Shown here: piece after piece, positions 1-64,000 of the stretch
Layout of the letters: each line of letters opens with the position of its first letter
Numbering within the stretch: position 1 is the first letter of the stretch
DNA from: a virus
DNA: 64,000 nucleotides
Reading direction: 5' to 3' (one strand)
IMG/VR virus record: IMGVR_UViG_3300020221_000005
Location: 1 to 64,000 of that record
Made by a program: the position numbers and the translations under genes
The notes under the pieces: model-generated
Databases searched by the model: none
Seen by the model: the letters and a program-made list of their open reading frames with translations, nothing else
What the model was told of the DNA's origin: nothing

Positions 1-57
1 GACTCGAAGATGCCTGCCGCCGCGCAAGTCGGACCGCTGGCGGAGATCATGGCGTGA
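1..57 (+). CDS. DUF1552-like protein, C-terminal tail (partial)
   Basis: The open frame from the first base ends at TGA 55-57 and reads DSKMPAAAQVGPLAEIMA. This matches in pattern the end of the full-length DUF1552 protein at 21723-23090 (DKSATQGPLSEILA). The stretch is GC-rich and composition turns AT-rich immediately after the stop. The rest of the gene lies upstream of the window. Inference: a second, diverged DUF1552 gene in the same genome; only 18 residues are visible. Confidence 0.6.
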   Translation, partial: DSKMPAAAQVGPLAEIMA

Positions 58-206
58 GGCTTTGAATCTGACCGGCCTCTGCTGAAAAATGAAATGACAC
101 CCCCTACCTCCACCTATCCCCCATATAACTCAAATCTACGCCCGTTATACCCATTAAATAATAAAAATATAAATCATTACCGTCACATATACAACATATT
201 CACTAT

Positions 207-472
207 CTATTTAACAATCTTAGTTAAATCATCGTTTTCATATAATAATTTACCGTTTCTTATAACTAAAAAATTATCATTTTCTTCTTCAAAATATAAT
301 TAATATTCTGAATCTTTAGATTTCAATTCATCACCACTCGATGCTACCTCAAAATATTTATTATATTTTTTATTATAACCCATAACTTTATATTTGTTAT
401 TTTATCTGCTTCACCTTTTGCCCAATTAACAAATTGGTTATAATCAATCTTACCGCCAACTAATCATATGGT
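207..472 (-). pseudogene. Decayed minus-strand coding remnant
   Basis: On the minus strand, downstream of the ParB-like gene, protein-like stretches appear in two frames: VGGKIDYNQFVNWAKGEADK, then after a frame change YKVMGYNKKYNKYFEVASSG, an in-frame TAA, and FEEENDNFLVIRNGKLLYEN. Composition is hydrophilic and protein-like, unlike random translation of AT-rich DNA. It looks like one gene broken by a frameshift and a stop. No family recognised. Confidence 0.4.
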
Positions 473-485
473 TCTACCTATTTGC

Positions 486-953
486 TTAATAAACAGATAT
501 CACCGTATCTAAATCGTTACTATCCCAAAATTGGACATTCATTTTAAATTTACCCCAAAAATCATTATCTTTATCTAATAAGTTTTTTATAAGAAAAATA
601 GACGAAATTCTGTGTGCACCATCTTGTAATTTGCCATCAACTACAATTATTGGTGGTAAATTTTTCAACGAGGTTGGGTTTTTAATCATATAATCCGCAT
701 ATTCTTTCACCTTTTTAGTTACACCCCAAGAATAGCCATTGTTTTTAACATCATCCAAAACTTCTTTATAATATGGTATTCCATCAATATTATCAACTAT
801 CTGACTTATATTCATCAAATTAGTTTTGATTGGTTTTGAATTTTGTTTAAACACTGCTGGTTTACCAGAAGATTCGCCACTTTTAGGTGGCTTTTCATTC
901 TCATTCAAATACTCTCTTAACGTAGCTCTAATAAATTGTCCCAAATCTTTCAT
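486..953 (-). CDS. ParB/sulfiredoxin-like domain protein with (L/I)xE leader
   Basis: 155 residues. The N-terminus MKDLGQFIRATLREYLNENE resembles the leaders at 10489, 11405 and 36955 and contains LNE, matching the (L/I)xE consensus of T4-type prohead protease sites. The C-terminal half has LPPIIVVDGKLQDGAHRISS, close to the ParB/Srx-type nucleotide-binding motif (DGxHR). Inference: a small internal protein carried in the capsid, with a ParB-like fold of unknown activity. It is the only intact minus-strand gene in the first 17 kb. Confidence 0.6.
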   Translation of the reverse strand: MKDLGQFIRATLREYLNENEKPPKSGESSGKPAVFKQNSKPIKTNLMNISQIVDNIDGIPYYKEVLDDVKNNGYSWGVTKKVKEYADYMIKNPTSLKNLPPIIVVDGKLQDGAHRISSIFLIKNLLDKDNDFWGKFKMNVQFWDSNDLDTVISVY

Positions 954-1236
954 TTGTTTTTCTTTTATATATAAATATTAAATTACTACCCACAAATTTA
1001 ATAATAACCCTTTAATAATAACCCTTTAATAATAACCAAAATTTCTACGATACTGTTGATAAAATTATTCACTATCTGCCTCCCTACCTTATCTAATTCT
1101 TCTCTGCCTTTTCCTAACTAATATCTCTAACTAACTTCTAACCAACTATATCCTATATCTACCACTTCCACGATCTAAGTCAATTATTTATATGTTCTGT
1201 TAACATCTGTTTGTGTCTTGTTATGTTATTCCGCCT
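954..1236. other. Non-coding AC-rich spacer
   Basis: No convincing gene on either strand. The plus strand is rich in A and C (many ctaac/ccaac words) and poor in G, opposite to the G/T-rich sequence after about 1390. Three tandem 14-bp units lie at 997-1037. Confidence 0.6.
997..1037. repeat. Tandem 14-bp repeat, three copies
   Basis: The unit TTTAATAATAACCC occurs at 997-1010, 1011-1024 and (13 of 14 bases) 1025-1037. Function unknown; it begins about 45 bp upstream of the minus-strand ParB-like gene, where its promoter should lie. Confidence 0.85.
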
Positions 1237-1260
1237 CGAGGGGGGGGTACCACCCCCCTC
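1231..1260. repeat. G-run/C-run hairpin, copy 1
   Basis: A CCGCCTCGAG block is followed by a run of eight G, TACCA, and six C then TC. GAGGGGGG can pair with CCCCCCTC. No T tract follows, so it is not a standard terminator on the plus strand. A near-identical copy lies at 1342-1369. Confidence 0.8.
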
Positions 1261-1341
1261 ATACGTCAATATTCTCAAAACAATATTATTCATGTTTATC
1301 CATATGTTGTGTTGACAATTATGTAAAAGATAACGAATGAA

Positions 1342-1375
1342 CCGCCTCGAGGGGGGGTACCACCCCCTCTTTTTT
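1342..1375 (+). terminator. G-run/C-run hairpin, copy 2, terminator-like
   Basis: CCGCCTCGAG is followed by a G run, TACCA and CCCCCTC, then six T (1370-1375). The hairpin plus T tract has intrinsic terminator form on the plus strand, though no plus-strand gene is seen upstream in the window apart from position 1-57. Confidence 0.55.
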
Positions 1376-1389
1376 ATATAATTGTAATG

Positions 1390-1930
1390 TTCACGTGTGA
1401 TTTCACGTATACGTTTTAACTATAGTGTATAAATTATATATGAACCGTGTGAACGTAGTCATCTTTGTTTTATTATATAAGAATATAATAGATCTATAGA
1501 AGCATTATCAAAGCTAAGAGATACGGATGAGGTTGATAAAATAAATAAATATTGACGTTTTCCACACCCATTTTTGTATTTTTCTCCAGATTTTTTTGTA
1601 TATTTTTGTTATTATATTTCGTGTTATATTTTTGTTATTATATTTTGTGATGTGATGTGATGTGATGTGTGATATGAACTGTGTGAGGTTGTGTGATGAG
1701 TGATATTATTTTTTTCATCGTATTTTCAACCCCACTTATTATATATTTGAGAAACTGATATGGTCTTGTGGTATTAGAAATGATTAAGTTGGAGAAAAGA
1801 TGTTAGATATTATTATGATAGTTGATATAACGAATATGGATATGAGTATTGATATATTATTTATTTTTACCGTTGGAGTTTTCGTTTATTAAAGTTTGTT
1901 CACCGTGGGGGTTTTTGCTTATTAAAAGTC
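1390..1930. repeat. GT-rich non-coding block with short tandem repeats
   Basis: No gene seen. It contains a GTGAT pentamer run (about 1645-1673), a duplicated T-rich segment (about 1599-1645), and two copies of an element with the core CCGTKGGRGTTTTYGYTTAT (1869-1895 and 1902-1929). The plus strand is G/T-rich here, the reverse of the skew before 1230. Confidence 0.6.
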
Positions 1931-1947
1931 AAGGTCGACTTACTTTG

Positions 1948-2100
1948 TTAGTCTAGCCTAACATTTTCAGTTCAACCTCGTATTATTAGTCTAGCCTAAC
2001 ATTATTAGGTTAGCCTAACATTTTCAGTTCAACCTCGTATTATTAGTCTAGCCTAACATTATTAGGTTGGTCTAACATTATTAGGTTAGCGTGAGACTAT
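1948..2100. repeat. Iteron-like repeat array, possible origin element
   Basis: The word TAGTCTAGCCTAACATT and its variants TTAGGTTAGCCTAACATT and TTAGGTTGGTCTAACATT recur about five times. A larger unit containing CAGTTCAACCTCGTATTATT repeats with a period near 58 bp. The core TTAGGNTAGCCTAA is partly palindromic. Iterons next to a strand-skew switch and upstream of early genes fit a replication origin or regulator-binding array. Inference only. Confidence 0.6.
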
Positions 2101-2160
2101 TAAGGTAGTCAAATTAACATAGTTAAGTTTTTTTAATAGTGATAATTTATGAACTAATGG

Positions 2161-2273
2161 CGATAACGATAAAGGTATTTGCGCAGGTTTTGGTCCTCTA
2201 CCCTTGGTGCCCTTTCGGGTCGACCTGTCTGGCTATTAGTGTCGCCGCCACTTGTCTATCTGGTTTTACTTAC
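2161..2273 (-). ncRNA. Small structured RNA, family member E1
   Basis: A divergent member of the six-copy family. The minus-strand promoter is TTTACT (2302-2307), 16-nt spacer, TAAACT (2280-2285). The transcript contains a CCCGAAAGGG GNRA hairpin, AAGGGTAGAGGACC, and a 3' segment TGCGCAAATACCTTTATCG shared with other copies. It is longer at its 5' side than E2, E3 and E5. Confidence 0.6.
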
Positions 2274-2375
2274 GGGTACAGTTTATACTGATTTTATAAA
2301 AAGTAAAGAGAATTTTTTATAAAAATAATTTAAGGTATGTGTTTAAGGTATTGGTTGTGGACGTTATGGTGAAGT

Positions 2376-2452
2376 CAGATAACGATAAAGGTATATGGGT
2401 AGGGATTGGTCCCCTACTCTTGACGCCTTGCGGTCGGTCGCATCTTTATTAT
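2376..2452 (-). ncRNA. Small structured RNA, family member E2
   Basis: The minus-strand promoter is TTGACT (2481-2486), 16-nt spacer, TAAAAT (2459-2464). The RNA has three helices seen by eye: closing ATAAAG/CTTTAT, a hairpin around CCGCAAGG with a GCAA tetraloop, and GTAGGG/CCCTAC. The GCAA loop here versus GAAA in other copies keeps the GNRA pattern. Confidence 0.7.
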
Positions 2453-2619
2453 GTGTACATTTTACATAGATTTTATAAAAAGTCAACATTAAAAAGAGAA
2501 TGGAAATTGAATGTGGGGTAGATATTTATGGTTATGTGGAGGGTGATATTGTGGTGGCGGATGAATGGGTGATTATTTATTTATGTAACCGTTTGAGTTT
2601 TAGGAATTTATGAAAGTGG

Positions 2620-2647
2620 TTGACATTTTATAAAGTTGGAATAAGAT
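2620..2647 (+). promoter_or_regulatory. Promoter of 2657 gene
   Basis: TTGACA 2620-2625, 16-nt spacer beginning TTTTATAAAG, TAAGAT 2642-2647, then 9 nt to the ATG. The mRNA is predicted to be essentially leaderless. Confidence 0.8.
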
Positions 2648-2656
2648 ATTTGAACT

Positions 2657-2884
2657 ATGAATAACAAATTAAACACTATGAATAACAAATTGATTAACAA
2701 GGCTGGGTTTGAGGTTGTGCGTGGTCAGCAAGTGACAACCTTTCGGGGTGAGGAGGTTGAGGTGATTGATTGGAGGGCTCCTCACAAGCCATCTAGTTCT
2801 GGCAGGGTAGTGGTTAAGAATGTGAATGATAGTATTCGTGAGTATTTTCCGTCAGTGATTGGGTGTGAGATTGTGGTTGGTTAA
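2657..2884 (+). CDS. Small early protein, unknown function
   Basis: 75 residues, not recognised. The N-terminus repeats itself at DNA level (ATGAATAACAAATT twice), so translation could begin at 2657 or 2681; the promoter spacing favours 2657. The rest (FEVVRGQQVTTFRGEEVEVI) looks like a small beta-rich domain. It is the first gene of the rightward early block and precedes rIIA, which has its own promoter. Confidence 0.65.
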   Translation: MNNKLNTMNNKLINKAGFEVVRGQQVTTFRGEEVEVIDWRAPHKPSSSGRVVVKNVNDSIREYFPSVIGCEIVVG

Positions 2885-2893
2885 AACATACAG

Positions 2894-2921
2894 TTGACAA
2901 ATATAAAAAGTCGGATATTAT
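2894..2921 (+). promoter_or_regulatory. Promoter of rIIA-like gene
   Basis: TTGACA 2894-2899, 16-nt spacer containing ATATAAAAAG, TATTAT 2916-2921, 9 nt to ATG 2931. No Shine-Dalgarno sequence. Confidence 0.85.
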
Positions 2922-2930
2922 TTATTCACT

Positions 2931-5186
2931 ATGATTATTACAGCTAAAGACACTACTGGTTTGGTTACGAACAATCTTGGGAACGAATCTCGTAAGTTGG
3001 GGATTAAGGCGAGTGGTTGGGCGCATTTGTCCACGATTTTGCGGGACAGTTTGTATTCTGACAAGATTTTGGCACCTATACGTGAATATTCGACGAATGC
3101 TATGGATGCTCATGTTGAGGCGGGCAAGCCGACTCGTCCGATTTTGGTAAAGTTACCTAATTTGATAGTTTCTACGTTTGTGGTAAGAGATTATGGAGTT
3201 GGAATGAGTGAGCAGCGAATTTGGGAGGTATTTGCTAATTATGGTGAGTCAACCAAGCGTAGTTCTAATGAACAGACTGGTATGTTAGGGATTGGTTCAA
3301 AGAGTGCGTTTGCGTACACTGATAATTTTACGATTGTGAATTATCATCGTGGGGTTAAGAGTATTTTTATGTGTCACGTCGCTGGTAGTGCGGAGGGTGA
3401 TTTGGTGCGAGTGAGTTGTGAGCCTACTGTTGAGGAAGATGGTTTGGAGATTCAGATTCCGGTGTCGAAGGGTGACGTTTCGTTGTGGGTTGACAAGGCT
3501 AAGACGTTTTTTAGTTATTGGAAAGTGACTCCTATTTTTGAGGGTAACACGGTTGTTATTGAAAAGGACAAGTCTTTATTTGAAGGTGAGACTTGGTATA
3601 TGAGTGAGAAATTGTTATCTCAGTCCAAGACTAAACTTTTGATGGGCAACATTTGTTATGAGGTTGATTCGGAACAGCTTATCAACAAAGAGGATTGCAC
3701 AACTTTTGCAAATTATAATAATTCTATTTACTCGTCGGGCATTGTTTTGAAGGCGGAGATTGGTGATGTGGATGTGGCCGCGAGTCGTGAGGGATTACAA
3801 TATACGGCTAAGACGAAGGCATATTTTGCAAAAGTTATGCCTCAGATTTTGCAACAGTTGACTAATTTGATTCAAAAGGAAATTGATGAGTGCAAGACTA
3901 ATTTTGAAAAGAAGAAATTGGTCAATCGTTTTAGTGATTATCATTCTAAGTATTATCATTTGAGGTTTGTTACGGATAATCTTATTAAGAAACTGGGTGG
4001 TAGCACTTATGATTTGAATTTGTCATCGACGGGGCCATTTGCGAGTTATGATTCTGAGAGCATTGGTCTTGCGGTTACGCGGTATAAAAAGACGCGGCGT
4101 GGGCATCGTCGAGTTCGTGCTTGTGGGCAATTTTCAACTATTGAATGTCAGGATTCCATTAAATATATTAGTGTGAACGACACTGATAAACAGATTTTGA
4201 ATCGTGTGGCGGCATTGATTGAACGTGCTCCGACGACAACGCCTGTAAAGTGGGTTTATGTTTTTAAGGTATTGGACAAAGTTAAATTTAATGCATGGGT
4301 GCGTAAGGTGGGTTTTGATATTCCGTTAATTAAGTTTGATACGTTACCGATTGTAAAGACTTCAGAATTGTATCCTACATCGTCTCAGTCTTATAGTTAC
4401 AATCCCAAGTCTGGCAAGAAGATGTTTTTGTTAGACCGTAAACGTGCTTCTTTGGCGAGGCATAGTTATTCTGATTATTACGTTCCGACGTTGGTTGATA
4501 AGAACGATAAACGGGTGATTTATGTAGAGATAAATCAGTGGCAGATTAACTTTAATGGGCGTGATTATTCGCCGGCGAGTTTTTTGGATTTTCTTACTTA
4601 TTTGGAAACCACCTTTAATATAAAACTTCCTAAAATTATCGCGGTTAGGTCATCGGCGGTCAGCAAGTTAAAAAGTCAATTTGTGAAATTGAATGTGTAT
4701 TTGAAAGAGTTATTTAGTGTGAGTCCTAATCGTGAGAAAATTGTATCGATGTTAAAAGCTGCCTGTGTCAATTACATTGAGATAGGTAGTAATTATGGTT
4801 ATAATTCGGGTGACATAGCGGGTTATATGAATTCCCATAAGTTTCGGCTTTTATTCAAAAACATTCAGACGAGTGAGATTATGGATTCGGAGAGTATTTT
4901 CTCTAAACTGAGAGAGATTATTTTTAATTCTTCAGACAGTAGAGAGCTTAAAACTTATCGTGAGGTTTTGTTAAATTTTGTATCTAACATTAAAAATTGT
5001 GAAAAAGAGATTGACGATTATAAGTCTATGGTGACATCTTTATTGAAACAGTTTAACAAGCGTTATCCGGTTTTGTGTATGATTGATGACCGTTTTATTG
5101 GAAAAAATAAAGATGAATCATACAGTAAAAATTTGGTAGAATATGTGAATTTCGTGGATGGTAACGAAAAGTTAGTAGTGAGTTAA
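2931..5186 (+). CDS. rIIA: rIIA-like GHKL ATPase
   Basis: 751 residues, close to T4 rIIA in size and layout. GHKL ATP-binding motifs are clear: N box REYSTNAMDAH (51-61), G1 RDYGVGM (86-92) and glycine-rich GMLGIGSKSAF (117-127). T4 rIIA is a membrane-associated protein acting with rIIB in exclusion of superinfecting or resident phage; the exact mechanism is unsettled. The rIIB-like gene follows, and a strong hairpin separates the two. The start is fixed by the promoter 9 nt upstream. Confidence 0.92.
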   Translation: MIITAKDTTGLVTNNLGNESRKLGIKASGWAHLSTILRDSLYSDKILAPIREYSTNAMDAHVEAGKPTRPILVKLPNLIVSTFVVRDYGVGMSEQRIWEVFANYGESTKRSSNEQTGMLGIGSKSAFAYTDNFTIVNYHRGVKSIFMCHVAGSAEGDLVRVSCEPTVEEDGLEIQIPVSKGDVSLWVDKAKTFFSYWKVTPIFEGNTVVIEKDKSLFEGETWYMSEKLLSQSKTKLLMGNICYEVDSEQLINKEDCTTFANYNNSIYSSGIVLKAEIGDVDVAASREGLQYTAKTKAYFAKVMPQILQQLTNLIQKEIDECKTNFEKKKLVNRFSDYHSKYYHLRFVTDNLIKKLGGSTYDLNLSSTGPFASYDSESIGLAVTRYKKTRRGHRRVRACGQFSTIECQDSIKYISVNDTDKQILNRVAALIERAPTTTPVKWVYVFKVLDKVKFNAWVRKVGFDIPLIKFDTLPIVKTSELYPTSSQSYSYNPKSGKKMFLLDRKRASLARHSYSDYYVPTLVDKNDKRVIYVEINQWQINFNGRDYSPASFLDFLTYLETTFNIKLPKIIAVRSSAVSKLKSQFVKLNVYLKELFSVSPNREKIVSMLKAACVNYIEIGSNYGYNSGDIAGYMNSHKFRLLFKNIQTSEIMDSESIFSKLREIIFNSSDSRELKTYREVLLNFVSNIKNCEKEIDDYKSMVTSLLKQFNKRYPVLCMIDDRFIGKNKDESYSKNLVEYVNFVDGNEKLVVS

Positions 5187-5197
5187 TATCATAGTAT

Positions 5198-5233
5198 AAC
5201 GGCGGAGAGAGAACCATCTTTCTCTCCGCCGTT
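5198..5233. terminator. Strong GC hairpin between rIIA and rIIB
   Basis: AACGGCGGAGAGA pairs perfectly with TCTCTCCGCCGTT around a short loop. On the plus strand A-rich sequence follows rather than a T tract, so it may attenuate or protect the rIIA 3' end; on the minus strand the flank is also short in T. Confidence 0.7.
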
Positions 5234-5243
5234 AAAAATAAGG

Positions 5244-5271
5244 TTGACAACGAGTAAATTTTTGATAAAGT
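5244..5271 (+). promoter_or_regulatory. Promoter of rIIB-like gene
   Basis: TTGACA 5244-5249, 16-nt spacer, TAAAGT 5266-5271. Unlike most promoters here it leaves a leader of about 29 nt containing three ATTAAAC words before ATG 5307. Confidence 0.7.
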
Positions 5272-5306
5272 AAAAAGTAGATTAAACATTAAACATTAAA
5301 CAACAA

Positions 5307-6287
5307 ATGAAAATTCCGTATATTATTACTTCTACGTCTATTACTGCGGTGATTAACGGTAAAACTTATGTGACGGATAAGACTCATAAGGAATATGAGG
5401 CTATTAAGGCGATGTTGGTGTCGGATTCTGTTGAAGTTGACAAGCTGGTTGAATTATTTGATATTACTTCGACGGTTAATCGTTATTGTGAAGGTAAGAT
5501 TTTGGTTAAACATGGTTTGGTATCTTACAATGATGTTCCAGTGGATAATTATGTGACTAAGAAAATTCTTCAATTTATGGATGAGAAGTTGCCGGTTGAA
5601 CCTATTGTGAATTTTTTGAATAGATTGATGAAGAATCCGAGTCGGCGAGCGGTTTCTGAGCTTTACACGTTTTTGGAGCATAAGAATATGCCGTTGACTC
5701 CTGATGGTTATTTTTTGGCATACAAGGGTGTGCAAACGGATTATTGGTCTAAGCACGCGAATCTTTCGACGAGAGTGATTCGTGGAAAAGTTGATAGTTC
5801 TGGTCGGCTTAACAACGCGGTGGGTGAAGTGATTGAAGTTGAACGTAACAATGTTTGTGATGATGCTTCGGTTGGTTGTGGAGAGGGCATTCACGCGGGT
5901 AGTTTGAAGTATGCTAATGATTGGGCGACTTCGGATGGGCGTTTAATGATTGTTAAGATTGACCCGGCCGATGTGGTTAGTGTGCCTACCGATTGTTCGT
6001 GTCAGAAACTTAGGACGTGTAAGTATGAAGTGGTGGCCGAACAGGTTGACAGAAGTGCGTTAAGTGATACTATGACTCCTGAAGATAAAAATCGTGTTCA
6101 GGCAACATCTAATAATGCAGAGTTCTCGACTGATGACTCATCCCTTAAATCGGAAGAATATGACCGTGGTTATTCTGCGGGTGAAAAAGACGCACAGTTG
6201 GGATTAGATTGTATTGATGAATTGTTGACGGATAGTGACTATCGAGATGGATATATTGATGGTTATAACGACTGTGATCCAATGTAG
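5307..6287 (+). CDS. rIIB: rIIB-like protein
   Basis: 326 residues. The segment PVEPIVNFLNRLMKNPSRRA and the following LTPDGYFLAYKGV are hallmarks of phage rIIB-like proteins. The middle region has several Cys (NVCDDASVGC, CSCQKLRTC). The C-terminal tail SEEYDRGYSAGEKDA and YRDGYIDGYNDC is acidic and repetitive and not part of T4 rIIB as I know it. Placed directly after rIIA, as in T4-like phages. Confidence 0.88.
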   Translation: MKIPYIITSTSITAVINGKTYVTDKTHKEYEAIKAMLVSDSVEVDKLVELFDITSTVNRYCEGKILVKHGLVSYNDVPVDNYVTKKILQFMDEKLPVEPIVNFLNRLMKNPSRRAVSELYTFLEHKNMPLTPDGYFLAYKGVQTDYWSKHANLSTRVIRGKVDSSGRLNNAVGEVIEVERNNVCDDASVGCGEGIHAGSLKYANDWATSDGRLMIVKIDPADVVSVPTDCSCQKLRTCKYEVVAEQVDRSALSDTMTPEDKNRVQATSNNAEFSTDDSSLKSEEYDRGYSAGEKDAQLGLDCIDELLTDSDYRDGYIDGYNDCDPM

Positions 6288-6304
6288 TATAAACAAAACA
6301 TAAT

Positions 6305-6381
6305 GCGAGCCTGGTGATACATGGGGAGCACATCGGTCGTCCAGATCGAAGGGGAAGGTTTAAATCCTTCGGCTCGCTCCA
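6305..6381 (+). tRNA. tRNA-Gly(TCC)-like, unusual anticodon loop
   Basis: Full cloverleaf: acceptor GCGAGCC/GGCTCGC (7 bp), D stem GTG/CAC, anticodon stem TCGGT/ATCGA, T stem GAAGG/CCTTC, encoded CCA. The 7-nt anticodon loop is CGTCCAG, giving TCC at positions 34-36 but G instead of the near-universal T at position 33; the first and last loop bases could also pair. The T loop TTTAAAT also departs from TTCRANY. The fold is secure, the decoding is not. Confidence 0.7.
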
Positions 6382-6393
6382 AAACAAAAATAT

Positions 6394-6537
6394 ATGGGAA
6401 AAAGTTATAAAGCTAATAGTAAATACGAGAAGTATAAGAAGAATGGTAGTAATAAAAAGAATAATGGAAAACGACACGAACGTGAAGAAAATGAAAAGTT
6501 CGACTGGCGTAAGTCATTAGATAATTCTCAAGACTAA
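6394..6537 (+). CDS. Small basic protein
   Basis: 47 residues, MGKSYKANSKYEKYKKNG and onward, very rich in Lys, Asn and Arg, with an acidic patch EREENEKFDW near the end. It starts 12 nt after the tRNA and ends 16 nt before the next gene, so it fits the gene order well. Not recognised; charge suggests nucleic-acid contact. Confidence 0.6.
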   Translation: MGKSYKANSKYEKYKKNGSNKKNNGKRHEREENEKFDWRKSLDNSQD

Positions 6538-6553
6538 TTTAACATATATTTAT

Positions 6554-7114
6554 ATGGGAACACGAAGTATTACGCGGGTTTTAGATGAATCAAACAATGT
6601 GATTCTAACCATGTATCGACAAATGGATGGTTATTTAGAAGGACACGGTGTCGAACTTGTTAAATTTTTGAAAGATTTCAAGATAACCAACGGAATTGAA
6701 ACCAACGTGGCGGCAAAAACTGCTAATGGAGTTGGTTGTTTAGCGGCTCAATTAGTGGGTCATTTTAAGACTGGTGTTGGCGGAATCTATCTTGTTCCGA
6801 CGTCTGCCGAAGAAGAAGAATACAATTATACCATCCGAGTTTTGGATGAGATGGTGACTCTTACCTATACACGAGGAGATGAGAGTGGAACTTTACTTCC
6901 GGTCAATGCTGATAAGATTGATAACTTTCAACAAGTGGTTGAGTTTTTATATCCGGACAAATATTTTGAGAATCAATGGCGTAAAATTCTAGTTATTTCT
7001 CGTGACGATCGGCACATAACTGGATTTGATTTAAAGAATAATAATCAGGTAAAACGTTTTCTTTTAGAAAAAGTTTTTGGTGGAGAAGACAAAGTGTTTG
7101 CATCTAGTAAATAA
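6554..7114 (+). CDS. Conserved phage protein starting MGTRS
   Basis: 186 residues. The opening MGTRSITRVLDESN and MYRQMDGYLEGHGVELVKFL belong to a widespread family of phage and bacterial hypothetical proteins with the pattern MGTRS...YRQ.DGY..GHG. Function not known to me. The C-terminal third is Lys/Asn rich. A downstream zinc-ribbon gene starts 4 nt after the stop, suggesting an operon. Confidence 0.75.
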   Translation: MGTRSITRVLDESNNVILTMYRQMDGYLEGHGVELVKFLKDFKITNGIETNVAAKTANGVGCLAAQLVGHFKTGVGGIYLVPTSAEEEEYNYTIRVLDEMVTLTYTRGDESGTLLPVNADKIDNFQQVVEFLYPDKYFENQWRKILVISRDDRHITGFDLKNNNQVKRFLLEKVFGGEDKVFASSK

Positions 7115-7118
7115 AAGT

Positions 7119-7310
7119 ATGATAAAGTGTAAATGTTACAAGTGTGGTAAGGAAGAAGTGTTTGAAGATCATAAACAAGCCTGGATGGCTGGTTGGGATT
7201 TTCTAAGTGATGGTAAAATGATTTGTGGCGACTGTTCGTCAATGTCTTTTTCTAAAGATAATCTTCTTTCGAAAACCGCTAATAAAAAATATGAAAACTC
7301 CGAAGAATAA
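7119..7310 (+). CDS. Small zinc-ribbon protein
   Basis: 63 residues. Two cysteine pairs, CYKCG (residues 5-9) and CGDC, spaced by about 27 residues, make a typical zinc ribbon. Start chosen at 7119 because the longer in-frame start at 7077 would overlap the preceding gene by 38 bases. It overlaps the next gene by 20 bases. Confidence 0.65.
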   Translation: MIKCKCYKCGKEEVFEDHKQAWMAGWDFLSDGKMICGDCSSMSFSKDNLLSKTANKKYENSEE

Positions 7311-7653
7311 ATCAAATATAAATAAGATATTCGTACCTTTTACTGGTACGATAGATCAATTATTGAATCACGTTGACAAAATTGATCCTACTCAAGTTGA
7401 AAATGTAGTGGTTAATCATACTGAAGACGTTTTTTTGGATGATAAAACCGCAATTGAAATAATTAAAAGTGAATTGAACTGTGAAAAACAACAGGCGATG
7501 GAGATCTTAAATCAAATTAAACTTGAAGAAATATCTAAAACTCTTAATGATTTAGTTGAAGAAGGTTTGGTAGAAATTAGTGAGTATGACAAAAATGGCG
7601 AACCACTATATTCTTTAACTGAAGCTGGAAAGTTGTTCTCTAAAAAAAAATAA
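7291..7653 (+). CDS. Protein with C-terminal winged-helix-like segment
   Basis: 120 residues from ATG 7291; the upstream in-frame start at 7225 lies fully inside the previous gene. The C-terminal LNDLVEEGLVEISEYDKNGE followed by PLYSLTEAGKLF is typical of the wing of small winged-helix DNA-binding domains. The N-terminal part (IDQLLNHVDKIDPTQVENVV) is not recognised. Possible early transcription regulator. Confidence 0.6.
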   Translation: MKTPKNKSNINKIFVPFTGTIDQLLNHVDKIDPTQVENVVVNHTEDVFLDDKTAIEIIKSELNCEKQQAMEILNQIKLEEISKTLNDLVEEGLVEISEYDKNGEPLYSLTEAGKLFSKKK

Positions 7654-7668
7654 TTAACAAAAATAAAT

Positions 7669-8004
7669 ATGATTGATGGAAATAATGTTACACTTGAAGT
7701 GGTAAAAGATTCTAAAACAGTTATTAAACGTGGTCCTGGCCGGCCTAAGACCAAAATGACACTTAAACGAGTAGTTTTATTGAATGGCAAACCAGTAGGG
7801 CGTGGTCGACCCGGTAAAACGAGTTGTTCTAATCGAACGGTAGTGTTTATTCCTATAAATGAAACCTATAACGAGTCTGTTCATGGTGTTGGTAAGAAGT
7901 ATATTTCAGGTTTGAATCAATATACGCATCAAATTAAACGGGTTGATTTGAATAACTTTACAAAATTAACTAAAATGACAAACAAAACTATGGTCGAGGC
8001 GTAA
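7669..8004 (+). CDS. AT-hook DNA-binding protein
   Basis: 111 residues with two AT-hook cores, RGPGRPKTK (about 21-29) and GRGRPGK (about 44-50), that bind the minor groove of AT-rich DNA. In an AT-rich genome it could act in nucleoid organisation or early promoter control. It closes the 6394-8004 run and is followed by a strong terminator. Confidence 0.7.
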   Translation: MIDGNNVTLEVVKDSKTVIKRGPGRPKTKMTLKRVVLLNGKPVGRGRPGKTSCSNRTVVFIPINETYNESVHGVGKKYISGLNQYTHQIKRVDLNNFTKLTKMTNKTMVEA

Positions 8005-8024
8005 AATCGCCAAGGAAATGGGGG

Positions 8025-8060
8025 AGAATTCTCACCGGTCAAAAGCCGGTGAGAATTTTT
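8025..8060 (+). terminator. Intrinsic terminator
   Basis: GAATTCTCACCGG pairs with CCGGTGAGAATT across a 7-nt loop, followed by a T run. Ends the rightward operon after the AT-hook gene and faces the leftward small RNA E3. Confidence 0.85.
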
Positions 8061-8071
8061 ATATTAAAGTT

Positions 8072-8147
8072 AGATAACGATAAAGGTATTATTGCAGGAT
8101 TTGGTCCCCTACTCTTGACGCCTTTCGGTCGGTCGCATCTTTACTGT
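8072..8147 (-). ncRNA. Small structured RNA, family member E3
   Basis: The minus-strand promoter is TTGACT (8176-8181), 16-nt spacer, TAAACT (8154-8159). The RNA has closing TAAAG/CTTTA, the conserved GACCGACCGAAAGGCGTC hairpin and GTAGG/CCTGC, where G-T replaces the A-T or C-G of sister copies. No ORF on the RNA strand. Confidence 0.7.
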
Positions 8148-8206
8148 AGGTACAGTTTATCTTAATTTTAAAAAAAGTCAAATGCTAATTTTTAAAAGTT
8201 GGAGGC

Positions 8207-8234
8207 TTGACTTTTTATAAAACCGATGTAGGAT
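8207..8234 (+). promoter_or_regulatory. Promoter of 8241 gene
   Basis: TTGACT 8207-8212, 16-nt spacer with TTTTATAAAA, TAGGAT 8229-8234, only 6 nt to ATG, so transcription should start on or next to the start codon. Confidence 0.8.
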
Positions 8235-8240
8235 TATGTT

Positions 8241-8531
8241 ATGACTAAAAACGAAGTTCTCTCTGTTCGTGAACAGATTCAAGAAGATTTAATTTGTCTG
8301 TTGGATTCGCAATTTGGTGAAGTCAAATATGTCGGCACGCTACGTGGTCATCCACAACGACTTCACCATTCCGCCGTTCGTCGGATTTACCACGACGATA
8401 AAGTAAAGGATTTGGCGTGTCAAATTGTGGTTGATAATTTTAATAAACTTGACCTTGATAGCCTTGATAACGTGCCGTGCACCAACGACACGTCGCCGGT
8501 CAGCCCGTCGCTCCAGGATTCTAATGACTAA
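8241..8531 (+). CDS. Small acidic protein, REQIQ family copy 1
   Basis: 96 residues. Paralogue of the 11930-12142 product: both have (V/C)REQIQ(E/S)DL, LLxSxF near residues 8-26 and KDLACxIVxxNFN near the C-terminus. Not recognised otherwise. Leaderless by promoter position. The next gene starts inside its last codons (8-nt overlap), so the two are probably co-translated. Confidence 0.65.
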   Translation: MTKNEVLSVREQIQEDLICLLDSQFGEVKYVGTLRGHPQRLHHSAVRRIYHDDKVKDLACQIVVDNFNKLDLDSLDNVPCTNDTSPVSPSLQDSND

Positions 8532-8748
8532 AAACACCGACATTCCCAATCCCCTCACCGCTAAGCAACTCAAGGATTATGTTAAACACGGCGGGAGTTA
8601 TTGCCCTGTCTGCCGTAGTGATTCGCTCGAAGGCGAATCCTACGCAAACTATGGCGTGGGCGTCGTGTATCAGCCTGTGTTGTGCCTGTCCTGTGGAGCA
8701 CGGTGGACGGATGGATACACGCTGACTAGCGTTTGGCTTGACAAATAG
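8524..8748 (+). CDS. Zinc-ribbon protein
   Basis: 74 residues. CPVC and CLSCGARW, about 30 residues apart, form a zinc ribbon. Start at 8524 is preferred over the upstream in-frame codon at 8425, which would lie wholly within the preceding gene. Codons are more GC-rich than in neighbouring genes. Function unknown. Confidence 0.65.
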   Translation: MTKNTDIPNPLTAKQLKDYVKHGGSYCPVCRSDSLEGESYANYGVGVVYQPVLCLSCGARWTDGYTLTSVWLDK

Positions 8749-8765
8749 AAAAACTCTGATAGGAT
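8738..8765 (+). promoter_or_regulatory. Promoter of 8772 gene
   Basis: TTGACA 8738-8743, 16-nt spacer AATAGAAAAACTCTGA, TAGGAT 8760-8765, 6 nt to ATG. The same sequence version recurs before 25052, 25454 and 25789. Confidence 0.8.
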
Positions 8766-8771
8766 TTTATT

Positions 8772-9005
8772 ATGAATTTAGCAAAAGTTTGTATTTCTCA
8801 CCACTATATTGTGGATTTGGACAATGCGGATATGGTAGAGGAAGCTAAGAATGCTCTCTACGAGGATATTATGAATAGTGTTAAATATAATGAACTATTC
8901 TCTCATATTGATGTGATAACTCAAGAAGATTCAAATAAATGGGCGGACACTGATATTCCAGAGTTTTTGAATGGAAGAGATCGTGATTGGGATGCGGCTA
9001 CTTAA
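8772..9005 (+). CDS. Small acidic hypothetical protein
   Basis: 77 residues, acidic (DLDNADMVEEAKNALYEDIM; DTDIPEFLNGRDRDWDAA), no cysteine pairs or membrane segment. Not recognised. Leaderless by promoter position. Confidence 0.6.
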   Translation: MNLAKVCISHHYIVDLDNADMVEEAKNALYEDIMNSVKYNELFSHIDVITQEDSNKWADTDIPEFLNGRDRDWDAAT

Positions 9006-9041
9006 TAAATAATACTTACGTCATTAAATAATATAAATAAA

Positions 9042-9299
9042 ATGAAAAATATATTGTGTTTGGTTTGTTTGATTATGAGTGTTGGGTGCGTTGCTTCTAA
9101 GCCGCAGTCAAAACAATTAAAACTTAATCCGATTAAACTTCATCCGATTAGAGGAGTTGATGATGTTAGTCGCTCAAATACCGCTTTCACCCGCTCTTGG
9201 CAAACTCAAGCGCAAGGCTGGGTGTGTCCTTACTCCTCACTAGATGAGACGCATCGTAGAATCTACGACGAGAATAAAAATTCCTCGTCAAAAGAATAG
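9042..9299 (+). CDS. Putative small secreted protein or lipoprotein
   Basis: 85 residues. The N-terminus MKNILCLVCLIMSVGC is a short signal peptide; Cys16 after SVG resembles a lipobox, although the -3 position is Ser rather than Leu. The mature part is polar with a WVCPYSSLDE segment. If processed it would sit in the host envelope, a possible superinfection or lysis accessory. No clear promoter of the standard type. Confidence 0.5.
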   Translation: MKNILCLVCLIMSVGCVASKPQSKQLKLNPIKLHPIRGVDDVSRSNTAFTRSWQTQAQGWVCPYSSLDETHRRIYDENKNSSSKE

Positions 9300-9354
9300 T
9301 TTGATTAGTTTAAAAATAGTTTATACTGGTCTTAACATTAACCAATAAAAAATT

Positions 9355-9858
9355 ATGGGACTCGACTCTTATCTTCATTCTGTAAAGTATGTAAGCTCCG
9401 ACGCAACTGAACGGCTTTTGGGCCATCGCCCAAAGCCTGATTCTTTTGAAAAAATTCGTAAGGCGATAGATGTGCCGCTAAATCTGTTCGACCAAGATTT
9501 TCCAAGCATCGAAGTCTCTTGCAATATCGCTTACTGGCGAAAAGCGAACGCCATTCATGCGTGGTTTGTTCGTGAGTGTCAGGATGGAAATGACGATTGC
9601 CGACGCTCCCGCGTTTCTCGTGAAAAGCTAGAGACGTTGCGTGATTTGTGCGTTGAAATCACCAATCAAAAGTCTCCTGAAAAGCAGCGGAATATGGCTG
9701 AGAAAAATTTACCAACTCAATCAGGATTCTTTTTCGGTGACACAGAATATGATGAATGGTATTGGTCAAGTATAGAATATACGGCAGAAACTCTCACGAA
9801 GATTCTGGAATCGGACAAGTTGAAAGACCATGAGTTTGCTTATTCTGCGAGTTGGTAG
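9355..9858 (+). CDS. Conserved phage protein starting MGLDSYL
   Basis: 167 residues. The segments YWRKANAIHAWFV and SGFFFGDTEYDEWYWSSIE are signatures of a common phage hypothetical family (MGLDxYL, WRKxNxIHxWFV, YDEWYW). Function unknown to me. Full length for the family as I recall it. Confidence 0.75.
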   Translation: MGLDSYLHSVKYVSSDATERLLGHRPKPDSFEKIRKAIDVPLNLFDQDFPSIEVSCNIAYWRKANAIHAWFVRECQDGNDDCRRSRVSREKLETLRDLCVEITNQKSPEKQRNMAEKNLPTQSGFFFGDTEYDEWYWSSIEYTAETLTKILESDKLKDHEFAYSASW

Positions 9859-9868
9859 TTGTTGGCTC

Positions 9869-9897
9869 TTGACAAGTTTCAAAGAACCCTCTATAGT
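9869..9897 (+). promoter_or_regulatory. Promoter of 9907 gene
   Basis: TTGACA 9869-9874, 17-nt spacer AGTTTCAAAGAACCCTC, TATAGT 9892-9897, 9 nt to ATG. The AGTTTCAAA spacer version recurs at 10222, 11370 and 11688. Confidence 0.85.
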
Positions 9898-9906
9898 GTT
9901 ACCACA

Positions 9907-10212
9907 ATGAACCTCACTAAAAACGACGCTGGGGAGGTGCTGCACAAGCTCGCCGCCCTCGCGGACTCGCCCGACCTCATCGAGGATTATGGGCTTACAC
10001 AAGAGCAGGCTGACGCACTGCGCGACAGCGTGCCACATAACGGCGGCGAATGGACTGTTGTGCCTGAGTTTATCAATGCCGTGCGCGGCGAGATGCAAGA
10101 TCACGCACGAGTCCTCCGTAATATTGCTTACGACGCACGACATGGCGGGGAGGTTGGGCAAGCACTTCAGATTGATAAGCAAGCGAAACGATTTGAGAAA
10201 ATATTCAAATGA
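9907..10212 (+). CDS. Hypothetical protein
   Basis: 101 residues from ATG 9907; an upstream in-frame start at 9859 would include the promoter. Helical, charged (VLHKLAALADSPDLIEDYGL; QALQIDKQAKRFEKIF). GC-rich codon use compared with neighbours. Not recognised. The next promoter begins just after the stop. Confidence 0.6.
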   Translation: MNLTKNDAGEVLHKLAALADSPDLIEDYGLTQEQADALRDSVPHNGGEWTVVPEFINAVRGEMQDHARVLRNIAYDARHGGEVGQALQIDKQAKRFEKIFK

Positions 10213-10221
10213 TGTTGGCTC

Positions 10222-10249
10222 TTGACAAGTTTCAAAAAACCTGTATACT
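10222..10249 (+). promoter_or_regulatory. Promoter of candidate RNA 10256
   Basis: TTGACA 10222-10227, 16-nt spacer AGTTTCAAAAAACCTG, TATACT 10244-10249. No start codon lies at the usual 6-9 nt, which suggests a non-coding transcript. Confidence 0.75.
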
Positions 10250-10255
10250 CTTAAC

Positions 10256-10372
10256 ATAATTAACCGTGTAGATTGCCACGGCGGGAAACCGAAAGAGCGT
10301 ATCTAAGGAACTGCTGACAATGCGGCGGCAAAGACTCCTAAAGTTTAATCAATAAACCCGCATTTTTGATTT
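10256..10372 (+). ncRNA. Candidate non-coding RNA
   Basis: It follows a consensus promoter but lacks a plausible ORF (longest ATG frame about 10 codons). It contains CGG/CCG hairpin GGCGGGAAACC, and ATGCGG near 10319 can pair with CCGCAT followed by TTTTT near 10365, a terminator-like 3' end. It is GC-richer than the flanks. Function unknown; not related by eye to the E1-E6 family. Confidence 0.45.
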
Positions 10373-10488
10373 TTTAACTCTAACGATATGACAACCATTC
10401 ACGACTTCGGATGGAGTCGAAATAATATAAATAAAATACGTTTTTATTTTTTCATATATATTTATTATCACAACTTTATATAATCCAC

Positions 10489-11373
10489 ATGAAAAAATCA
10501 GAATTAAAACAATTGATTAGAGAATGCTACAAGGAAGTCATAATAGAAAATTCAAATCCATTTTTTGACGGTAAAATTGAAGAAGAATCCAATCCATTTT
10601 TTGACAGCAAAATTGAAGACAGCAAAATTGAAAAAGAATCCAATCCATCTCACGAAACCCTCAGTGAGTATTCTGATATAAATGTGGAAGATGAGGATAT
10701 CAAAGATGCTTATGATAAAATGTTCAATGATGTAAAGAAGATAGGAAAAAAATCAGACAATCAACGATCTTATGAATATCTTAGAGAGATTCCTTTATTT
10801 AGACAAATATTGGATAAAGGATACTTTAAGACTTCTGTAAGACCAGGGGATTTGACTACCTTCTTTTCACCTTATGCGAGCACGACCGTGAAATACGAAG
10901 ACTATCTGGAAAATTGGAATGCTGCTGTTGAAAAATATGAAAAACGACATAAAAACCCTCTTACTGGAATAAAAGGATCCTTACCAGACGAATTTCGTCT
11001 GACAAAAAGGAAGGCCGAAAAACTATTGAATATTTTAAAAGCCAACAATGGAAAGCCCTTGGAGACATTCGAGCTTCTCACGCTTACAAGTCGCAATGGT
11101 GAAGATATGATAAAAATCAACTGTAAGGTTTCAAGTCTCGCCAAAATATTAACTTTAGGTATAGCAAAATCAGAATTTACCTACCTCTACGTAGCGGAGG
11201 CTAAAGGAACGTTTGCTGGCTTAGAAGGAAATATAGCAGACGACAAAGATGAACTAAACAAGCTAGGCAACGCGATACTTGCAAGTGTAGAGAAACAGGG
11301 GGGAACAGTCACCATGGGCGGTCGTAGAGTAGGTGAATTTGATAAATTTACAAGCATTTACGGACGCACTTGA
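10489..11373 (+). CDS. Putative internal (capsid-targeted) protein
   Basis: 294 residues. The leader MKKSELKQLIRECYKEVIIE ends in IIE, matching the (L/I)xE prohead protease consensus of T4. An acidic repeat follows: SNPFFDGKIEEE, SNPFFDSKIED, SKIEKESNP (about 22-60). The remaining 230 residues form an unrecognised domain with LTKRKAEKLLNIL and LAKILTLGIAKSEFTYLYV. Inference: made as a precursor and packaged or injected. The stop TGA is part of the next gene's -35 TTGACA. Confidence 0.65.
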   Translation: MKKSELKQLIRECYKEVIIENSNPFFDGKIEEESNPFFDSKIEDSKIEKESNPSHETLSEYSDINVEDEDIKDAYDKMFNDVKKIGKKSDNQRSYEYLREIPLFRQILDKGYFKTSVRPGDLTTFFSPYASTTVKYEDYLENWNAAVEKYEKRHKNPLTGIKGSLPDEFRLTKRKAEKLLNILKANNGKPLETFELLTLTSRNGEDMIKINCKVSSLAKILTLGIAKSEFTYLYVAEAKGTFAGLEGNIADDKDELNKLGNAILASVEKQGGTVTMGGRRVGEFDKFTSIYGRT

Positions 11374-11400
11374 CAAGTTTCAAAAAACCCTCTATATAAT
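11370..11400 (+). promoter_or_regulatory. Promoter of 11405 gene, overlapping a stop codon
   Basis: TTGACA 11370-11375, 17-nt AGTTTCAAA-type spacer, TATATAAT 11393-11400, ATG 11405. The TGA within TTGACA ends the preceding gene. Confidence 0.75.
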
Positions 11401-11404
11401 CCAT

Positions 11405-11620
11405 ATGAAAAAATCAGAATTAAAACAATTGATCAGAGAATGCATAAATGAATCATTCATTAATGAAAACCTTCCTGCGGGAAAAAGTGAATTAGCTAGG
11501 AAATGCGCTTTGACATTAAATTCTATAATTTCACAAATACGCAGACCTGATTTACAAGACGAAGCGGGGCGGCACGCAGCAGGGATTATAGAATTAATTG
11601 ATAAAGACAATGATTCCTAA
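11405..11620 (+). CDS. Small protein with capsid-targeting-like leader
   Basis: 71 residues. The first 12 residues MKKSELKQLIRE are identical to the 10489 product, then CINESFINE, ending in INE. The remainder (about 50 residues, LARKCALTLNSIISQI) is a short helical domain. The shared leader on an unrelated body supports a targeting function. Start set by promoter; upstream in-frame start at 11333 would cross the promoter. Confidence 0.65.
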   Translation: MKKSELKQLIRECINESFINENLPAGKSELARKCALTLNSIISQIRRPDLQDEAGRHAAGIIELIDKDNDS

Positions 11621-11687
11621 TATTTGATGTGGGATAAGATTTGTGGCGGTTATATCAATCAATTCGTTTATTTTGTGGTGTTGGCAC

Positions 11688-11716
11688 TTGACAAGTTTCA
11701 AAAAACCCTCTATGAT
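11688..11716 (+). promoter_or_regulatory. Promoter of 11725 gene
   Basis: TTGACA 11688-11693, 17-nt AGTTTCAAAAAACCCTC spacer, TATGAT 11711-11716, 8 nt to ATG. Confidence 0.8.
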
Positions 11717-11724
11717 GTTACACA

Positions 11725-11922
11725 ATGAAAACTTACATCGTGTATCTGAATGGCGTTGAGGTTGGGTATATTAAAGCTGCAAATCATATTCAAGCAGAAA
11801 AGAAAGCGTGGAAGAAGCATAAAGCGTGCTTTCGGGATGATGAATCAGTCTGGTCAAAGATGGCAAACGTGTGGGTGAATGACACTTCACCAGCGGTGAG
11901 CGTAGCATACACTGAACTTTAA
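11725..11922 (+). CDS. Small protein, YIVYLNG family copy 1
   Basis: 65 residues. Paralogue of the 59-residue ORF at 17485: both begin MK(T/N)Y..YL...(E/R)VGY(I/L)KA.N and contain KKA(W/F)KK. Basic, beta-strand N-terminus. Not recognised otherwise. Confidence 0.65.
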   Translation: MKTYIVYLNGVEVGYIKAANHIQAEKKAWKKHKACFRDDESVWSKMANVWVNDTSPAVSVAYTEL

Positions 11923-11929
11923 ACAACAT

Positions 11930-12142
11930 ATGAACACAAATGATTTGTTATCTTGTCGTGAACAAATTCAATCGGATTTAACGAGTCTGTTAAATTCTAG
12001 GTTTTCTTTGTATCCAAAACGAGTTAGATCAAACGAGTGGGATCTTTTCACTCGTTCAGTTAGTGGAAAAGAGTTAGAAGAAATAAAAGATTTGGCGTGT
12101 AAAATAGTTGAAAATAATTTCAATAACTTTTTTGACAAATGA
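11930..12142 (+). CDS. Small protein, REQIQ family copy 2
   Basis: 70 residues. Shares CREQIQSDLTSLLNSRF and IKDLACKIVENNFNN with the 8241 product. The stop overlaps the next start (ATGA), so the pair is probably translationally coupled. Confidence 0.65.
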   Translation: MNTNDLLSCREQIQSDLTSLLNSRFSLYPKRVRSNEWDLFTRSVSGKELEEIKDLACKIVENNFNNFFDK

Positions 12143-12342
12143 AAGTTATTTATGTAAATGGAGTTCGTGTGCACGTGTTTTCTAATAGGCTTGTAAAAAT
12201 TTATGGTAAAACTCAAGCGATTTCTGACGCTACGATGTCATATATTGAATCTGAATTGTTATTGGATAATTTATTTAATAAACCGTGTAGTCAACAATCA
12301 CTAAATGATTCAGAGTTGAATAACGAATCTGACGAGCTTTAA
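12139..12342 (+). CDS. Small hypothetical protein
   Basis: 67 residues, MKVIYVNGVRVHVFSNRLVK then an acidic tail NDSELNNESDEL. Overlaps the preceding stop by 4 bases (ATGA). Not recognised. Confidence 0.6.
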   Translation: MKVIYVNGVRVHVFSNRLVKIYGKTQAISDATMSYIESELLLDNLFNKPCSQQSLNDSELNNESDEL

Positions 12343-12394
12343 TTTTATTTGTTGATTGGAAAGATTTTAAAAAATAGTAACGCAAAATAAGCCA

Positions 12395-12422
12395 TTGACT
12401 TTTTATAAAGTCGTGGTAAACT
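12395..12422 (+). promoter_or_regulatory. Promoter of 12432 gene
   Basis: TTGACT 12395-12400, 16-nt spacer TTTTATAAAGTCGTGG, TAAACT 12417-12422, 9 nt to ATG. Confidence 0.85.
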
Positions 12423-12431
12423 GGTTTCATA

Positions 12432-12737
12432 ATGAAATTGAAACTGAATCCTATCTCACTCGTCAAGTTCACTCACATTAAAGAGTCGAAGACTTTTGTT
12501 TCTGAACTCAGTGAATTGACTGGCCATGATCTTTTTCATCCTCTCTACGATGATGCGTGCGATGTGGGGTTTGATCTCGTTAACCCTTCTACGGGTGTCT
12601 CTGTGACAATGGTTTATAGCGGTGAGGAACGTGACGATGTGGGTGAGTTGGTTTGTCACTTCTTCGTTCCGATTGAGGAGGCAGTTCGGAAGAATCCTCG
12701 TTTAAACGGTTATAAGTGCGTCGTTTACAACGATTAA
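12432..12737 (+). CDS. Hypothetical protein
   Basis: 101 residues with a mixed alpha/beta look (DVGFDLVNPSTGVSVTMVYS; ELVCHFFVPIEEAV). Not recognised. Leaderless by promoter position. Confidence 0.6.
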   Translation: MKLKLNPISLVKFTHIKESKTFVSELSELTGHDLFHPLYDDACDVGFDLVNPSTGVSVTMVYSGEERDDVGELVCHFFVPIEEAVRKNPRLNGYKCVVYND

Positions 12738-12744
12738 ATAACGG

Positions 12745-12772
12745 TCGACTTTTTATAAAAACAGTGTAAGCT
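12745..12772 (+). promoter_or_regulatory. Promoter of 12784 gene
   Basis: TCGACT 12745-12750, 16-nt spacer with TTTTATAAAA, TAAGCT 12767-12772, 11 nt (GTCCTCACAAT) to ATG. The minus-strand promoter of 18604 has nearly the same -10 and downstream sequence. Confidence 0.75.
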
Positions 12773-12783
12773 GTCCTCACAAT

Positions 12784-12915
12784 ATGAAAGTCACTAAAGC
12801 ATATAAGTTGGTCCGAAAAACGTGGGGGGAGTTAAATCCTGTCACTCGCGTGGTTCCTTCCAAGAAGGGATACACTCGGAAAGAGAAGTTTAGAAACGAT
12901 TATTGTAAGGAATAA
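12784..12915 (+). CDS. Very small basic phage protein
   Basis: 43 residues, MKVTKAYKLVRKTWGELNPV then TRVVPSKKGYTRKEKF. The NPVTRVVPSKKxYxRK pattern occurs in many tiny proteins of T4-like phages; function unknown. Support comes from the promoter and this pattern. Confidence 0.65.
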   Translation: MKVTKAYKLVRKTWGELNPVTRVVPSKKGYTRKEKFRNDYCKE

Positions 12916-12960
12916 CTAAAAGTCTTGTATTTTGAGGAATTTGGTGTATCTTTATTGAAC

Positions 12961-14337
12961 ATGAATTCTATTTCTACTTTATTGGAACCGCAAAAGCTAC
13001 ATGCGAAGACATTAATTGATAGTCTTTATTTGAATGGTTATGCGGTGGATAAGAGTGAGACTGGCACTGGTAAGACGTATGTGGCGTGTGCGATTGCCAA
13101 TCAAATGAATTCGCCGGTGGTGGTGATTTGTCCGAAAGTGGTGATACCTGTTTGGCATAAGGTATTGAAACAATTTGGGGTGGTTGGTTCATTAGTAATT
13201 AACTATGAGAAACTGATTCGAGGAAATACGTCGTGGGTAAAGTTTGATAAAAAGAAGTATTTTAAACGTAAGAATTGGGAATCTTCAGGAATAACTTTAA
13301 ATTTTCCTAAAAACAGTTTAGTAATTTTCGATGAGGTGCATAAGTGTCGTGGGTTTAACAGTATTAACTCGGATTTATTAATTGCGTGTGCGAATTATCG
13401 GTTTAAAATTTTGATGTTAAGTGCGACATTTGCAACCACGGTTTTAGAGTTAAAGGCATTGGGTTACGTGACTCAATTACATAACGGAGTTAATTTCACC
13501 AAGTTTTGTCAGTCTAAAGGTGCGGAATTCAATAAGTTTGGTGGAATTTCGATTGATATGTCGACAACTAAATCGATACGTGGAATGTTAGAAATTCATG
13601 AAGATTTATTTGTTACACAAAAAAGTGCGAGTCGGATGACAACCGATATGTTTACTGGGATTTTTCCTGAAAATCATATATTGGCAGAGGCATATGACAT
13701 GGGAGACAATACTGTAAAGATAAACACGATTTATGATCAAATGCAGGTGGAGTTAGATCGTCTTAATCAACGGGCGTCCAATTATAGTGCGCATGTATTT
13801 GCGATTATGATGGAGGCGCGGCGTAGAACCGAGTTATTAAAGGTTCCGAGTTTGGTTGAACAGGTTGAGGATTGGTATGAAGAAGGTATTAGTCCGGTGG
13901 TGTTTTTGAATTTTACGGATAGTATTGAAGCATTAGAAAATCGGTTATTGAAGAATACCAAGTTAGTTAATTCAATAGGTAAGATTGTAGGTGGTCAGAG
14001 TGATAAACGACGTCAGGCTGACATCGATGAGTTTAATTTAGATCGTAAGAGAATTATGTTAGTGAATATGATGGCAGGCAATGCGGGAGTAAGCTTACAT
14101 GATTTGAATGGAAAGTATCCTCGTGCGTCAATATTGATTCCAAGTTTTAGTGCAATAAATTTGTTACAAGCGTTAGGGCGAATTGCTCGTCAAGGCGGAT
14201 TGACAAAGTGTTTGCAAAAGATTATCTTTAGCAGCAATACTATTGAAGAACATGCGTGTGAGAGAGTTCAGACTCGGCTCAATAATTTATCCGCGTTAAA
14301 CGATGGAGATTTGAAGAGTGGTATTCATTTAGTTTAA
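12961..14337 (+). CDS. Superfamily 2 DNA/RNA helicase
   Basis: 458 residues from ATG 12961. Motif I SETGTGKTY (about 32-40), motif II DEVH (124-127), motif III SAT (154-156) and motif VI QALGRIARQG (403-412) give a complete SF2 core, with SNF2/UvsW-like spacing. Phage helicases of this type act in recombination, replication restart or repair. A TTGTAT/TATCTT promoter-like pair lies just upstream, followed by 8 nt; the in-frame start at 12925 would lie within it. Confidence 0.88.
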   Translation: MNSISTLLEPQKLHAKTLIDSLYLNGYAVDKSETGTGKTYVACAIANQMNSPVVVICPKVVIPVWHKVLKQFGVVGSLVINYEKLIRGNTSWVKFDKKKYFKRKNWESSGITLNFPKNSLVIFDEVHKCRGFNSINSDLLIACANYRFKILMLSATFATTVLELKALGYVTQLHNGVNFTKFCQSKGAEFNKFGGISIDMSTTKSIRGMLEIHEDLFVTQKSASRMTTDMFTGIFPENHILAEAYDMGDNTVKINTIYDQMQVELDRLNQRASNYSAHVFAIMMEARRRTELLKVPSLVEQVEDWYEEGISPVVFLNFTDSIEALENRLLKNTKLVNSIGKIVGGQSDKRRQADIDEFNLDRKRIMLVNMMAGNAGVSLHDLNGKYPRASILIPSFSAINLLQALGRIARQGGLTKCLQKIIFSSNTIEEHACERVQTRLNNLSALNDGDLKSGIHLV

Positions 14338-14345
14338 TTAAGGTC

Positions 14346-14627
14346 ATGACAAAGATCCTACCAATTAAATATCGTTCATACATCGATCGTATTAAGTCGC
14401 CGCTTATGGATGATCATAAAACATGTGAACATGATCCTATTGAAATTTCTGATTCGGAGATTAAGGTATTTATTCAACGTTGGTTGTTTGATGAAAACTA
14501 TCATTACGTTTTGATTTATTATAAAAATGAGTTGTGGTTAGTTGAGAAGGATTCTTCGACCAGTTATTGTAAAAAATTGATTAATTATCATCCTTTAGAA
14601 AACTTATTTTCAAACAAAAAAATTTAA
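14346..14627 (+). CDS. Hypothetical protein
   Basis: 93 residues, mixed charge, with aromatic-rich VFIQRWLFDENYHYVLIYYK. Begins 8 nt after the helicase stop, so probably co-transcribed. Not recognised. Confidence 0.6.
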   Translation: MTKILPIKYRSYIDRIKSPLMDDHKTCEHDPIEISDSEIKVFIQRWLFDENYHYVLIYYKNELWLVEKDSSTSYCKKLINYHPLENLFSNKKI

Positions 14628-14640
14628 ATTTAAAAATTGT

Positions 14641-14668
14641 TTGACTTTTTTTAAATTTAAGATATACT
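14641..14668 (+). promoter_or_regulatory. Promoter of 14676 gene
   Basis: TTGACT 14641-14646, 16-nt spacer TTTTTTAAATTTAAGA, TATACT 14663-14668, 7 nt to ATG. Confidence 0.85.
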
Positions 14669-14675
14669 TTTAAAA

Positions 14676-14927
14676 ATGAACATCTGTGGTTGTGGAAACA
14701 AAATTTCAGAGGAACGATCTATTTTAGGATACAAGATATGTTTATCTTGTGGAGAAGAAATTGCCCGAAACAAATCACCCTATGGATACATTCATTATGG
14801 ACATAAGACGGCAGGTTCAATAGTTATTACTTCTAAACGAGGATTTCAAAATTATCAAAAAGTATCTTATCGTAAGAACAAAGGCAGCAATTTAGCTTAT
14901 TCTTCTAAATTAACCACTCAATTTTAA
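14676..14927 (+). CDS. Zinc-ribbon protein
   Basis: 83 residues. CGCG near the start and CLSCG about 18 residues later form a zinc ribbon. The tail is basic. The next gene begins 2 nt after the stop. Confidence 0.65.
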   Translation: MNICGCGNKISEERSILGYKICLSCGEEIARNKSPYGYIHYGHKTAGSIVITSKRGFQNYQKVSYRKNKGSNLAYSSKLTTQF

Positions 14928-14929
14928 TT

Positions 14930-15118
14930 ATGAAAAAAAAATTTGTAGTCATTAAAGATGGTAAAGATCGAACATATCTTTCGATTTTAGGTTGGTCAGA
15001 AAACAAAAACTCCGCAACTTTATTTGAATTGGATGATGCCAAAAATTTGATTTTTGATAAAAAAATAGAATTTGAAAGTCCAGAGTCAAATCTGGAATCA
15101 AGTCAATTAAAAAAATAG
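14930..15118 (+). CDS. Small hypothetical protein
   Basis: 62 residues, lysine-rich N-terminus MKKKFVVIKDGKDRTYLSIL, then acidic. Likely one operon with the zinc-ribbon gene. Not recognised. Confidence 0.6.
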   Translation: MKKKFVVIKDGKDRTYLSILGWSENKNSATLFELDDAKNLIFDKKIEFESPESNLESSQLKK

Positions 15119-15161
15119 TTTGACATTTGATAAAGTAATCAACCGTTAAATAAAAACATCT

Positions 15162-16082
15162 ATGATCGAAAGTCTTACTTCTAAACAAATGGAAAAATTA
15201 AAGGTGTATGCGAACGAATGGATTCAAAAAGGAATCTGTTCTAAGTTTCCCTCTAAGAAACGTGTTCATCAAATTATTGATGCATTTTATAAAAACGCAG
15301 GTGAGAAGACTCCTAAAATCTACATTGTCGATTCTCCCGCCAAGGCAATCAGGTTGGCCAAAGAGATGGGTGCACTTAGATCAGAAATTAACTTCGGTTG
15401 GATGAATCACAACGTTGGCGGCGTATCATTATATGAATTCTTCCGAAAAGAAGTTAAACTCCAGAATATCACGCCCAATCAGTTTTTCGTGGATGGTATG
15501 GAACTGGGTTGGACGTTGTTTTTCGATACCGCGTGCATTGTTTGCAAGAAGCCTAAAGTTTATTTTGAACAAAACCACGAAGATATTCGCGCTGGAACAA
15601 TTTCACTTCTACATCGAATGGATGGACCCGCAATTGACTTTGGTAAGGATGATGAGAGCAATGTCTATGCCATTCGAGGGGTAATTGTTGAACGATACGT
15701 GGTTGAAAATCCTGAAAAGATCACCGTCAATGACATTGAAAACGAAATAAATATTGAAGTGAGACGAGTCAAAATTGATCAGTATAGTCAAAGCCGTTAC
15801 CTTAACGACAGTGGTGCAATCGTTGTGAATTCGGATGACTTTGGTGTTCTTTATCGGAAGGAACTTTTTGGCGATGAACCGCTGATGATGGTCAAGGTCG
15901 TCAATTCTACGATGGAGTCGGATGGCACCTTTAAGGATTACTTCATCCGCGTTGATCCTAACGCTTACGGTGGTCTTAAAACCGCTCGCGCAGCCGTTGC
16001 TTCAACCTGGCGCAATGAAGATGGCAGTATGATGTTTGAGACACCCGAACAATACTGTGATCAATTACAGGTTCAGACCTAA
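15162..16082 (+). CDS. DUF6745-family protein
   Basis: 306 residues. C-terminal features of this family are clear: RMDGPAIDF, YAIRGVIVERYVVENPEKIT, NEINIEVRRVKI, a GVLYRKELFGDEPLMMVKV segment, VNSTMESDGT, and a final ETPEQY. Bacterial members, as I recall them, carry a run of QV dipeptide repeats in the N-terminal half; here that region is short (AGEKTPKIYIVDSPAKAIRL) and QV-repeat ORFs lie 0.4 kb downstream instead. Molecular function unknown. Confidence 0.75.
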   Translation: MIESLTSKQMEKLKVYANEWIQKGICSKFPSKKRVHQIIDAFYKNAGEKTPKIYIVDSPAKAIRLAKEMGALRSEINFGWMNHNVGGVSLYEFFRKEVKLQNITPNQFFVDGMELGWTLFFDTACIVCKKPKVYFEQNHEDIRAGTISLLHRMDGPAIDFGKDDESNVYAIRGVIVERYVVENPEKITVNDIENEINIEVRRVKIDQYSQSRYLNDSGAIVVNSDDFGVLYRKELFGDEPLMMVKVVNSTMESDGTFKDYFIRVDPNAYGGLKTARAAVASTWRNEDGSMMFETPEQYCDQLQVQT

Positions 16083-16119
16083 TTGATACTGTTAAAGTAA
16101 GTGTGGATAAATTAATAGA

Positions 16120-16147
16120 TTGACATTTGAAAAAAATTTGATAAATT
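16120..16147 (+). promoter_or_regulatory. Promoter of 16167 gene
   Basis: TTGACA 16120-16125, 16-nt spacer, TAAATT 16142-16147; leader of about 13 nt, A-rich, before ATG 16167. Confidence 0.65.
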
Positions 16148-16166
16148 AGTATAAAGAATTAAAAAA

Positions 16167-16484
16167 ATGAAAAATAAACTATTCAGACAGGGAGATGTTC
16201 TTCTTATTCCAATTACATCTATTCCAAATTCATTGAAGCGAACCAAACGAGTTACTTTGGCCCTTGGTGAAGTTACCGGCCATCATCACAGTATTTTAGA
16301 TGGTAACGCGGTGGGTTATGCTGATAATGAGAATTCTTTGGCCAAGTATGTCGAGGTGAATAAACCAGCAGGAGCTTCTCTCACTCATCAAGAACATGAT
16401 ACTATCGTGTTGCCCGAGGGAAATTATCGTGTGGTTGGTCAAGTTGAATATACCCCAGAGAGACTATCTCGTGTAACGGATTGA
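16167..16484 (+). CDS. Conserved hypothetical protein, partner of DUF6745
   Basis: 105 residues: FRQGDVLLIPITSIP, LALGEVTGHHHSI, LTHQEHDTIVLPEGNYRVVG, QVEYTPERLSRVTD. This pattern (QGDVLL, GEVTGHxH, HxEHxxI, GxYxVxxQxEY.P) is a known bacterial family that, in my recollection, is often encoded beside DUF6745 proteins. Three histidines in GHHH could bind metal. Function unknown. Confidence 0.7.
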   Translation: MKNKLFRQGDVLLIPITSIPNSLKRTKRVTLALGEVTGHHHSILDGNAVGYADNENSLAKYVEVNKPAGASLTHQEHDTIVLPEGNYRVVGQVEYTPERLSRVTD

Positions 16485-16519
16485 CATTAAACCCATGAAC
16501 AAGTCTATGGGTCAAGTCG

Positions 16520-16717
16520 ATGAAAAGCTTAACTGATAAAATTTATTGGGAAGTCTATGAGCAAGTCGATGATCAAGTCGATGATCAAGTCTGGGATCAA
16601 GTCGGTAATCAAGTTGGTAGACAAATCTGGGATCAAGTCGGTAGTCAAATCTGGAATCACGTCGGTAGGCAAGTCTGGAATCAAGTCTGGAATAAAGTCG
16701 ATGAAAAGCTTAACTGA
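16520..16717 (+). CDS. QV-repeat protein 1
   Basis: 65 residues. After MKSLTDKIYWEVYE comes a tetrapeptide pattern xQV(D/W/G)x: DDQV, WDQV, GNQV, GRQI, WDQV, GSQI. It ends VDEKLN. Its last bases contain the start of the next copy (17-nt overlap). The pattern resembles the internal QV repeats of bacterial DUF6745 proteins. Confidence 0.55.
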   Translation: MKSLTDKIYWEVYEQVDDQVDDQVWDQVGNQVGRQIWDQVGSQIWNHVGRQVWNQVWNKVDEKLN

Positions 16718-16898
16718 TAAAATTTATTGGGAAGTCTATGAGCAAGTCGATGATCAAGTCTGGGATCAAGTCGGTAATCAAGTTGGTAGACAAATCTGGG
16801 ATCAAGCCGGTAGTCAAGTTAGTAGACAAATCTGGGATCAAATCGGTAGTCAAGTCGGTAGACAAATCTGGGATCAAGTCGATGAAAAGCTTAACTGA
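16701..16898 (+). CDS. QV-repeat protein 2
   Basis: 65 residues, same head MKSLTDKIYWEV and tail VDEKLN as copy 1, middle repeats WDQV, GNQV, GRQI, WDQA, GSQV. A longer in-frame start at 16557 would read copy 1 out of frame and is rejected. Stop overlaps the start of copy 3 by 17 nt. Confidence 0.55.
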   Translation: MKSLTDKIYWEVYEQVDDQVWDQVGNQVGRQIWDQAGSQVSRQIWDQIGSQVGRQIWDQVDEKLN

Positions 16899-17091
16899 TA
16901 AAATTTATTGGGAAGTCGATGATCAAGTCTGGGATCAGGTCGGTAGTCAAGTCGGTAGTCAAATCTGGGATCAAGTCGGTAGTCAAGTTGGTAGGCAAGT
17001 CTGGGATCAAGTCTGGGATCAAGTCGGTAGTCAAGTCCGGAATCAAGTTTATGGAATCAATTCGGGATTGATTCAGTTAGTTGACAATTAG
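16882..17091 (+). CDS. QV-repeat protein 3
   Basis: 69 residues. Head MKSLTDKIYWEV, then DDQVWDQVGSQVGSQIW and further repeats, but a different tail (YGINSGLIQLVDN). Last of three tandem ORFs joined by overlapping stop/start. Confidence 0.55.
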   Translation: MKSLTDKIYWEVDDQVWDQVGSQVGSQIWDQVGSQVGRQVWDQVWDQVGSQVRNQVYGINSGLIQLVDN

Positions 17092-17127
17092 GATTTTGTC
17101 ATATATATTAATGGTGTTTGGAATAAT

Positions 17128-17221
17128 GCTGTCGTGACCGGAATTGGATGAACGGCTCAGGTTTCTACCCTGAATGAGATAATATCAAACGTTGCAGGTT
17201 CGAATCCTGCCGACAGTACCA
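17128..17221 (+). tRNA. tRNA-Arg(TCT), class II body
   Basis: 94 nt with encoded CCA. Acceptor GCTGTCG/CGACAGT, D stem CCG/CGG, anticodon stem TCAGG/CCTGA with loop TTTCTAC (TCT at 17164-17166), T arm GCAGG TTCGAAT CCTGC, discriminator A. The variable region is about 20 nt (17174-17193), a class II length normally reserved for Leu, Ser and Tyr. Confidence 0.8.
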
Positions 17222-17378
17222 CAAAATGTGAGACCTTCTCAAACGCGAGAGGTTTTAAATACAAGGCAGGGTTTATTAATTAAATTCAAATAAGTTATGG
17301 AAATAATTCATGTTTAATTTGTTTAAATACGATTGACTATAATTAGATAAATCATATATTAATACAAATTTATTTTAA

Positions 17379-17453
17379 GTCCGGATAGTTTAATTGGTTT
17401 AAAACAGTTCGTTTTCAGCGAGCAAGATGTGGGTTCGACTCCCATTCCGGATG
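17379..17453 (+). tRNA. tRNA-Glu(TTC)
   Basis: 75 nt, no encoded CCA. Acceptor GTCCGGA/TCCGGAT, D stem GTTT/AAAC, anticodon stem GTTCG/CGAGC with loop TTTTCAG (TTC 17414-17416), T loop TTCGACT, discriminator G. Confidence 0.9.
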
Positions 17454-17484
17454 CTAATATTTAAATTTAAAACAAAGATCAAAC

Positions 17485-17664
17485 ATGAAAAATTATGCAA
17501 TTTATTTAAAAAAAATTAGAGTGGGATACCTTAAAGCAAAAAATTTGACGAACGCAAATAAAAAAGCTTTTAAAAAGTGGTCAACGCTGGTTAAGATAAC
17601 ACCTAAAGACATAAAAGTGGTTTATGTTAAAGAAATAACTTCTCCACTTATAAGGTTTAATTAG
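17485..17664 (+). CDS. Small basic protein, YIVYLNG family copy 2
   Basis: 59 residues, MKNYAIYLKKIRVGYLKAKN and onward, Lys-rich, paralogue of 11725-11922. It lies between two tRNA genes and its TAG stop shares one base with the first base of the tRNA at 17664. Confidence 0.6.
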   Translation: MKNYAIYLKKIRVGYLKAKNLTNANKKAFKKWSTLVKITPKDIKVVYVKEITSPLIRFN

Positions 17665-17757
17665 GTTCCATGATGTAATGGTAACATGACAGACTTATAA
17701 TCTGTATATGCTCTAGATTGGAGCGCTATCTCGGTTCGAGTCCGGGTGGAACCACCA
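17664..17757 (+). tRNA. tRNA with TAT anticodon (Ile), class II body
   Basis: 94 nt with CCA. Acceptor GGTTCCA/TGGAACC, D stem ATG/CAT, anticodon stem ACAGA/TCTGT with loop CTTATAA (TAT 17696-17698, reads AUA), long variable arm with stem GCTC/GAGC, T arm CTCGG TTCGAGT CCGGG, discriminator A. Canonical tRNA-Ile is class I, so identity by anticodon and by body disagree. Confidence 0.8.
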
Positions 17758-17875
17758 TTTGTTAAGAAATAGTTGAGATTCCAACCATACATATATATTA
17801 AACTCCATCAGTTAGTCAACCAAATATATTTTTTTCTCTACCACGTAGAGAGGCGGTACCACCAGAGAAATTAAA

Positions 17876-17951
17876 TGGTGGCTAAGATGGGATTCGAACC
17901 CATACTACATTCATTTTAAGTGAATTGACTCTGCCGTTGGTCTACTTAGCC
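17876..17951 (-). tRNA. tRNA-Leu(TAA), class I body
   Basis: 76 nt on the minus strand with CCA. Acceptor GGCTAAG/CTTAGCC, D stem GAC/GTC, anticodon stem ATTCA/TGAAT with loop CTTAAAA (TAA, complement of 17916-17918), variable loop of only about 5 nt, T arm ATGGG TTCGAAT CCCAT, discriminator A. Bacterial tRNA-Leu normally has a long variable arm. Confidence 0.85.
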
Positions 17952-17962
17952 ATTTGAAATTT

Positions 17963-18175
17963 TTAAACAATAGAATTGTTTTTTAAGTAATTTTCGAGCG
18001 CAGTGTCTCCGTCAATAATATCCTCAACTGAATCCAAAGCAACTATCGCAGTCTCGATCTGTTCAATTAGCTCTTGTTTAGCATCTTCTGTTGCAAATGA
18101 ACGAGTAACGTCAGCAATAGAATCTATATCACGTATAATCTGTTGAATTTTTAATTTAGCCGTTTCACTCGTCAT
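17963..18175 (-). CDS. Small helical protein
   Basis: 70 residues, almost entirely predicted helix (KIQQIIRDIDSIADVTRSF; IEQIETAIVALDSVEDI), acidic. First-position gene next to the tRNA cluster. A consensus minus-strand promoter sits 6 nt before the start. Confidence 0.65.
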   Translation of the reverse strand: MTSETAKLKIQQIIRDIDSIADVTRSFATEDAKQELIEQIETAIVALDSVEDIIDGDTALENYLKNNSIV

Positions 18176-18181
18176 AAATAA

Positions 18182-18209
18182 AGTATAGCGAATTTTTAAT
18201 GTGTGTCAA
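18182..18209 (-). promoter_or_regulatory. Promoter of 17963-18175 gene (minus)
   Basis: On the minus strand TTGACA (18204-18209), 16-nt spacer, TATACT (18182-18187), 6 nt to ATG. Confidence 0.85.
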
Positions 18210-18217
18210 GAAGCGAT

Positions 18218-18604
18218 TCACCAGCTTAACCCCCCAGAGTGAACGCCAAAATGATTCATAATTAACTTTTCAATTTTCTTAATAGTAGAATACATTTCTG
18301 GAATTTTATCCATAGGAATAGTTGAACCTTGACCAAAATAAGTTTTATACATACCCTCATCTTCGTATCTTCTATAAACTTGGTCTGCACGAAGACGACT
18401 ACGACCACCATCAGGCATAGAAAAATTAAAATAAATTACAAATGATGGAAGATGCGTCTGCTCCATAAATAAAACAACCGCTGAATCTTCCCCGTCTTTT
18501 ATAGGAAATTCGCTTGTTCTTGTTCTTGAAGGAATAAAAGATGCCTCAATCGAATTGGCGTTAAGTAGTTTCGCAAATTTGTTGCTCTTAAAATAGATTT
18601 TCAT
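18218..18604 (-). CDS. Hypothetical protein
   Basis: 128 residues from ATG 18604; the longer frame starting at 18643 would include the promoter. Segments SFVIYFNFSMPDGGRSRLRA and YRRYEDEGMYKTYFGQG suggest a compact alpha/beta domain. Not recognised. Confidence 0.6.
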   Translation of the reverse strand: MKIYFKSNKFAKLLNANSIEASFIPSRTRTSEFPIKDGEDSAVVLFMEQTHLPSFVIYFNFSMPDGGRSRLRADQVYRRYEDEGMYKTYFGQGSTIPMDKIPEMYSTIKKIEKLIMNHFGVHSGGLSW

Positions 18605-18615
18605 ACTGTGAGGAC

Positions 18616-18643
18616 AGCTTAAACTATTTTTATAAAAAGTCAA
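18616..18643 (-). promoter_or_regulatory. Promoter of 18218-18604 gene (minus)
   Basis: On the minus strand TTGACT (18638-18643), 16-nt spacer with TTTTATAAAA, TAAGCT (18616-18621), GTCCTCACAGT before ATG. Confidence 0.8.
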
Positions 18644-18656
18644 TCCCTATCTTAAA

Positions 18657-18938
18657 TCAAGTCTTCAATTTTGATGGTTCCGGCTTTAGTTCTGCCGGCA
18701 GAAATTCTTCGTTGACATGACCACAAGATGCACATTGAAACGTAGGAATAGGCATATAAGAATCTTTTGGTGCTCCCGTCAAAATACGAGATACTCGTCG
18801 CATCATCACTACTTGTTGAAAGGTAGTGTTTTTGCATTCGTCACATTCAACCTGTTGAGTATCTCGAAGTGATACTTGAGTTTTAGCCGATGACATTGAA
18901 GCTGCGTCTATTTGATTTTGAAAATTTGATGAATTCAT
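18657..18938 (-). CDS. Zinc-ribbon phage protein
   Basis: 93 residues. CDECKNTTF and CASCGHVNEEF, about 34 residues apart, bracket VVMMRRVSRILTGAPKDSYM and PIPTFQ. This CxxC...RxSxxLTGxxKD..PIPxFxCxxCG arrangement is seen in small proteins of large myophages. Role unknown. Confidence 0.65.
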   Translation of the reverse strand: MNSSNFQNQIDAASMSSAKTQVSLRDTQQVECDECKNTTFQQVVMMRRVSRILTGAPKDSYMPIPTFQCASCGHVNEEFLPAELKPEPSKLKT

Positions 18939-18941
18939 AAT

Positions 18942-19136
18942 TTAAACTTTAAACGAAGAATTTGTTACGTCAACAAAAATTTCTCCGTTGCATAAAAAAA
19001 TCGTACTGTAGTTGTCGGATACTTTTTCAATTTTATAAATTTGAACCACGTCGTTTGATTTATAATTTTTATAAAATGTATCTCCATAAATGTCAATTAC
19101 TTGTACACACGTAGCCTTTGTAAATATAATTCTCAT
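18942..19136 (-). CDS. Small hypothetical protein
   Basis: 64 residues, beta-rich (MRIIFTKATCVQVIDIYGD). Three nucleotides separate it from the next minus-strand gene, so the two form an operon. Not recognised. Confidence 0.55.
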   Translation of the reverse strand: MRIIFTKATCVQVIDIYGDTFYKNYKSNDVVQIYKIEKVSDNYSTIFLCNGEIFVDVTNSSFKV

Positions 19137-19250
19137 CTCGATTCAACACAATTTTTAAAATTTATTTAGTTTGATTATGAATGAGACTTAATCGATCGTC
19201 AATCAAAACAGTTTGTTTATTAACCTACCCGTTGGGGGGGTACCGCCAGA

Positions 19251-19964
19251 TTAAATTTCAGGTTCTACCACAAATCCACTTTCATCTTTTTTAGCTCTAC
19301 CTTTTTCGATTAAACCTACCACGACATTTTTCTCATCAGTAAAACGAAGGTCCGTCAAATCTCCGTCAACAACTTTGTAGCCTTTGTAATTTGTCGGTAA
19401 CGAATTACGAAAAACTACCGCAACATTTCCACCTGACTTCAAAACCAAGTCAACTTGATTGTCGTTTGTCTCACTACGGCTAAAAGTTAGATGATAATTC
19501 TTAGGAAGAGTACCCGTAATAAATTTATTCATCCGTTCAAAAGACTTGGTATAATCGTAAAATTGAACAACTGGAAAGTGTTCCATAATGTTTTTACCAT
19601 TAAGATTGATATTTTCCCATGGCAAATCACTGGTTCCATTGAGCCGGATGCATGGTATTTTACCTTGTTTATCGGCCTTTTTCAGAAGTTTTGTGATTTC
19701 AGAGGAAAGCTGACTCATCCAAATACCTTTGTTCTTGAAAAATGCCAATGTTTTAGCCACTCGTGCTTCCCTCACGTTAGACATAACGCCACGACCAGCA
19801 GTAAATAGACACGCAGATTTGCAACCAACAGAAGCGTTCTTGCACGTATTATAACCCGATTCGTCAGCGGGAGCCAAATACGAAATGCCAGTGATGTAAC
19901 CGAATTTAGAACCTTTGACGGTTTTAGCGTTAGTGTCGATTCCAAGAATAGGTTGACGTTTCAT
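19251..19964 (-). CDS. GP88-family phage protein
   Basis: 237 residues, full length. Signature segments: GIDTNAKTVKG, GISYLAPADESGYNTCKNAS, VGCKSACLFTAGRG, REARVAKTLAFF, IRLNGTSDLPW, VVQFYDYTKS, NYHLTFSRSE. This is the Gene product 88 family found in many phages (for example mycobacteriophages). The Cys cluster CKNASVGCKSAC suggests metal or Fe-S binding. Function not established as far as I know. Leaderless minus-strand promoter. Confidence 0.85.
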   Translation of the reverse strand: MKRQPILGIDTNAKTVKGSKFGYITGISYLAPADESGYNTCKNASVGCKSACLFTAGRGVMSNVREARVAKTLAFFKNKGIWMSQLSSEITKLLKKADKQGKIPCIRLNGTSDLPWENINLNGKNIMEHFPVVQFYDYTKSFERMNKFITGTLPKNYHLTFSRSETNDNQVDLVLKSGGNVAVVFRNSLPTNYKGYKVVDGDLTDLRFTDEKNVVVGLIEKGRAKKDESGFVVEPEI

Positions 19965-19971
19965 AGTGAAA

Positions 19972-19999
19972 ATAATCTATTAAATTTATAAAAAGTCAA
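19972..19999 (-). promoter_or_regulatory. Promoter of GP88-family gene (minus)
   Basis: On the minus strand TTGACT (19994-19999), 16-nt spacer with TTTTATAAAT, GATTAT (19972-19977), 7 nt to ATG 19964. Confidence 0.8.
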
Positions 20000-20035
20000 G
20001 CTGATATATTGGTTCTTTCTGCAATCACTATAGAC

Positions 20036-20150
20036 TTAATTTACTTTATTTTCAGTAAAGTGATTTGCGCACCCTCCGGTACCCTATCCTCGGCGCCTTG
20101 GAAGGTCTGGCCGGATCGTCCTTTAAGTGTCGGACACCACTTTCACTTAC
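20036..20150 (-). ncRNA. Small structured RNA, family member E4
   Basis: The minus-strand promoter is TTGACT (20179-20184), 16-nt spacer, TAAACT (20157-20162). Divergent core (AAGGCGCCGAGGATAGGGTA) with closing AAAGTG/CACTTT, P3 GTACC/GGTGC, then a 3' hairpin ACTTTA/TAAAGT identical to that of E6. The closing-stem sequence differs from E2 and E3 but pairing is kept. Confidence 0.6.
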
Positions 20151-20208
20151 AAGGACAGTTTAGACTAAATTTATAAAAAGTCAACCGTTATTTTATAAAA
20201 AATGAAGA

Positions 20209-20237
20209 TTGACATTTTGAACATTTATTAGTATTGT
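20209..20237 (+). promoter_or_regulatory. Promoter upstream of tRNA-Lys
   Basis: TTGACA 20209-20214, 17-nt spacer, TATTGT 20232-20237. It diverges from the E4 promoter; the whole divergent unit is repeated at about 24562-24640. Confidence 0.65.
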
Positions 20238-20310
20238 ATTTTCATAATCAAAAACGACACGTTTTTCCTCAATTAAACATTCGAAATTGGTAATTTAAGA
20301 TTTTACAAAT

Positions 20311-20387
20311 GCATCCGTAGCTCAACTGGTTAGAGCAGTAGCCTTTTAAGCTATTGGTTCCGCGTTCAAGTCGCGGCGGATGCACCA
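20311..20387 (+). tRNA. tRNA-Lys(TTT)
   Basis: 77 nt with CCA. Acceptor GCATCCG/CGGATGC, anticodon stem GTAGC/GCTAT with loop CTTTTAA (TTT 20345-20347), T loop TTCAAGT. Four nucleotides separate it from the next gene's promoter. Confidence 0.93.
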
Positions 20388-20390
20388 GAC

Positions 20391-20419
20391 TTGACAAATA
20401 AAAAAAACTCAGATACGAT
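20391..20419 (+). promoter_or_regulatory. Promoter of 20427 gene
   Basis: TTGACA 20391-20396, 17-nt A-rich spacer, TACGAT 20414-20419, 7 nt to ATG. Confidence 0.75.
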
Positions 20420-20426
20420 TAAAAAT

Positions 20427-20735
20427 ATGAAAAATAAAAAAGACAACATCATCGCTGCTCTTGAAAAAACTCAGATTCTTGGCATAGGAGATCGGTGGGG
20501 CGGGTCTGATTATTTGATTCACTCTTGGGATATTGGCGCGGACGAGTCAGATTTCGCGTTGGCGTTTTCTTACACCGATTATGAGGGAATGATTTACGAA
20601 TTTGCATTTACTTGGGAATCAATAAACGATGCCGTTTTGTTTCCCGGTGGATTTTCTCTCAAAGATGATACAGGAGAAATGGTAGATATTCAGTTGTATG
20701 GACTAGAGGCAATAAATGTTACAGAAATATCGTGA
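20427..20735 (+). CDS. Hypothetical protein
   Basis: 102 residues from ATG 20427 (an in-frame TTG at 20391 is the -35 box). Acidic, aromatic-rich (DESDFALAFSYTDYEGMIYE). The stop TGA overlaps the GTG start of the phosphoesterase gene, implying coupling. Not recognised. Confidence 0.6.
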   Translation: MKNKKDNIIAALEKTQILGIGDRWGGSDYLIHSWDIGADESDFALAFSYTDYEGMIYEFAFTWESINDAVLFPGGFSLKDDTGEMVDIQLYGLEAINVTEIS

Positions 20736-21487
20736 AACTTGACAGTTCAAATAAAAGAATCTTAGTCATTTCCGACATTCATCAAGAATCTGACAAAGCG
20801 AACAAAATAATCAAAAAGGAAGATGCTGATGAAGTTGTGATTTTAGGAGATTTTTTTGATTCTTTTCAGAAAAACTCTGAGAGTGACACTGAAAAAACTT
20901 GTAATTTTTTATTAGAATGTTTTCAAACCGAAAAAATGTTTGTTTTATGGGGAAACCATGACCTTCATTATTTTCACCCCAGTCGACACACGATCTGCTC
21001 AGGATATTCTTCCATTAGACAAACCAGTATTAACACATTATTATATCCGATTAAAAATTATTTGTCAAAAAAATTTAAATGGTATATTCAAATAGATGAT
21101 TTTATTTGCACTCACGCAGGACTTAGTTCATTTCATTTTTATCCTAATCTTAATCTGGAAAAAATTTCTGAATGGTTAGATCAAGAATCAGAAACTGCAA
21201 CAATTAAATTGGAAACAAACGACTCGCATTGGTTCTATGGAGCAGGTAAAGCTCGTCGTGGCAAACTCGAAAAGGGCGGAATTGTTTGGCTTGATTTTAA
21301 TTATGAGTTTGAACCGATAAACGGATTGAAACAGATAATGGGCCACACTTTTGAAAAAATAATTCGACCAGATTATTCGGAAAAGTCAAGCAATCCTAAT
21401 GACTGGCGAAATATCTGCATTGATTGTAATTTAAATCAGTATCTTATTATTGATAACAAAAAAATAAAAGTGGTTGACTTTGTTTAA
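20732..21487 (+). CDS. Calcineurin-like metallophosphoesterase
   Basis: 251 residues, GTG start in a GTGA overlap. Metal-binding motifs in order: SDIHQE (about 14-19), GDFFDS (about 39-44), GNHDLH (about 74-79), CTHAGL and a late GHTFE. This is the standard metallophosphatase fold; the substrate (nucleotide, phosphoprotein or RNA end) cannot be told from sequence. tRNA-Met follows. Confidence 0.88.
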   Translation: MKLDSSNKRILVISDIHQESDKANKIIKKEDADEVVILGDFFDSFQKNSESDTEKTCNFLLECFQTEKMFVLWGNHDLHYFHPSRHTICSGYSSIRQTSINTLLYPIKNYLSKKFKWYIQIDDFICTHAGLSSFHFYPNLNLEKISEWLDQESETATIKLETNDSHWFYGAGKARRGKLEKGGIVWLDFNYEFEPINGLKQIMGHTFEKIIRPDYSEKSSNPNDWRNICIDCNLNQYLIIDNKKIKVVDFV

Positions 21488-21513
21488 CGGTTTTATAAAA
21501 TTAAATGGTTTTC

Positions 21514-21590
21514 GGGCCCATAGCTCAATTGGTTAGAGCAAAGAACTCATAATTCTTGGGTTGTCGGTTCAAGTCCGGCTGGGCCCACCA
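21514..21590 (+). tRNA. tRNA-Met(CAT), elongator or Ile2
   Basis: 77 nt with CCA. Acceptor GGGCCCA/TGGGCCC fully paired (so not an initiator), anticodon stem AAGAA/TTCTT with loop CTCATAA (CAT 21548-21550). If the C is modified to lysidine it would read AUA as Ile. Confidence 0.9.
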
Positions 21591-21722
21591 ATTTAAAAAT
21601 ATCACAATGCAACAAATTATTACTATTTATAAATAATATTATAGGCAAATCATATCGTGAACGGTTGGTAAAGTTTAAACTAGAAAATCAATAAAGAACT
21701 AACACTGAACACGAATCAATCA

Positions 21723-23090
21723 ATGAACATGAACTCGCATCGTCGAACGTTTCTCAAGGGCGTCACCCTCGGAGCAGGAGCGGTAGTGCTGCAACCGGTG
21801 CTGCAGCAACTGCACGCCGAGGCCAACGGCAAAGCCGCCCCACGGAGGATTGTCTTTTTCCTCGAAGGCAACGGCATGCCCCCCGCGCACATCCAGCCGG
21901 TGGGACTGGATCGCCCGGAGGGTGCAAATAACGGGAGCGACAAACTTATCGACGAGTCCCTGGCGAAATACAAACTGCCCGATCCGATCGCGGCGCTGGC
22001 TCCCTTCCAGAACCGCATGACGATCATCCAGGGGCTTTCTCACAAGATCGCATCGGGGCGCGGTCACTCGCCGGAGTTTGGATCTCTGGGTTGCTACAGC
22101 GGCGCGGCGGGACCGATCGAGCAGACCATCGACGCGGCGCTGGCGGCCAAATTGCCGAGTGTTGTACCGCATCTGGGTTTGGCTCTGACTCCCAGCGCCG
22201 AGTCGATCGTCAGTTACTCCTGTTCGGTCACGTCCAAAGGAAAGCCGCTTCCGTTGCTTTGCAAGCCGGAACTCGCCTTCCAGTCGCTGTTCGGCAGTGC
22301 CGCCGGGGGAGAGGCCGCCAAGACTCCCTTCCTGCGACAGAAGCTGATGGATTACATGAGCGGGGATATTAAGCGAGTCCAATCGCAGTTGGCCGGACCG
22401 GAGCGAGAGAGCCTCGACCGATACCTCGAAGCGTACGAAACGATGCTCGATCGTCACCACGGCATCATCGGCATGAAGGACGCATTGAAGGCGAACATGC
22501 CTAATACCGACAAGTTCAAGAGCACGAAAGAGACCGACCGTCTCGAAGCGCAGTGCGACATGGCCGCCAGTTCGTTGCTGTCGGGCCTGACGAATGTGGT
22601 CACGATCTCTGCCTGTACGGGGAACAGCTACATGCAGTGGAACAGTCTCGGCATGACGCTTCGCACCAACGCCATCGGTCACGGTGGCGGGGAAAATGGC
22701 AAGACATCCGATGAACTGCTGAGAATTATTCGAGCGTTCCATGCCGAGCGGATCGCCGCCTTGGCGAAGAAACTGGACGCCGTCAAGGAAGGCAACGGCA
22801 CGGTGCTCGACAACACGCTGATCGTTTACATGAGCGACTTCGGCGACCGTCACCATCCGTCCTACCTGCAGTGGCCGGTGGTGCTCATTGGCAACTTGGG
22901 CGGCAAGCTAAAGACCAATGGACGATTCCTGGAATATCCTCGCTACGGTGTCAAAGGACATCGAACCATCGGGACGTTGTATCAAGGCCTGCTCCACACG
23001 GTGGGCGACAACCGCGAGCAGTTCAACAACGTCGATCTGGCACTCGACAAGAGCGCCACGCAAGGACCGCTGTCCGAGATCCTGGCGTAG
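21723..23090 (+). CDS. DUF1552 protein with Tat signal, captured gene
   Basis: 455 residues, apparently complete. The N-terminus MNMNSHRRTFLKG (twin-arginine RRTFLK, 7-12) followed by a hydrophobic stretch is a Tat export signal. The body has FFLEGNGMPPAHI, GLSHKIASGRGHSPEFGSLG and YMSDFGDRHHP, typical of DUF1552 proteins abundant in Planctomycetota and Verrucomicrobiota. Codons are GC-rich against an AT-rich background and there is no local-type promoter, both signs of recent transfer. Role in a phage unknown; a long minus-strand ORF here is a GC artefact. Confidence 0.88.
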   Translation: MNMNSHRRTFLKGVTLGAGAVVLQPVLQQLHAEANGKAAPRRIVFFLEGNGMPPAHIQPVGLDRPEGANNGSDKLIDESLAKYKLPDPIAALAPFQNRMTIIQGLSHKIASGRGHSPEFGSLGCYSGAAGPIEQTIDAALAAKLPSVVPHLGLALTPSAESIVSYSCSVTSKGKPLPLLCKPELAFQSLFGSAAGGEAAKTPFLRQKLMDYMSGDIKRVQSQLAGPERESLDRYLEAYETMLDRHHGIIGMKDALKANMPNTDKFKSTKETDRLEAQCDMAASSLLSGLTNVVTISACTGNSYMQWNSLGMTLRTNAIGHGGGENGKTSDELLRIIRAFHAERIAALAKKLDAVKEGNGTVLDNTLIVYMSDFGDRHHPSYLQWPVVLIGNLGGKLKTNGRFLEYPRYGVKGHRTIGTLYQGLLHTVGDNREQFNNVDLALDKSATQGPLSEILA

Positions 23091-23115
23091 GAAAATAATT
23101 CGAGCAGACTGATTT

Positions 23116-23295
23116 ATGAAAGACTCCGCTAAATATAAGCAGGCGAGCGAAATGGTCTTGAATAGTCTACCTAGTTGGAAACGTGAAGCAATAAAAGAAG
23201 ATCGAATTAATGGCAATTTCGACAGTCAAATAATGAATGAATTTGCCCGCAAAGTGGTGACGCTTGTAGAACAAGAAAAAACTAAGTTCGATTGA
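23116..23295 (+). CDS. Small protein, LPxWK family copy 1
   Basis: 59 residues. Paralogue of 26029-26244: LP(S/A)WK, AIK.(D), GNF.S..MNE(F/Y)A(R)K.V..LV. Its AT-rich composition contrasts with the DUF1552 gene ending 25 bp upstream, so the captured gene may have landed between this gene and its promoter. Confidence 0.6.
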   Translation: MKDSAKYKQASEMVLNSLPSWKREAIKEDRINGNFDSQIMNEFARKVVTLVEQEKTKFD

Positions 23296-23310
23296 GTTGA
23301 AATTTCTTTA

Positions 23311-23339
23311 TTGACAAACTTTTAAAAATTTGATAGACT
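23311..23339 (+). promoter_or_regulatory. Promoter with long structured leader
   Basis: TTGACA 23311-23316, 17-nt spacer, TAGACT 23334-23339. Unlike the leaderless cassettes it leaves about 130 nt before ATG 23479. Confidence 0.75.
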
Positions 23340-23345
23340 TTTGAC

Positions 23346-23478
23346 GTTAAAGATTATTTATATAAATTTGGTTTCCAATTTTATTTGTCTGTTGCGCAGA
23401 CGACCAGAAAAAAGTTGGCTGGTTGGAGGTTAACCAGAGAATAAAATATATTTTTTATTCTTAAAACCTCAGTTCGTT
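23346..23478 (+). ncRNA. Structured 5' leader or small RNA
   Basis: The leader has a hairpin GTCTG/CAGAC and a second CTGGTT/AACCAG enclosing GGAGG, the only good Shine-Dalgarno-like word nearby but far from the start codon. GACCAG can also compete for CTGGTT, giving alternative folds. Could be a cis-regulator of the membrane gene or a separate RNA. Confidence 0.45.
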
Positions 23479-23631
23479 ATGAAAAAACAAGTTAAAATAA
23501 ATAAAACACGTAGTCGAGTTAAGAAAACAAAAACCACTACTAATTCACCATTCACACTTTTAATCGATATTGGTAGAATTACTCTAATCACACTTCTTGT
23601 GGGCATCGCAATATGGGTTTTGTTTAAGTAG
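23479..23631 (+). CDS. Small single-span membrane protein
   Basis: 50 residues: basic head MKKQVKINKTRSRVKKTK, then one hydrophobic span IGRITLITLLVGIAIWVLF. Positive-inside topology. Possible holin-like or membrane-remodelling peptide; no family recognised. Confidence 0.55.
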   Translation: MKKQVKINKTRSRVKKTKTTTNSPFTLLIDIGRITLITLLVGIAIWVLFK

Positions 23632-23635
23632 AGGC

Positions 23636-23663
23636 TTGACTTTTTATAAAATTAGAGTATTCT
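23636..23663 (+). promoter_or_regulatory. Promoter of 23676 gene
   Basis: TTGACT 23636-23641, 16-nt spacer with TTTTATAAAA, TATTCT 23658-23663, 12 nt to ATG. Confidence 0.8.
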
Positions 23664-23675
23664 ATTTTTATATTT

Positions 23676-24035
23676 ATGACACCTTGGAAACACGCTGAAA
23701 CAACCGCCCATCGTTGGGGGGGTACCCCACTTGATTATATCAAAATCCATGATTGGTTTGATGAAACAAAATCATTTACTGGCGACTGGACACATCGTGC
23801 GTTAAGACACCATAGCGCGGGTATTCAGTGGGCAATCGAACATTTTGGCCACGTAGTCGTAAATAGTAAAGGTCAAAGTATTCCTGTAAAAGTTATTGCC
23901 GAACAACACGTTGAAGAAGATTGTGGTTGGATTCCTACACCTAAAGATTATCTCAAAGTATTGTCAAATAATCCCGAAAAGTGGATGCTTAAAGTAGGTA
24001 AAAAAACCGTCACTCAAAATTTGATAGTAAATTAA
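23676..24035 (+). CDS. DUF6915-like conserved protein
   Basis: 119 residues. Signature: PWKHAETTAHRWGGTPLDYI, IHDWFDETK, HRALRHHSAGIQWAIEHFG, VVNSKGQSIPVKVIAEQH, VEEDCGWIPTPKDYL. A widespread bacterial and phage family of unknown function (I recall DUF6915). The GGGGGGGTACCCC string in its 5' part is also found in intergenic hairpins of this genome. Confidence 0.75.
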   Translation: MTPWKHAETTAHRWGGTPLDYIKIHDWFDETKSFTGDWTHRALRHHSAGIQWAIEHFGHVVVNSKGQSIPVKVIAEQHVEEDCGWIPTPKDYLKVLSNNPEKWMLKVGKKTVTQNLIVN

Positions 24036-24078
24036 AATAAAGCTTGTTTATTAAAAAAAACTTGATATATTAAAAAAT

Positions 24079-24408
24079 ATGAAAATACATCCTCTAAATA
24101 AAGAAATCTATAACCTCGCCCTTAAACTTGGAGTTCAAAAAATTGAACTGAACTTTTCAGGAGGTAGCGATGAGGGTTATCTTGACGTAGTCGTTTATCC
24201 GTTCGGCACAGCTAATAAGGAAAATAATCTAACAACTAAAATTGAAGAATGGGCATGGAATGTTTATTCGTATAGCGGTGCAGGTGATGGAAATGACTAC
24301 GGTGATGATGTAGTCTATGACCTAGAAAAGAAAACCGTACATAGTTCCGAATGGTCTATGGTCCGACATGATAGTGGAAATTCTAAAATTTCATTACAAG
24401 TCGATTAA
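24079..24408 (+). CDS. Hypothetical protein
   Basis: 109 residues. FSGGSDEGYLDVVVYPFG, then WAWNVYSYSGAGDGNDYGDD is reminiscent of bacterial proteins with a (Y/S)GSGDSG motif (possibly DUF6878-like), but I am not sure. Acidic. Confidence 0.6.
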   Translation: MKIHPLNKEIYNLALKLGVQKIELNFSGGSDEGYLDVVVYPFGTANKENNLTTKIEEWAWNVYSYSGAGDGNDYGDDVVYDLEKKTVHSSEWSMVRHDSGNSKISLQVD

Positions 24409-24477
24409 ATCGCACAACTAAAATTAATAACATTTGCTAAAAAGTCAAACGATAAATTTCAAATCGATGGTATTTAA

Positions 24478-24552
24478 TTTAACGATAACGCAATGTAGGT
24501 AGGAATTGGTCCCCTACTCTTGACGCCTTTCGGTCGGTCGCATCTTTATTAT
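24478..24552 (-). ncRNA. Small structured RNA, family member E5
   Basis: The minus-strand promoter is TTGACT (24581-24586), 16-nt spacer, TAGACT (24559-24564). Core identical to E3 over GATGCGACCGACCGAAAGG and onward to GGGGACCA; P3 is GTAGG/CCTAC. The closing stem of E2/E3 is not evident here. Confidence 0.65.
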
Positions 24553-24610
24553 GCGTACAGTCTACTAAAAATTTATAAAAAGTCAACCGTTATTTTATAA
24601 AAAATGAAGA

Positions 24611-24639
24611 TTGACATTTTGAACTTTTATCGGTATTCT
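24611..24639 (+). promoter_or_regulatory. Promoter of 24710 gene
   Basis: TTGACA 24611-24616, 17-nt spacer, TATTCT 24634-24639; duplicates the promoter before tRNA-Lys. Confidence 0.7.
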
Positions 24640-24709
24640 ATTTTGACAGTTGAAAATTCTAAAATAAACTGATTGAAAAACTTCCTATAAATCTTATTTA
24701 ATAATAATT

Positions 24710-24835
24710 ATGACTGTATTATCTTTGGTATTCTATTTGGTTGGTGATTTTATCATTTGGATTTCTCAGATGGTTTCTAATCTCGGAAATTTACTATACT
24801 CTTTGGGAAATAAAATTTGTGAATGGGGTGATTAA
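24710..24835 (+). CDS. Very small membrane protein
   Basis: 41 residues, MTVLSLVFYLVGDFIIWISQ then MVSNLGNLLYSLGNKIC. Strongly hydrophobic amphipathic first half. Supported by the upstream promoter and open frame only. Confidence 0.45.
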   Translation: MTVLSLVFYLVGDFIIWISQMVSNLGNLLYSLGNKICEWGD

Positions 24836-24867
24836 AATAATATAATTAAATAATATTATTAAATAAT

Positions 24868-25014
24868 ATGTTTATTCAAGGCAAGTATATGAAAGTTATT
24901 GGAAATAATAAAGAAGGAATATGGTTCTTGGATGAGGAAGAATTGTATGAGATTTTTATTTCTTTTATTGATTTGCCTAAATATGCTGCAATTCATCCAG
25001 TTTTGGTGATGTGA
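24868..25014 (+). CDS. Small hypothetical protein
   Basis: 48 residues, MFIQGKYMKVIGNNKEGIWF followed by LDEEELYEIF; looks like a small beta-alpha domain. Sits between 24710 and the next promoter. Not recognised. Confidence 0.5.
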   Translation: MFIQGKYMKVIGNNKEGIWFLDEEELYEIFISFIDLPKYAAIHPVLVM

Positions 25015-25017
25015 GTC

Positions 25018-25045
25018 TTGACAAATAAAAAAACTTTGATAGGAT
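25018..25045 (+). promoter_or_regulatory. Promoter of 25052/25075
   Basis: TTGACA 25018-25023, 16-nt spacer AATAAAAAAACTTTGA, TAGGAT 25040-25045, 6 nt to ATG 25052. Confidence 0.85.
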
Positions 25046-25051
25046 TCTATT

Positions 25052-25078
25052 ATGATGAACAGCGCGGCCTTCGCATGA
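25052..25078 (+). CDS. Leaderless mini-ORF (8 codons) upstream of 25075
   Basis: MMNSAAFA then TGA. Its ATG sits exactly where transcription should begin, and its TGA overlaps the ATG of the next gene as ATGA. Inference: ribosomes load on the leaderless start, terminate, and reinitiate on the main gene. Confidence 0.5.
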   Translation: MMNSAAFA

Positions 25079-25398
25079 AATACCAAACCAAATACGACAG
25101 CCTGCAAATTTGGCACCTGCACAAACTGTTTGCCGATGAAGCCTTTTCGAAGTGGGTCGTCAACGAGATCGTCAGCGGCGAAAGAGACTTGTCACCCGAC
25201 GAGATTGAACTGCGTGATCAGGCGCTTAGAAACGCTGAAGTCGAACGCGCCTTCCTGCGTTCCCTCTGGTCCGCCCGCGAGGCTCGTCTGCACAACCCAA
25301 AGGAAACTTCGGCGCACTTGGATAAAGCTATGAAAGAAATAGAATTATATTATATTGCCCCAGGAATTATCAAATACAAAATCAAAAAGAAAAAATGA
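25075..25398 (+). CDS. Hypothetical helical protein
   Basis: 107 residues from ATG 25075. Helical and charged (FADEAFSKWVVNEIVSGERD; EIELRDQALRNAEVERAFLR), ending in KIKKKK. First 80 residues have GC-rich codons, the end is AT-rich, suggesting a recent join. The alternative TTG start at 25018 is the -35 box. Not recognised. Confidence 0.6.
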   Translation: MKYQTKYDSLQIWHLHKLFADEAFSKWVVNEIVSGERDLSPDEIELRDQALRNAEVERAFLRSLWSAREARLHNPKETSAHLDKAMKEIELYYIAPGIIKYKIKKKK

Positions 25399-25419
25399 TT
25401 ACCACAAGGAATGATAGCC

Positions 25420-25447
25420 TTGACAAATAAAAAAACTTTGATAGGAT
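25420..25447 (+). promoter_or_regulatory. Promoter of 25454 gene
   Basis: TTGACA 25420-25425, 16-nt spacer AATAAAAAAACTTTGA, TAGGAT 25442-25447, 6 nt to ATG. Confidence 0.85.
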
Positions 25448-25453
25448 CTTATT

Positions 25454-25708
25454 ATGATGACCGAGTTGACTAAACGTGAGCTTGAGATTATTCGGGTTGC
25501 GCTTTCCTACATGAGCAGCAACGTTTCTGATATAAACGAGGTCGTTGGCAAAGATTTTGATTCCAATTTTACCGAAGCCGAGGTTTGTGATGTCCAGAGA
25601 AAGTTGCTCTCCGAAGATCCGCTCTTCAAAGAGCTGATGGCGGAAGGTCTGGCGATGCAGGACCGCTTCTCGGCGGAACCGGTTTACGCTAAGACCGGCA
25701 AGGACTAG
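25454..25708 (+). CDS. Hypothetical protein
   Basis: 84 residues, acidic and helical (LTKRELEIIRVALSYMSSNV; AEVCDVQRKLLSEDPLFKEL). Leaderless. Not recognised. Confidence 0.6.
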   Translation: MMTELTKRELEIIRVALSYMSSNVSDINEVVGKDFDSNFTEAEVCDVQRKLLSEDPLFKELMAEGLAMQDRFSAEPVYAKTGKD

Positions 25709-25754
25709 CTTACGAGAACACGAGCAACTATCTGTTGCAACGATTATACAAGTC

Positions 25755-25782
25755 TTGACAAATAGAAAAACTTTGGTAGGAT
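25755..25782 (+). promoter_or_regulatory. Promoter of 25789 gene
   Basis: TTGACA 25755-25760, 16-nt spacer AATAGAAAAACTTTGG, TAGGAT 25777-25782, 6 nt to ATG. Confidence 0.85.
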
Positions 25783-25788
25783 TCTATT

Positions 25789-26004
25789 ATGAATTCTCAA
25801 AACTGCATGGCCAAATACGAAATTACCGTTGAAGAAATTTGTGAAATTCGTCACGCAATGGCAAATGCCAAAGGTGCTTTAATTGCAATCTCAAATTTTG
25901 AACAGTTAGATCACGTAAAAGATTTGATTCAATCTCACATCGAAAAGCTTGAATCCGCATTACAAACGAGTAACAAATGTTTGGACCGTCGTTCTGAAAA
26001 TTAA
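25789..26004 (+). CDS. Small helical protein
   Basis: 71 residues, helical (ITVEEICEIRHAMANAKGAL; LIQSHIEKLESAL). Three Cys without a ribbon pattern. Leaderless. Not recognised. Confidence 0.6.
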   Translation: MNSQNCMAKYEITVEEICEIRHAMANAKGALIAISNFEQLDHVKDLIQSHIEKLESALQTSNKCLDRRSEN

Positions 26005-26028
26005 CTTTTTAAGTTGGTTTTATTTTTT

Positions 26029-26244
26029 ATGCCTTCTAAAAAACAAAAACCCGGTTTTAGGACAAACTTAAGAAATCGTTACGAATTGGCGAGTCATTCA
26101 ATTTTTAATAAACTGCCTGCGTGGAAACAATCCGCGATTAAAATTGATCGACAAACAGGTAATTTTAACAGTCATGTAATGAACGAATATGCTAAACAAG
26201 TCGAAAATCTTGTCAATGATAACACTGAAATATTTTTGACGTAA
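26029..26244 (+). CDS. Small basic protein, LPxWK family copy 2
   Basis: 71 residues from ATG 26029. LPAWKQSAIKIDRQTGNFNS and MNEYAKQVENLV align with the 23116 product. Basic N-terminus MPSKKQKPGF. No standard promoter is visible, so it probably rides on the 25789 transcript. Confidence 0.6.
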   Translation: MPSKKQKPGFRTNLRNRYELASHSIFNKLPAWKQSAIKIDRQTGNFNSHVMNEYAKQVENLVNDNTEIFLT

Positions 26245-26259
26245 ACTAACCTTTTGAGG

Positions 26260-26287
26260 TTGACTTATTTTAAATTACTGATATTAT
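26260..26287 (+). promoter_or_regulatory. Promoter of 26297 gene
   Basis: TTGACT 26260-26265, 16-nt spacer, TATTAT 26282-26287, 9 nt (TTTTTCACA) to ATG. Confidence 0.85.
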
Positions 26288-26296
26288 TTTTTCACA

Positions 26297-26617
26297 ATGA
26301 ATCAACCAATCTACCACGAAACCTCGGCTGCCATTTACTTCGATAACGGTGACGGAAGTTTAACGGTTAAACAAAAACGAAACGTCACAATAAGGAAAAC
26401 CATCGCGACGTTTAAAAACGACGATCTTGGACGTTTAGCATATAAAAACTTCCGAAAAACTCTTGTTAATAAGGAAAATATCTATTGTCTTTACCGATGC
26501 CCTAATGACGGTAGAACTTATGACAAGACTGCTCCTTTTTCGACAAGTCGTTCTCGACGTGGTTCTATTCGTAAAAAATTTGCTAAAGTAATGACGGTTC
26601 TTCAATCAAATAGATAA
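26297..26617 (+). CDS. Basic protein, IYHES family copy 1
   Basis: 106 residues. Paralogue of 31603-31917: N(Q)PIYHE.S.A.Y.D.GDGSLT, then YCLYRCPNDGRTYD and SRRGSIRKK near the end. Two single cysteines, very basic C-terminus. Function unknown. Confidence 0.65.
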   Translation: MNQPIYHETSAAIYFDNGDGSLTVKQKRNVTIRKTIATFKNDDLGRLAYKNFRKTLVNKENIYCLYRCPNDGRTYDKTAPFSTSRSRRGSIRKKFAKVMTVLQSNR

Positions 26618-26622
26618 ATTCT

Positions 26623-26664
26623 ATGAAGATGAAAACCACTAAACCAAAACTCATTTCCGAATGA
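26623..26664 (+). CDS. Possible mini-ORF upstream of 26661
   Basis: MKMKTTKPKLISE then TGA overlapping the next ATG (ATGA). Same architecture as 25052 and 27097, but no promoter was found directly before it. Confidence 0.35.
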   Translation: MKMKTTKPKLISE

Positions 26665-26912
26665 AAACCATCGTCCTAGTGTTCGTTCAACAAGAAGGCG
26701 AACCGCAGTATTGCATCGGGCAAGTTGCGGTCGAAAACACGTTGCTTCGGGCCGATGAACCCGATGCCTTGCTGAAAGAACTTTGGGCGGAATGGCGGAA
26801 AGATGTTGAGGAACCCGATTCCGATTCCGAGTTCATTGATTGGCTTGTAACGAACAAGCCGGGATTTGATGCCGTTGTCATGCCAGTGACTTACACGGTT
26901 ATCAAAGACTAA
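26661..26912 (+). CDS. Hypothetical acidic protein
   Basis: 83 residues, acidic (ADEPDALLKELWAEWRKDVE; EPDSDSEFIDWLV), GC-richer codons. Not recognised. tRNA-Asn follows. Confidence 0.6.
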   Translation: MKTIVLVFVQQEGEPQYCIGQVAVENTLLRADEPDALLKELWAEWRKDVEEPDSDSEFIDWLVTNKPGFDAVVMPVTYTVIKD

Positions 26913-26966
26913 AAACTCATAATTCAAGAGTGAAAATATTATACAATTTGTTAAATCTTAAATAAT

Positions 26967-27041
26967 TCCAGAGTAGCTCAATTGGTAGATTGCGTTCGGC
27001 TGTTAACCGAAATGTTGTAGGTTCGAGTCCTACCTCTGGAG
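26967..27041 (+). tRNA. tRNA-Asn(GTT)
   Basis: 75 nt, no encoded CCA. Acceptor TCCAGAG/CTCTGGA, anticodon stem TTCGG/CCGAA with loop CTGTTAA (GTT 27002-27004), T loop TTCGAGT, discriminator G. Confidence 0.93.
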
Positions 27042-27059
27042 CTCTTTTAATTTTGAGGC

Positions 27060-27087
27060 TTGACTTTTTATAAAAATCTTCTATACT
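27060..27087 (+). promoter_or_regulatory. Promoter of 27097/27117
   Basis: TTGACT 27060-27065, 16-nt spacer with TTTTATAAAA, TATACT 27082-27087, 9 nt (TTCCTCACA) to ATG 27097. Confidence 0.88.
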
Positions 27088-27096
27088 TTCCTCACA

Positions 27097-27120
27097 ATGA
27101 AAAACGAAATGAAAATATGA
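27097..27120 (+). CDS. Leaderless mini-ORF (7 codons) upstream of 27117
   Basis: MKNEMKI then TGA overlapping the ATG of 27117 as ATGA. The ATG lies at the standard 9-nt distance from the -10 box, where a main start codon is normally found. Confidence 0.5.
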   Translation: MKNEMKI

Positions 27121-27362
27121 AACTCAATCATACATTTGAAGATTACTTTTGTCACCAAGGCCGCGAATACTATCTCTGTACGGATTACGAATTCGATCAT
27201 GCCGATAGATTACAACTCGCCAACTTCGCCATGTGGAAATCCAACCATTATGGCGACAAAATTTCGCAAAAAGAATTTGAAGCAGACCAAGAGCTCTATG
27301 ATACTGTCTGCGAAATTCTCGCAAATCAAAACCCGACTTGCTACGGCGGTGCGCCTTGCTAA
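27117..27362 (+). CDS. Hypothetical protein
   Basis: 81 residues from ATG 27117. HTFEDYFCHQGREYYLCTDY and a Cys near the C-terminus (NPTCYGGAPC). Acidic and aromatic. A structured RNA follows in the same direction and may share its transcript. Confidence 0.6.
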   Translation: MKLNHTFEDYFCHQGREYYLCTDYEFDHADRLQLANFAMWKSNHYGDKISQKEFEADQELYDTVCEILANQNPTCYGGAPC

Positions 27363-27417
27363 CTCGCGCAGCTTATCAATCGAAAAAGTTGTGCCAATCG
27401 TTCTTTAAAAACTTTTT

Positions 27418-27503
27418 GACAGCAGCATACATTGATGTATGAATACGATGAGTGAATCGTTGAAAGTATCTAGCCAACACCTAGCCGATGTTGGTCTGCT
27501 GTC
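27418..27503 (+). ncRNA. Cloverleaf-shaped RNA, not a tRNA
   Basis: Closing stem GACAGCAG/CTGCTGTC (8 bp) encloses three hairpins: CATACA-TTGA-TGTATG, ACGAT/ATCGT, and CCAACA/TGTTGG. The overall shape is tRNA-like, but stem lengths, loops and the lack of TTCRA exclude a functional tRNA. An intrinsic terminator follows directly. No promoter seen; probably processed from the 27117 transcript. Confidence 0.6.
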
Positions 27504-27509
27504 ATTCTT

Positions 27510-27545
27510 CTTTGGGTGTAGAAGTTTACACAAAGCGTTTTTTTT
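27510..27545 (+). terminator. Intrinsic terminator after cloverleaf RNA
   Basis: CTTT...GTGTA pairs with TACAC...AAAG, followed by GCG and a run of eight T. Confidence 0.8.
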
Positions 27546-27556
27546 CAAATTGAGGC

Positions 27557-27584
27557 TTGACGTTTTATAAAAATCCTCTATACT
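27557..27584 (+). promoter_or_regulatory. Promoter of 27594 gene
   Basis: TTGACG 27557-27562, 16-nt spacer with TTTTATAAAA, TATACT 27579-27584, 9 nt (GTTTTCACA) to ATG. Confidence 0.88.
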
Positions 27585-27593
27585 GTTTTCACA

Positions 27594-28097
27594 ATGAAAA
27601 TTAAAAAACACTCAGTCGTTAAGACCCTTGTTGACCTCCCGAGCCAGAATGATGTTAAACGAATCCTCCCGGCCGGCACCGTTGCTCAAGTGAGCAAGGT
27701 TTATCGTGATGGTAATCGGAAACTGTATCTCTACTGTAATTACTATGGTTTCTTGGCTGCCGAACACGAAGTCGAACTGACGCCTGGCAATCGTCAAGTT
27801 CCCAAGGTCGGTGACGTGTTCCTGACCTCATGGGGTTACGATCAGACCAACATCGACTTTTATCAGATTACCGCCGTGAAGGGTGAGTCGGTGAAGGTTC
27901 GTCAGATTCGTGGCGAGACAGTCAACTACGCCAATATGTCAGGCGAAGTACGGGCGGTTAAGGATTCGTTCTGTGGTGAGGAAATGACCAAAAGGTTGAA
28001 ATACTCCATCAAAGGCATCCCTTCCTTCAGAATTGCCAGTTACGCTAACGCTTTTCCTGATGACGGAGGCACCCACTTCTTCAGCGAGTGGCACTAA
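27594..28097 (+). CDS. Conserved phage/bacterial protein, SWGYDQTN family
   Basis: 167 residues. N-terminal half looks like a small SH3/KOW-type barrel (VKRILPAGTVAQVSKVYRDG). The C-terminal half has VGDVFLTSWGYDQTNIDFYQ, VRQIRGE and FRIASYANAF, ending FFSEWH; SWGYDQTN is the mark of a conserved hypothetical family. Function unknown. Leaderless. Confidence 0.7.
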   Translation: MKIKKHSVVKTLVDLPSQNDVKRILPAGTVAQVSKVYRDGNRKLYLYCNYYGFLAAEHEVELTPGNRQVPKVGDVFLTSWGYDQTNIDFYQITAVKGESVKVRQIRGETVNYANMSGEVRAVKDSFCGEEMTKRLKYSIKGIPSFRIASYANAFPDDGGTHFFSEWH

Positions 28098-28200
28098 CCC
28101 AACGTCTACAAGAGAATTTAGATTACATCTATGAAAGTTAATAACTAAATTTTAGCCTATCGAGGCATCCTAATCGCCTCCGAATTCATTGTCCACTCTT

Positions 28201-28233
28201 GTTCCGTAGTGGGGCTTACACGGAACATTTTTT
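28201..28233 (+). terminator. Terminator immediately before 28238 gene
   Basis: GTTCCGT (28201-28207) pairs with ACGGAAC (28220-28226), followed by A and seven T. It ends 5 nt before the next ATG, so it either ends upstream transcription or attenuates the downstream gene. A second hairpin GAGGC/GCCTC lies at about 28162-28180. Confidence 0.75.
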
Positions 28234-28237
28234 TACC

Positions 28238-28420
28238 ATGAAAATTACACCAATTAAAGATTGTGTCAATTACATCGTTGGTTGTGGCTTTACTTTCGAG
28301 GGAAAGGCGGGCAGAAACACCTACGTTTTTCGTAAAAATGTAGGAACCATGCCGAATGGGAGCGACGTGGTTTTCTTCACTCTGTCAGAACTTCGTCACG
28401 CTGAAAAGTTTGGATGGTAA
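28238..28420 (+). CDS. Small hypothetical protein
   Basis: 60 residues from ATG 28238 (longer frame from 28199 crosses the terminator). MKITPIKDCVNYIVGCGFTF, then RNTYVFRKNVG and FFTLSELRHAEKFG. Not recognised. No promoter; expression must come through the terminator. Confidence 0.5.
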   Translation: MKITPIKDCVNYIVGCGFTFEGKAGRNTYVFRKNVGTMPNGSDVVFFTLSELRHAEKFGW

Positions 28421-28428
28421 AAAAACAG

Positions 28429-28456
28429 TCGACTTTGTATAAAAATCCTCTATACT
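28429..28456 (+). promoter_or_regulatory. Promoter of 28466 gene
   Basis: TCGACT 28429-28434, 16-nt spacer with TATAAAAA, TATACT 28451-28456, 9 nt (GTTTTTACA) to a GTG start. Confidence 0.82.
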
Positions 28457-28465
28457 GTTTTTACA

Positions 28466-28735
28466 GTGAAAATTGAAAATTACATCGGACCTAAAATGAA
28501 AGCAACCATTGCTCCTCTCGAAATCGCTGTGAACCACACTGTTCGCCCCGATGTGGGACGTGAATTTATCTCCTTCTCGATCACTGGTTGGGATGACGTT
28601 AAGAAATTAACTAAAAAGGTGCTTGTCTATGACGGACGTAAGTTTGTGTTCTCCTGCTGGGATTCCGACAGAATGGAGTGCGTGTTCTATCGCATGTTGG
28701 ATGGTTCGACAATCACCGCGAAAATTGCAAAATAA
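28466..28735 (+). CDS. Hypothetical protein, leaderless GTG start
   Basis: 89 residues. The GTG sits at the standard 9-nt distance from the -10 box. Beta-rich (VGREFISFSITGWDDVKKLT; VLVYDGRKFVFSCWDSDRME). Not recognised. Three nucleotides separate it from the next gene. Confidence 0.6.
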   Translation: MKIENYIGPKMKATIAPLEIAVNHTVRPDVGREFISFSITGWDDVKKLTKKVLVYDGRKFVFSCWDSDRMECVFYRMLDGSTITAKIAK

Positions 28736-28738
28736 TCT

Positions 28739-29512
28739 ATGAAAAGTGTTAAAATAAAAAGCAAGTGTGGCACAACAATGGAAATACTATCATTCGATCC
28801 TGTATTAGAACTATTCTATTGTTTTATGCCTGTTTTAAAGAAGACTTTTAGTATTCATTCTTCTGGCATTGACATTGATGAAGAAAAACTAGATACTCTT
28901 AAAGAGGAGATGACAAATAAAACCAACCTACAACGTCTTACTGTGGGCAGCTGTCTTGCTGTCTCAAACCTCATAGACAAGACCGTTCGTTATACGACGA
29001 CTGGAAAAACTTTCTCCATCGACGTTTTAGAGAGCGATTACGGAAACAAATCGAAGGCGAATAATCTCATTACCATGCATTCTGTTAGCTGTGCTCGCAA
29101 GGCATCTTTTGACGAATTTGTGTCTATGGTAGACAATGACTACTTCGAGGAATTTGTGTATTTGTTCACCCCTGGTCGCGGCTGGACCACTCTTTACCCA
29201 CTGTTGGATATGAGCGGCGGACATAAGAAATCACCAGTAACAGAATACGTTATTTCTCGCCTTAACAAGATAGCGCCAGGTTTTCTATTATTTCCAAAGG
29301 ATTTTCAATGGCTTTTGGAACTAAACCGTTGCCATGGAAAGACGAAGATCACGAATGAAAGTCTAGTATCGGCAATGCGTAAGGCTCTGCCAAAGGAAAC
29401 GGAAAAATACTCTAAGAAATATGATAAATTCCCCGCAATGTGCGATCCGTGGGAGCTACTGATCGAAGCGGGGATTTGTGATATACACACTATTGCGACA
29501 AAAAATTTATGA
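28739..29512 (+). CDS. Hypothetical protein
   Basis: 257 residues, alpha/beta, several dispersed Cys. Contains MTNKTNLQRLTVGSCLAVSN and ELNRCHGKTKITNESLVSAM. Not recognised. ATGA overlap with the next gene. Confidence 0.6.
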   Translation: MKSVKIKSKCGTTMEILSFDPVLELFYCFMPVLKKTFSIHSSGIDIDEEKLDTLKEEMTNKTNLQRLTVGSCLAVSNLIDKTVRYTTTGKTFSIDVLESDYGNKSKANNLITMHSVSCARKASFDEFVSMVDNDYFEEFVYLFTPGRGWTTLYPLLDMSGGHKKSPVTEYVISRLNKIAPGFLLFPKDFQWLLELNRCHGKTKITNESLVSAMRKALPKETEKYSKKYDKFPAMCDPWELLIEAGICDIHTIATKNL

Positions 29513-29700
29513 AAAGAGTAATTATTGACAATAAATACACTTATGAAACCAACATACCACGTCTTCGTGTGGGCAACAAAGTCGTCCTTCCTACGCCGTA
29601 TTGGTTAAGAGATGTTCGGGGGAACACGTGGATAGGACGAATCACTTCCATGACCAGCACTTATGAGGGATATTGTGAAAAAATTATCAGTAGAGCTTGA
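29509..29700 (+). CDS. Small hypothetical protein
   Basis: 63 residues, MKRVIIDNKYTYETNIPRLR, then GNKVVLPTPYWLRD. Starts in an ATGA overlap. Its TGA stop is the TGA inside the following TTGACA element (29697-29702), which may be a promoter for 29760. Confidence 0.55.
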   Translation: MKRVIIDNKYTYETNIPRLRVGNKVVLPTPYWLRDVRGNTWIGRITSMTSTYEGYCEKIISRA

Positions 29701-29759
29701 CAAATCCAACCCAATCTGTTAAAAGTAATAATAAATAGTATTCAACAATAAAACCTACT

Positions 29760-30275
29760 ATGCCAAACTGGTGCAATAATCAAATTGAAATTACCGCAAC
29801 CTCTCCACAAGAGTTTAAGAAATTCCATGAACATATGGGAGATTATTTTTCTTTTGAACGAATCGTTCCCACGCCGCTTGCTGCGGATGGTAAAGTTATA
29901 GAGAACTGGTACACTTGGCGGCTCGAACATTGGGGAACCAAGTGGGACTTGGAGAAGGAAGAATTTCTTGCTGGGAATCAAGATGCTTGGAAATTTTCTG
30001 ATACGGATGATTCTGTGACTTTGAATTTCGATACCGCTTGGGGGCCACCAATCGAAGCCTTAAAAAATTTGGTGGAGAAGTTTCCTGCGCTCACGATAGA
30101 CCTTAAGTATTTTGAACCGGGAATGGCTTTCGGCGGCGTGGCGAATTTTTCTGCGCGAGATGGTTTTACTGAACGATGTTACAAAAGCCATGAGCCAGAA
30201 TATGCAGAGCTTGTCGAGGATTTTTCTTACCAAGACGAAAATCTTTCGCCAGATCAAGACGAAGGAAAACTTTAA
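29760..30275 (+). CDS. Api92-like ferredoxin-fold phage protein
   Basis: 171 residues. MPNWCNNQIEIT at the start, then F..I.PTPL, ENWYTWRLEHWGTKWD, FDTAWGPPIEAL and YFEPGMAFGGV match the Api92-like family (ferredoxin-like domain, DUF1281-related) of phages and bacteria. Function unknown. The last 12 bases begin an 80-bp segment duplicated at 34032. Confidence 0.85.
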   Translation: MPNWCNNQIEITATSPQEFKKFHEHMGDYFSFERIVPTPLAADGKVIENWYTWRLEHWGTKWDLEKEEFLAGNQDAWKFSDTDDSVTLNFDTAWGPPIEALKNLVEKFPALTIDLKYFEPGMAFGGVANFSARDGFTERCYKSHEPEYAELVEDFSYQDENLSPDQDEGKL

Positions 30276-30302
30276 GAAAATCTTTAATTCGACATCAAGG
30301 GC

Positions 30303-30330
30303 TTGACATTTTATAAAAAGTAGATAAACT
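30303..30330 (+). promoter_or_regulatory. Promoter of 30340 gene
   Basis: TTGACA 30303-30308, 16-nt spacer TTTTATAAAAAGTAGA, TAAACT 30325-30330, 9 nt (GTTTGCACA) to ATG. Identical copies precede 34111 and (one base different) 33529. Confidence 0.88.
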
Positions 30331-30339
30331 GTTTGCACA

Positions 30340-30450
30340 ATGAATAACGCAACCGACCCCAACAACTCTAAGCTCGACCCGCAAGATGAGGATGACTTCG
30401 CGCTGATGGTGATGGTTTTACTGATAGTGGTGGTGGTGATGTTCTGGTGA
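30340..30450 (+). CDS. Very small membrane protein
   Basis: 36 residues: polar acidic head MNNATDPNNSKLDPQDEDDF and a C-terminal hydrophobic span ALMVMVLLIVVVVMFW. Strong promoter support. Tail-anchored topology is likely. Confidence 0.6.
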   Translation: MNNATDPNNSKLDPQDEDDFALMVMVLLIVVVVMFW

Positions 30451-30513
30451 CGGGTCGGGCGTGGATGACTTCGCGGAATTTCGTCATCGTGTGTATGGTG
30501 AGCCGTTGCCGGC

Positions 30514-30541
30514 TTGACATTTTATAAAAAGTAGATAAACT
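30514..30541 (+). promoter_or_regulatory. Promoter of small RNA E6
   Basis: TTGACA 30514-30519, 16-nt spacer TTTTATAAAAAGTAGA, TAAACT 30536-30541, but no start codon follows. Confidence 0.85.
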
Positions 30542-30547
30542 AGTCAC

Positions 30548-30630
30548 AGTTGAGATGCGACCGACCGAAAGGCGTCAAGAGTAGGGGACCAGGGGGTGCG
30601 CAAATTACTTTACTGAAAATAAAGTAAAAT
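30548..30630 (+). ncRNA. Small structured RNA, family member E6
   Basis: The only plus-strand member. The 5' half matches E3/E5 (GATGCGACCGACCGAAAGGC and onward), while the 3' half (GGGTGCGCAAATTACTTTAC, hairpin TTACTTTA/TAAAGTAA) matches E4, so it looks like a recombinant. It is followed directly by the promoter of 30673. Confidence 0.7.
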
Positions 30631-30635
30631 AAGTC

Positions 30636-30663
30636 TTGTGTTTTTTTAAATATAAAATATACT
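30636..30663 (+). promoter_or_regulatory. Promoter of 30673 gene
   Basis: TTGTGT 30636-30641, 16-nt spacer, TATACT 30658-30663, 9 nt (GTTTGCACA) to ATG. Confidence 0.8.
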
Positions 30664-30672
30664 GTTTGCACA

Positions 30673-30996
30673 ATGAAAGTTACTCAAGCCTCCATCAAGA
30701 ACTTCCTCAAGAACAAGTTGGCCACTGATAAGTCGTGGGCCACACGAGCTCTCGTTCGAATCCACCAACGTCAAACTCTCGCCGAACAGTCGTGCCAACA
30801 CACTATCGAGGCCAACGGCGTCGGTTTCAGTGGTTGTGACGCTGAGATTTTGTCTTCTTTTGCTGATCAATTTAATAAAAGAGGTTCGCTTTCTGAGAAA
30901 CAGATGAAGTTAGTGTTCAGAAAGATGCCTCGTTACTGGCAGCAAATCAAGTCGTTGATCGATCCGGCCGTCTTGGAGAAGATGGTAACGGCTTGA
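30673..30996 (+). CDS. Conserved phage/bacterial hypothetical protein
   Basis: 107 residues. KLATDKSWATRALVRIHQRQ, EANGVGFSGCDAEILSSFA and KQMKLVFRKMPRYWQQI belong to a conserved family of small proteins seen in phages and Proteobacteria (pattern GVGFSGxDAEILSSFAEQ). Function unknown. The stop TGA is inside the next TTGACT. Confidence 0.72.
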   Translation: MKVTQASIKNFLKNKLATDKSWATRALVRIHQRQTLAEQSCQHTIEANGVGFSGCDAEILSSFADQFNKRGSLSEKQMKLVFRKMPRYWQQIKSLIDPAVLEKMVTA

Positions 30997-31020
30997 CTTT
31001 TTTTAAAATTCATATATACT
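30993..31020 (+). promoter_or_regulatory. Promoter of 31030 gene, overlapping a stop codon
   Basis: TTGACT 30993-30998, 16-nt spacer, TATACT 31015-31020, 9 nt (ATTCTAACA) to ATG. Confidence 0.88.
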
Positions 31021-31029
31021 ATTCTAACA

Positions 31030-31335
31030 ATGAAACTATTCACTAAAGAAATCAACGAAAAACTCGTTAAGTGTGGATATGAAAATCGTCGTCCCATCTT
31101 CAAACTGTTCACTCCCTGGTCCAATTGTACGTGGTTGGTGACGGGTGAAGAAGACGGAAATTTAATTGGATATTGCGATCTTGGAATGGGTTGTGTGGAA
31201 TTTGGTGCATTTTCAAATAGAGAAGAAATAGAGTCTATTCGTGGTCCGTTCGGACTCACCATTGAACGTGATCTTCATTGGCAAGACGATGACAAGACCG
31301 ATTACGAAACACGAGAAAGTCTCATGGGAGTTTGA
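31030..31335 (+). CDS. DUF2958-like protein
   Basis: 101 residues. RPIFKLFTPWSNCTWLVTGE, GYCDLGMGCVEFGAFS and GLTIERDLHW follow the DUF2958 pattern (KLFxPxxxxTWL, LGxGxxExG, IERDL). The family is common on plasmids and phages; function unknown. Confidence 0.75.
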   Translation: MKLFTKEINEKLVKCGYENRRPIFKLFTPWSNCTWLVTGEEDGNLIGYCDLGMGCVEFGAFSNREEIESIRGPFGLTIERDLHWQDDDKTDYETRESLMGV

Positions 31336-31338
31336 GGC

Positions 31339-31366
31339 TTGACTTTTTTTAAAATTTATCTATACT
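31339..31366 (+). promoter_or_regulatory. Promoter of 31376 gene
   Basis: TTGACT 31339-31344, 16-nt spacer, TATACT 31361-31366, 9 nt (ATTCTAACA) to ATG; near-copy of the 30993 promoter. Confidence 0.88.
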
Positions 31367-31375
31367 ATTCTAACA

Positions 31376-31540
31376 ATGAAACACATTCCTAAAGTTCGTA
31401 ATTGGAAGGTTCGTGAGCTTGAGACTAACAAGATAGTCATCATTTCCACCATCAACAAACGTCTGGCTCGTTGGGTTGCAACAACAGTCTTCAGTTTCTA
31501 CGGAACTAAGGTGGTATCTCTTTGTAAATCGAACGTTTAA
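31376..31540 (+). CDS. Small basic protein
   Basis: 54 residues, MKHIPKVRNWKVRELETNKI and onward, Lys/Arg rich with a C-terminal hydrophobic segment. Supported by the promoter. Not recognised. Confidence 0.6.
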   Translation: MKHIPKVRNWKVRELETNKIVIISTINKRLARWVATTVFSFYGTKVVSLCKSNV

Positions 31541-31565
31541 CCAAAAACAAATAAGAAATTGGGGC

Positions 31566-31593
31566 TTGACTTATTTCAAAATCCTGATATTCT
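31566..31593 (+). promoter_or_regulatory. Promoter of 31603 gene
   Basis: TTGACT 31566-31571, 16-nt spacer, TATTCT 31588-31593, 9 nt (ATTTACACA) to ATG. Confidence 0.85.
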
Positions 31594-31602
31594 ATTTACA
31601 CA

Positions 31603-31917
31603 ATGAATATCTATCATGAATCAAGAAACGCCGTGTATCAAGACCACGGTGACGGTTCCCTCACTCAACTTCTCAAACGAAAGTGTTCAATCGTTTCCAC
31701 CATCGGATTCTTTCGGAATGACTCTGAAGGTCAGAAACTTGCGAAGGAACTGACTAAGTTTGTCAAAGAACAGTTTGGTTGGAGCGTGTATCGTCTCTAC
31801 CGTTGTCCCACGGATGGTCGAACGTATGACGCTACCACCAAGAAAAGTCAACGGAGTTCTCGTCGCGGTTCAATCAAGAAACAGGACGCAAAGGTGTTGG
31901 TTCTTCTGAAAAATTAA
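31603..31917 (+). CDS. Basic protein, IYHES family copy 2
   Basis: 104 residues, paralogue of 26297-26617 (IYHES, DHGDGSLT, YRLYRCPTDGRTYD, SRRGSIKKQ). The following gene starts 10 nt after the stop and lacks its own promoter. Confidence 0.65.
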   Translation: MNIYHESRNAVYQDHGDGSLTQLLKRKCSIVSTIGFFRNDSEGQKLAKELTKFVKEQFGWSVYRLYRCPTDGRTYDATTKKSQRSSRRGSIKKQDAKVLVLLKN

Positions 31918-31927
31918 AGTTATACTT

Positions 31928-32275
31928 ATGGGTTATACACATTACTGGAGAAACAAAGTTTCGTTCACCGACGCTGAATGGAATACGATGGTGGAACGGT
32001 TCAACAAAGAAGTTCTCCCCTTCTACGACATCGCCGGACCTGATTCTCACGGTGTTCCGATTGTTGACCGTAACAAAATCTTTTTCAACGGCACCGAGAA
32101 AGATGGTGCGTGTGAATCGTTAGTGTTCCACAAAAAGGCTATAGACTTCGAGTTTTGCAAGACTCGTCGACTTCCCTACGACGCTGCGGTAGTCAAGACG
32201 TTGAAAATTGCTCGTGAAGTTCACCCTCAAATTCAACTTTCCTCTGACGGTGGAACGGAAGTGTTTGAAAATTAA
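31928..32275 (+). CDS. Conserved phage protein starting MGYTHYW
   Basis: 115 residues. MGYTHYWRNKVSFTDAEWNT, FFNGTEKDGACESLVF and FCKTRRLPYDAAVVKTL are typical of a widespread phage and bacterial hypothetical family (MGYTHYW, FxKTxRxPYDxxV). Function unknown. Confidence 0.78.
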   Translation: MGYTHYWRNKVSFTDAEWNTMVERFNKEVLPFYDIAGPDSHGVPIVDRNKIFFNGTEKDGACESLVFHKKAIDFEFCKTRRLPYDAAVVKTLKIAREVHPQIQLSSDGGTEVFEN

Positions 32276-32317
32276 AGAAAATCAAATCCCCTCTTTTGAA
32301 ATTAATAAAATTGAGGT

Positions 32318-32345
32318 TTGACTTATTTTAGAATCTTGATATTCT
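32318..32345 (+). promoter_or_regulatory. Promoter of 32359 gene
   Basis: TTGACT 32318-32323, 16-nt spacer, TATTCT 32340-32345, 13 nt to ATG. Confidence 0.78.
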
Positions 32346-32358
32346 ATCTCTACAATTT

Positions 32359-32961
32359 ATGATGAGACAACTCAAAATCGGAGATAAAGTAGAATGTTTT
32401 GGAATTAGCTCACCAAAATGGTGGGAGTTTTGCTATCTAAAACCCAAATGGTTATGGGAAGATTTTAGTTATTGGTGCAAGAAACAATACCAAAGAATAC
32501 GTTATGGCTTTCCGCTCGAAGAAAGTTGGGATTTTAGAAGTCATTGCGCCAAATGGGTTTTGCCAAGATTAAAAAAATTAAGAGAAGATACATTGAGTTA
32601 TCCAAGCCGTCTATCCAATTCAGATGAGACTTCAAGGTATTTTTCAAATCAAAGATATTTTTCCTTTTACAAAGATGTTAGCAAAGACGACTCTAAAACG
32701 CAAGAATTCGGCGCACTAAAATGGAATGAGATATTGGACAAAATCATTTGGTCGTTTGAACATATAAATGATGATGTTGACCCAATTTATCCTGAGAATT
32801 ATGATAGTCGTCACATTGTAGTTGACATTTCAGAAAAAGGAACTGCATTTAGACTAGCAGATGATAGAAAAATTGACTGGTCCCCAATTGAAGCCCATCA
32901 AAGACGACTTCAAGAAGGATTTGAATTATTTGGAAAACACTACGAAAATCTTTGGGAGTAA
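32359..32961 (+). CDS. Conserved phage hypothetical protein
   Basis: 200 residues, Trp-rich. RIRYGFPLEESWDFRSHCAK, WVLPRLKKLREDT and ALKWNEILDKIIWSFEHIND follow a family common in phages (RxxxGxxxxDxW, PRLKxFxE, WxxILDxMIxxF). Function unknown. A coiled-coil gene follows 1 nt after the stop. Confidence 0.72.
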   Translation: MMRQLKIGDKVECFGISSPKWWEFCYLKPKWLWEDFSYWCKKQYQRIRYGFPLEESWDFRSHCAKWVLPRLKKLREDTLSYPSRLSNSDETSRYFSNQRYFSFYKDVSKDDSKTQEFGALKWNEILDKIIWSFEHINDDVDPIYPENYDSRHIVVDISEKGTAFRLADDRKIDWSPIEAHQRRLQEGFELFGKHYENLWE

Positions 32962-32962
32962 T

Positions 32963-33136
32963 ATGACTGAAAATCTATCAAAAGAAAATAAAAAATATCT
33001 CGATAGCGTAAAATTTAAAATTCAAGAGTTGCAAAGCCAACAAGATGATCTTTACAAACTTGCAATAAAAACTCTTGAAATTGAAGATACCGACGAGGTT
33101 TTTGATTACGTTTTTAACTCAAGAAATGATCAGTGA
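32963..33136 (+). CDS. Small coiled-coil protein
   Basis: 57 residues, MTENLSKENKKYLDSVKFKI then QELQSQQDDLYKLAIKTLEI, predicted helical with heptad spacing. Start at 32963 chosen because the longer frame (32861) overlaps the previous gene by 100 bases. Confidence 0.55.
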   Translation: MTENLSKENKKYLDSVKFKIQELQSQQDDLYKLAIKTLEIEDTDEVFDYVFNSRNDQ

Positions 33137-33137
33137 T

Positions 33138-33155
33138 AACGTAAATCGTTACGTT
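33138..33155. terminator. Perfect short palindrome after 33136
   Basis: AACGTAA-ATCG-TTACGTT, 7-bp stem with a 4-nt loop, followed by a second weak hairpin. Lacks a T tract; could end the 32359 transcript or bind a regulator. Confidence 0.45.
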
Positions 33156-33196
33156 AAAGTGGTTTACAACTTTCGCAATAATAATAATAAAAGGAC

Positions 33197-33224
33197 TTGA
33201 CTCTTTAGAAAAACCCTCTATACT
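33197..33224 (+). promoter_or_regulatory. Promoter of 33234 gene
   Basis: TTGACT 33197-33202, 16-nt spacer, TATACT 33219-33224, 9 nt (GTTTCCACA) to ATG. Confidence 0.88.
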
Positions 33225-33233
33225 GTTTCCACA

Positions 33234-33479
33234 ATGAATATTGAAACTACTAATCAAACCGTTGACCAAACCATGAATACCACCGTTGACCAAACCGTTG
33301 ACCAAACCACGAATACCACCGTCGAAGTGCCTGTTATGACCTATGAGGAAAAGATGAACTTTCTCCAAGCAATTCGTGTCGAAATTGGTTTGGAGAAAAA
33401 TAATTCTTCTTCCGAAGAATTCGTCGACGAATCTCCAAAGGGTAAATACATCGACTTTTACAACATCGGAACCATCTAA
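33234..33479 (+). CDS. Small protein with TVDQT repeats
   Basis: 81 residues. Residues 5-30 repeat TNQTVDQTMNTTVDQTVDQT; the rest is acidic (EEKMNFLQAIRVEIGLEKNN). Low-complexity Thr/Gln head of unknown role. Confidence 0.6.
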   Translation: MNIETTNQTVDQTMNTTVDQTVDQTTNTTVEVPVMTYEEKMNFLQAIRVEIGLEKNNSSSEEFVDESPKGKYIDFYNIGTI

Positions 33480-33491
33480 CAAACAAGAGGC

Positions 33492-33519
33492 TTGACAGTT
33501 TATAAAAAGTAGATAAACT
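33492..33519 (+). promoter_or_regulatory. Promoter of 33529 gene
   Basis: TTGACA 33492-33497, 16-nt spacer GTTTATAAAAAGTAGA, TAAACT 33514-33519, 9 nt (GTTTGCACA) to ATG. Confidence 0.88.
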
Positions 33520-33528
33520 GTTTGCACA

Positions 33529-33699
33529 ATGAAAGATGAACGAACAAAATACGCCTCGTTGATTTACTTCTCCGAAGGTGTTGACCCGGAACGAATCAAA
33601 CGGTGGATCAAGGCCCTCGAAGAAAAGGGCGTGATTGACGACAGCCGCACCCTCGACTACAACCCCGACCACGGCGAGCCGGTTTGGTATATCCCCTGA
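33529..33699 (+). CDS. Small conserved phage protein
   Basis: 56 residues: KYASLIYFSEGVDPERIKRW, then ALEEKGVI and a C-terminal GEPVWYIP. This GVxxERIxxWIxxLExxGxI...PVWYIP pattern is known from small phage proteins. Looks like a mini helix-turn-helix with a beta tail. Function unknown. Confidence 0.7.
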   Translation: MKDERTKYASLIYFSEGVDPERIKRWIKALEEKGVIDDSRTLDYNPDHGEPVWYIP

Positions 33700-33705
33700 T
33701 ACATT

Positions 33706-34077
33706 ATGAAAGTCTATTCCCTACCCAAAGACCTCCCCGCACCAGAGCCTGATTACAAGAACTGGGACTCCAAGAAGGAGCAGGCCCGTGAACAGAACCA
33801 CACTGATAAACTCAAGGAACATCTGTTGAAACAAGGTTTCACCGGCAAAATGACCGGCAAAATCTATCGTGAAGGCGTCGGTGATGGATATGCGCTTTAC
33901 ATGGTGGCGGATGTTCCCAAGGAAGTCAAAACGTCCCAATCCTTCCTCGTCCACCTTCCTTACGGTGACGCCTATCAGTCTCGTAACGTCAGTTTCATTC
34001 CCAAGACGGAAATCTTTCGCCGGATTAAAACAAAGGAAAACTTTAAGAAAATCTTTAATTCGACACCAAGGGCTTGA
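33706..34077 (+). CDS. Conserved hypothetical protein with foreign tail
   Basis: 123 residues. GFTGKMTGKIYREGVGDGYA then YMVAD, LVHLPYGDAYQS and FIPKTEI follow a conserved bacterial and phage family. The last 18 residues (IKTKENFKKIFNSTPRA) are encoded by the 80-bp segment duplicated from 30261, read in another frame, so the tail is an insertion by-product. Stop TGA lies in the next TTGACA. Confidence 0.68.
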   Translation: MKVYSLPKDLPAPEPDYKNWDSKKEQAREQNHTDKLKEHLLKQGFTGKMTGKIYREGVGDGYALYMVADVPKEVKTSQSFLVHLPYGDAYQSRNVSFIPKTEIFRRIKTKENFKKIFNSTPRA

Positions 34078-34101
34078 CATTTTATAAAAAGTAGATAAAC
34101 T
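34074..34101 (+). promoter_or_regulatory. Promoter of 34111 gene, overlapping a stop codon
   Basis: TTGACA 34074-34079, 16-nt spacer TTTTATAAAAAGTAGA, TAAACT 34096-34101, 9 nt (GTTTGCACA) to ATG. Confidence 0.88.
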
Positions 34102-34110
34102 GTTTGCACA

Positions 34111-34347
34111 ATGAAATCCTATCTGACCATCGAAATGGGTAACGGTGCCACCTACCGCAACAACAAGTATACCGTCTACGAGCACTCTACCTACCCCCGC
34201 AGTAGTGTGCTGTCGGGTCAACGTCGTCGTGTTTGGCTTGATGACTTTGACACTCTGTCAGAGGCTCAAGCAGCCTATCCGAACGCGGAAGTGAGCGGTG
34301 ACACCTACCAAGAACCTTATTTGGAACATCTTTCCGACGATCAATAA
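34111..34347 (+). CDS. Conserved small phage/bacterial protein
   Basis: 78 residues. KYTVYEHSTYPRSSVLSGQR and FDTLSEAQAAYPNAEVS match a conserved family (YTVYExxTYPxSSVLxGQxxR, LxEAQxAYPxAEV). Function unknown. Confidence 0.7.
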   Translation: MKSYLTIEMGNGATYRNNKYTVYEHSTYPRSSVLSGQRRRVWLDDFDTLSEAQAAYPNAEVSGDTYQEPYLEHLSDDQ

Positions 34348-34356
34348 CGATAGGGC

Positions 34357-34384
34357 TTGACTTATTTTAATAAACTGTTATTCT
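34357..34384 (+). promoter_or_regulatory. Promoter of 34394 gene
   Basis: TTGACT 34357-34362, 16-nt spacer, TATTCT 34379-34384, 9 nt (ATTTTCACA) to ATG. Confidence 0.86.
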
Positions 34385-34393
34385 ATTTTCACA

Positions 34394-34606
34394 ATGAACA
34401 ACGAACTAATCACGAAAGCGCTCATCAAATTCCCCAAGGCTAAAAAGATCGCCGTTGAAAACTTCACCATGGGTTATGACAGCCTCTCCATGGAAGCTTC
34501 CATGAATTTAGAAATGGATGCCCATTGCTACAAGTGGAATACTCATACCGTTGGTGCAATTCGGTGGGTGTTGAATCGTAAACACACTTACTCAACCGTT
34601 CGTTAA
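34394..34606 (+). CDS. Conserved small phage protein
   Basis: 70 residues. KFPKAKKIAVENFTMGYDSL then MNLEMDAHCYKWNTHTVGAI; KxIAVENFT and NLxxDxxxYxWNxxTxxAI are conserved in phage hypotheticals. Function unknown. Confidence 0.65.
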   Translation: MNNELITKALIKFPKAKKIAVENFTMGYDSLSMEASMNLEMDAHCYKWNTHTVGAIRWVLNRKHTYSTVR

Positions 34607-34637
34607 AATTCCACAAACAAATTAAAAGAATAATTGG

Positions 34638-34665
34638 TTGACTTTCTATAAAATAAGTCCATACT
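34638..34665 (+). promoter_or_regulatory. Promoter of 34675 gene
   Basis: TTGACT 34638-34643, 16-nt spacer with TATAAAAT, CATACT 34660-34665, 9 nt (GTCTGAAAC) to ATG. Confidence 0.82.
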
Positions 34666-34674
34666 GTCTGAAAC

Positions 34675-35259
34675 ATGAAAACACTCGAAACACAGTTTGT
34701 CAGCGGCGAAGGTGGATTTTCTGCCAATCCTCTAACCTATACCCAAGTTCAACGTAATGGAAAATTCGCAGTCTATGAACGTTGCTGTGACGGTAAAGTA
34801 AAAGACTACGAAACCATCGTCATTCGTACCCTCAAAGCAGGTACCAAAATCTTCAAACAAACCCTCGCCGAAGACGAAGAACGATATCCCGGAACTTCTC
34901 AATGGGGACATTATGCCTGGTCGTTCGGAAACAAATCCGCCGCAATCAATAAACTCAATCAGTTGGTCAAATCAGAATCTACACCCGTCATTCCTAAAGA
35001 ACAATTCAAAGCCGTCGTTCTAACTCCCAAGAAATTCAAAGGCCGACCCAAAACAATTCGACCCACTCTATCCCTACCCACTCAACACGACGGATTTACC
35101 ATGAAACAATTGCTCAAGGTCAATCCACAATGGACCCAACCACTCGCCTATATGGAAATTAAAAAACTCGTATCCACTGGTCGCATCGTCATCGCCGATC
35201 GAGTAAAATCCAAGTCAGCTCGTGGCCGAGCTTCAGTGGTTTATAAAATAATTGATTAA
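34675..35259 (+). CDS. Putative DNA-binding protein
   Basis: 194 residues. N-terminal domain with QVQRNGKFAVYERCCDGKVK; middle FKGRPKTIRP resembles an AT-hook; the C-terminal FTMKQLLKVNPQWTQPLAYM, then IKKLVSTGRIVIADRVK, reads like a small winged helix. Last sizeable gene before the second non-coding block. Confidence 0.6.
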   Translation: MKTLETQFVSGEGGFSANPLTYTQVQRNGKFAVYERCCDGKVKDYETIVIRTLKAGTKIFKQTLAEDEERYPGTSQWGHYAWSFGNKSAAINKLNQLVKSESTPVIPKEQFKAVVLTPKKFKGRPKTIRPTLSLPTQHDGFTMKQLLKVNPQWTQPLAYMEIKKLVSTGRIVIADRVKSKSARGRASVVYKIID

Positions 35260-35280
35260 CTCTGTATCAATTTAAAAATT

Positions 35281-35361
35281 GTGAAAGAAATCTTAGCGAT
35301 CTTTATTATCGTAATAATCTTCGCGGTAATCCTAATCATATCTTTAGACTCAGTTGATTGA
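35281..35361 (+). CDS. Very small membrane peptide
   Basis: 26 residues, GTG start: MKEILAIFIIVIIFAVILII then SLDSVD. Single membrane span. Support is the open frame and composition only. Confidence 0.4.
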   Translation: MKEILAIFIIVIIFAVILIISLDSVD

Positions 35362-36106
35362 GATAATTATTATTACCCCCCACATTATAAAATATAAAAA
35401 CCCTCCCACAAACTCAAACACCTATGCCCTCCTACCATAACTAACCACCCTTGTTTATTATCCCCTCCACCGCTCTTTGCCCCCAAACATTGCTATTAAG
35501 ACCACCCCACCCAACAAATACCCACCGCGAGGAGCCTACCAAACATATATGCTCCCCCACCCCCTGGCCCCGAAGAATACCCCTAAAATGACGGTACCCC
35601 CCTACTTCTGAATAGGGGGTCCCCCAACCCCAACTTTGGGCCAGAGTCACCCGACACACACCGAGTATTTTTTATAAGACTTTTTTTTTATAAAAAGCGT
35701 ATTTTGTTATATAGTTTTTTGTTTATTTGTTAATTTTTTGAAAAAAACCGGGGGGAAAATTTTTTATAGGGGAGATTTTAAGTTAGATATTTGTTTTATT
35801 TTTGATTTTGTGATAAAATCTGGAGATATTTTATAATTTTACGAGATAAAATAAGCGGCAGTTGGTGGAGTAAATATTTTTTTGTGAGAGGTGGTGTAAA
35901 AGGTATATTTTTTATAGATTTGGGATATATTGTAGGTGTGTGGTGGTAGATTTTTGATTATTTTATATTTTTATAAGTTATTGGTTATTAATGAGTTACA
36001 GTTTGTGATATTATTATAATTGATGTTTTTGTTATATAGGATATAGTTATCCACGATTGAAATTGAATGTGTAATTTAGTTTCGATTAAATGAAAAGGAA
36101 AAAAAT
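35362..36106. other. Non-coding block with strand-composition switch
   Basis: No convincing gene. The plus strand is C-rich and G-poor to about 35640 and then G/T-rich to the next gene. At 35593-35630 CCCCCTA/TAGGGGG forms a hairpin containing GGTACC. The architecture parallels 954-2656. Possible origin or packaging region; inference. Confidence 0.6.
35590..35625. repeat. GGTACC hairpin with C/G runs
   Basis: GGTACCCCCCTA pairs through CCCCCTA/TAGGGGG over CTTCTGA. Shares the GGTACC and G/C-run make-up of hairpins at 1238 and 1349. Confidence 0.7.
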
Positions 36107-36874
36107 ATGATAAAAACAGTAAAAAATATAGTAATAATGTTGATTATGTTGACAGGTTTTAATGAACTGTCAGCTGCGTCTGCAAATGCGACTAGTAATG
36201 TGGTTGCGGATCCATTAACGGCTCGTGCGGTTGCAAAGCCAGAATTTGTAGTGACTCCTAGAGTTGCGTTTGATTCTGGTTATACGACGCGTGCGAATCA
36301 TCTTGGTTTGCAATTTCAAAAGAACAGTGCGTTTGTGGCTTCCACGATTGCGTTAGAAAACTCTTTTTTGACGCCACAGTTGGGAGTTACGTATTTTATT
36401 CGTGGCGAGAACGCTGAACAGGCGGTTTTTGATGCGAATGTTTCACGTAAGCTTGGAAACGGTGCGATTGAAGTTACTGCGGTAGGTGGTGTTGAGAAGC
36501 GTATGATAGGTGGTGCGTTTAGCGATACTTTTACTGCGTATGGTGGATTTCGTTTGAACAAGTTTCCGATATTGACTACATTGGCGACTCCATATGTGAG
36601 GGTGGCGCGTGATTTTGACACGCAATTGTTTGGTGCTACCTTGGGAGTTGATCGTACTTTTACCTTGGGGCAGGTTGAGTTAACTCCTAGAGTTGAGGCA
36701 TATTTGTATGACAAGCATACAAGTTACACTGCTGGTGGTACGTTAGCTTATACCGGAGTCAAGTATTTGAAGCCATATATTGATATTGGGTATGTGACGT
36801 CTGATACGGCTTTGGCTGCACGTAGGTTTGATGGAAATTTGGCTTTTACCACTGGTGTTAAAGTAAGTTTCTAA
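36107..36874 (+). CDS. Outer-membrane-like beta-barrel protein
   Basis: 255 residues. Signal peptide MIKTVKNIVIMLIMLTGFNE then LSAASA. The mature part alternates polar and hydrophobic residues in strand-sized pieces (PEFVVTPRVAFDSGY; FTAYGGFRL; GVDRTFTLGQVELTPRVEAY) and ends in VSF, the terminal aromatic of BAM substrates. AAAAGGAAAAAAAT before the ATG is one of few Shine-Dalgarno-like sites here. Inference: a phage gene that alters the host outer membrane, for example receptor masking. A terminator follows. Confidence 0.7.
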   Translation: MIKTVKNIVIMLIMLTGFNELSAASANATSNVVADPLTARAVAKPEFVVTPRVAFDSGYTTRANHLGLQFQKNSAFVASTIALENSFLTPQLGVTYFIRGENAEQAVFDANVSRKLGNGAIEVTAVGGVEKRMIGGAFSDTFTAYGGFRLNKFPILTTLATPYVRVARDFDTQLFGATLGVDRTFTLGQVELTPRVEAYLYDKHTSYTAGGTLAYTGVKYLKPYIDIGYVTSDTALAARRFDGNLAFTTGVKVSF

Positions 36875-36902
36875 AAAGCAAGTGAAAGTTAAATAATGAG
36901 AT

Positions 36903-36939
36903 AAACCGTTGAATTTTTTCGACGGTTTATTTTTTTTTA
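36903..36939 (+). terminator. Intrinsic terminator
   Basis: AAACCGT (36903-36909) pairs with ACGGTTT (36922-36928), followed by a T run. Ends the barrel gene. Confidence 0.88.
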
Positions 36940-36954
36940 AAATATTTATTTAAT

Positions 36955-37194
36955 ATGAAAATGAAAATATCTGAATTAAAGTCTATTATAAGAGAATGTG
37001 TGCGTGAATATTTAACTGAGAATACTGATGAAGTAAGAAAAGGTACGGTTGAGTTAGAGGGAACTAATTATAATTACGAAGTTGTTGTGAAGGTGGATAT
37101 AAATTCTATTGAACCGGCTCCGTTGGACGCTGCGGATCGTGAAGCTATATCTGATATGATTGTTGCACAAATTTTGAGAGATGGAAAAAAATAG
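36955..37194 (+). CDS. Small protein with capsid-targeting-like leader
   Basis: 79 residues. Leader MKMKISELKSIIRECVREYLTE ends in LTE (an (L/I)xE site) and matches the ISELK/SELK..IRE.. leaders at 10489 and 11405. The body has a beta segment NYNYEVVVKVDINSIEPAPL. Likely a packaged internal protein precursor. tmRNA follows 30 bp later. Confidence 0.62.
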   Translation: MKMKISELKSIIRECVREYLTENTDEVRKGTVELEGTNYNYEVVVKVDINSIEPAPLDAADREAISDMIVAQILRDGKK

Positions 37195-37224
37195 ATTTAG
37201 ATTAGGCTGTTCTTTGAATTTGAT

Positions 37225-37600
37225 GGGGATGTAATGGTTTCGACAATAGTTAGAGAGAGTATTTGGCACGTCGGGGATGATAGTTGGCCTCGTAAAGAAT
37301 CTATCAAGAAGATAAACGCTAAAAACGTAATCGCATATGACTTCATTCCTGTTGAGGAAGAAGTTCTTGTTGTGGCTTAATTATAAGTCACCCATAATTA
37401 GGATGATGCACAATAGTTTTAATTATGACATTATTGTGATTGGCATTAAAAAGTGATTTAAGTTAATGTTGAAATATAAATCTTAAGATAAACAACTTTT
37501 GAGTTTTAGAATTGTTTTTACGAAAATATTAAAAACTATAAGCGTGTAGTCAGGTAATTTGTATAATTATTGGACTCGGGTTCAACTCCCGACATCTCCA
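37225..37600 (+). ncRNA. ssrA: tmRNA (ssrA)
   Basis: 5' GGGGATG and 3' CATCTCC pair as the acceptor stem; GTTTCGACA follows the 5' end as in tmRNAs, and the T arm is ACTCGGGTTCAACTCCCGA. No encoded CCA. The tag reading frame 37318-37380 begins with GCT and reads AKNVIAYDFIPVEEEVLVVA then TAA. About 376 nt, normal for one-piece tmRNA. It would rescue stalled ribosomes and tag products. The LVVA ending differs from the usual LAA. Confidence 0.92.
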
Positions 37601-37699
37601 GAGCACAGTAGAATATCACCTTCACGTTGGTTGTGCTTGAGTAACGCCGAGAATATTCTGTATTAGTTTAGATTTTACTTTAACGATCTTATTATTCCG

Positions 37700-37740
37700 T
37701 GGGCAAAGAATTTTAATTTTTGCCAATAATTTTTTTTATT
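37700..37740 (+). terminator. Terminator after tmRNA
   Basis: GGGCAAA/TTTGCC hairpin around 37702-37726, followed after a short gap by eight T. Between it and the tmRNA, AGAATAT/ATATTCT (about 37610-37660) closes another hairpin that may guide 3' processing. Confidence 0.6.
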
Positions 37741-37859
37741 TATTTTATTTAAAATAAGTTGGCAGGATATTCTTAGTATGCATATACTATGAAACAGAAT
37801 GTGAAGTATTCTTCTTTTCATAGGATACTCATTCATTCTGGTATAAATATTAAAAAAGT

Positions 37860-38126
37860 ATGAATAAGTTTATAAAATGTGAGTGTTATGGTCATTTATT
37901 GGAATTGGAATATGATCGTGAGTATAACCAGCATTATTTAACGGTTTGGAATTCTGGATTTAGTCGTAATCGATTAAGTTGGTTTAATCGTATTTGTTGG
38001 TGTTGGCAGATTTTGAAAACAGGAAATCCGTGGAATGATATGTTTATCATAAATGCGGCTGCGAAGAAAGAGATTGTGGAATTTCTTGGGCGGGATGTGA
38101 AGGATAAAATTTTATTGAAAGGTTAA
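37860..38126 (+). CDS. Conserved phage hypothetical protein
   Basis: 88 residues. KCECYGHLLELEYDREYNQH, WFNRICWCWQILKTGNPWND; a (C)xCxxHLLxxExD...WQILxxG pattern found in structural-region proteins of large phages. Role unknown. TTGGCA/TATACT lies upstream. Confidence 0.62.
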   Translation: MNKFIKCECYGHLLELEYDREYNQHYLTVWNSGFSRNRLSWFNRICWCWQILKTGNPWNDMFIINAAAKKEIVEFLGRDVKDKILLKG

Positions 38127-38128
38127 TT

Positions 38129-38272
38129 ATGGATAATATTTACATGGAAGACGTTGATTATGCGATTGGTAATGAGGTTAAGTTAGAGAAGATCAAGCAA
38201 TTGATTATTGCATCGGACGGTGATAAAAAAGCGTTATTATTGGCGATTGAGAAGATTGTATTTGACAAGTAG
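38129..38272 (+). CDS. Small acidic hypothetical protein
   Basis: 47 residues, MDNIYMEDVDYAIGNEVKLE and a helical C-terminus. Two nucleotides after the previous stop, so same operon. Confidence 0.5.
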   Translation: MDNIYMEDVDYAIGNEVKLEKIKQLIIASDGDKKALLLAIEKIVFDK

Positions 38273-38297
38273 AAAGTTAATGTTAGAGTGAGGTTGT

Positions 38298-38525
38298 ATG
38301 AGTGATACGAAAAAAAATACTAATAAAAAACAAAATCAGGGTAATAAGAGCAACGTTAATATTAAGAAGTATTGCGTTATTAGGGATGGTCATCGAGTAT
38401 CTGATCGAGATTATGATACTAAAGAGTTGGCGATTTCCGAGTATGATTATTGGAATCGGCTGACTTTGAATTGGGATCCTACGTCAAAGGTTTCGATTTC
38501 TGATCGGCATAATTTAAAAAAGTAA
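38298..38525 (+). CDS. Small basic hypothetical protein
   Basis: 75 residues; Asn/Lys-rich head MSDTKKNTNKKQNQGNKSNV, then a folded-looking KKYCVIRDGHRVSDRDYDTK. Ends the operon before a terminator. Confidence 0.58.
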   Translation: MSDTKKNTNKKQNQGNKSNVNIKKYCVIRDGHRVSDRDYDTKELAISEYDYWNRLTLNWDPTSKVSISDRHNLKK

Positions 38526-38547
38526 GCAAAGTAAAATTTATTTTGAG

Positions 38548-38577
38548 TCCGGCCTGATTTGGGTCGGATTTTTTTTT
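38548..38577 (+). terminator. Intrinsic terminator
   Basis: TCCGGCC and GGGTCGGA pair imperfectly, followed by nine T. Confidence 0.82.
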
Positions 38578-38631
38578 GCAATAATTCATTTAACGTATTT
38601 TTTTTAGATATTTATTATTGGTATTCATTTT

Positions 38632-38946
38632 ATGAATAAATTTAAATATACGCCGTTGATTTTACCATCGGATGACGAGCAGCTTCAAGCCTACATAAAA
38701 AATCATCGTTTAGTTTTATTGGAGAACGTAATTGAATCGATTAATCATTCGATTGATAAAAGTTTATCTGTCGTTGAAGTTTTCAAATTTGAGAATAGCG
38801 ATTTTATTGTTACGTTAGATCGTAAGAATTTTTTATGCAATATTAAAGAGATATATGATTATTGTATTGAAAATGAGCATTATGAGTTATGCAATAAAAT
38901 TAAAAAAATAAATGTAAGGTTAAACAACAAGTATGAAAAAACATAA
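38632..38946 (+). CDS. Hypothetical protein upstream of PhoH
   Basis: 104 residues, alpha/beta (RLVLLENVIESINHSIDKSL; FIVTLDRKNFLCNIKEIYDY). Overlaps the PhoH-like gene by 14 bases, implying coupling. Not recognised. Confidence 0.62.
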   Translation: MNKFKYTPLILPSDDEQLQAYIKNHRLVLLENVIESINHSIDKSLSVVEVFKFENSDFIVTLDRKNFLCNIKEIYDYCIENEHYELCNKIKKINVRLNNKYEKT

Positions 38947-39652
38947 ACTTATCGATCGTAGTTCACACGTTCATCAGGATAAAAAGATTTCATTAAAAAT
39001 AAACATAAAAGAACAGCAAATTTTAACTGACAAGCAGAAATTGTTTTTGGAATTGGCGTTAAATAAAGAAAGCAAGATAATTTTTGTTTCTGGTCCGGCT
39101 GGCACGAGCAAAACATATCTTGCGATATTGAGTGCGTTAAAGTTATTAAATGATCGTAAGGTTAGTGATTTGCTTTATATTAGAAGTGCGGTAGAGAGTA
39201 GTGATAGCAAGTTGGGTTTTTTACCTGGAGAAAGTCACGAAAAAATGGCGCCATATTTGCAACCATTGATTGACAAGCTTGAGGAATTTTTAAATAGAAG
39301 CGACATTGATTTTTTGCAAAAGAATGAACATATTGATTCTGTGCCGGTAGGATTTTTGCGTGGGTTGAATTGGAATGCTAAAGTTATTATTTCAGATGAG
39401 TCGCAGAACATGACTACTAAAGAATTGGTGACATTGGTAACCAGAGTTGGAGAGTTCAGCAAATTATTTATATTAGGTGATCCGGATCAATCTGATATTG
39501 GAAACAAGAGTGGGTTTAAAAAAATGATTGAATTGTTTTCGGATGAAGATAGTCGAGAAAACGGAGTATATACTTTTGAATTTACTGAGGATGACATTGT
39601 TAGGTCTAAACTGGTTAAATTTTTAATTAAAAAAATGAAAAAGATGGGTTAA
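38933..39652 (+). CDS. phoH: PhoH-like ATPase
   Basis: 239 residues. Walker A GPAGTSKT (54-61) and Walker B IISDESQ (152-158) with the PhoH-typical LYIRSAVESSDSKLGFLPGE and GDPDQSDI. PhoH-like genes are common in large myophages; proposed roles are RNA-related ATPase or stress functions. Confidence 0.92.
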   Translation: MKKHKLIDRSSHVHQDKKISLKINIKEQQILTDKQKLFLELALNKESKIIFVSGPAGTSKTYLAILSALKLLNDRKVSDLLYIRSAVESSDSKLGFLPGESHEKMAPYLQPLIDKLEEFLNRSDIDFLQKNEHIDSVPVGFLRGLNWNAKVIISDESQNMTTKELVTLVTRVGEFSKLFILGDPDQSDIGNKSGFKKMIELFSDEDSRENGVYTFEFTEDDIVRSKLVKFLIKKMKKMG

Positions 39653-39673
39653 AGACTATTTATCTTCTGATAT

Positions 39674-41485
39674 ATGTCTAATAAAAAAATTACTGAATTG
39701 ACTCCAATGACGTCTGGAAGTCTTGATCCTCAGGACTTATTAGTGGTGGTAGATAGAAGCTTCTCTGAGACCAAAAACATGAGCATACATGAGTTTTCTG
39801 GATATTTGTCCAAAAAAGTCATACCCGAAGAAGCCGTTCACGCATTAAATGCGGAATCGGCTGAAATTTCTACTGTGTCAGAAAGAGCATTTATAGCAGA
39901 CAGTGCTTTAACAGCAAACACCGCGTCTTTTTCTGATAAAGCGGAACTATCTAGTGTGGCAGAGGTCGGCGGAACTCCTTTTAATTCGTTCCTCATACGT
40001 TCTTATACAACGCAAAACAGAGACGCTTTGCAGTTCACCACCAAAAACGGAAGTATTATATATAATTCCGATACATCGGCATTTCAAGTGTTTGAAGGTG
40101 GTGTGTGGAAAAATTTAATAGTTAATTCTGCTGGAGATGGTAATTTTACCAATTTAACGGCGAGCAACATTCTTGCAATCAGTGCAATCAGTGGCAGTAC
40201 GTTGCATGGCACCACATCGATCACGTCGCCGATAGGCAACTTCACCAACCTTACATCGAACAATCTTACAGCGAACAATATTACATCTCCAACCGAAGCC
40301 TACGAAGCACGTATTGGAAATCCAAACCAAATAGCTCAGTTTCTTTATAGAAAAAATCAACCAAATTTTCTTAATGATAATCAAATAAATGCACTTGATT
40401 ACTCATATGCGTCAGTTGTAATAGCAGCAACTGGCTCTGAAAATCTTGGAGGATTAAATATGGCGTTGGCAATTGGCGGAACCAGACGTGCAAAAAACGT
40501 GTTTCAGACAACCGGCGAATTAGGATTTCACATATTTGATAAAGCTGATCAAAAATTATCACAAAGCTTGATTGCATCTATAGGAGCATTTGCCGAATCT
40601 ACTGCTAGTGGAGACAGAGGTGGAAATTTGGCATTTTTTACGGTAAAATCTGGATCCAATAACAATTCTCCAAAAGAAGCAAGAGTCGTAATTACACATG
40701 ATGGAAAATTTGGAGTGGGAATAGTTCCAACAGCGTCAATGGGCGTGTGCACAATAAGAGGAGACTCGTCCGTATTTAATGTTTTATCCAGCAGTGTGTT
40801 ACACGTAATTAAACATGATGCGGAGTTGGGATTTGACGCGGGAATTTATATCTCGTCAAATCCCCATAATCAAAACGCAGGAAGAGGTGGAGGTATTACA
40901 TTTCAAAATTCCGATGTTTGTACTGCAGGTATTTATGGTTTAAGAACCTGCGGGCAGACGGGTGGACCTACCAATTGTTGGGGTAGCGCATTATCATTTT
41001 ACACACATAATGACGTGGACTATAACGTATTTAACAGTACATTTACTGAAAAGATGCGTATCAATCATAAGGGTGATGTTAATATTCATAGTGGAAGTCT
41101 CAATGTCAATAGTGGAAGTCTCAATGTTAATGGTCAAATTGCAGGAAAATTTTTCACCTTGCCTGGTACGTTTGGCAATGCAAGCGTAACAACCGCTTCA
41201 GTTACAGCTTCTACTAATAGTGTGTTACAAATGACTGTAAGCGGCACATTTGCTATAATGATAACTTCTTCTGCGATTCCTTCGGCTGGCTCAAATTTTA
41301 CTTTAATTTTAAACCATACTAGTCCTGGTTATACTGGAGCAATTACATTTTCGGCAGGTCAATTTGCTACCGGCAGTAACTACGTTCCTACGTCAACTTT
41401 AGTCAGACGTTCTGTTTTTGTTTTCGTTTCTGATGGATCCAAGCTTCTTGAATGTTCTAGAAATACGGGTATTACTTCTTCCTGA
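39674..41485 (+). CDS. Tail fibre or virion appendage protein
   Basis: 603 residues. N-terminus KITELTPMTSGSLDPQDLLV then VVD resembles attachment modules of phage fibres. About 45-110 is Ala/Ser rich. NGSIIYNSDTSAFQVFEGGV (then W) is a common fibre motif; repeats NITS/NLTS/GSL follow, and a C-terminal beta domain ends at SDGSKLLECSR. First gene of the late block and first with AGA- and ATA-rich codons. Confidence 0.75.
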   Translation: MSNKKITELTPMTSGSLDPQDLLVVVDRSFSETKNMSIHEFSGYLSKKVIPEEAVHALNAESAEISTVSERAFIADSALTANTASFSDKAELSSVAEVGGTPFNSFLIRSYTTQNRDALQFTTKNGSIIYNSDTSAFQVFEGGVWKNLIVNSAGDGNFTNLTASNILAISAISGSTLHGTTSITSPIGNFTNLTSNNLTANNITSPTEAYEARIGNPNQIAQFLYRKNQPNFLNDNQINALDYSYASVVIAATGSENLGGLNMALAIGGTRRAKNVFQTTGELGFHIFDKADQKLSQSLIASIGAFAESTASGDRGGNLAFFTVKSGSNNNSPKEARVVITHDGKFGVGIVPTASMGVCTIRGDSSVFNVLSSSVLHVIKHDAELGFDAGIYISSNPHNQNAGRGGGITFQNSDVCTAGIYGLRTCGQTGGPTNCWGSALSFYTHNDVDYNVFNSTFTEKMRINHKGDVNIHSGSLNVNSGSLNVNGQIAGKFFTLPGTFGNASVTTASVTASTNSVLQMTVSGTFAIMITSSAIPSAGSNFTLILNHTSPGYTGAITFSAGQFATGSNYVPTSTLVRRSVFVFVSDGSKLLECSRNTGITSS

Positions 41486-41507
41486 TTAAGTCTTGATAAT
41501 AATTTGT

Positions 41508-41654
41508 ATGGATTCTAACAATAAAAGTATAGATGATCTTTTAGAAGAAATTTTAAAAATTTCATTTGAGAAGGCAAAGAATGGAGACGTTGATTTTGCT
41601 AAAATTAATGAGTTGGCGTATATTATAAAGAAAAAGTTATTGTATTTAAAATAA
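41508..41654 (+). CDS. Small hypothetical protein
   Basis: 48 residues, MDSNNKSIDDLLEEILKISF and a basic C-terminus; helical. Between the fibre gene and the HD hydrolase. Confidence 0.5.
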   Translation: MDSNNKSIDDLLEEILKISFEKAKNGDVDFAKINELAYIIKKKLLYLK

Positions 41655-41689
41655 GTTGAATAGTTATTGAATTGAGTTAATATGGGCGG

Positions 41690-42352
41690 ATGAAAGAATA
41701 TACTGAGGTTGAATTACAAACAAACTACGAAAATTTTTTATCTTTAATAAAGTCTTTATTTTCGGGAGAGAGACTTGAAAGGTTGTTATATTTATACGAT
41801 GAAGATCAGTTTGGATTGCGTTTGATTACCGCGCCGGCTTCTTCAAAGTTACATTTTCACAATGCATATATTGGTGGTTATTTGGATCATATTAATAATG
41901 TATATCGGGCGTCTTTGGGGGTAAAGAAGTTGTGGGAAGTGATGGGGGCTACGATAGATTTTACGGATGAGGAGTTGGCGTTTTCGGCGTTGCATCACGA
42001 TTTAGGAAAGTTGGGTGACAAGCAGCAGGGAGAGTATTATTTGCCACAGGATAACGATTGGTATATTAAAAATCGTGGTGAGGCATTTAAATTTAATTCA
42101 AATTTGCAATATATGGATGTTGCGGATAGGGCGTTATATATTTTGCAGCAATATCAAATTAAGTGTAGTTGGAGAGAAACTTTGGCTATAAAGTTGTCGG
42201 ATGGTTTATATAATGAGGCGAACACTTCTTATTTAAAGAATTACAATAATGATCATGATTTAAAAAGCAATCTTCCTAGAATTATTCACCATGCGGATTA
42301 TTTGGCGTGTAGGGTTGAATATGACGCGTGGAATTCTGTTAAAAATTCTTGA
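41690..42352 (+). CDS. HD-domain phosphohydrolase
   Basis: 220 residues. Metal ligands in HD order: H67 in GGYLDHINN, HHDLGK (102-107), a later HHADY (about 199-203). Similar proteins occur in late regions of large myophages. Substrate unknown, possibly a nucleotide or cyclic nucleotide signal. Confidence 0.82.
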   Translation: MKEYTEVELQTNYENFLSLIKSLFSGERLERLLYLYDEDQFGLRLITAPASSKLHFHNAYIGGYLDHINNVYRASLGVKKLWEVMGATIDFTDEELAFSALHHDLGKLGDKQQGEYYLPQDNDWYIKNRGEAFKFNSNLQYMDVADRALYILQQYQIKCSWRETLAIKLSDGLYNEANTSYLKNYNNDHDLKSNLPRIIHHADYLACRVEYDAWNSVKNS

Positions 42353-42450
42353 TATAATATTATTTTGGTATATATGTATATATGTCAACACCTATGTTGG
42401 GTTGGCACAGATGTATATCCATGTGGAGTACATAAATAGAAAGATAAAAT

Positions 42451-42930
42451 ATGAATATTATAAAAAACAATCCGTTATTTCGTTACACATCTCGCGATGA
42501 ATTTTTGACACCCTTTGATAAAATCTTTGATGATTTTTATAAAGCTACTTCTCCGAATTTTGGCAAGGAATTTGGGGTAGATTTTTTTGAAAAGGGTGCA
42601 TATCCTAAGATAAATGTGACCGAGTACGAAAATTTGGTGATTATAGAGGCTGGTATTCCTGGTTTGACTAAAGCTGATATTAATGTGGAGATAGAAACGG
42701 GAGTGTTAACTATTACAGGAAATAAAGTTTCAAAAAATAACACAAACGATGTAATATGTAATTCGTATCGTGAATTAAAGCATAGTAGTTTTGTTCGTAG
42801 TTTTAGTTTGAGTGAAAATATTGATACTGATACAGTTGATGCGAAAGTTGAAAATGGGTTATTAACTATTGTGTTAAAAAAGTTAAAACCGACTAATATT
42901 TCCAACAAGAAAAAGGTTAATATTAGTTAA
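42451..42930 (+). CDS. hsp20: Hsp20 small heat-shock protein
   Basis: 159 residues. Alpha-crystallin domain about 48-145: INVTEYENLVIIEAGIPGLT, KADINVEIETGVLTITG, then VENGLLTIVLKK at the end. A holdase chaperone; phage Hsp20 proteins are known in cyanophages and other myophages and may assist virion assembly. A strong terminator follows. Confidence 0.9.
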   Translation: MNIIKNNPLFRYTSRDEFLTPFDKIFDDFYKATSPNFGKEFGVDFFEKGAYPKINVTEYENLVIIEAGIPGLTKADINVEIETGVLTITGNKVSKNNTNDVICNSYRELKHSSFVRSFSLSENIDTDTVDAKVENGLLTIVLKKLKPTNISNKKKVNIS

Positions 42931-42954
42931 AAATAAAGGTTATATTTGACCTTT

Positions 42955-42984
42955 AACCCTCGATCAAATCGAGGGTTTTTTTAT
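42955..42984 (+). terminator. Intrinsic terminator after hsp20
   Basis: AACCCTCGAT pairs perfectly with ATCGAGGGTT over a 3-nt loop, then TTTTT. Confidence 0.9.
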
Positions 42985-43004
42985 TTTTACACTATTTATA
43001 AAAT

Positions 43005-43805
43005 ATGAATAAGTTTAATTTTAAAAATTTGGTAGGAATTACTTCATTATTTATTGCTGCGTGTGCGGCATATTTTTCTATAATTGGAATTGCGATGTTA
43101 TTTTCTGGTTCTAAACAATCGGCTATAATCATGGCATTTTCGTTAGAGTTAGGTAAATTAGTAGCGACGAGTTATTTATTTAGATATTGGCAAGACACAC
43201 GCCGGCTTTTAAAGTTTTATTTAACACTGAGTGTTATTGTATTAATGTTTATAACGTCATTGGGTATCTTTGGTTATTTAAGTGCATCGTATCAACGGTC
43301 TTCGTTGGCAGATAAGGCTAACGAGGAAAAAATTCAAATATATGAATCTAAGAAAACCTCATATGTTGATAAAATTTCACAATCGAAATCGAGAATAAAA
43401 AGTCTTGAAGATTTGCGGATCTCACAGGAACGTAGATTGAGTGAGGCGATGACGAATATATTTATAGCTAGAAATCCTATTCAGCTACAGGAGATACAGT
43501 CTCAAACGGTGGAGTTAATTTCTAGCAACGAAAAAAGTATTGAGGGAGAAAACAAAAAAATTCAAGATGCCAACGATGAAATTTTTAAGTTAAATGAGAC
43601 TATTAATCAGTTTAAATTATCGGGAAGAGAACAAAGTGATATAATTACCTTTAAATTTGTGGCAGATGAATTTAATTTAACGATGGATAGAGTAGTAAAG
43701 TGGTTTATTTCTATATTAATATCAGTTTTTGATCCGTTGGCTATTTGTTTGTTATTGGCGTATAACAACATTATATTTTTGGAAGACAAAAAAAAAATAA
43801 TATAG
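43005..43805 (+). CDS. Membrane protein with periplasmic coiled coil
   Basis: 266 residues. Hydrophobic spans near 10-32, 38-58, 68-92 and 234-256, with a coiled coil of about 120 residues between the third and fourth (ESKKTSYVDKISQSKSRIKS and onward). Similar multi-span proteins occur in large myophages; role unknown. The gene ends just after an A10 run; a -1 shift there would add about 45 residues. Confidence 0.7.
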   Translation: MNKFNFKNLVGITSLFIAACAAYFSIIGIAMLFSGSKQSAIIMAFSLELGKLVATSYLFRYWQDTRRLLKFYLTLSVIVLMFITSLGIFGYLSASYQRSSLADKANEEKIQIYESKKTSYVDKISQSKSRIKSLEDLRISQERRLSEAMTNIFIARNPIQLQEIQSQTVELISSNEKSIEGENKKIQDANDEIFKLNETINQFKLSGREQSDIITFKFVADEFNLTMDRVVKWFISILISVFDPLAICLLLAYNNIIFLEDKKKII

Positions 43806-43933
43806 TTGGAGAGAAAATTATTGACAATAAAAGTTTACATAATACTGTAGGAAGAAATCTGAATGCGTCTAATGCTAAATATAAAAACGTTAGAAAGCAT
43901 GATATTTTTTCTAGATTGTTTAGAAATAATTGA
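43806..43933 (+). other. Open -1 frame after A10 run
   Basis: From the A10 run at 43788-43797 the -1 frame is open to TGA 43931-43933, reading NNIVGEKIIDNKSLHNTVGR and a basic end (VRKHDIFSRLFRNN). No ATG at its beginning. Either a programmed frameshift extension of the membrane protein or a homopolymer sequencing error. Confidence 0.4.
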
Positions 43934-43967
43934 TTTTGGAAAAAGATTTTAATATATAGTTTATATT

Positions 43968-44105
43968 ATGGGTGATGAAAATATAACTGAGGTTTTAAGA
44001 TTATTAAAGAAATCAATCAAAACAAAAGATTGGGAGTATGTTTTGGAGTCGATAGACTATCTAGAAGAATATGTCGAAGACGATTCAGACGATGAAAAAT
44101 ACTAA
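43968..44105 (+). CDS. Small acidic protein
   Basis: 45 residues, MGDENITEVLRLLKKSIKTK and an acidic end (EEYVEDDSDDEKY). Five nucleotides before the next start. Not recognised. Confidence 0.55.
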   Translation: MGDENITEVLRLLKKSIKTKDWEYVLESIDYLEEYVEDDSDDEKY

Positions 44106-44110
44106 TTTAA

Positions 44111-44392
44111 ATGGATCATATTTTACTTATATTGTTTATAATTTCTTTAATTGGAAATATTATATTATTTAAGTTATTTCGTATAAATTTAACTAAAGTG
44201 GATATTTACGAAGCTTGGATTTTAGGATATAAAAATCAAATTGAAGAAACGTATCAGGCGTTAAAATTTGTAGATGAAAAACAAATATTTGAAAAAGATG
44301 ATGAAGTTGGTTTTGTATTTTCTGACATATTGAAAATTATCAAAGATTTAAGGACTAAAATTTATGAAGAAGAAACTACTAAAGAAGAATAA
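44111..44392 (+). CDS. Small membrane-anchored phage protein
   Basis: 93 residues. N-terminal span HILLILFIISLIGNIILF, then a helical cytoplasmic part with EKDDEVGFVFSDILKII, a pattern (FExDDEVGxxF) common in T4-like phages just before gp55. Function unknown. Confidence 0.68.
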   Translation: MDHILLILFIISLIGNIILFKLFRINLTKVDIYEAWILGYKNQIEETYQALKFVDEKQIFEKDDEVGFVFSDILKIIKDLRTKIYEEETTKEE

Positions 44393-45227
44393 AATGCGAA
44401 AAGTGCGTAAAATAAGTAAACCCAAGTCTTTTTTAAAATCAAAAAAGTTTTTTAAAAAACAAAATAAAATAAAAAAAATTAAGGTGATAAATATAACCGA
44501 CTCAGTTAGTTCTAACAATATTAAGCCGGTCGAAGTTGTTAGAAAACGTTCAGGAAAAGGAAAAATGTATTTTACAAAAGAAACTGAGGATGCAATTATT
44601 TCTTACAACAACGAGGTTGACGATCTTATAAAAAATCAAATTTTTGAGACTAAGATAAAATTTGCTTTGGAAAAATTGGTAGAGAATATATTTAATACTT
44701 TTAAATTTACGTATTTTGATGTAGGTCCGTTAGAAGTACAAAAAGAAACTTTATCTCATCTTGTAGCAAATCTGCATAAGTATGAATCTGGAAAAGGAAA
44801 AGCTTTTGCATATTTTAGTATAATAGCAAAAAACTATTTAATTTTTCATAATAATACCAATTACAAGCGATATAATCAACATGTAGATATTAGCGAAGAA
44901 AATGAAGAAAACACGGTAAGATTACAATCTGAAGATTCTCACTATAAAAATGTAGAGACACAACAGTTTATAAAGATGATGGTAGAATATTGGGAAAAAA
45001 ATTTAAATGATATTTTTTCTAAAAAAAGAGATTTGAAAATTGCGGAAGCCGTTGTGGAGTTATTTAGAAATAGTGATCGAATAGATTATTTCAATAAAAA
45101 AGCATTATATCTTTATATTAGAGAAATTTCTTCTTGCAAAACGCAGCAGATAACCAAAGTAATTAATAAAATGAAAGAGTATCAAGATAAAATAACGAGG
45201 TTATATATGGAACATGGAAAAATTTGA
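44364..45227 (+). CDS. Late-transcription sigma factor (T4 gp55-like)
   Basis: 287 residues from 44364 (an internal start at 44394 removes the overlap with the previous gene). The Lys-rich head is followed by KMYFTKETEDAIISYNNEVD, EKLVENIFNTFKFTYFDVGP, HKYESGKGKAFAYFSIIAKN (then YLIFHNNTNYKRY), the core of T4-type gp55 late sigma factors. It would direct host RNA polymerase to late promoters, consistent with the lack of TTGACA-type promoters in the late block. Overlaps the GIY-YIG gene by 14 bases. Confidence 0.85.
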   Translation: MKKKLLKKNKMRKVRKISKPKSFLKSKKFFKKQNKIKKIKVINITDSVSSNNIKPVEVVRKRSGKGKMYFTKETEDAIISYNNEVDDLIKNQIFETKIKFALEKLVENIFNTFKFTYFDVGPLEVQKETLSHLVANLHKYESGKGKAFAYFSIIAKNYLIFHNNTNYKRYNQHVDISEENEENTVRLQSEDSHYKNVETQQFIKMMVEYWEKNLNDIFSKKRDLKIAEAVVELFRNSDRIDYFNKKALYLYIREISSCKTQQITKVINKMKEYQDKITRLYMEHGKI

Positions 45228-45942
45228 TAATAAGTATTACGCTTATCAACTTGTCGATTCTTCTGACGGCAAGACTTTTTATGTTGGTAAAGGTTGTAAG
45301 AACCGAATGTATAAACATGAAAAGGATGTTAGATTAGGAAAAATTCCCAATAAAACAAATTATAAATTATATTATAAAATAAAAAAATTAATTGACGAAA
45401 ACATTCCTATATTGTACGAAAAATTAACCGAAAATGTTAATGAGTTAGAAGCTTTAGCCTTAGAATCTGCATTTATAGAATATTATGGAATAGAGAATTT
45501 ATGTAATTATTTCAAAAGTTGGTCAGGAAAATCTTTCAGAAGCGAACAGACTAGAAAAAAACAAAGTTTGGCGAATAAAGGACCAAACTCTTATATGTAT
45601 GGCAAACCCAAAACGGCGGATCAAACTTTAAAAAATAAAATTGCTCACTTGGGAAAGAATAACTATAGATATATACATAAAAAGTATACATTTTATAATA
45701 AAAATCTTGATATATTAGAGACTTTAACTCCTTACGATTTTAGAAAAAAATATAACATAGATAGTGGCGGGTTACATTTATTTTTGAAAGGAAAACGTTT
45801 TTCTATAAAAGGCTGGACGTTAGGAATTCCACTGGAAGATATTGAAAAAAACCGAAGATCCAAAATAAGTAAAAAATTAAAAGGAAAGGCTAAAACTATA
45901 ACCCACCGTAAAAACTTATGGAAAAATCGAAAAAAAACTTGA
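45214..45942 (+). CDS. GIY-YIG homing-type endonuclease
   Basis: 242 residues. The GIY-YIG module is at 8-90: YYAYQLV, FYVGKGCKNR, and a Glu in LESAFIEYYG. The C-terminal half has QTRKKQSLANKGPNSYMYGK and other NUMOD-like DNA-binding segments. It overlaps the late sigma gene, a typical homing-endonuclease insertion between essential phage genes. Confidence 0.82.
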   Translation: MEKFDNKYYAYQLVDSSDGKTFYVGKGCKNRMYKHEKDVRLGKIPNKTNYKLYYKIKKLIDENIPILYEKLTENVNELEALALESAFIEYYGIENLCNYFKSWSGKSFRSEQTRKKQSLANKGPNSYMYGKPKTADQTLKNKIAHLGKNNYRYIHKKYTFYNKNLDILETLTPYDFRKKYNIDSGGLHLFLKGKRFSIKGWTLGIPLEDIEKNRRSKISKKLKGKAKTITHRKNLWKNRKKT

Positions 45943-45966
45943 TAATGTGATATATTTATAAACATC

Positions 45967-46341
45967 ATGGATTTACAAGATATTGAAATATATAAAGGAA
46001 AGTCATTTTCTTCTTTATGTAAAGAGATTGTGGTTAATCAAAACGAAAAAAAGGACCAGTTAGACGTATTAATTAGCGAACTGCGGGCTTTAATTAAGAC
46101 GGTTAATGATGCTATGATTATAGTTCCTTTAATTAAGGACTATATGGATGTGGGTGTAAAAAATGACGAACAGTTAGTTAAACTGGCGGCAGTTATTCAA
46201 AGAATATTATTAAGGCAAAATGAAAGTGGCGATGGATCAGTAGCCATGATAACTGATGCAGAAAGAGAAGAATTAATGCGAGAAGTGGAAAATATTAAAG
46301 CCGGACATAATAGTTCTATAAAAATTAAGGATATATCATGA
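45967..46341 (+). CDS. Phage structural-region protein
   Basis: 124 residues, helical. NEKKDQLDVLISELRALIKT and VPLIKDYMDVGVKNDEQLVK then LAAVIQR recall a small conserved protein next to baseplate genes in T4-like marine phages. ATGA overlap with the next gene. Role unknown. Confidence 0.68.
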   Translation: MDLQDIEIYKGKSFSSLCKEIVVNQNEKKDQLDVLISELRALIKTVNDAMIIVPLIKDYMDVGVKNDEQLVKLAAVIQRILLRQNESGDGSVAMITDAEREELMREVENIKAGHNSSIKIKDIS

Positions 46342-48101
46342 GTTATACTGTAAATAATAACGTAGTTAATACGGCAAACGAAGATTATAACTTATTGTAT
46401 ACTCGTAGAGATGCTAAAAATCTTGTTGAAAATGTTTTTAGTTATCAGTTTGAACCGGGTTTGGTATTAGATGTTCTTTTAAACGATTCTCATCCCAAGT
46501 TTAAAAATGAAAAAATGGGAAAAATGAACGATCCACAAGATCGTCCTATTAATTATAATGGAGAAGAAGCAAAAACTACAGATAACTCTTATTTTGTTAT
46601 TGGCAGCGTTTTAGTAAGATTGTGTTATTCTCAACAAAAAAAAGATCAATCTGAATTAATTTGGGCCTGTCCGTTAGACAATTCATTTTCTACATTTCCA
46701 CTTCTAAATGAAATAGTACACGTCGTAAAAATATTTGACACTTATTATTATACTAATAAAGTAAATACTAGAAATTTTTCTAATACATCTGCGGATTTTA
46801 GATATGAACAAACTTACGGAAAAAGATCTAGAAATACGTCTTACGAAGAAGTGACGTTAACCGGACCAGAATCAAAGCTAGATTCTACTAAAAATTCTAA
46901 TCAGAACAGTTTTAACGGAATTTTAGGTAATTATTTTTGGTTTAATTCAAGAATAAGAAATTTAAGAAGATTCGAGGGTGACAGTGTATTTGAAAGTAGA
47001 TTTGGACAAAGCATCAGGATGGGATCTTATGATGATAACAGAAGCAATGACAAGGGAAACTATACTGATTACAAAAGTGGTAAAGATACACATGGTGGCG
47101 GAAATCCGATGATATTAATCCGAAATCGTCAACGTCCATTAACGCAAGATAAAAAACAGACGTTGCATCCACTTTTAAATACCATATCGGATATTTCTTC
47201 TTCATTAAATGAAAAAAATGTGGGCGGATACATGATTGAAGATATTAATAACGATGGTTCATCAATTCATATAACTAGCGGACTTACTGTTTCAAAGTTT
47301 AGAACCACTTGTTATAAAAAATATTTTTCAACAGATAAACAAGAAGAACAGTTAAAGTTTATTCCGTCGGAAGCTACAAAATTTAAAACTCCGGTCTTTA
47401 ATAAAGATCAAATTGTGATTCATAGTGATAGATTAATTTTTGCTTCTAGGTTTAACGAAACCATGCATTTTTCAAAGAAAAGATATATGATAACCACGGA
47501 TAGTGAATACACCGTGGACGCGCACGATCAAATTGTATTGACTACAAATCAAAAAACTGTGATAAATTCGCCCGCGATTTATTTAGGCGAATATAATAAT
47601 ACCAATGAACCAGCGTTATTAGGTCAAACAACGGTGGATTGGTTATATGATTTATGTTGTTGGTTAGAAGAACACGTTCATCACTATGAACATTCGCATT
47701 CTCATTCTGGTGAAGCGTCTCCATCAGACACTCAAGTTCCTGTTCAATTAACAGAACTCCGTGCGTTGCGTGATCGATTACATACCTGTTTAAGCCGAAG
47801 AGTATTTTTAACAGGAGGTGGATATGCGACAGGAGCAAATGGAAAGTCTATAACCGATGGAGTAAATCCTGTTTCAATAGAAAATATTGACAGTGAGATC
47901 GGGGTTTCAGGAATTCCTGGCGGTTGGACAGGTCGTAGCAGAAGATTAGATGCTGTATTTGATGACGAAACTGTGAGTGCAGCAGAATCTCAAATAGAGT
48001 CTTCTATGAACGATATATTAGAGGAATTTGGAGAGACATTATCTCCTGCCGAATTGACCGTTTTATTGTCTGACGTAATAGATCAATCTTTAGCAGAATA
48101 A
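46338..48101 (+). CDS. Putative baseplate hub or central spike protein
   Basis: 587 residues. An N-terminal barrel-like region (YFVIGSVLVRLCYSQ) precedes a long middle part and a repetitive beta region (KFKTPVFNKDQIVIHSDRLI; SEYTVDAHDQIVLTTNQKTV) reminiscent of gp5/VgrG-type spike helices, then HVHHYEHSHSHSG, a His cluster of the kind that binds metal. Position just upstream of gp25/gp6 supports a baseplate role. Inference. Confidence 0.65.
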   Translation: MSYTVNNNVVNTANEDYNLLYTRRDAKNLVENVFSYQFEPGLVLDVLLNDSHPKFKNEKMGKMNDPQDRPINYNGEEAKTTDNSYFVIGSVLVRLCYSQQKKDQSELIWACPLDNSFSTFPLLNEIVHVVKIFDTYYYTNKVNTRNFSNTSADFRYEQTYGKRSRNTSYEEVTLTGPESKLDSTKNSNQNSFNGILGNYFWFNSRIRNLRRFEGDSVFESRFGQSIRMGSYDDNRSNDKGNYTDYKSGKDTHGGGNPMILIRNRQRPLTQDKKQTLHPLLNTISDISSSLNEKNVGGYMIEDINNDGSSIHITSGLTVSKFRTTCYKKYFSTDKQEEQLKFIPSEATKFKTPVFNKDQIVIHSDRLIFASRFNETMHFSKKRYMITTDSEYTVDAHDQIVLTTNQKTVINSPAIYLGEYNNTNEPALLGQTTVDWLYDLCCWLEEHVHHYEHSHSHSGEASPSDTQVPVQLTELRALRDRLHTCLSRRVFLTGGGYATGANGKSITDGVNPVSIENIDSEIGVSGIPGGWTGRSRRLDAVFDDETVSAAESQIESSMNDILEEFGETLSPAELTVLLSDVIDQSLAE

Positions 48102-48106
48102 AAAAT

Positions 48107-48928
48107 ATGCCTACATATACAAATTTACCATCAACGCCAAGTTTACCATCGATACCAAGTTTACCATCGATACCAAGTTTACCATCGATACCAAGTTTAC
48201 CATCGATACCAAGTTTACCATCGATACCAAGTTTACCATCGATACCAAGTTTGCCATCGATACCAAGTTTACCATCGATACCAAGTTTACCATCGATACC
48301 AAGTTTGCCATCGATACCCGAATTTAAGGTTCCTAACATATCAGGCAATCTCAAATCTATAGCAGATAAAATTGATATTTCTAAAATAAAAATACCCAAC
48401 GTATCTAAACTTTTAAATTCATTACCTAGTGTTTCTATAAAATCTCCAATTCCACGATTGCCATCTTTTACGTTGCCAAAATTATCGGCAAAGTTACCAG
48501 TTTTGAAATTATCTATACCCAAACTACCTTCAATACCAAATTTACCATCGATACCAAGTTTACCATCGATACCAGGTTTACCATCGATACCAGGTTTACC
48601 ATCGATACCAAGTTTACCGCCGATACCAAGTTTACCGCCGATACCAAGTTTACCGCCGATACCAAAAGTCAACTTGCCAAACTTTAATAAAATGAAAAAT
48701 ACGATAGCTTCAAATTTAAAATCTAAAATTCCTAAAATGATTAACAATTTTAAATTAAACTCTAGCTTGCCTTCGCTTCCGAGCTTGCCTTCGCTTCCGA
48801 GCTTGCCTTCGGTTCCGAGTTTGCCTTCGGTTCCGAGTTTGCCTTCGGTTCCGAGTTTGCCTTCGGTTCCGAGTTTGCCTTCGGTTCCGAGTTTGCCTTC
48901 GGTTCCGAACATCTCTAGAATTGTTTAA
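48107..48928 (+). CDS. PSLPSI-repeat virion protein
   Basis: 273 residues. Three blocks of hexapeptide repeats PSLPSI (about 8-70), PSLPSI/PGLPSI/PSLPPI (about 145-185) and PSLPSV (about 223-270), separated by ordinary sequence. Pro at every third position favours a polyproline-II rod. The 18-bp DNA units are nearly identical, so length should vary by slippage. Gene order places it in the baseplate operon. The antisense frame is also open and collagen-like. Confidence 0.7.
   Translation: MPTYTNLPSTPSLPSIPSLPSIPSLPSIPSLPSIPSLPSIPSLPSIPSLPSIPSLPSIPSLPSIPSLPSIPEFKVPNISGNLKSIADKIDISKIKIPNVSKLLNSLPSVSIKSPIPRLPSFTLPKLSAKLPVLKLSIPKLPSIPNLPSIPSLPSIPGLPSIPGLPSIPSLPPIPSLPPIPSLPPIPKVNLPNFNKMKNTIASNLKSKIPKMINNFKLNSSLPSLPSLPSLPSLPSVPSLPSVPSLPSVPSLPSVPSLPSVPSLPSVPNISRIV
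48134..48320. repeat. 18-bp tandem repeat block 1
   Basis: Ten or so near-identical units of AGTTTACCATCGATACCA. Related blocks at about 48535-48665 and, with CTTCGGTTCCGAG units, 48770-48910. Confidence 0.9.
48770..48910. repeat. 18-bp tandem repeat block 3
   Basis: Units of AGCTTGCCTTCGCTTCCG changing to AGTTTGCCTTCGGTTCCG. Encodes PSLPSL/PSLPSV; higher GC than block 1. Confidence 0.9.
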
Positions 48929-48961
48929 TAGTTTATTTAAATAAGTTTATATTTATAATAT

Positions 48962-49369
48962 ATGAATACTGAGACATTTAAGAAAATGATAAAAGAAACT
49001 GTAAATGAGGAATTAAAAGTTGTATTGCCGCAAATACTAAATGAGTTCTTTTCAAGAAACCTATCTTTACCTAAAAATAACGAGGGAAGTCTTAAAAAGA
49101 TATTAGATGCTTCAAAAGGTGTAAAAGAAACAAAGACAAATTTAGAAAAAAAGACGTATATCAAAAATAATTCGGTGTTGAATGATATTTTGAATGAAAC
49201 GGTTGTCAAAATTCCTAACGATAATGAAATATCTCCCATAACAAATTCCACGCCGTCAGTCTTAAATAATACTGAAAACTTGCCTGATACGTTGTCTTCT
49301 GTTTTTACAAAAAATTACTCTTCTTTGTTAAAAGCTGTAGATGAGAAAGTCAAAGAAAAAAGATTATAA
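48962..49369 (+). CDS. Small structural-region protein
   Basis: 135 residues. MNTETFKKMIKETVNEELKV loosely resembles the capsid leader motif; the rest is polar, Ser/Thr/Asn-rich with a helical tail (LKAVDEKVKEKRL). Directly abuts the gp25-like gene. Not recognised. Confidence 0.6.
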   Translation: MNTETFKKMIKETVNEELKVVLPQILNEFFSRNLSLPKNNEGSLKKILDASKGVKETKTNLEKKTYIKNNSVLNDILNETVVKIPNDNEISPITNSTPSVLNNTENLPDTLSSVFTKNYSSLLKAVDEKVKEKRL

Positions 49370-49783
49370 ATGACTATAACTTCCTCATATTCTCCTATCG
49401 GATTAGAAGTGCCTTTTACAAGAGGTAATAATGGTTATTTTCAACAAACGTTCGATACTAACAGTCAAGTAAAACAAAATCTTTTAAATTTTTTAAAAAC
49501 TAAAAAAGGAGAAAGACGAATGTTTCCTCAATTCGGCACTAAATTATATGATGTAGCATTTGAACAAATTGATGAAACTACAATCGAAATAACAAAAAAT
49601 ATAATAAATGAAGAAATAAAATATTGGGTACCAGAGGTCACGATAGAGAAAATTATAATTTCTGACAAATCTGATAGGGAAAATACTGACGGATATAAAA
49701 TATACATTTCTTTAGATTTTATTATAAATAAAACTAATGAATCGGATAATTTAGTGTTGGAATTACAATCTAATAGAATTTAA
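49370..49783 (+). CDS. Baseplate wedge protein, gp25-like
   Basis: 137 residues. QVKQNLLNFLKTKKGERRMF then PQFGTKLYDVAFEQ is the gp25/GPW lysozyme-like fold signature (LL.T..GER...P.FG..L). In T4 gp25 sits in the wedge core that nucleates the sheath. Followed by the gp6-like gene 2 nt later, the usual pairing. Confidence 0.88.
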   Translation: MTITSSYSPIGLEVPFTRGNNGYFQQTFDTNSQVKQNLLNFLKTKKGERRMFPQFGTKLYDVAFEQIDETTIEITKNIINEEIKYWVPEVTIEKIIISDKSDRENTDGYKIYISLDFIINKTNESDNLVLELQSNRI

Positions 49784-49785
49784 TT

Positions 49786-51750
49786 ATGGCAACTATATTA
49801 GATAAAAATTTTAAACCTCAGGCAAGAGAAGTAAAATATCTCGGTCGAGATTTTAATCAAATTAAACAAAATTTAATAAATTTTGCAAAACAATATTATC
49901 CTAAATCGTATAAAGATTTTAGTGAAGCTTCTCCTGGAATGATGTTTATAGACATGGCATCATATGTCGGAGACGTTCTTTCTTTTTATATTGATTATCA
50001 GTTCAAAGAAGGACTTATAGAATTTTCAGAAGAACGAAAGAATGTAATAAATTTGGCAAAATATTTAGGATATACTACAAAACCATCTAAACCATCAATT
50101 ACTACTTTAGATTTATACATGATCGCTCCAGCCAAAAGAAATTTGGACGGAAAGTTTTCGCCCGACGAAAGATACATGGTAAGTATTTCGGAGGGAATGG
50201 AGGTTGTTTCTTCGACAGGAGTTTCATTTTTAACAACCGACGAGGTGAATTTTTCTTTAAAAAGTGAACTTTTTCCTAGAACCGATGAAGTATTTTCTAG
50301 AAATGATGTCGGTGAGCCTGAATTTTATTTATTAAAAAAGTCTGTTCAAGCTTATAGTGGTAAAAAAATAACTAAATCTGTTATAGTGGGATCTGACGAA
50401 CCAAATTTAAGAATTGAATTCACTGAGAATAATATTATTAAAATTTTAAATGTAAAAGATGCGGATAATAATACGTGGTATCAAGTAGATTATCTGGCTC
50501 AGGATTTAATTTCGTTATCGGTTGAAAATAACCAATACGATTTTGAAAAATTTTCAAAGTTTAAATCTACCGTTCCTAATATTATAAGATTCTTACGGAC
50601 CAATAGAAGATTTACAGTGAATGTAGATGAAAACAATAAAACGTTTTTACAATTTGGTCCATCTACAGATAGTATAGAAGAAGAACTTTTGGTGCCAAAT
50701 TCCGACAACATAGGAGTTGGTTTTTCAAATATAAGTAAATATAATTTGACACTAGACCCTACTTCTTTTTTGAAGTCTAATGCATACGGATTGTCGCCGT
50801 TTAACACTACGTTAGAAATAACATATGTTGTTGGGGGTGGAATAGAATCTAATGTAAACGTCGGCGATATTACAAAAGTAAGTAAAATAGAATTTATAGA
50901 TTTACATGAATATTTACCGACCGAAGCGGCATTAATAGGCACTATAAAAAATAGTTTAAAAGTTGAAAATTCAATTTCTGCTATAGGAGGTTCTGGACCC
51001 GAAACTATAGAAGAAATAAAAAATAATGCCATTTTTAATTTTGCTGCACAAGATAGAATAGTTACTAAAGAAGACTATATTGCTAGAGTTTTTAGTATGT
51101 CGCCTGAGTATGGAAAAATTGCTAAAGCATATGTTACAACGGAAAACGATTTATATACTAATAATACATCTTTTATTACAGGATTAATAGACAAAAATAA
51201 TAACATAATTGTCGACGAAAAAAATAAAGATTTTAGAAAAATTAATTTAGATGGTGTTAATCCGAATGCTATAAATTTATATGTATTAACATATAATGAA
51301 AATAAAAACTTAGAAGTAGCAAATGAAGCACTGACATACAATCTTAGAAATTATCTATCTAGATATAGAATGTTATCTGATAGAATTAATATTATCGACG
51401 CGTTTATTATTAATATAGGAGTAAATTTTACATTGTTAACATATTCTAATTATAATAAAAAAGAAGTATTAAATAACTGTATCGATGCAATAAAGAATTT
51501 TTTTAATATTGATTTGTGGCAAATTTCTCAACCAATAAATATAAATCAGTTGGAGTTGGAAATTGCAAAAATAGAAGGAGTTCAATCTGTGGCAGATATA
51601 GAGATTGTTAATATAATCGATTCCGGCTATTCAATTTGTGAATACGATTTGAAATCCGCCACTAAAAATAAAATAATATATCCTCCTATTGATCCTGCTA
51701 TTTTTGAGATTAAAAATCCAGACATAGATATCAAGGGAAGGACATTATAA
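49786..51750 (+). CDS. Baseplate wedge protein, gp6-like
   Basis: 654 residues. FKPQAREVKYLGRDFNQIKQ, YKDFSEASPGMMFIDMASYV and VLSFYIDYQFKEGLIEFSEE are the N-terminal marks of T4 gp6-like proteins; the middle has a baseplate-J-type core (AIGGSGPETIEEIKNNA; DRIVTKEDYIARVFSMSPEY). Forms the wedge ring with gp7 and gp53 in T4. Very rich in AGA and ATA codons. Confidence 0.88.
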   Translation: MATILDKNFKPQAREVKYLGRDFNQIKQNLINFAKQYYPKSYKDFSEASPGMMFIDMASYVGDVLSFYIDYQFKEGLIEFSEERKNVINLAKYLGYTTKPSKPSITTLDLYMIAPAKRNLDGKFSPDERYMVSISEGMEVVSSTGVSFLTTDEVNFSLKSELFPRTDEVFSRNDVGEPEFYLLKKSVQAYSGKKITKSVIVGSDEPNLRIEFTENNIIKILNVKDADNNTWYQVDYLAQDLISLSVENNQYDFEKFSKFKSTVPNIIRFLRTNRRFTVNVDENNKTFLQFGPSTDSIEEELLVPNSDNIGVGFSNISKYNLTLDPTSFLKSNAYGLSPFNTTLEITYVVGGGIESNVNVGDITKVSKIEFIDLHEYLPTEAALIGTIKNSLKVENSISAIGGSGPETIEEIKNNAIFNFAAQDRIVTKEDYIARVFSMSPEYGKIAKAYVTTENDLYTNNTSFITGLIDKNNNIIVDEKNKDFRKINLDGVNPNAINLYVLTYNENKNLEVANEALTYNLRNYLSRYRMLSDRINIIDAFIINIGVNFTLLTYSNYNKKEVLNNCIDAIKNFFNIDLWQISQPININQLELEIAKIEGVQSVADIEIVNIIDSGYSICEYDLKSATKNKIIYPPIDPAIFEIKNPDIDIKGRTL

Positions 51751-52037
51751 TGCATAAATTTATACATTGTTCTTCAGACTTTTTTATTTGGAATGATGGG
51801 GATTATATCTTGAAAAATTTTGGTCGAGACGAGATTTTAGAAGTTGAATCTGTTCATAGACCTATTAGAACATTTGTATATACCTCTTCAGCACAAATAT
51901 CTTCTACGCGAGAACGAATAGGACTTTCTGTTTTAAATTTTTATGGATACATTAACGGATGTATTACAGGATCCGGATTTGTTTCTGGAAGTGTATCTGG
52001 CAGTGGGATGTATATAGAGGATGTTCATACGTGTTAA
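51750..52037 (+). CDS. Small SGS-repeat protein 1
   Basis: 95 residues. MHKFIHCSSDFFIWNDGDYI at the start, and a Gly/Ser end INGCITGSGFVSGSVSGSGM. Paralogue of the next gene at the N-terminus. The TAA of gp6 overlaps its ATG (ATAATG). Possibly a baseplate or fibre accessory. Confidence 0.6.
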   Translation: MHKFIHCSSDFFIWNDGDYILKNFGRDEILEVESVHRPIRTFVYTSSAQISSTRERIGLSVLNFYGYINGCITGSGFVSGSVSGSGMYIEDVHTC

Positions 52038-52041
52038 ATAT

Positions 52042-52425
52042 ATGCACCATTTTATTTTTTGTAAAAAAGACACGCTTATATTAAACGATGAAGTTTTGTT
52101 TGATAAAAACTTTTCATTGGATAAATTTTTGGAAATTGGAGCGGTAAGCAAATTGGATTTTAATTATGAAAAGTCTAATTTACAATCAATTTTTTCAAAT
52201 AAATTAATTTCAGAAAATTTAATCAATTTTACTGGAAATTTTACAGGAAGTATTCACTGTGCGTCTGGTTCCGTAAGTGGTATAATAAATTGTGTATCTA
52301 TCAATCAACCCGGCGGAATTTGTGAGCCGGTTAATTCGGTTGACGATAATGGAAATATTATTGTCGATGAAAATGGTAATATAATTATACTTACTGGTCC
52401 TGAGGACTTCTATTATTTTCAATAA
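52042..52425 (+). CDS. Small SGS-repeat protein 2
   Basis: 127 residues from ATG 52042. MHHFIFCKKDTLILNDEVLF parallels MHKFIHCSSDFFIWNDGDYI of the previous gene; FTGNFTGSIHCASGSVSGII is the shared Gly/Ser repeat; the tail DDNGNIIVDENGNIIIL is repetitive. Confidence 0.6.
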   Translation: MHHFIFCKKDTLILNDEVLFDKNFSLDKFLEIGAVSKLDFNYEKSNLQSIFSNKLISENLINFTGNFTGSIHCASGSVSGIINCVSINQPGGICEPVNSVDDNGNIIVDENGNIIILTGPEDFYYFQ

Positions 52426-52454
52426 AATATAGATTAAATTTTATACTTATAAAT

Positions 52455-53696
52455 ATGGCATTAACTTTTACAGTAGATAGTTTTACAGGCGTGACAGGAA
52501 GTGCGTGTGTTTCAGGAACTTTATCAGGTTCTTTTACAGGTTCTGCGTGTGGATACACTGGAAGTTTAGTAAATTTTTCAGGAATTCTTACAGGATATAT
52601 TTCAGGAACTTATTATGAAGTTGTAAACAGATATTTGACAAGTTTTAAATCTTTTTTAAAAAGGTCTATTTTAAAATTTGATTTAAGTTCTATAAGTGCT
52701 TCTATTTCTTCAGGATATATATCTAACCCTCGATTTATTTTAAATTTAAAAACTATTGAATCTACGGAGGTTCCGTTGGATTATAAAATCTATGCGTTCC
52801 CTATAAGTCAAAGTTGGGATATGGGAATAGGCACTTTTGCGGCAGGCGGTGGAAATTCAGGAGTCAATTGGAAATATAGAAAATATCCGGACACTTCAAG
52901 TGTTTGGTATTCAAATATTGATATGGAGTCGGATATTTCGGGAATAGATTATTTAAACTCCGCTTCTACCGCACCATTTACTAAAGGTGGTGGAACATGG
53001 TATTATTCTGCGCCCACCGACATAGTTAATAATTCACAAAGTTTTTGTGCAAATATTTCTGGAGCTAGTTATATTTGTACACAGTCATTTGAATATTCAA
53101 AATCTGATATTCAATTGGATATAACAAAAATATGTCAAGCGTGGATATGTGGATGTATACCTAATGAGGGACTTATAATTTTAACTTCGGATGAGCTAAA
53201 CCCCAAAGCAACTAGCAATTTAAAGTTTTTTAGCAGAGAAAGTAATACGATATACTCTCCATACATAGACGTCCAATGGTCGGATTTTACTTTTGACACA
53301 GGTAGTTTATCTCCTATCACATCTAGCTTGGGAATTTCGGTTTCAATAAAAGGATTAAGAAAAGAATATAAAGGCGGATCAAAAGTGAAATTTACCGTTT
53401 TTGCACGTGAACAAAATCCAAAAAAACAATTTACTTCTTTTCAAACTTCATATTTAACACCAAAATATTTACCGACATCTAGCTTCTATTCTATAAAAGA
53501 TAATGAAAGCGAAGAATCAATTATTGATTTTGATACTTATACTAAGTTAAGTTGCGACGAAAATGGAAATTATTTTTACTTAGATACCACGGGACTTCCG
53601 CAAGAAAGATATTACAGAATATTAATAAAAACTGAACTTTCTGACGGATCGATTCAGATATTCGATAACGGAGACATTTTTAAAATTGTGAGATGA
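52455..53696 (+). CDS. Virion structural protein
   Basis: 413 residues. The first 55 residues repeat TGSACVSGTLSGSFTGSACG; then TSFKSFLKRSILKFDLSSIS, a phrase typical of DNRLRE-type beta domains of secreted and phage proteins, and two further beta domains. Cys-rich for a virion protein. Likely baseplate-proximal; family seen in large myophages but function unknown to me. Confidence 0.62.
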   Translation: MALTFTVDSFTGVTGSACVSGTLSGSFTGSACGYTGSLVNFSGILTGYISGTYYEVVNRYLTSFKSFLKRSILKFDLSSISASISSGYISNPRFILNLKTIESTEVPLDYKIYAFPISQSWDMGIGTFAAGGGNSGVNWKYRKYPDTSSVWYSNIDMESDISGIDYLNSASTAPFTKGGGTWYYSAPTDIVNNSQSFCANISGASYICTQSFEYSKSDIQLDITKICQAWICGCIPNEGLIILTSDELNPKATSNLKFFSRESNTIYSPYIDVQWSDFTFDTGSLSPITSSLGISVSIKGLRKEYKGGSKVKFTVFAREQNPKKQFTSFQTSYLTPKYLPTSSFYSIKDNESEESIIDFDTYTKLSCDENGNYFYLDTTGLPQERYYRILIKTELSDGSIQIFDNGDIFKIVR

Positions 53697-53697
53697 T

Positions 53698-54171
53698 ATG
53701 GCCGATATAAATAAATTTGGAAACGATATTCAAACGTTTAGAAACGGATTATTGAATTATACGCATAGTTTTAATTCTGTGGATAATTTATTTTTTAAAT
53801 CTAACTCCTCAAAATTAAACCAACAGTTTCTGAAAGTGGACATAAAAAATTTAGAATATGATAACAAAAAAATATTGAAATTTTTTCCTATAGAATTTGA
53901 AGAATTTGTCACACGTGAACAAACAGATTCATCGAACACTACTTTAGCTGCCCAAAATGAAAAAATTACTGATTTGGAAAATCAGGTTGTGGACTTACAA
54001 ACCCAATTAGAAGTTGCAAATCAATCGACGGCGGAAAAAGATGCAAAAAACGCAGAAAAACTAGCTATAAAAGATGTTATAATTGAATTAAGAATTTTAA
54101 ACGGCGAAGGTAAAAGTGCAACGGATTTTAGCGAAGATTTTCCGTATGTTTCTTTAGAAACTCCAGAATAA
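53698..54171 (+). CDS. Small coiled-coil structural protein
   Basis: 157 residues. Central coiled coil LAAQNEKITDLENQVVDLQT then QLEVANQSTAEKDAK; flanks not recognised. Lies 1 nt after the previous stop. Confidence 0.6.
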   Translation: MADINKFGNDIQTFRNGLLNYTHSFNSVDNLFFKSNSSKLNQQFLKVDIKNLEYDNKKILKFFPIEFEEFVTREQTDSSNTTLAAQNEKITDLENQVVDLQTQLEVANQSTAEKDAKNAEKLAIKDVIIELRILNGEGKSATDFSEDFPYVSLETPE

Positions 54172-54207
54172 TACCAAAAATATTAAATATATTTAATAGT
54201 TATTAAT

Positions 54208-57200
54208 ATGTTGAGTATTATTACACAGTCATCCGATAAAATCAATCAGATAAGTTTTTTATCTCTAAAAGATTCGGAATTGTTATCTCTGAGTTCTTCT
54301 AGGGAATACTTCTTTGGAGAACAAGACACGGATTTAATTTCGGTGGGCATTTTTGATTCTCAAAAACAGTTGATTTCTTCAGGAGAAATAACGGGATCGT
54401 CATCTAACTTAAAGGTATATTATGATTATGAAGACGTCGATGGAAATATATTTAAGGATTATTATTTTCCCATCAAATCAAATTTAATTCAAGATTTAAA
54501 CAAAAATATATTGATTTCGATAGAAGATATTATAGATTCACAGTCTGTTACAAATAATAATTTTTATCTATCGATTACGCCGACGTCTCCGTTTTTTTCT
54601 CAAAAAAATCCATTAATCATCAAAGAAATAAGTAATTCTAGAAAAGAAATAAAATTCATAAAAAACTTCGCAGATGAAAGTGTGATAAATGATATATCTG
54701 TTACGTTTAATGGTAATCAAATATTGCTTAATGGTAATCAAGAGATAAAAATAAAAAAAGGAACCGTTTATAACTTAAATTTTACTAATCAAGATATAAA
54801 TATAGTTAGATTTAGTAAAACTAAAGATGGAAAATTTTTTAGTGGTGGTTCAGATTATGTTAAAAATATATTATATAAACAATCCACAAAACAAATTATT
54901 TTAGACGCTACGGAAGATATTCCCAACACTTTATTTGTATACAATAGAAATTTTAAAGATAATAACGCCATTATACAGTTTGAAGGAGAAGTTGATAGTA
55001 AAATTTTTAAATTAAATACCGAATTTTTAGCGTTAGAACAAAAAAGTTTTATAAATAAAAAATTATGCAGCGAGTTTGAATATTATTTGAATTCATTTAG
55101 TTTATCAGAGATTTTTTCAAAAACAAAAGACAACTATGAAACTGAGATAAATTCTTTGAAATTTTTATTTTCCTTAGTCGACGATGATGGTGTAATGGGA
55201 ATACTACGTTCGATCTATTATGGAGAAAGTTATTATGATGCTACATTAAGAAAACAAAAAAAATTATTAGGTATTAAAGACTATATAATAAATTATCTCA
55301 AATTTAATTACGAATTTATCAATACATTTGATTATACACGAACAATTTTTTCTAACATTAATAATTTTACCTGTAATAAAAGATTATTATTTTTTAATCC
55401 AAATGTTAACATATCAAAACAATCCAAACAACAGTATGTTGATTCTTTTAGATATGTGTCAACTGTAATGTCAGAATTCTTAACATATGTAATAAATTCA
55501 ATCGAATTACAATATTTATCAAAATTTAAATCGCCACTAAAAAATACAATAAAATTTAAAGAAAATGAATTATTTTTTATTTTGAATTCGAAAATTCAAA
55601 ATGATGAGTTTTTAGTAAAATTAAAAGATCCTATTCCAGATAACTATAACGCAGGAGATTTTTGTGAAATTTCAAATAATTCATATACCCCCTTCTTTCA
55701 AATAATTAATTTTGAAACTGATTCGATTAAATCAACTATAAAACTGACTCGGCCAAATTTTAATATAGACATAAATGAGCCGTCAACTAGAACTATCGGT
55801 TCTCAATATTTTAATAATAACGAGTTAAAATTAAACAGAATTGATAACAATAAAATTAACGCGGATAAAAAAATTAAAAATATAAATGTTGATTATACAA
55901 ATTTTAGCAATTTTGTGGTGTTTTCTTCGGCAAATTTACGTATTAAAATATTTCAAAATAAAATAATAAAAGAAACTTTGTTGGATGAAGAAAATCAAAA
56001 ATTGAAATCGTTAGATTCCAGTGGATCATCCGTAAATGATAAATTTAACGTTCATAAAAAAATTGAAGACAATAATAAAGAGATCGATGAAATATATTCT
56101 GGATTTGATGGATACGAATCATATCTTTATAATACAAATAAATTTATATATAATTCGACTTTAAAAAAGTTTACGGAATCTAAAACAAATAAATCTTCTT
56201 CCGATTTCGTGGATCAATTATTAAACGATTCAACGTATTATGATAAAAATAATAGAGACTCACTCATAAATAATACTCCTGAATATGTCTACCTAAATGA
56301 AAATAATGACGAATACTTGAAGTTTTTAAGTATGATAGGACATACTTTTGATAACATTTATTTATACATATCATCCATAGGGATTTATAAAAAAGTTGGT
56401 GAAGATTATTCGACGGGAATTTCATCCGATTTTATAAATCATATTCTTTCTAGCTTTGGGTTTGATACGCCTCCAAATGTAAGTGGGATATTAGAAAATG
56501 CATCGATTGAAGAATGTTATTTGGACAAATTTAAAAAGGCCGATTTAAAAAATTCTATATCTTTAGATAAAAAAACTAAAATTATATGGAAAAGAATATT
56601 AAATAATTTACCATCGATTTACAAAACTAAAGGAACTGAAGAATGTCTTAGACAGATATTTTCAATTTATGGAATACCAAATAATATGATTTTGGTAAAA
56701 GAATTTGGCGGCGGTTATACAAAAAATGAAATAAGTTCTTCATATTTGGTAGATGAAAAAGAGTATTTGTTGGAGTTTGTTGGTGGAGACGACGAGTATG
56801 TTGAAATTAAAAATTTAACTCCCTATAAATCTATAGATTTTAAACTTTTTATTGATAAAGAAAAATATAAAAATTTAAACAGACTGATTGTTCCTATTCA
56901 CGGAACTTTCAACGATCTCGGTGATCCGGTTTACTCTTTAGGGTTCATAAAATTTACCGAGAAGTTAGGCAGTTTATACTTCATAATAAAAAACGAAAAT
57001 TTCTTGCCTGTCGTGTATATAACCTCTCCATTTTATATGTTTAACGGAGAAGTAATGAACATTTTATTAAGAAAAAACGAGGCTTCAAAAAAATTTGAGC
57101 ATCCTATAGATGAAAATATATTACCTATTCAGTATGATATAGTCATACATCAAAATGAATTTTGCGTCGATCCAATTGACAAAAAATTTAGTTTTTATTT

Positions 57201-59151
57201 ATCAGGATCATATAATGAAAAATTTAATAGTTTAGGTGCAATTACGGCTTTTGGAAATCCAAACGAAAAAATAGATTTAATTTCAGAACTTAGTAACATA
57301 CCGATCGTTAGTAGAGAGGCCATTTTACAAGGGGTAATTTCTGAGAGTTTTGGTAACGTTGGTGATATAACCGATTTAGTTACAGAATTTGATTATAATG
57401 ATTTCTTTAGATTTACGGAGTTGCAACAATATTCACTCAGTAAGTTTTATGGTTGTTTGGATAAAATTACCATACAAAAAACCCCGATTTCAGACGAGAA
57501 CTTTTATACAAAATGTAAAAATTTTAATTCTTATTATCAGGGCCAACCGTCTTCGAGTTACGACGATATTTTGTTTAGATTTAATTTAGGCGTTCCGATA
57601 GATATTATTTCTGGTTCTTTTTTAGAAGACGGATATAAGGTAAATAATGTAAATCCACGTTATAATAACATATATGCAGCCGTTCATAATGTAGTGGGAA
57701 ATAATTATTACAATCGTTTTAATACGTCAAGTTGTGTAAGCGAATCATATTCTATATTTCCGCATCAGACTCGTGAATTTAATATTAGGAACGAATATTT
57801 TACAGCAGAAATAGGTCCTAGTAGATTCGAAAATGATAAAGTAAATAAAAGTGTGAGATATACATACGATGGCACTCTTTCTCCATTGAAATCTCAAACT
57901 TATAAAAATAAGAATGAATACTATGTAGATACTAATAAAATTGGGGTGTTTTTATCTCCCATTCATGAGCGAAATAAATCTATATTAGATTTTTTTGGAA
58001 ATTATGAAATTGTTTCTTCAATTTCAGATCCAAGAGAACGTTTTGGAAGAAAATATTTAGGGCTTGAGAAATTAAGAGAATATTATTATGGAGAAAATTA
58101 CATAAATAAAATTTTATTTAACGAATTATTTACAATTTATAAAACGTATGTTGACGGAAGTATTTTTGATACTCTTAAAAACTTATTACCCGCTAGAAAT
58201 AAAGTTTATACCGGGCTGTTAATAGAACCTACAATTTTAGAAAGAAATAGGATTGAAGAAAAACCTGTCAATATAACCAATTTACACGTTTTAACTGCCA
58301 GTATTCAATTATCTAATATCTTAGGTGACGTAGATAGTTCTACTATTAGTTATCTCACAAATTCTATTGTCGACTTAAAATTATATAAAAACAGTTTTGT
58401 GTTTGGTGATTATTCGTTTGAAGGATACAAATCTATAACTGATGTTCCTGATTTGTATATGAATAATATATTTGTCGACCATAATGGATTGGCTGACGTA
58501 GATGGAAAAAAATATTTTGCATATAGTAAAATTAATAAAAAAACTGTGACTTATTCTTCGGATAATATTACGTCTTCAAATGTTACTAAAGATTTTATTT
58601 CTGTAGAATTAATTAATAGCGGCAGTTCGTTTACAACATCTTCTGCACATAATATACTTTCTGATCTGCGAAATTTTCCACATATAAGTAGAAAAAATTT
58701 ATCGCTTAGAAAAGAACTGTATTATGTTACAGGCAGTCTTGCTGACGTAGATTTACCTCCGAGTTATTTCGGTAAAGGTAGACAAAATAGATTTACAACA
58801 ATTAATGAATCTGGAAACGATAACCGAGAACCAATAATTAGAATTGATACTAGCCAAGCGGTGATAGGAACTCCGATCACCTCTTCAATATCTAGATTAC
58901 AACTTCTACCTTGGTTTGGAAATCTAAGAAAACTACCGAGATTTGCTTCGCCATACCTTGGATCTGTAATAGACATAGAAACCAAAAATAGATTTAATAC
59001 GGCTAAATTGTATATATCGAGTGGAGAAATAATCTTAAACGGCTCTCAATTAATAAATGAAAATTCCACCACGACTATAAAACAATATACTAAATATAGA
59101 ATTCCAGAAGATTTTCAACCAAATGTGTTATTTGGTGGGAGAGGATTGTAA
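54208..59151 (+). CDS. Very large virion protein (baseplate region)
   Basis: 1647 residues. No domain recognised with certainty. The order after gp25, gp6 and the position suit a gp7-like or other wedge/peripheral baseplate protein. It contains WKRILNNLPSIYKTKGTEEC then LRQIFSIYGIPNNMILVKEF, a segment I associate with large virion structural proteins of marine myophages, and a jelly-roll-like region after it (about 830-1010). Asn/Lys/Ile-rich. Confidence 0.68.
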   Translation: MLSIITQSSDKINQISFLSLKDSELLSLSSSREYFFGEQDTDLISVGIFDSQKQLISSGEITGSSSNLKVYYDYEDVDGNIFKDYYFPIKSNLIQDLNKNILISIEDIIDSQSVTNNNFYLSITPTSPFFSQKNPLIIKEISNSRKEIKFIKNFADESVINDISVTFNGNQILLNGNQEIKIKKGTVYNLNFTNQDINIVRFSKTKDGKFFSGGSDYVKNILYKQSTKQIILDATEDIPNTLFVYNRNFKDNNAIIQFEGEVDSKIFKLNTEFLALEQKSFINKKLCSEFEYYLNSFSLSEIFSKTKDNYETEINSLKFLFSLVDDDGVMGILRSIYYGESYYDATLRKQKKLLGIKDYIINYLKFNYEFINTFDYTRTIFSNINNFTCNKRLLFFNPNVNISKQSKQQYVDSFRYVSTVMSEFLTYVINSIELQYLSKFKSPLKNTIKFKENELFFILNSKIQNDEFLVKLKDPIPDNYNAGDFCEISNNSYTPFFQIINFETDSIKSTIKLTRPNFNIDINEPSTRTIGSQYFNNNELKLNRIDNNKINADKKIKNINVDYTNFSNFVVFSSANLRIKIFQNKIIKETLLDEENQKLKSLDSSGSSVNDKFNVHKKIEDNNKEIDEIYSGFDGYESYLYNTNKFIYNSTLKKFTESKTNKSSSDFVDQLLNDSTYYDKNNRDSLINNTPEYVYLNENNDEYLKFLSMIGHTFDNIYLYISSIGIYKKVGEDYSTGISSDFINHILSSFGFDTPPNVSGILENASIEECYLDKFKKADLKNSISLDKKTKIIWKRILNNLPSIYKTKGTEECLRQIFSIYGIPNNMILVKEFGGGYTKNEISSSYLVDEKEYLLEFVGGDDEYVEIKNLTPYKSIDFKLFIDKEKYKNLNRLIVPIHGTFNDLGDPVYSLGFIKFTEKLGSLYFIIKNENFLPVVYITSPFYMFNGEVMNILLRKNEASKKFEHPIDENILPIQYDIVIHQNEFCVDPIDKKFSFYLSGSYNEKFNSLGAITAFGNPNEKIDLISELSNIPIVSREAILQGVISESFGNVGDITDLVTEFDYNDFFRFTELQQYSLSKFYGCLDKITIQKTPISDENFYTKCKNFNSYYQGQPSSSYDDILFRFNLGVPIDIISGSFLEDGYKVNNVNPRYNNIYAAVHNVVGNNYYNRFNTSSCVSESYSIFPHQTREFNIRNEYFTAEIGPSRFENDKVNKSVRYTYDGTLSPLKSQTYKNKNEYYVDTNKIGVFLSPIHERNKSILDFFGNYEIVSSISDPRERFGRKYLGLEKLREYYYGENYINKILFNELFTIYKTYVDGSIFDTLKNLLPARNKVYTGLLIEPTILERNRIEEKPVNITNLHVLTASIQLSNILGDVDSSTISYLTNSIVDLKLYKNSFVFGDYSFEGYKSITDVPDLYMNNIFVDHNGLADVDGKKYFAYSKINKKTVTYSSDNITSSNVTKDFISVELINSGSSFTTSSAHNILSDLRNFPHISRKNLSLRKELYYVTGSLADVDLPPSYFGKGRQNRFTTINESGNDNREPIIRIDTSQAVIGTPITSSISRLQLLPWFGNLRKLPRFASPYLGSVIDIETKNRFNTAKLYISSGEIILNGSQLINENSTTTIKQYTKYRIPEDFQPNVLFGGRGL

Positions 59152-59199
59152 ATAAAAAATAATAAAAAATAAAATTTTGAACTATTTATTAATTAAAAT

Positions 59200-59832
59200 A
59201 TGGCATACTTAGACAACAAATCCATCGTAGTTGATGCAGTTTTAACAAAAAAAGGTAGAGAACTTCTAGCCAAAAATGGAAGCTTACAAATAACATCGTT
59301 TGCATTAGCCGACGACGAAATAAATTATGGACTTTATAACGAAAACGCGGCATCCGAGGACCTAAAGGAGATTGCTCTAATAAACACTCCTATTTTTGAA
59401 CCTACGGTCGATGACACACAGACGATGAAATATAAGTTAGTTACCTTAGATCAGGGAACTACATTTATTCCTACTGTTACAATCGCACAATCTTCAATTA
59501 GTGTGGTATCTACATATAACGGTCGTATCGTAATATCGCCATCGACCACACCATCAAATTATAATGCTAATGGAGGATATACTGCGATATTGGGAAATTC
59601 TAAAGTTGGAACGTTGATTGTCACGATTGAAGCTCCCATAACCACCAACGTAGGTACAGTAACGGCGTTCGCTGGTGATCAATCTTCGGAAAATTCACAA
59701 GCTTTGGTAGGATTAGAATTTGCATTTACACCTTCTGCAAAATTATCACAGACCACCACTACCACACTAACTATCATAGGAAACGAAAGTGGCGGTGGTG
59801 TAAGTATTCCTGTAACTATAACCGTCGAATAA
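59200..59832 (+). CDS. Virion structural protein
   Basis: 210 residues. MAYLDNKSIVVDAVLTKKGR, ELLAKNGSLQITSFALADDE is a conserved opening of phage proteins beside the large baseplate protein. The C-terminal 110 residues are Thr/Ser-rich beta (TVTIAQSSISVVSTYNGRIV). Role unknown. Confidence 0.68.
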   Translation: MAYLDNKSIVVDAVLTKKGRELLAKNGSLQITSFALADDEINYGLYNENAASEDLKEIALINTPIFEPTVDDTQTMKYKLVTLDQGTTFIPTVTIAQSSISVVSTYNGRIVISPSTTPSNYNANGGYTAILGNSKVGTLIVTIEAPITTNVGTVTAFAGDQSSENSQALVGLEFAFTPSAKLSQTTTTTLTIIGNESGGGVSIPVTITVE

Positions 59833-59836
59833 CTTT

Positions 59837-60928
59837 ATGGCAAATTTTAAAATTTATCAACCATTTGAATCGACTGACATAATTTCAGGAAAAACCACAG
59901 GAGTTTCTAGCGGTTATTTTCCTGGAGGTGACATTAGTATTTCACAGTCTTTTTTTCTAACTTCAAGTGCTCAGACAAAATTAATAGGTTCAAATGGTAG
60001 TTATGATGTGTTAAATGGATTGTATTATACTAATGTATATAATAACAGTATAAGTAATCCACAACTATTATTTTCGATTGCATATGGTTCTACAAGTGGC
60101 GGAGGAACAAGTACTGCCAACTCGGTATTTTCTAGTTCGGCCGCAATTTACAATCAATATAAAAACATATTATTAGGAATTTCAGATTTAGATGGAAAAT
60201 TTAGTTTTAAAACAGGTAGTATAGGTTCTTCTACTTTTATCACGAGTTCGGAAGTGTTTATAATTGCATTTAGTTCGGATTTGATGAAGGATCAAATTGA
60301 TAGAGGTCAGTGGTCGTTTACTATTTCAGGTTCTTTTGGTTCTAGTAGTTTATCTTTAATTGATGAATATCCTATTCTATCTTCAACGGAACAAAAGGAA
60401 CAACGGTTGGTATATCAAGTTATTACTGGAAGTTATAACGCAGCTACAGGACAGAATGGAACAATTTCTTCCCGCGAATATCATGGTTTGGGATTGTTTT
60501 ATCCTAAAAACGGAATCATTGTTTTAAACGCAAACAAATTAGCACAATACGCCGGTCATGTTTTTGATAACACGACCGCCTCATCGATAATAAATCATCA
60601 AGAACTATTCAAAAAATTAAAAGGCGCGACTAATTCTGTAATGCGTGTAAGAAAAACTGAGGCGGTCCCATCAACACACTATTTTATTAGAGTTAAAAAT
60701 CAAGACTATAATTTCTCAAATAATCCATCTTTTATTCATCAAACGACAGATGCAAATACTACAAAGGGAGATATAATTAATGGTCTCCAAACTGAGCCCA
60801 AGACTTTTGTGACTACGGTGGGTTTGTATAACGACCTGAATGAATTGGTTGCAGTAGCTAAATTAAGTAGACCAACGAAAAAAGACTTTACCACGGAATT
60901 GTTGATTAGAGTGAGATTAGATTTCTAA
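59837..60928 (+). CDS. Virion structural protein
   Basis: 363 residues, Ser/Gly-rich beta protein: GVSSGYFPGGDISISQSFFL near the start, YHGLGLFYPKNGIIVLNANK, and ending FVTTVGLY then AVAKLSRPTKKDF, a phrase common to a family of large-phage structural proteins. Four nucleotides after the preceding stop. Confidence 0.68.
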   Translation: MANFKIYQPFESTDIISGKTTGVSSGYFPGGDISISQSFFLTSSAQTKLIGSNGSYDVLNGLYYTNVYNNSISNPQLLFSIAYGSTSGGGTSTANSVFSSSAAIYNQYKNILLGISDLDGKFSFKTGSIGSSTFITSSEVFIIAFSSDLMKDQIDRGQWSFTISGSFGSSSLSLIDEYPILSSTEQKEQRLVYQVITGSYNAATGQNGTISSREYHGLGLFYPKNGIIVLNANKLAQYAGHVFDNTTASSIINHQELFKKLKGATNSVMRVRKTEAVPSTHYFIRVKNQDYNFSNNPSFIHQTTDANTTKGDIINGLQTEPKTFVTTVGLYNDLNELVAVAKLSRPTKKDFTTELLIRVRLDF

Positions 60929-60958
60929 AATTACAATTCGATTGATATTTATGGTAGA

Positions 60959-63900
60959 ATGATTAAAAGTCTAAATAAAGATGACATAAATTCAGTTCCA
61001 TTTGTTGTATCAAAAAGATGGAGAGCCACAAGCAAATCTAATATAAATTTATTGGGGGATGTGGATTTCGAGTATCTATTTACTGACGCCAATTTTGTTT
61101 CAGAGTCTAAAACTCATAAATTTATATCAGAATCTAAATCTTTTACAAATAAGTTTGTTGCTGAAAATACGGTTCAGTCAGTTGGTTTGCTTTCAACAAA
61201 GCCGTTTGCTATAGAATATCTTGATTATGGTGATGGTTGGCAATTTGGTTGCACTTCTTCTTTGGTCGCCGAACCAACATATTCAATAATAATGGAAGAT
61301 ACAAGTAGTGGTCAAGTGGATTTGCATGTGCAGGGATCTTCGGATTATTGGTTACTCGAATCATATGCAGATATAAGTAACAGCAAATCTCCATACAACG
61401 GACCTTCGTATAGATTTGATTTGGCTATGGATGTGCCGTTTACAAATTCTATATGTAATCTTTGTTTAGAACAAACGGAAGATAATTTTTTAACTATAGA
61501 AGATGGAATAAAGACTGAACAATTTATAAAATTCGATCCAGACATCGAGGTTCAAAATTTGAGTGATACATATAAAAGAATAATATACGATCAGACTAAA
61601 AATTTATTTTATAACGATTCTAAAGATCCAACTAAGTTATTGGGATTAGAAAATTTAGACGTGATTTTGGACGGAAAAAAAAGAGTTATATATGACAGAA
61701 TTAAAGTAGTAACTATCCCACAAGCTTATTTTGGTGATAAAATAATGGAAAATAGCGTGGAAATAATAGAAAATTCTAGCGATCAAACTTACACAGTAGT
61801 GGATGATGGCAAAGGCAATTTACATGTAAAAGAAAAAGTATTCGGCGTAATTACATCGGATCAAAATAAAGATATAAACCATTTTAATTCTTGTTCTTGT
61901 GTAAATTTTGATGGGGTCGAATTCTTTTTAAACGAAGATTCTGTGACGGAATTAAATTGGCAATATTACAAAAATAATATTCTTTTTGTCGATAGAAACT
62001 TCGCACACGATTTTTACATTTATGGATATGATACTACAAATAAAATAAAACCAAAAGAAGTAGAGTCTTATCTAATGTATATTGGAGATGCTGGTTTTGA
62101 CGTTGGCGGTGGAATACAACACAGCGAAAACTCTGATAGTGCTTCGGTTATGGCTATGGCTATACAAACCGATGACAAAGTGCTTATCGGCGGAAGATTC
62201 ACCAGTTACAACAATACACCAAGCTCTATTCTCGCTCGAATAAACATTGACGGTACTTTGGATGGACCCTTCAACAACAATCTTAATCTTTCCTTCAGAG
62301 GTAACGTATATAACTATGTTACATCTATTTTGATTTATCCGACGAGCAGTAATAATTCAGGCAAAATTCTTATCGGCGGCAATTTCATTTATTCCGGAAA
62401 GCAAGGAATTGTTCGAATTAACTCCAATGGTACGCTTGATGAGACATTCAACGGTGTAGGTGTTGGATTTAATAACGTAGTGACTGATATCGCATTACAG
62501 TCTGATGAAAAAATCATTGCGGTTGGGAGTTTCACCAGTTACAATGGTTACACCGTTCCTTCAATAGTTAGATTGAATAAAAATGGCGAAATCGACACCA
62601 CGTTTACATCTTCTGGCTACTGGACAAATCAACCCAATCCACCTACTCCAGCCTTGAATATTCTGAACAAGGTAATTGTCTATCCCACGGGAAATAATAC
62701 AGACAAAATTTTGATCGGTGGAGAGTTTATTGCTCTTACATCATCGGGCGGGCCTGTTAACCGCGATCGGTATCTTATACGACTCAAAAAAGACGGTGAG
62801 TTTGACAACGACTTCGGATATTACAACCACGCGGGTGGAATTAATGATATGGTATTATTACCAGATGAAAAAATAATTATTGCCGGCAGTTTCGGTTCTA
62901 ATCCACACGGAATTCAACGACTTAAACCGCCGACGACGAACATAACGGTTAGCCGTGATGAAACCTTTAACATTCCACCGACACAGACTGGCACTGAAGC
63001 TTATCCTTCAAGATCATTTTCTGTTGCTTTACAGTCGGACGGTAAAATACTTCTCGGCGGCATTTTCAATAGATATGATAACACACCAGAACAACATAGT
63101 ATCCTTCGTCTAAACTCTGATGGTGAGCTCGACACTACCTTTAGGAGCGGGTTGCCGCTCGCCGAGGGGCTGCTTAAAGCTGTTGATTCCATCAAACCAC
63201 TGTCAGATGGTAGAATAATGATAGGCGGAAAGTTTTCCACATATGATGGTCAGAGTGTCAATAATATTGCTCGGCTTAATAACAACGGAAGGCTTCAAAC
63301 TACGCAGTCGGTTTCGTTAACTAAAATACCTCACGATGAACTTTTGGGTAATTTTAGAAAAATAGAGTGTGGAGATAATTTTGCCGCAATTTTAAAAACA
63401 AACGGTCAGTTAGTTGTTTGGGGAGAAAGTGAGGTGTCTAAATCTGTTCCAATTTTTGGTGGCCTACTTATTGATATATCGGCGGGAGATCATCATATGA
63501 TTGCTTTAGATGAAAACGGTAAAGTTTATGTTTGGGGAAATTCGTTGTATACTGGTTCTATACCAACTTTTGTCGATAATAATTACTCTTATATAAAAGC
63601 AGGTCCAAGTGGAAGTGTGATTATTCATAAAAACGGATCAATTTATGGATTTGGACACAACAGTTTAACAAGTTCATTTTTTACCGCATCAAAAATTCCA
63701 CAAAAATCTAATGTTAAAAAAATATCATTTGGAAAATCGCATGGAATGATTTTAGATAATGATGGTAATTTGTATTCTTGGGGGGCGAACGATACATACA
63801 GTCAATCAAAAATTCCAAATTTAGAAAATGTCAACATATCGGATGTTCAATGTGGAGATGATCATACTATTATTTTAAAAAATAATGGTGAGTGTGTGGC

Positions 63901-64000
63901 GTGGGGAAAAAATGATTATTCACAATCTTTTATACCGTTTGGACAAAATATTAATTCGTCGTGGTCTAATCCTCCTCCGCCAACGTCGGTCGCGACAAAG
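60959..64000 (+). CDS. Giant virion protein with two beta-propellers (partial)
   Basis: Open from ATG 60959 to the window end (1014 codons, no stop). Residues 1-375 are an unrecognised phage domain. About 378-775 is a run of delta-60 (DUF5122) repeats: DDKVLIGGRFTSYN, DEKIIAVGSFTSYN, DGKILLGGIFNRYD. About 795-1000 is a run of RCC1-type blades: NGQLVVWGES, NGKVYVWGNS, DGNLYSWGAN, NGECVAWGKN. The delta-60 part has higher GC codons than its flanks, so was probably acquired separately. Suggests receptor binding or surface display. Confidence 0.8.
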   Translation, partial: MIKSLNKDDINSVPFVVSKRWRATSKSNINLLGDVDFEYLFTDANFVSESKTHKFISESKSFTNKFVAENTVQSVGLLSTKPFAIEYLDYGDGWQFGCTSSLVAEPTYSIIMEDTSSGQVDLHVQGSSDYWLLESYADISNSKSPYNGPSYRFDLAMDVPFTNSICNLCLEQTEDNFLTIEDGIKTEQFIKFDPDIEVQNLSDTYKRIIYDQTKNLFYNDSKDPTKLLGLENLDVILDGKKRVIYDRIKVVTIPQAYFGDKIMENSVEIIENSSDQTYTVVDDGKGNLHVKEKVFGVITSDQNKDINHFNSCSCVNFDGVEFFLNEDSVTELNWQYYKNNILFVDRNFAHDFYIYGYDTTNKIKPKEVESYLMYIGDAGFDVGGGIQHSENSDSASVMAMAIQTDDKVLIGGRFTSYNNTPSSILARINIDGTLDGPFNNNLNLSFRGNVYNYVTSILIYPTSSNNSGKILIGGNFIYSGKQGIVRINSNGTLDETFNGVGVGFNNVVTDIALQSDEKIIAVGSFTSYNGYTVPSIVRLNKNGEIDTTFTSSGYWTNQPNPPTPALNILNKVIVYPTGNNTDKILIGGEFIALTSSGGPVNRDRYLIRLKKDGEFDNDFGYYNHAGGINDMVLLPDEKIIIAGSFGSNPHGIQRLKPPTTNITVSRDETFNIPPTQTGTEAYPSRSFSVALQSDGKILLGGIFNRYDNTPEQHSILRLNSDGELDTTFRSGLPLAEGLLKAVDSIKPLSDGRIMIGGKFSTYDGQSVNNIARLNNNGRLQTTQSVSLTKIPHDELLGNFRKIECGDNFAAILKTNGQLVVWGESEVSKSVPIFGGLLIDISAGDHHMIALDENGKVYVWGNSLYTGSIPTFVDNNYSYIKAGPSGSVIIHKNGSIYGFGHNSLTSSFFTASKIPQKSNVKKISFGKSHGMILDNDGNLYSWGANDTYSQSKIPNLENVNISDVQCGDDHTIILKNNGECVAWGKNDYSQSFIPFGQNINSSWSNPPPPTSVATK

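Follow-up and report, generated by a model that had tools for sequence, protein, structure and literature searches.

A dispersed family of putative small structured RNAs, each behind its own promoter, in environmental phages

Six short, related elements lie scattered over a phage genome, and the question they raise is whether they are small RNAs that work on their own, leaders of the genes beside them, or a repeat with no RNA function. The genome is the 103,351-base IMG/VR phage record IMGVR_UViG_3300020221_000005, of which positions 1 to 64,000 form the window analysed here. An earlier note had read the elements as one family. All six are present where it placed them, both by checking the sequence and by a core model built from relatives, and a search of all 103,351 bases of the record with that model matches these six and none besides. 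The RNA sense is the minus strand for E1 to E5 and the plus strand for E6:

E1, 2161-2273, minus strand: long form, RNA 5' end near 2273; core-model match 2161-2216 (63.7 bits, E 1.9e-13).
E2, 2376-2452, minus strand: short form; core-model match 2377-2432 (62.9 bits).
E3, 8072-8147, minus strand: short form; core-model match 8072-8127 (67.5 bits).
E4, 20036-20150, minus strand: long form, upstream of a GP88 gene; core-model match 20047-20102 (55.8 bits).
E5, 24478-24552, minus strand: short form; core-model match 24477-24532 (58.3 bits).
E6, 30548-30630, plus strand: short form; core-model match 30566-30621 (64.9 bits).

The common core ascribed to all six is found in its exact 20-nt form in E2, E3, E5 and E6, whereas E1 and E4 mismatch it at 5 of 20 positions. 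Alignment of the six copies identifies E6 as a recombinant. Because its 5' part is shared with E2, E3 and E5 and its 3' part with E4, the copies evidently recombine, which supports the earlier suggestion that they were dispersed by duplication; two other contigs hold near-identical copies of E6. A 9-codon ATG...TAG reading frame occurs in E2, E3, E5 and E6; E1, E4 and most relatives either lack it or have it out of frame. We therefore reject a conserved mini-ORF or short-peptide coding element, in agreement with the earlier statement that no ORF is conserved.

Relatives were gathered by exact patterns in IMG/VR, the contig set growing by rounds, and the core model was built from 22 copies in a 57-column alignment that has no more than one internal gap, of a single base. 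With it, about 45 copies were identified across 16 records (1-6 per record, E values down to 1e-15), a count that takes in two long 3' variants, the two near-identical E6 copies and a few degenerate copies. Nearly all of the records are IMG/VR phage contigs; the element-bearing contigs are 5-279 kb long, and the 189-kb one among them is repeated in another contig of 365 kb. A MAG labelled Methanoregulaceae makes up one record; its contigs with the element are small (7-8 kb) and have genes in common with phage contigs, so we take them as misbinned phage sequence. Beyond this MAG, one pattern scanned against 84,980 prokaryote genomes returned one chance match only, and loci L007, L008 and L031 proved to be chance pattern matches and not relatives. 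The core model found no element in ten named phage records. Searches with blastn of E1 and E2 against phages and plasmids gave weak, short matches only (best E 0.003), which sit by position at or near the A/T-rich E1 promoter, and the element is absent from two of the records concerned. No relatives were found with rIIA as bait; in the window, an rIIA-like and an rIIB-like gene (PHROGs phrog_612 and phrog_609) stand side by side at positions 2931-6287.

Related long forms with an extra ~170 nt after the core occur at L027 (2200-2470) and L068 (480-720). Within the extra stretch, the blocks UGUAUUGGCGUWUAUGGCG and UAACUUGUUGAAA are common to both phages, and CTTTATCGTTA lies beyond it, inside an apparent convergent reading frame. 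At the centre of locus L179, a copy is split by an insert of ~68 bp that is flanked by repeats CCTGCGCAAAT and contains a T-run and promoter-like sequence; the copy looks like a degenerating copy.

Folded singly, E1 to E6 do no better than shuffled sequences (z +0.8 to -1.6), so the case for structure rests on comparison. Strong covariation is seen in P2, a hairpin immediately upstream of the core: in a permutation test (5000 permutations), which asks how well a copy's 3' arm matches the sequence upstream in that copy, the own-arm score was 248, compared with a mean of 162 and maximum of 229 when arms were exchanged among copies. Its arm pairs include GAC/GUC, GGC/GCC, GGU/ACC, AGC/GCU, GCC/GGC, CCG/CGG, ACG/CGU, GGAG/CUCC and GUCG/CGAC, and its internal loop is often CGA/C. 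On the basis of this test, P2 is placed in the window as follows:

E1 P2, 2206-2225, minus strand: GGU-CGA-CCC-GAAA-GGG-C-ACC.
E2 P2, 2422-2439, minus strand: GAC-CGA-CC-GCAA-GG-C-GUC.
E3 P2, 8117-8134, minus strand.
E4 P2, 20092-20112, minus strand: GGC-CAGA-CC-UUCCAA-GG-C-GCC.
E5 P2, 24522-24539, minus strand.
E6 P2, 30559-30576, plus strand.

An H-type pseudoknot, not reported in the earlier note, is also present in the long forms, namely E1 and E4 together with relatives from no fewer than seven other records; in the window it is defined by blind search and by covariation with relatives:

E1 pseudoknot, 2231-2252, minus strand: AGUG/CACU with GGC/GCC.
E4 pseudoknot, 20118-20142, minus strand: AAGUG/CACUU with GUCC/GGAC.

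Variants of the first helix are AGUG/CACU, AAGUG/CACUU, AGGU/ACCU, GGU/ACC, CGUC/GACG and CGAC/GUCG, and those of the interlocking second helix GGC/GCC, GUCC/GGAC and GGCA/UGCC. Blind search regains the pseudoknot with 4+3 pairs in eight of nine long forms and with 3+3 pairs in all nine. In an alignment whose arms were extracted by hand, which favours structure, 98% of cells are paired, with 12 double changes and a covariation of 0.653 against 0.132 for shuffles that preserve column make-up; none of 500 shuffles reaches 0.653.

The core itself, AAGRGUAGGGGACC followed after 17-18 nt by CUUUANCGUUA, is the most conserved part of the element, and despite this sequence conservation no convincing covariation was found for pairs inside it. 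P3 (GTAGG/CCTGC and variants), one of the helices in which pairing-preserving changes had been described, is paired in 61% of cells when 22 relatives are compared, and its covariation is not above that of shuffles; the other, the AUAAAG/CUUUAU closing stem, is limited to some short forms. The earlier description of small structured RNAs is thus upheld by comparison over 16 records and by covariation in P2 and the pseudoknot, while its two named helices do not extend to the family as a whole. A candidate P4 (UAGGGG/ACUUUA) has 90% of cells paired, but it is nearly invariant, does no better than shuffles and is broken in L093-type copies; we regard it as unproven.

That the core and its 3' CUUUANCGUUA are conserved by sequence and not by compensatory pairs is compatible with a base-pairing regulatory RNA, whose conserved single strands would find a partner in some conserved RNA of the host or phage. 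We consider this unlikely. In E. coli 23S rRNA, UAACGAUAAAG at positions 1265-1275 is perfectly complementary to one element sequence, CUUUAUCGUUA; however, the match is broken by a central N and by the variants CUUUACUGAAA and CGUUAUCGUUA, and it was sought after the fact. We treat it as a lead and not a finding.

A TTGAC-type promoter with a 16-nt spacer had been claimed for each element. Read from the sequence, five of the six have TTGAC(A/T)-16-TAnnnT, and E1 alone has a different first hexamer:

E1 promoter, 2280-2307, minus strand: TTTACT-16-TAAACT.
E2 promoter, 2459-2486, minus strand: TTGACT-16-TAAAAT.
E3 promoter, 8154-8181, minus strand: TTGACT-16-TAAACT.
E4 promoter, 20157-20184, minus strand: TTGACT-16-TAAACT.
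E5 promoter, 24559-24586, minus strand: TTGACT-16-TAGACT.
E6 promoter, 30514-30541, plus strand: TTGACA-16-TAAACT.

Family-wide, a TTGAC(A/T)-(~16)-TAnnnT promoter lies upstream of 41 of 42 copies; the corresponding figures are 9.8% for random positions and 2 of 42 when the opposite strand is read. Many ordinary genes of the phage that carries E1 to E6 are directly preceded by the same type of promoter, which indicates that it is the phage's ordinary promoter, here serving units without a reading frame. About half of the copies, including E3 and E5, face a convergent gene, a share that is approximate given that the ORFs are mechanical calls, and the next promoter begins 4-31 nt past the element end in 23 of 42 copies. 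No terminator was found near E3, and the 3' end of the element is not explained by one. At L069 (3190-3330), two convergent elements meet at the palindrome CGTTAACG; they have no more than these final bases in common, which marks the 3' end of the unit. Judged from sequence, this anatomy of own promoter, convergent genes and a promoter close behind appears to fit stand-alone small RNAs better than leaders.

The leader reading would have the nascent RNA act in cis, loading onto RNA polymerase and making it resistant to termination or pausing, in the manner of HK022 put RNA. Put RNA is ~70 nt long with two stem-loops, and putL lies just downstream of PL (PMC9378689). The short forms, at ~65-75 nt, likewise begin at or near +1 with a 5' hairpin and would be hairpin-based RNAs at the start of early-type phage transcripts, and E4 and E6 lie ahead of same-strand genes. 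We hold this to be unlikely, though it is, with base-pairing, a rival to be taken seriously. The many copies that face a convergent gene have no co-directional operon to serve, which argues against a leader role, and over half are promptly followed by a further promoter; put RNA is cis-acting and present in two copies per genome, whereas the family's units stand alone on both strands, and the core model finds no match in HK022.

Several copies per genome, a recombinant E6 and a core that begins near GTAG would also suit a dispersed, non-autonomous mobile or recombining repeat devoid of RNA function, but the covariation in P2 and the pseudoknot, the dedicated promoters at 41 of 42 copies and the preservation of diverged copies across distant phages make this very unlikely, and by eye neither inverted ends nor target duplications were noticed. 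The common ending of 16S rRNA is GUACCGGAAGGUGCGGCUGGAUCACCUCCUUU, and E4 GUACCGGAGGGUGCGCAAAUCACUUUA resembles it (score 26, uncorrected p 0.003). A decoy mimicking this 3' end (helix 45 plus the anti-Shine-Dalgarno tail) is nonetheless a very unlikely reading, as scoring against real E. coli 16S with shuffles is suggestive in a few copies only (best full-length match at 1511-1541 in three relatives) and not significant over all elements tested, and the h45-like hairpin is limited to a subset; the E4 likeness, too, is a lead rather than a finding.

The earlier note knew of no RNA family with this core, and Rfam 15 agrees: its covariance models give no match at or above the gathering threshold for the window elements or their relatives. 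At E values up to 10, E1 and E2 have chance matches below threshold only, RF00177 (bacterial SSU rRNA) gives no match, and none of the CRISPR-DR families, a test covering Rfam repeats only, matches the window elements at threshold. Literature searches for structured phage RNAs comparable to these turned up no description, a weak negative. At the level of sequence, comparison establishes the family, its promoters, P2, the pseudoknot and the sequence-conserved core, and the E1-E6 family has the look of a genuine class of viral RNA not described before.

Several known systems invite comparison. In type III TA systems, ToxI is a pseudoknotted small RNA that lies as a tandem repeat before its toxin gene. 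The family is alike in being a small pseudoknotted RNA that could, by analogy, inhibit a protein; it differs in consisting of scattered single units, and no toxin-type gene was found as a common neighbour or partner of the copies. Racrs, or viral solitary repeat units, are viral small non-coding RNAs right behind a dedicated promoter that mimic CRISPR repeats and can serve as host-RNP decoys (PMC10651486). Our family shares the viral small non-coding RNA with a promoter immediately upstream and may analogously be an RNP decoy, but its members are larger, have a conserved core and a pseudoknot, and show no Rfam CRISPR match at the gathering threshold. GOLLD and ROOL are large, ornate structured RNAs, partly in phages, with functions unknown or recently studied (PMC12286853); they are alike as structured RNAs present in phages, whereas the family's RNAs measure 65-115 nt, occur in several copies per genome and lack an Rfam match. 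Racrs are the closest in logic and HK022 put RNA in short-form architecture, and we claim membership in neither.

Two neighbouring genes recur beside the element, and both also belong to families found in phages without it:

19251-19964, minus strand: GP88-family gene (PF17338, E 2.4e-50), downstream of E4.
30673-30996, plus strand: homologue of phrog_21015, a small protein.

An element lies upstream of the GP88 gene in five phages (the window, with E4, and G004, G005, G006 and G009). A convincing element was present at only 2 of 80 GP88 loci, and none was found in the named GP88 phages tested, so GP88 is rejected as an obligate partner. A phrog_21015 gene follows the element in about eight records, but XacN1, DLP_3 and Lebethron encode homologues and lack the element, which disposes of this protein as a partner as well. 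We read both adjacencies as shared early-region gene order, not as a required partnership. The GP88 family is widespread in Pelagibacter, mycobacterial and jumbo phages. Elsewhere, the window holds a phage tmRNA at 37225-37603 on the plus strand (RF00023, 122.8 bits), with the ARAGORN-predicted tag AKNVIAYDFIPVEEEVLVVA; ARAGORN also predicts eight tRNA genes, seven of them above the Rfam threshold.

On balance, we propose that E1 to E6 are probably paralogues within a phage small-RNA family not described before, whose members would act in trans and most likely serve as decoys that bind a protein. We infer that each RNA is transcribed and works in trans, the better-supported half of the earlier suggestion of trans-acting RNAs or sponges, since the elements form complete units and frequently point into a convergent gene; the sponge half gains no such support. 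A sigma-70-type promoter at each element would start an RNA of ~65-115 nt, in which an optional H-type pseudoknot (in long forms) would precede P2 and the core, with the 3' end at about CUUUANCGUUA. The core, which is invariant while the helices that hold it vary freely, would then be bound by a single host or phage protein or RNP, which several copies would titrate or inhibit early in infection. Capture of a protein or RNP by the core, as decoy or inhibitor, seems the most likely role, as a core that is the most conserved part and yet has no covarying pairs is what is expected of a protein-recognition sequence. More tentatively, and with considerable doubt, the family may be a class of decoy RNA in which the invariant core traps either a defence nuclease or a host RNP that is essential, with the paralogues supplying a multi-copy dose; possibly it mimics part of the ribosome.

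Phage genome annotation usually stops at proteins and tRNAs. An RNA family that is compact, multi-copy and equipped with a conserved pseudoknot, and that recurs in diverse large environmental phages, would be searchable with a covariance model and would give the inhibitor proteins of phages a concrete, testable non-coding counterpart.

What the first reader, a model, noticed from the sequence alone, without database searches (positions are those of the whole stretch)
17128..17951. tRNA bodies and anticodons are mismatched
Two tRNAs with class II long variable arms carry TCT (Arg) and TAT (Ile) anticodons, while the tRNA with a TAA (Leu) anticodon has a class I short variable loop. All three have discriminator A. 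Bacterial LeuRS reads A73 and the class II shape, not the anticodon, so the first two could be charged with Leu, changing AGA or AUA meaning; or they are evolved but faithful. Arg and Ile on class II, beside Leu on class I, is very unusual.
Basis: partly seen in the sequence, partly recalled or inferred. Interest (0 to 1): 0.75.

Follow-up and report, generated by a model that had tools for sequence, protein, structure and literature searches.

The report
Phage tRNAs with swapped variable arms
A bacterial virus carries arginine and isoleucine tRNAs with an extra hairpin arm and a leucine tRNA without its usual arm; such swaps recur in many phages, the genetic code in this phage still looks standard, and the isoleucine type has a conserved hairpin loop that I could not find described.

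Summary
In a 103-kb T4-like phage contig, tRNA-Arg(UCU) and tRNA-Ile(UAU) have 20- and 24-nt variable regions, tRNA-Leu(UAA) has a 5-nt one, and all three have A73-CCA. Recoding is not supported: in aligned homologues AGA columns behave as Arg, AUA as Ile and UUA as Leu, in each case far ahead of Ser or Leu (or Ile). "Mismatched" is also not quite right. (1) The class I tRNA-Leu belongs to a common phage type (28 of 66 Leu tRNAs in a sample not chosen for them) that keeps the leucine set A73, A15-U48 and a Leu-type D-loop. (2) The Arg tRNA keeps A20-C35-U36-A73, and its closest relatives are Arg tRNAs with and without the arm. (3) The Ile(UAU) tRNA belongs to a phage family of at least 90 distinct sequences, rare in bacterial genomes, whose arm is a 4-bp covarying hairpin with a conserved YAGAUNR loop. 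This family mostly lacks the leucine determinants, but its bodies resemble Leu tRNAs, so which synthetase charges it is unproven. Best reading: in phages, variable-arm length is uncoupled from isotype and decoding stays faithful. Why is unknown; escape from tRNA-cutting defences is a plausible driver. Novel part: the class II Ile(UAU) family.

The parts
17128..17221 (+). tRNA-Arg(UCU), 94 nt, anticodon 17164-17166, variable region 17174-17193 (20 nt), D-loop GGA (A20), A73-CCA
17081..17109 (+). sigma-70-like promoter TTGACA-17-TATATT about 20 nt upstream of tRNA-Arg; consensus match only, not above the number expected by chance in the region
   Evidence: the class II Arg homologue in L364 has TTGACT..TATTAT and the same 'ataatgctgtcgtg' start
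17235..17252 (+). terminator-like hairpin with T run just after tRNA-Arg; consensus match only
17379..17454 (+). tRNA-Glu(UUC), ordinary class I, no encoded CCA
17664..17757 (+). tRNA-Ile(UAU), 94 nt, anticodon 17696-17698, variable region 17706-17729, A73-CCA
17710..17724 (+). variable-arm hairpin GCTC-TAGATTG-GAGC, followed by a 5-nt linker (17725-17729); loop matches family consensus YAGAUNR
17876..17951 (-). tRNA-Leu(UAA), 76 nt, class I; anticodon 17918-17916, variable loop 17908-17904 (GTAGT), Leu-type D-arm (3 bp, A14, A15, A20a), U48, A73-CCA
21514..21590 (+). tRNA with CAU anticodon, read here as Ile2-like by eye (C4-G69, C5-G68, TTCAAGTCC T-arm); if so, a second AUA reader in the same phage
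   Evidence: identity as Ile2 rather than Met is an inference

Best explanation
These are working phage tRNAs in which the size of the variable region no longer marks the isotype. Shown here: all three recur in other phages, they keep identity nucleotides other than the arm, and the codons they read carry their standard meanings in this phage. Inferred: (a) LeuRS charges the armless tRNA-Leu through A73, A15-U48 and its Leu-type D-loop; (b) ArgRS charges the long-armed tRNA-Arg through A20, C35, U36 and A73; (c) IleRS charges the armed tRNA-Ile(UAU) through its anticodon loop (A35 U36 A37 A38) and A73. The phage is AT-rich (34% GC) and uses UUA, AUA and AGA heavily (36, 31 and 15 per thousand), so the tRNAs plausibly supply those codons. 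A UAU anticodon would read AUA without lysidine, which the host must otherwise add to C34. The likely reason the arms could change is escape from host nucleases or other factors that read the variable region. That step is a hypothesis, by analogy with PtuAB cutting tRNA-Tyr in its variable loop. The conserved loop of the Ile arm implies a binding partner or a specific fold that I could not identify.
For: Class I Leu: 28 of 66 phage Leu tRNAs in loci drawn by Arg patterns and 63 of 127 in loci drawn by the Ile pattern; also in cultured phages LP65, Semele, S13, P-SSM7 and S-SRM01. A15-U48 in 92% of class I and 100% of class II Leu; both mostly have D-loops of 8-11 nt. The nearest other type to class I Leu is class II Leu for 34 of 92, against about 5% of the pool, which suggests loss of the arm. 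Window Leu: nearest neighbours are class I Leu(UAA). Arg: A20 in 9 of 10 class II Arg; the closest body is class II Arg in L364, whose own closest body is the class I Arg of L112. Class II versions of Asn, Cys, Gln and Trp mostly keep the N73 of their class I namesakes. Codon test. The review gives Leu and Arg determinants that agree (PMC9976931). T5 tRNA-Tyr resists PtuAB because of its distinctive variable loop (PMC13096335). S-SRM01 has the same pair as the window, class II Ile(UAU) and class I Leu(UAA).
Against: No charging, expression or proteomic data. The codon test shows what selection has kept, not what each tRNA delivers: a tRNA that misreads weakly or is rarely charged would not show. 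Bodies of class II Ile(UAU) are closest to Leu tRNAs (34 of 99), not to Ile tRNAs, and the window copy itself keeps A15-U48. From general knowledge, U34 is not an ordinary substrate state for bacterial IleRS, and the paper on this (Taniguchi 2013) was not held. The defence-escape step has no direct evidence for these isotypes. The three tRNAs need not share one cause.
Confidence: 0.68

Rival explanations
1. The class II tRNA-Ile(UAU) is a leucine tRNA that changed one anticodon base (UAA to UAU) and is charged by LeuRS, so AUA is read partly as Leu during infection while the host or the phage Ile2-like tRNA supplies Ile.
For: Window body: 8 of the 20 nearest are class II Leu(UAA); 34 of 99 family members are nearest to Leu bodies. 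The window copy has A73, A14, A15-U48 and G18G19. The nematode nev-tRNA-Ile(UAU), also armed, takes only Leu in vitro (PMC4300185).
Against: Across the family A15-U48 falls to 32% and the D-loop to mostly 4-8 nt, lacking the A20a that the review lists as essential. AUA columns fit Ile better than Leu by 98 log units here and by 27 in ENFP1, which has the armed tRNA. Even in nematodes no mistranslation was detected.
Confidence: 0.16
2. Some of these RNAs, above all class II Ile(UAU), do not work in translation but as decoys or ligands, for example for a host tRNA nuclease or another RNA-binding factor, with the YAGAUNR loop as the bait.
For: The loop is conserved far more than other variable arms (AGAT in 51 of 62 distinct arms, 4 of 229 in Leu/Ser/Tyr arms). 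The phage may already have an Ile2-like AUA reader. Allo-tRNA(UAU), a different 8/4 class, could not be used for translation in E. coli (PMC7609411).
Against: The cloverleaf, anticodon loop, T-arm and ACCA end are kept, although the search pattern itself required part of this. AUA is common in the phage (31 per thousand). No conserved partner gene within 3 kb.
Confidence: 0.12
3. The Ile hairpin is a small insert removed after transcription, leaving an ordinary class I tRNA with a 5-nt variable loop.
For: In the window the hairpin is followed by exactly 5 nt before the T-stem, the length of a class I loop, and the 3' distance is nearly constant in the family (11-12 nt after AGAT) while the 5' side varies.
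Against: No splice signal or splicing enzyme identified; I know of no such intron at this position in bacterial tRNAs; a strictly conserved loop on a freely covarying stem is more typical of a binding element.
Confidence: 0.05
4. AGA is read as Ser or Leu through the long-armed Arg(UCU) tRNA.
For: Long variable region; D-loop end ATGAA resembles the Ser type by eye.
Against: A73 not G73; A20, C35 and U36 kept; AGA fits Arg over Ser by 193 log units; close Arg relatives with and without the arm.
Confidence: 0.02

Closest known systems
Nematode nev-tRNA-Ile(UAU) and nev-tRNA-Gly(CCC) (PMC4300185)
   Same: UAU anticodon on a tRNA with an extra variable arm; standard code kept in the proteome
   Different: Eukaryotic; arm resembles that of tRNA-Leu and the tRNAs take only Leu in vitro. 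The phage arm has its own conserved loop and a long 3' linker, and most family members lack the leucine D-arm set.
Allo-tRNAs, including allo-tRNA(UAU) (PMC7609411)
   Same: Long variable arm with non-Ser/Leu/Tyr anticodons, UAU among the commonest
   Different: Allo-tRNAs have 8/4 or 9/3 acceptor branches; the three tRNAs here have 7/5.
Animal mitochondrial tRNA-Leu without a long arm (PMC9976931)
   Same: Leucine tRNA with a short variable loop recognised through A73 and A14
   Different: Mitochondrial LeuRS; here the partner would be a bacterial LeuRS.
T5 and T6 phage tRNA-Tyr versus retron-Eco7 / Septu PtuAB (PMC11555353, PMC13096335)
   Same: Phage tRNA whose variable loop matters for survival against a nuclease
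   Different: Same class as the host tRNA; the changes here are gain or loss of the whole arm, and no nuclease is known for them.
Shigella phage Sf14 tRNAs with isotype-model inconsistency (PMC12482277)
   Same: About half of the phage tRNAs score best for another isotype; significance unknown
   Different: No mention of variable arms or loops in the main text; no class switch described there.
Mycoplasma mobile tRNA-Ile(UAU) (Taniguchi 2013, cited in PMC11938285; text not held)
   Same: AUA read by a UAU anticodon without lysidine
   Different: From general knowledge, a class I tRNA with an adapted IleRS in a cellular genome.

Membership tests
Bacterial-type tRNA-Leu | A73, A15-U48, G18G19, A20a | tested here: met
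   Window Leu has all four by sequence; 92% of class I phage Leu have A15-U48; list of determinants from PMC9976931
Bacterial-type tRNA-Leu | long variable arm (class II) | tested here: not met
   5-nt loop; the review says arm sequence and folding did not correlate with leucylation, so this is class membership, not identity
tRNA-Arg (AGA) | A20, C35, U36, A/G73 | tested here: met
   Sequence of 17128-17221; A20 in 9 of 10 class II Arg
tRNA-Arg (AGA) | class I variable loop of 4-5 nt | tested here: not met
   20 nt; about 10 other distinct phage examples
tRNA-Ile(UAU), AUA reader | UAU anticodon with A37 A38, A73 | tested here: met
   Sequence
tRNA-Ile(UAU), AUA reader | charged by IleRS | not testable with these tools
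   Needs aminoacylation assay
tRNA-Ile(UAU), AUA reader | AUA means Ile in the phage | tested here: met
Phage class II tRNA-Ile(UAU) (this report) | variable hairpin of 4 covarying pairs, loop YAGAUNR, about 5-nt 3' linker | tested here: met
   17710-17729 GCTC-TAGATTG-GAGC-GCTAT
Allo-tRNA | 8/4 or 9/3 acceptor branch | tested here: not met
   All three are 7/5
tRNA-Ser | G73 and class II arm | tested here: not met
   All three have A73; Ser class II in the sample is mostly G73 (82 of 107)
nev-tRNA (Leu-charged UAU) | charged with Leu | not testable with these tools
   Needs aminoacylation assay

The most novel reading that the evidence does not exclude
Phages share a tRNA architecture of their own: a UAU tRNA carrying a variable-arm hairpin with a conserved YAGAUNR loop and a shrunken D-loop, which reads AUA as Ile without lysidine and in which the loop is a recognition element for a synthetase, modification enzyme, ribosomal or defence factor not yet known. 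Alongside it, phages routinely run leucine tRNAs with no long arm.
Probability: 0.35. Interest if true: 0.8.

Novelty: new variant of a known kind. Interest (0 to 1): 0.58.

Why it matters
Textbook bacterial tRNAs have the long arm only in Leu, Ser and Tyr (and Sec). Phages appear to break that rule in both directions and often. That makes two questions directly testable: whether bacterial LeuRS needs the arm at all in vivo, and what reads the conserved loop of the class II Ile(UAU) tRNA. It also warns against calling recoding or misannotation from arm size alone, and it bears on how phage tRNAs survive host tRNA-cutting defences.

Tried and rejected
Recoding of AGA, AUA or UUA: rejected as the main reading by the codon likelihood test. 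Rfam match of the Ile hairpin to another RNA family: none convincing. A partner gene near class II Ile(UAU): none found; clusters seen were short spurious frames, a GIY-YIG-like frame and other unidentified proteins. Close relatives of the phage: megablast found none; rIIA gave no relative in viral contigs; the helicase gave two at 35% identity with only a CAU tRNA. BLAST of the window Ile and Arg tRNAs against cultured phages was uninformative; other family members found S-SRM01 and Lactobacillus phages instead. A genome-collection scan with a motif pattern gave mostly chance hits; only four loci were real class II Ile(UAU). Allo-tRNA and intron readings were considered and ranked low. Literature searches found no description of either phage type, but only openly licensed papers were searchable.

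Full report
WHAT IS THERE. The window is the first 64 kb of a 103,351-base IMG/VR virus record of 34% GC. It encodes T4-like terminase, portal and major head proteins, with nearest cultured relatives Microcystis phage Mel-JY01 and Flavobacterium phage immuto, 52% and 48% identical in the terminase. ARAGORN finds eight tRNAs and a tmRNA in the window, and none in the rest of the record. The three tRNAs of the finding are real by ARAGORN and Rfam. The Arg(UCU) variable region is 20 nt with a weak arm, the Ile(UAU) one is 24 nt with a firm 4-bp hairpin, and the Leu(UAA) one is 5 nt. All three have A73 and an encoded CCA.

DO THE CODONS KEEP THEIR MEANING? I aligned the phage's proteins with homologues in Mel-JY01 and immuto. 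I left out homologue positions coded AGA, AGG, AUA or UUA, and asked which amino acid's substitution profile best explains each codon's columns. AGA (173 columns) fits Arg best, with Lys worse by 58, Ser by 193 and Leu by 225 log units. AUA (356) fits Ile, with Val worse by 41 and Leu by 98. UUA (428) fits Leu, with Ile worse by 161 (raw counts). The same test on Lactobacillus phages gives AUA = Ile in ENFP1, which has the armed Ile(UAU) tRNA, and UUA, UUG and CUA = Leu in LP65, which has three armless Leu tRNAs. Selection therefore treats the code as standard. The test cannot see low-level misreading.

THE LEU TRNA. In viral contigs fetched by an Ile(UAU) pattern, 63 of 127 Leu tRNAs have a variable loop of 5-6 nt. 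In contigs fetched by Arg patterns the figure is 28 of 66. They also occur in cultured phages LP65, Semele, S13, P-SSM7 and S-SRM01, and a BLAST search with the window Leu tRNA hit 32 phage records. They keep A15-U48 (92%, against 100% in class II Leu) and mostly the same D-loop size. Their nearest non-class-I-Leu relatives are class II Leu tRNAs far more often than chance (34 of 92 against about 5% of the pool), with near-identical acceptor and T-arms in the best pairs. This looks like loss of the arm from ordinary Leu tRNAs. According to the identity review, A73, A15-U48, G18G19 and A20a matter for the E. coli enzyme, the arm's sequence and folding did not correlate with leucylation, and human mitochondrial LeuRS charges an armless tRNA-Leu (PMC9976931). 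The window copy has all four determinants.

THE ARG TRNA. It keeps A20 (G18 G19 A20), C35, U36 and A73, the arginine set of the same review. With the anticodon masked and the variable region removed, its closest body among 1,800 phage tRNAs is the class II Arg(UCU) of L364. The class I Arg(UCU) of L112 has a similar acceptor and ranks fourth, and L112 is the closest non-class-II body to L364. L364 shares the same 'ataatgctgtcgtg' start behind a promoter-like sequence. Class II Arg(UCU) tRNAs turn up in several other contigs, and A20 is present in 9 of the 10 distinct class II Arg sequences of any anticodon. Their arms share no motif. I read this as a true Arg tRNA that gained a longer variable region. 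Body matching has limits: nearest-neighbour isotype assignment was right for 163 of 220 test tRNAs.

THE ILE TRNA. AGAT occurs in 51 of 62 distinct variable regions (GAT in 59), against 4 of 229 in Leu, Ser and Tyr arms and 8% of shuffled arms. In 49 non-redundant copies (chosen for having NGAT) the four stem pairs are standard in 100, 100, 96 and 76% of copies, with several pair types, against 67, 41, 65 and 53% in shuffles. The seven-nt loop is Y-AGAU-N-R and the distance to the T-stem is almost constant. The window copy, GCTC-TAGATTG-GAGC-GCTAT, fits exactly. The pattern capped the variable region at 24 nt, so longer members would have been missed. The type is rare in bacteria: 3 genuine-looking hits in 396 genomes of one phylum, and only the seed genome in 398 of another; of four found by a collection scan, three lie in tRNA arrays. 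Cultured carriers are S-SRM01, ENFP1 and Semele, with 3-521 suggested by partial BLAST similarity to an annotated tRNA-Ile.

WHO CHARGES IT? For IleRS: anticodon loop, A73 and codon meaning. For LeuRS: bodies of the family lie closer to Leu than to Ile tRNAs, and the window copy has A73, A14 and A15-U48. Against LeuRS: across the family A15-U48 is kept in only 32%, and D-loops are mostly 4-8 nt, too short for the A20a arrangement. Nematode nev-tRNA-Ile(UAU) is the warning example: it takes only Leu in vitro, yet no mistranslation was detected in the proteome (PMC4300185). I put Leu charging at about one in six.

WHY? General plasticity is clear: class II versions of Asn, Cys, Gln, Lys, Thr and others occur in the same contigs. 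The discriminator base matches that of class I namesakes for Asn (9 of 11), Cys (4 of 4), Gln (3 of 3) and Trp (2 of 2), and less clearly elsewhere. One known pressure on variable regions is PtuAB, which cuts tRNA-Tyr there, and T5 tRNA-Tyr resists because its variable loop differs (PMC13096335; see also PMC11555353). Whether anything similar acts on Leu, Ile or Arg is unknown. No conserved gene lies within 3 kb of the class II Ile(UAU) tRNAs.

PRIOR WORK. The Sf14 study found about half of a phage's tRNAs inconsistent with isotype models and left it unexplained (PMC12482277). Allo-tRNA(UAU) is a different, 8/4 architecture (PMC7609411). In nine literature searches over openly licensed papers I found no description of armless phage Leu tRNAs or of the class II Ile(UAU) family. 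That is a limited search.

VERDICT. Observation confirmed; recoding not supported; the structural oddity is real, recurrent and, for Ile(UAU), a defined family with a conserved element of unknown function.

Noticed in passing
window 37225-37600 +: Phage-encoded tmRNA with an unusual 20-residue tag, AKNVIAYDFIPVEEEVLVVA (RF00023, E 1.6e-47).
   Followed up: no
window 16512-17048: Degenerate tandem repeats (periods 12, 24, 36 and about 181 bases) in open frames just upstream of the tRNA-Arg gene.
   Followed up: partly
window 21514-21590 +: CAU tRNA that looks like tRNA-Ile2 rather than Met, so the phage may carry two AUA readers.
   Followed up: partly
window 6305-6381 +: tRNA-Gly(TCC) called by ARAGORN but not by Rfam at its cut-off; possibly degenerate.
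   Followed up: no
L265 6944-7033 and 7605-7677 (Synechococcus phage S-SRM01): Class II tRNA-Ile(UAU) and class I tRNA-Leu(UAA), the same pair as in the window, not annotated in the record.
   Followed up: yes
L266 4124-4210 (Prochlorococcus phage P-SSM7): tRNA-Asn(GUU) with a long variable arm; class II Asn, Cys, Gln, Lys, Thr and Glu tRNAs also occur in viral contigs.
   Followed up: partly
L148, L186, L208: Class II tRNA-Ile(UAU) on bacterial contigs with 14-21 tRNAs in the fetched stretch, perhaps mobile elements or prophages.
   Followed up: no
L112: Viral contig with 28 ARAGORN tRNAs, including several with odd D-arms and one four-base anticodon call (gtag); carries the closest relatives of the window Ile and Leu tRNAs.
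   Followed up: partly

Follow-up and report, generated by a model that had tools for sequence, protein, structure and literature searches.

DUF1552 proteins (Pfam PF07586, now called HXXSHH) are encoded in Verrucomicrobiota and Planctomycetota by genes paired with PSCyt3/PSD4 genes, and T4-like phages carry host-derived cargo in the form of morons and auxiliary metabolic genes. Few phages are known for PVC bacteria. In freshwater Verrucomicrobia, PSCyt3 genes usually adjoin a family of unknown genes (PMC5615132). We analysed a window of 64,000 nucleotides, positions 1 to 64,000 of the 103,351-bp virus record IMGVR_UViG_3300020221_000005, in which one DUF1552 gene lies among phage genes (Table 1). 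The gene resembles its bacterial counterparts in its full-length domain, its Tat signal and its close sequence identity, but it stands alone, without bacterial neighbours, a promoter or the PSCyt3/PSD partner, the last being a matter of genomic context and not a requirement of the family. It resembles the known cargo of T4-like phages as a single intact host-type gene among small phage genes in a tRNA-bearing region; unlike that cargo, it is unadapted in composition and promoter, and it occurs in no relative found.

Results

An intact DUF1552 gene in a T4-like phage contig

The 455-aa product covers the PF07586 profile end to end (1-307 of 307; E-value 2.4e-37), and its 129.6 bits lie well above the curated cut-off of 30 bits. 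Residues 7-23, including RRTFLK, match the Tat signal profile TIGR01409 at 17.3 bits (cut-off 16.7 bits). The full-length match and the twin-arginine N-terminus place the protein in the family and bear out the initial annotation, which had read a complete DUF1552 gene with a twin-arginine signal in exactly this reading frame. It is the only DUF1552 gene in the record.

The contig also encodes rIIA, rIIB, a baseplate wedge protein, a DNA primase, an SbcCD-like nuclease and a gp17-type large terminase; rIIA, rIIB, the baseplate wedge and the terminase identify it as T4-like. The nearest isolated relatives of the terminase belong to Microcystis phage Mel-JY01 (52%) and to Flavobacterium phages (48%). 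IMG sample 3300020074, which belongs to the Lake Tanganyika metagenomes (PMC8245535), contains an 8.3-kb contig that matches another part of the record at 100% identity over 5,409 bp. The ORFs adjoining the insert are intact. A related phage contig, L090, carries homologues of genes from either side of the insert within 20 kb, and both flanks thus derive from one phage type. Gene order around the DUF1552 locus is not conserved. The ORFs at 23116-23295 and 26014-26244 are alike and match the same L090 ORF, the second of an operon in that contig; the former is the one now directly behind the DUF1552 gene.

Table 1 Features at and around the DUF1552 insert (window coordinates)
Feature	Position	Strand	Details
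Phage metallophosphoesterase gene	20732..21487	+	PF00149, E 1.2e-13; phrog_1649; upstream of tRNA-Met
Nearest sigma-70-like promoter (TTGACT-16-TAAAAT)	21474..21501	+	5' of tRNA-Met
Phage tRNA-Met (CAT)	21514..21590	+	ARAGORN; Rfam RF00005, 70.8 bits; directly upstream of DUF1552 gene
5' junction zone	21660..21722	+	blastn start at 21702 (L002), 21710 (L004) and 21717 (L003); composition
DUF1552 (PF07586, HXXSHH) gene	21723..23090	+	Intact, ATG to TAG, 455 codons; Tat signal; GC3 0.75
Bacterial-derived tail after stop	23091..23103	+	GGAAAATAATTC; aligned bacterial sequence GGAGGATAAGTC (Shine-Dalgarno stretch of the next gene)
Small phage ORF, 59 aa	23116..23295	+	Directly downstream of DUF1552 gene; without own promoter; homologue (56%) in L090

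Composition and promoter context

With a GC content of 0.596, the gene stands out from a contig of roughly 30-40% GC, and the step in GC matches its edges on both sides. Its GC3 of 0.75 contrasts with values of 0.21-0.36 in typical flanking ORFs, though values of up to 0.5-0.62 do occur in some of the small phage ORFs close by. The gene had been described as having GC-rich codons in AT-rich surroundings and lacking a phage-type promoter, and both observations hold. The + strand has 27 copies of a promoter cassette of the form TTGACw-N15-18-TAnnnT-N3-12-ATG, against 0-3 in shuffled sequences. The cassette adjoins about 20 neighbouring phage genes, including most of the small ones, but not the DUF1552 gene. 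The cassettes are spread over window positions 2620-38337 (+), for example at 2894, 8738, 25420, 25755, 27557 and 31566, and since they end only 3-12 nt 5' of the ATG, transcripts of the small genes would be nearly leaderless. An octamer, TATAAATA, lies 88 nt 5' of the DUF1552 gene. Transcription of this gene would need to read through from the promoter at 21474, which lies in front of tRNA-Met.

DUF1552 genes in other phages

The initial annotation had held that DUF1552 is not a phage family, and our searches agree with it. No member was detected by tblastn in 50,697 phage records, in PHROGs, or in IMG/VR by single-sequence and alignment scans using a few peptide patterns each. The Pfam profile found none in 21 related virus records, a weak negative, as several of these are fragments and the scan returned no profile matches at all. 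Among related virus loci, no other large GC-outlier gene was clearly bacterial, as judged by composition only. The gene is the first phage DUF1552 found in these searches and an unusual cargo, whereas phage capture of host genes as such is already known.

Bacterial origin and age of the gene

The nearest bacterial lineage is represented by a Verrucomicrobiota MAG, LBMAG_Verrucomicrobia_hypo.bin3 (L002), whose orthologue shares 89% amino-acid identity with the phage copy and 87% DNA identity across window positions 21702-23101 (blastn). Next follow Planctomycetia/Gemmata MAGs (76-77%) and Opitutae/Verrucomicrobia MAGs (73-74%). In the tree, the phage copy is sister to L002/L170 with a support of 96/96, and the end branches are equal in length (0.061 and 0.057). 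In L002, the gene upstream of the orthologue encodes a PSCyt1-PSD5-PSD4-PSCyt3-PSD2 protein, an order consistent with the pattern reported for freshwater Verrucomicrobia (PMC5615132). Five bacterial genomes contain 16-29 matches each, yet near orthologues of the phage-borne gene are rare, and the orthologue group is patchy, being present in 1/213, 2/102 and 2/273 genomes of the three orders sampled. Scoring the best candidates per genome, we found no donor closer than L002 in the 213 genomes of its order. Plasmid-borne DUF1552 genes are just 22-28% identical to the phage copy.

Polarised changes on the phage branch comprise 21 GC-to-AT and 11 AT-to-GC substitutions; the corresponding counts for the L002 branch are 33 and 15. 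The AT bias is no higher than on the bacterial branch, indicating that the gene has not ameliorated towards the AT-rich phage. The dN/dS between the phage copy and L002 is 0.18, within the range of 0.14-0.19 between bacteria. The gene thus shows the usual purifying selection, without drift towards AT or accelerated evolution, so either it has been in an AT-rich phage too briefly to change or it was never there. The dN/dS value is no proof of selection in the phage, because most of the divergence may predate capture. Taken together, the 89% identity to a Verrucomicrobiota MAG, the lack of compositional drift and the equal branch lengths strongly support a recent origin from a PVC bacterium.

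Junctions of the insert

Homology to bacteria ends at window position 23101 in three bacterial loci (blastn), ~11 nt beyond the stop codon, and the 3' junction lies at about 23101-23105. Within this tail, phage TAGGAAAATAATTC corresponds in the alignment to TAGGAGGATAAGTC(ATG), where the following gene in the bacterial orthologues has its ribosome-binding site; the former Shine-Dalgarno stretch has lost G's (GGAGGATAAG to GGAAAATAAT, three changes). Because homology continues past the stop codon, a fragment of roughly 1.4 kb would have been taken from genomic DNA or copied from a polycistronic transcript, minus the usual PSCyt3/PSD cytochrome neighbour. The 5' junction was placed to a zone and not to a single base (Table 1). 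The longest word shared by the two junctions has 6 bases and was matched in 64% of shuffles; at this chance level no target-site duplication can be claimed. Searches with the metallophosphoesterase, the 59-aa ORF and exact flank and junction patterns found neither a record spanning either junction nor a relative with an empty site.

Predicted fold

An AlphaFold model of the DUF1552 protein has middling confidence (pLDDT 69.6, pTM 0.78). Foldseek returned weak E-values (best 0.004), and the candidates, when re-aligned, comprised PafA phosphatase, NPP phosphodiesterases and sulfatases, with Z-scores of 13.6-15.9 over 227-273 residues. The model suggests that the protein is probably exported with an alkaline-phosphatase-superfamily fold, although it shares only 9-13% identity with these enzymes. 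The usual strand-end motif of the superfamily is SDHG; the putatively corresponding stretch in the DUF1552 sequence reads MSDFGDRHH. A sequence search of solved structures found no relative, and a structure search of viral structure models with the predicted model found no match.

Discussion

The initial annotation had left two explanations side by side: either the phage captured the gene from its host very recently, or the assembly joined unrelated sequences. Recent PVC origin is strongly supported and the evidence favours capture, with the host as donor a further step that we only infer. We consider it likely that a gene of a PVC bacterium, probably that of the host, was captured very recently by illegitimate recombination and that it is now probably a passenger. 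On this reading, a lytic lake-water phage of the T4-like kind would have taken the DNA from a PVC bacterium, most likely its host, whose nearest sampled relative is the Verrucomicrobiota MAG. During infection, illegitimate recombination would bring ~1.4 kb of bacterial chromosome into the phage, namely exactly one intact DUF1552 gene together with some dozen bases of the intergenic DNA behind it, and the fragment would come to sit between the phage tRNA-Met and the 59-aa ORF. The gene is read as a passenger at present because it has no promoter cassette and would rely on the tRNA-Met promoter, read-through from which would be its only source of transcript. If expressed, the product may be exported by the Tat system of the host as a protein of the predicted alkaline-phosphatase-superfamily fold.

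The assembler may instead have joined a short bacterial sequence into the phage contig. The composition step at both edges, the missing promoter cassette and the lack of an independent contig across the junctions are what such a chimera would leave behind, and bacterial composition without amelioration is equally compatible with an artefact and with recent capture. But the assembler would have had to make two independent joins, each to the same phage type, and these would have to cut close to both ends of one intact gene, ~11 nt past its stop codon, while leaving the adjoining ORFs intact. The loss of G's from the old Shine-Dalgarno stretch, expected once the downstream gene is gone, speaks against a chimera too, weakly, as it amounts to three changes. 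We therefore favour capture over a join and regard the latter as unlikely. Delivery by an intermediate, such as another phage, a plasmid or a gene-transfer particle, would make the gene uninformative about the host. The patchy orthologue group suggests possible movement between lineages, but DUF1552 was not found in other phages, its plasmid-borne members are distant, and the junctions carry no significant repeats; we judge this route very unlikely. The gene, if real, had also been called a direct pointer to the host. A PVC bacterium as donor stands, and the gene is useful as a lead to the host. Donor and usual host may still differ, however, and a PVC host is tentative because, by terminase, the closest isolates are phages of Microcystis and Flavobacterium.

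The gene could instead be adaptive cargo, its exported product being used in infection, for example by modifying host surface polysaccharide or phosphate and sulfate esters, and kept by selection. The reading frame, the Tat signal and the conserved core are all kept, dN/dS is 0.18, and the predicted fold resembles PafA phosphatase, NPP phosphodiesterases and sulfatases (Z 14-16). Yet the measured divergence may mostly predate capture, the phage promoter cassette and the usual cytochrome partner gene are missing, no related phage was found with a DUF1552 gene, and the fold rests on a middling model with weak Foldseek E-values; selected cargo is accordingly an improbable reading. More specifically, it is very unlikely that a lytic phage of PVC bacteria uses the predicted alkaline-phosphatase-fold protein, secreted and captured apart from its cytochrome partner, to change the envelope or periplasm of the host it infects, but such a role, if true, would make the protein the first from the planctomycete-specific secreted protein sets to be borne by a phage.

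Phages are known to capture genes, and the finding alone shows no new mechanism. If the junctions are real in virions, capture would here be frozen almost at its moment in a lytic phage, with a whole gene of bacterial composition, a scrap of a ribosome-binding site and no phage promoter, and the locus would link PVC bacteria with a group of T4-like lake phages about which little is known.

Other features of the phage contig

A complete, phage-borne tmRNA gene lies at 37225-37603 (+) (Rfam RF00023, 122.8 bits), with the predicted tag AKNVIAYDFIPVEEEVLVVA. Over window positions 16520-17091 (+), a short unit that codes for QVxDQVGxQV-like peptides is repeated imperfectly, and a longer stretch, GATGAAAAGCTTAACTGATAAAATTTATTGGGAAGTC, occurs three times there. 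Related phage contigs carry very large tRNA sets, 22 in L090 (10763-19217) and 15 in L091 (4999-14432); the window has 8.
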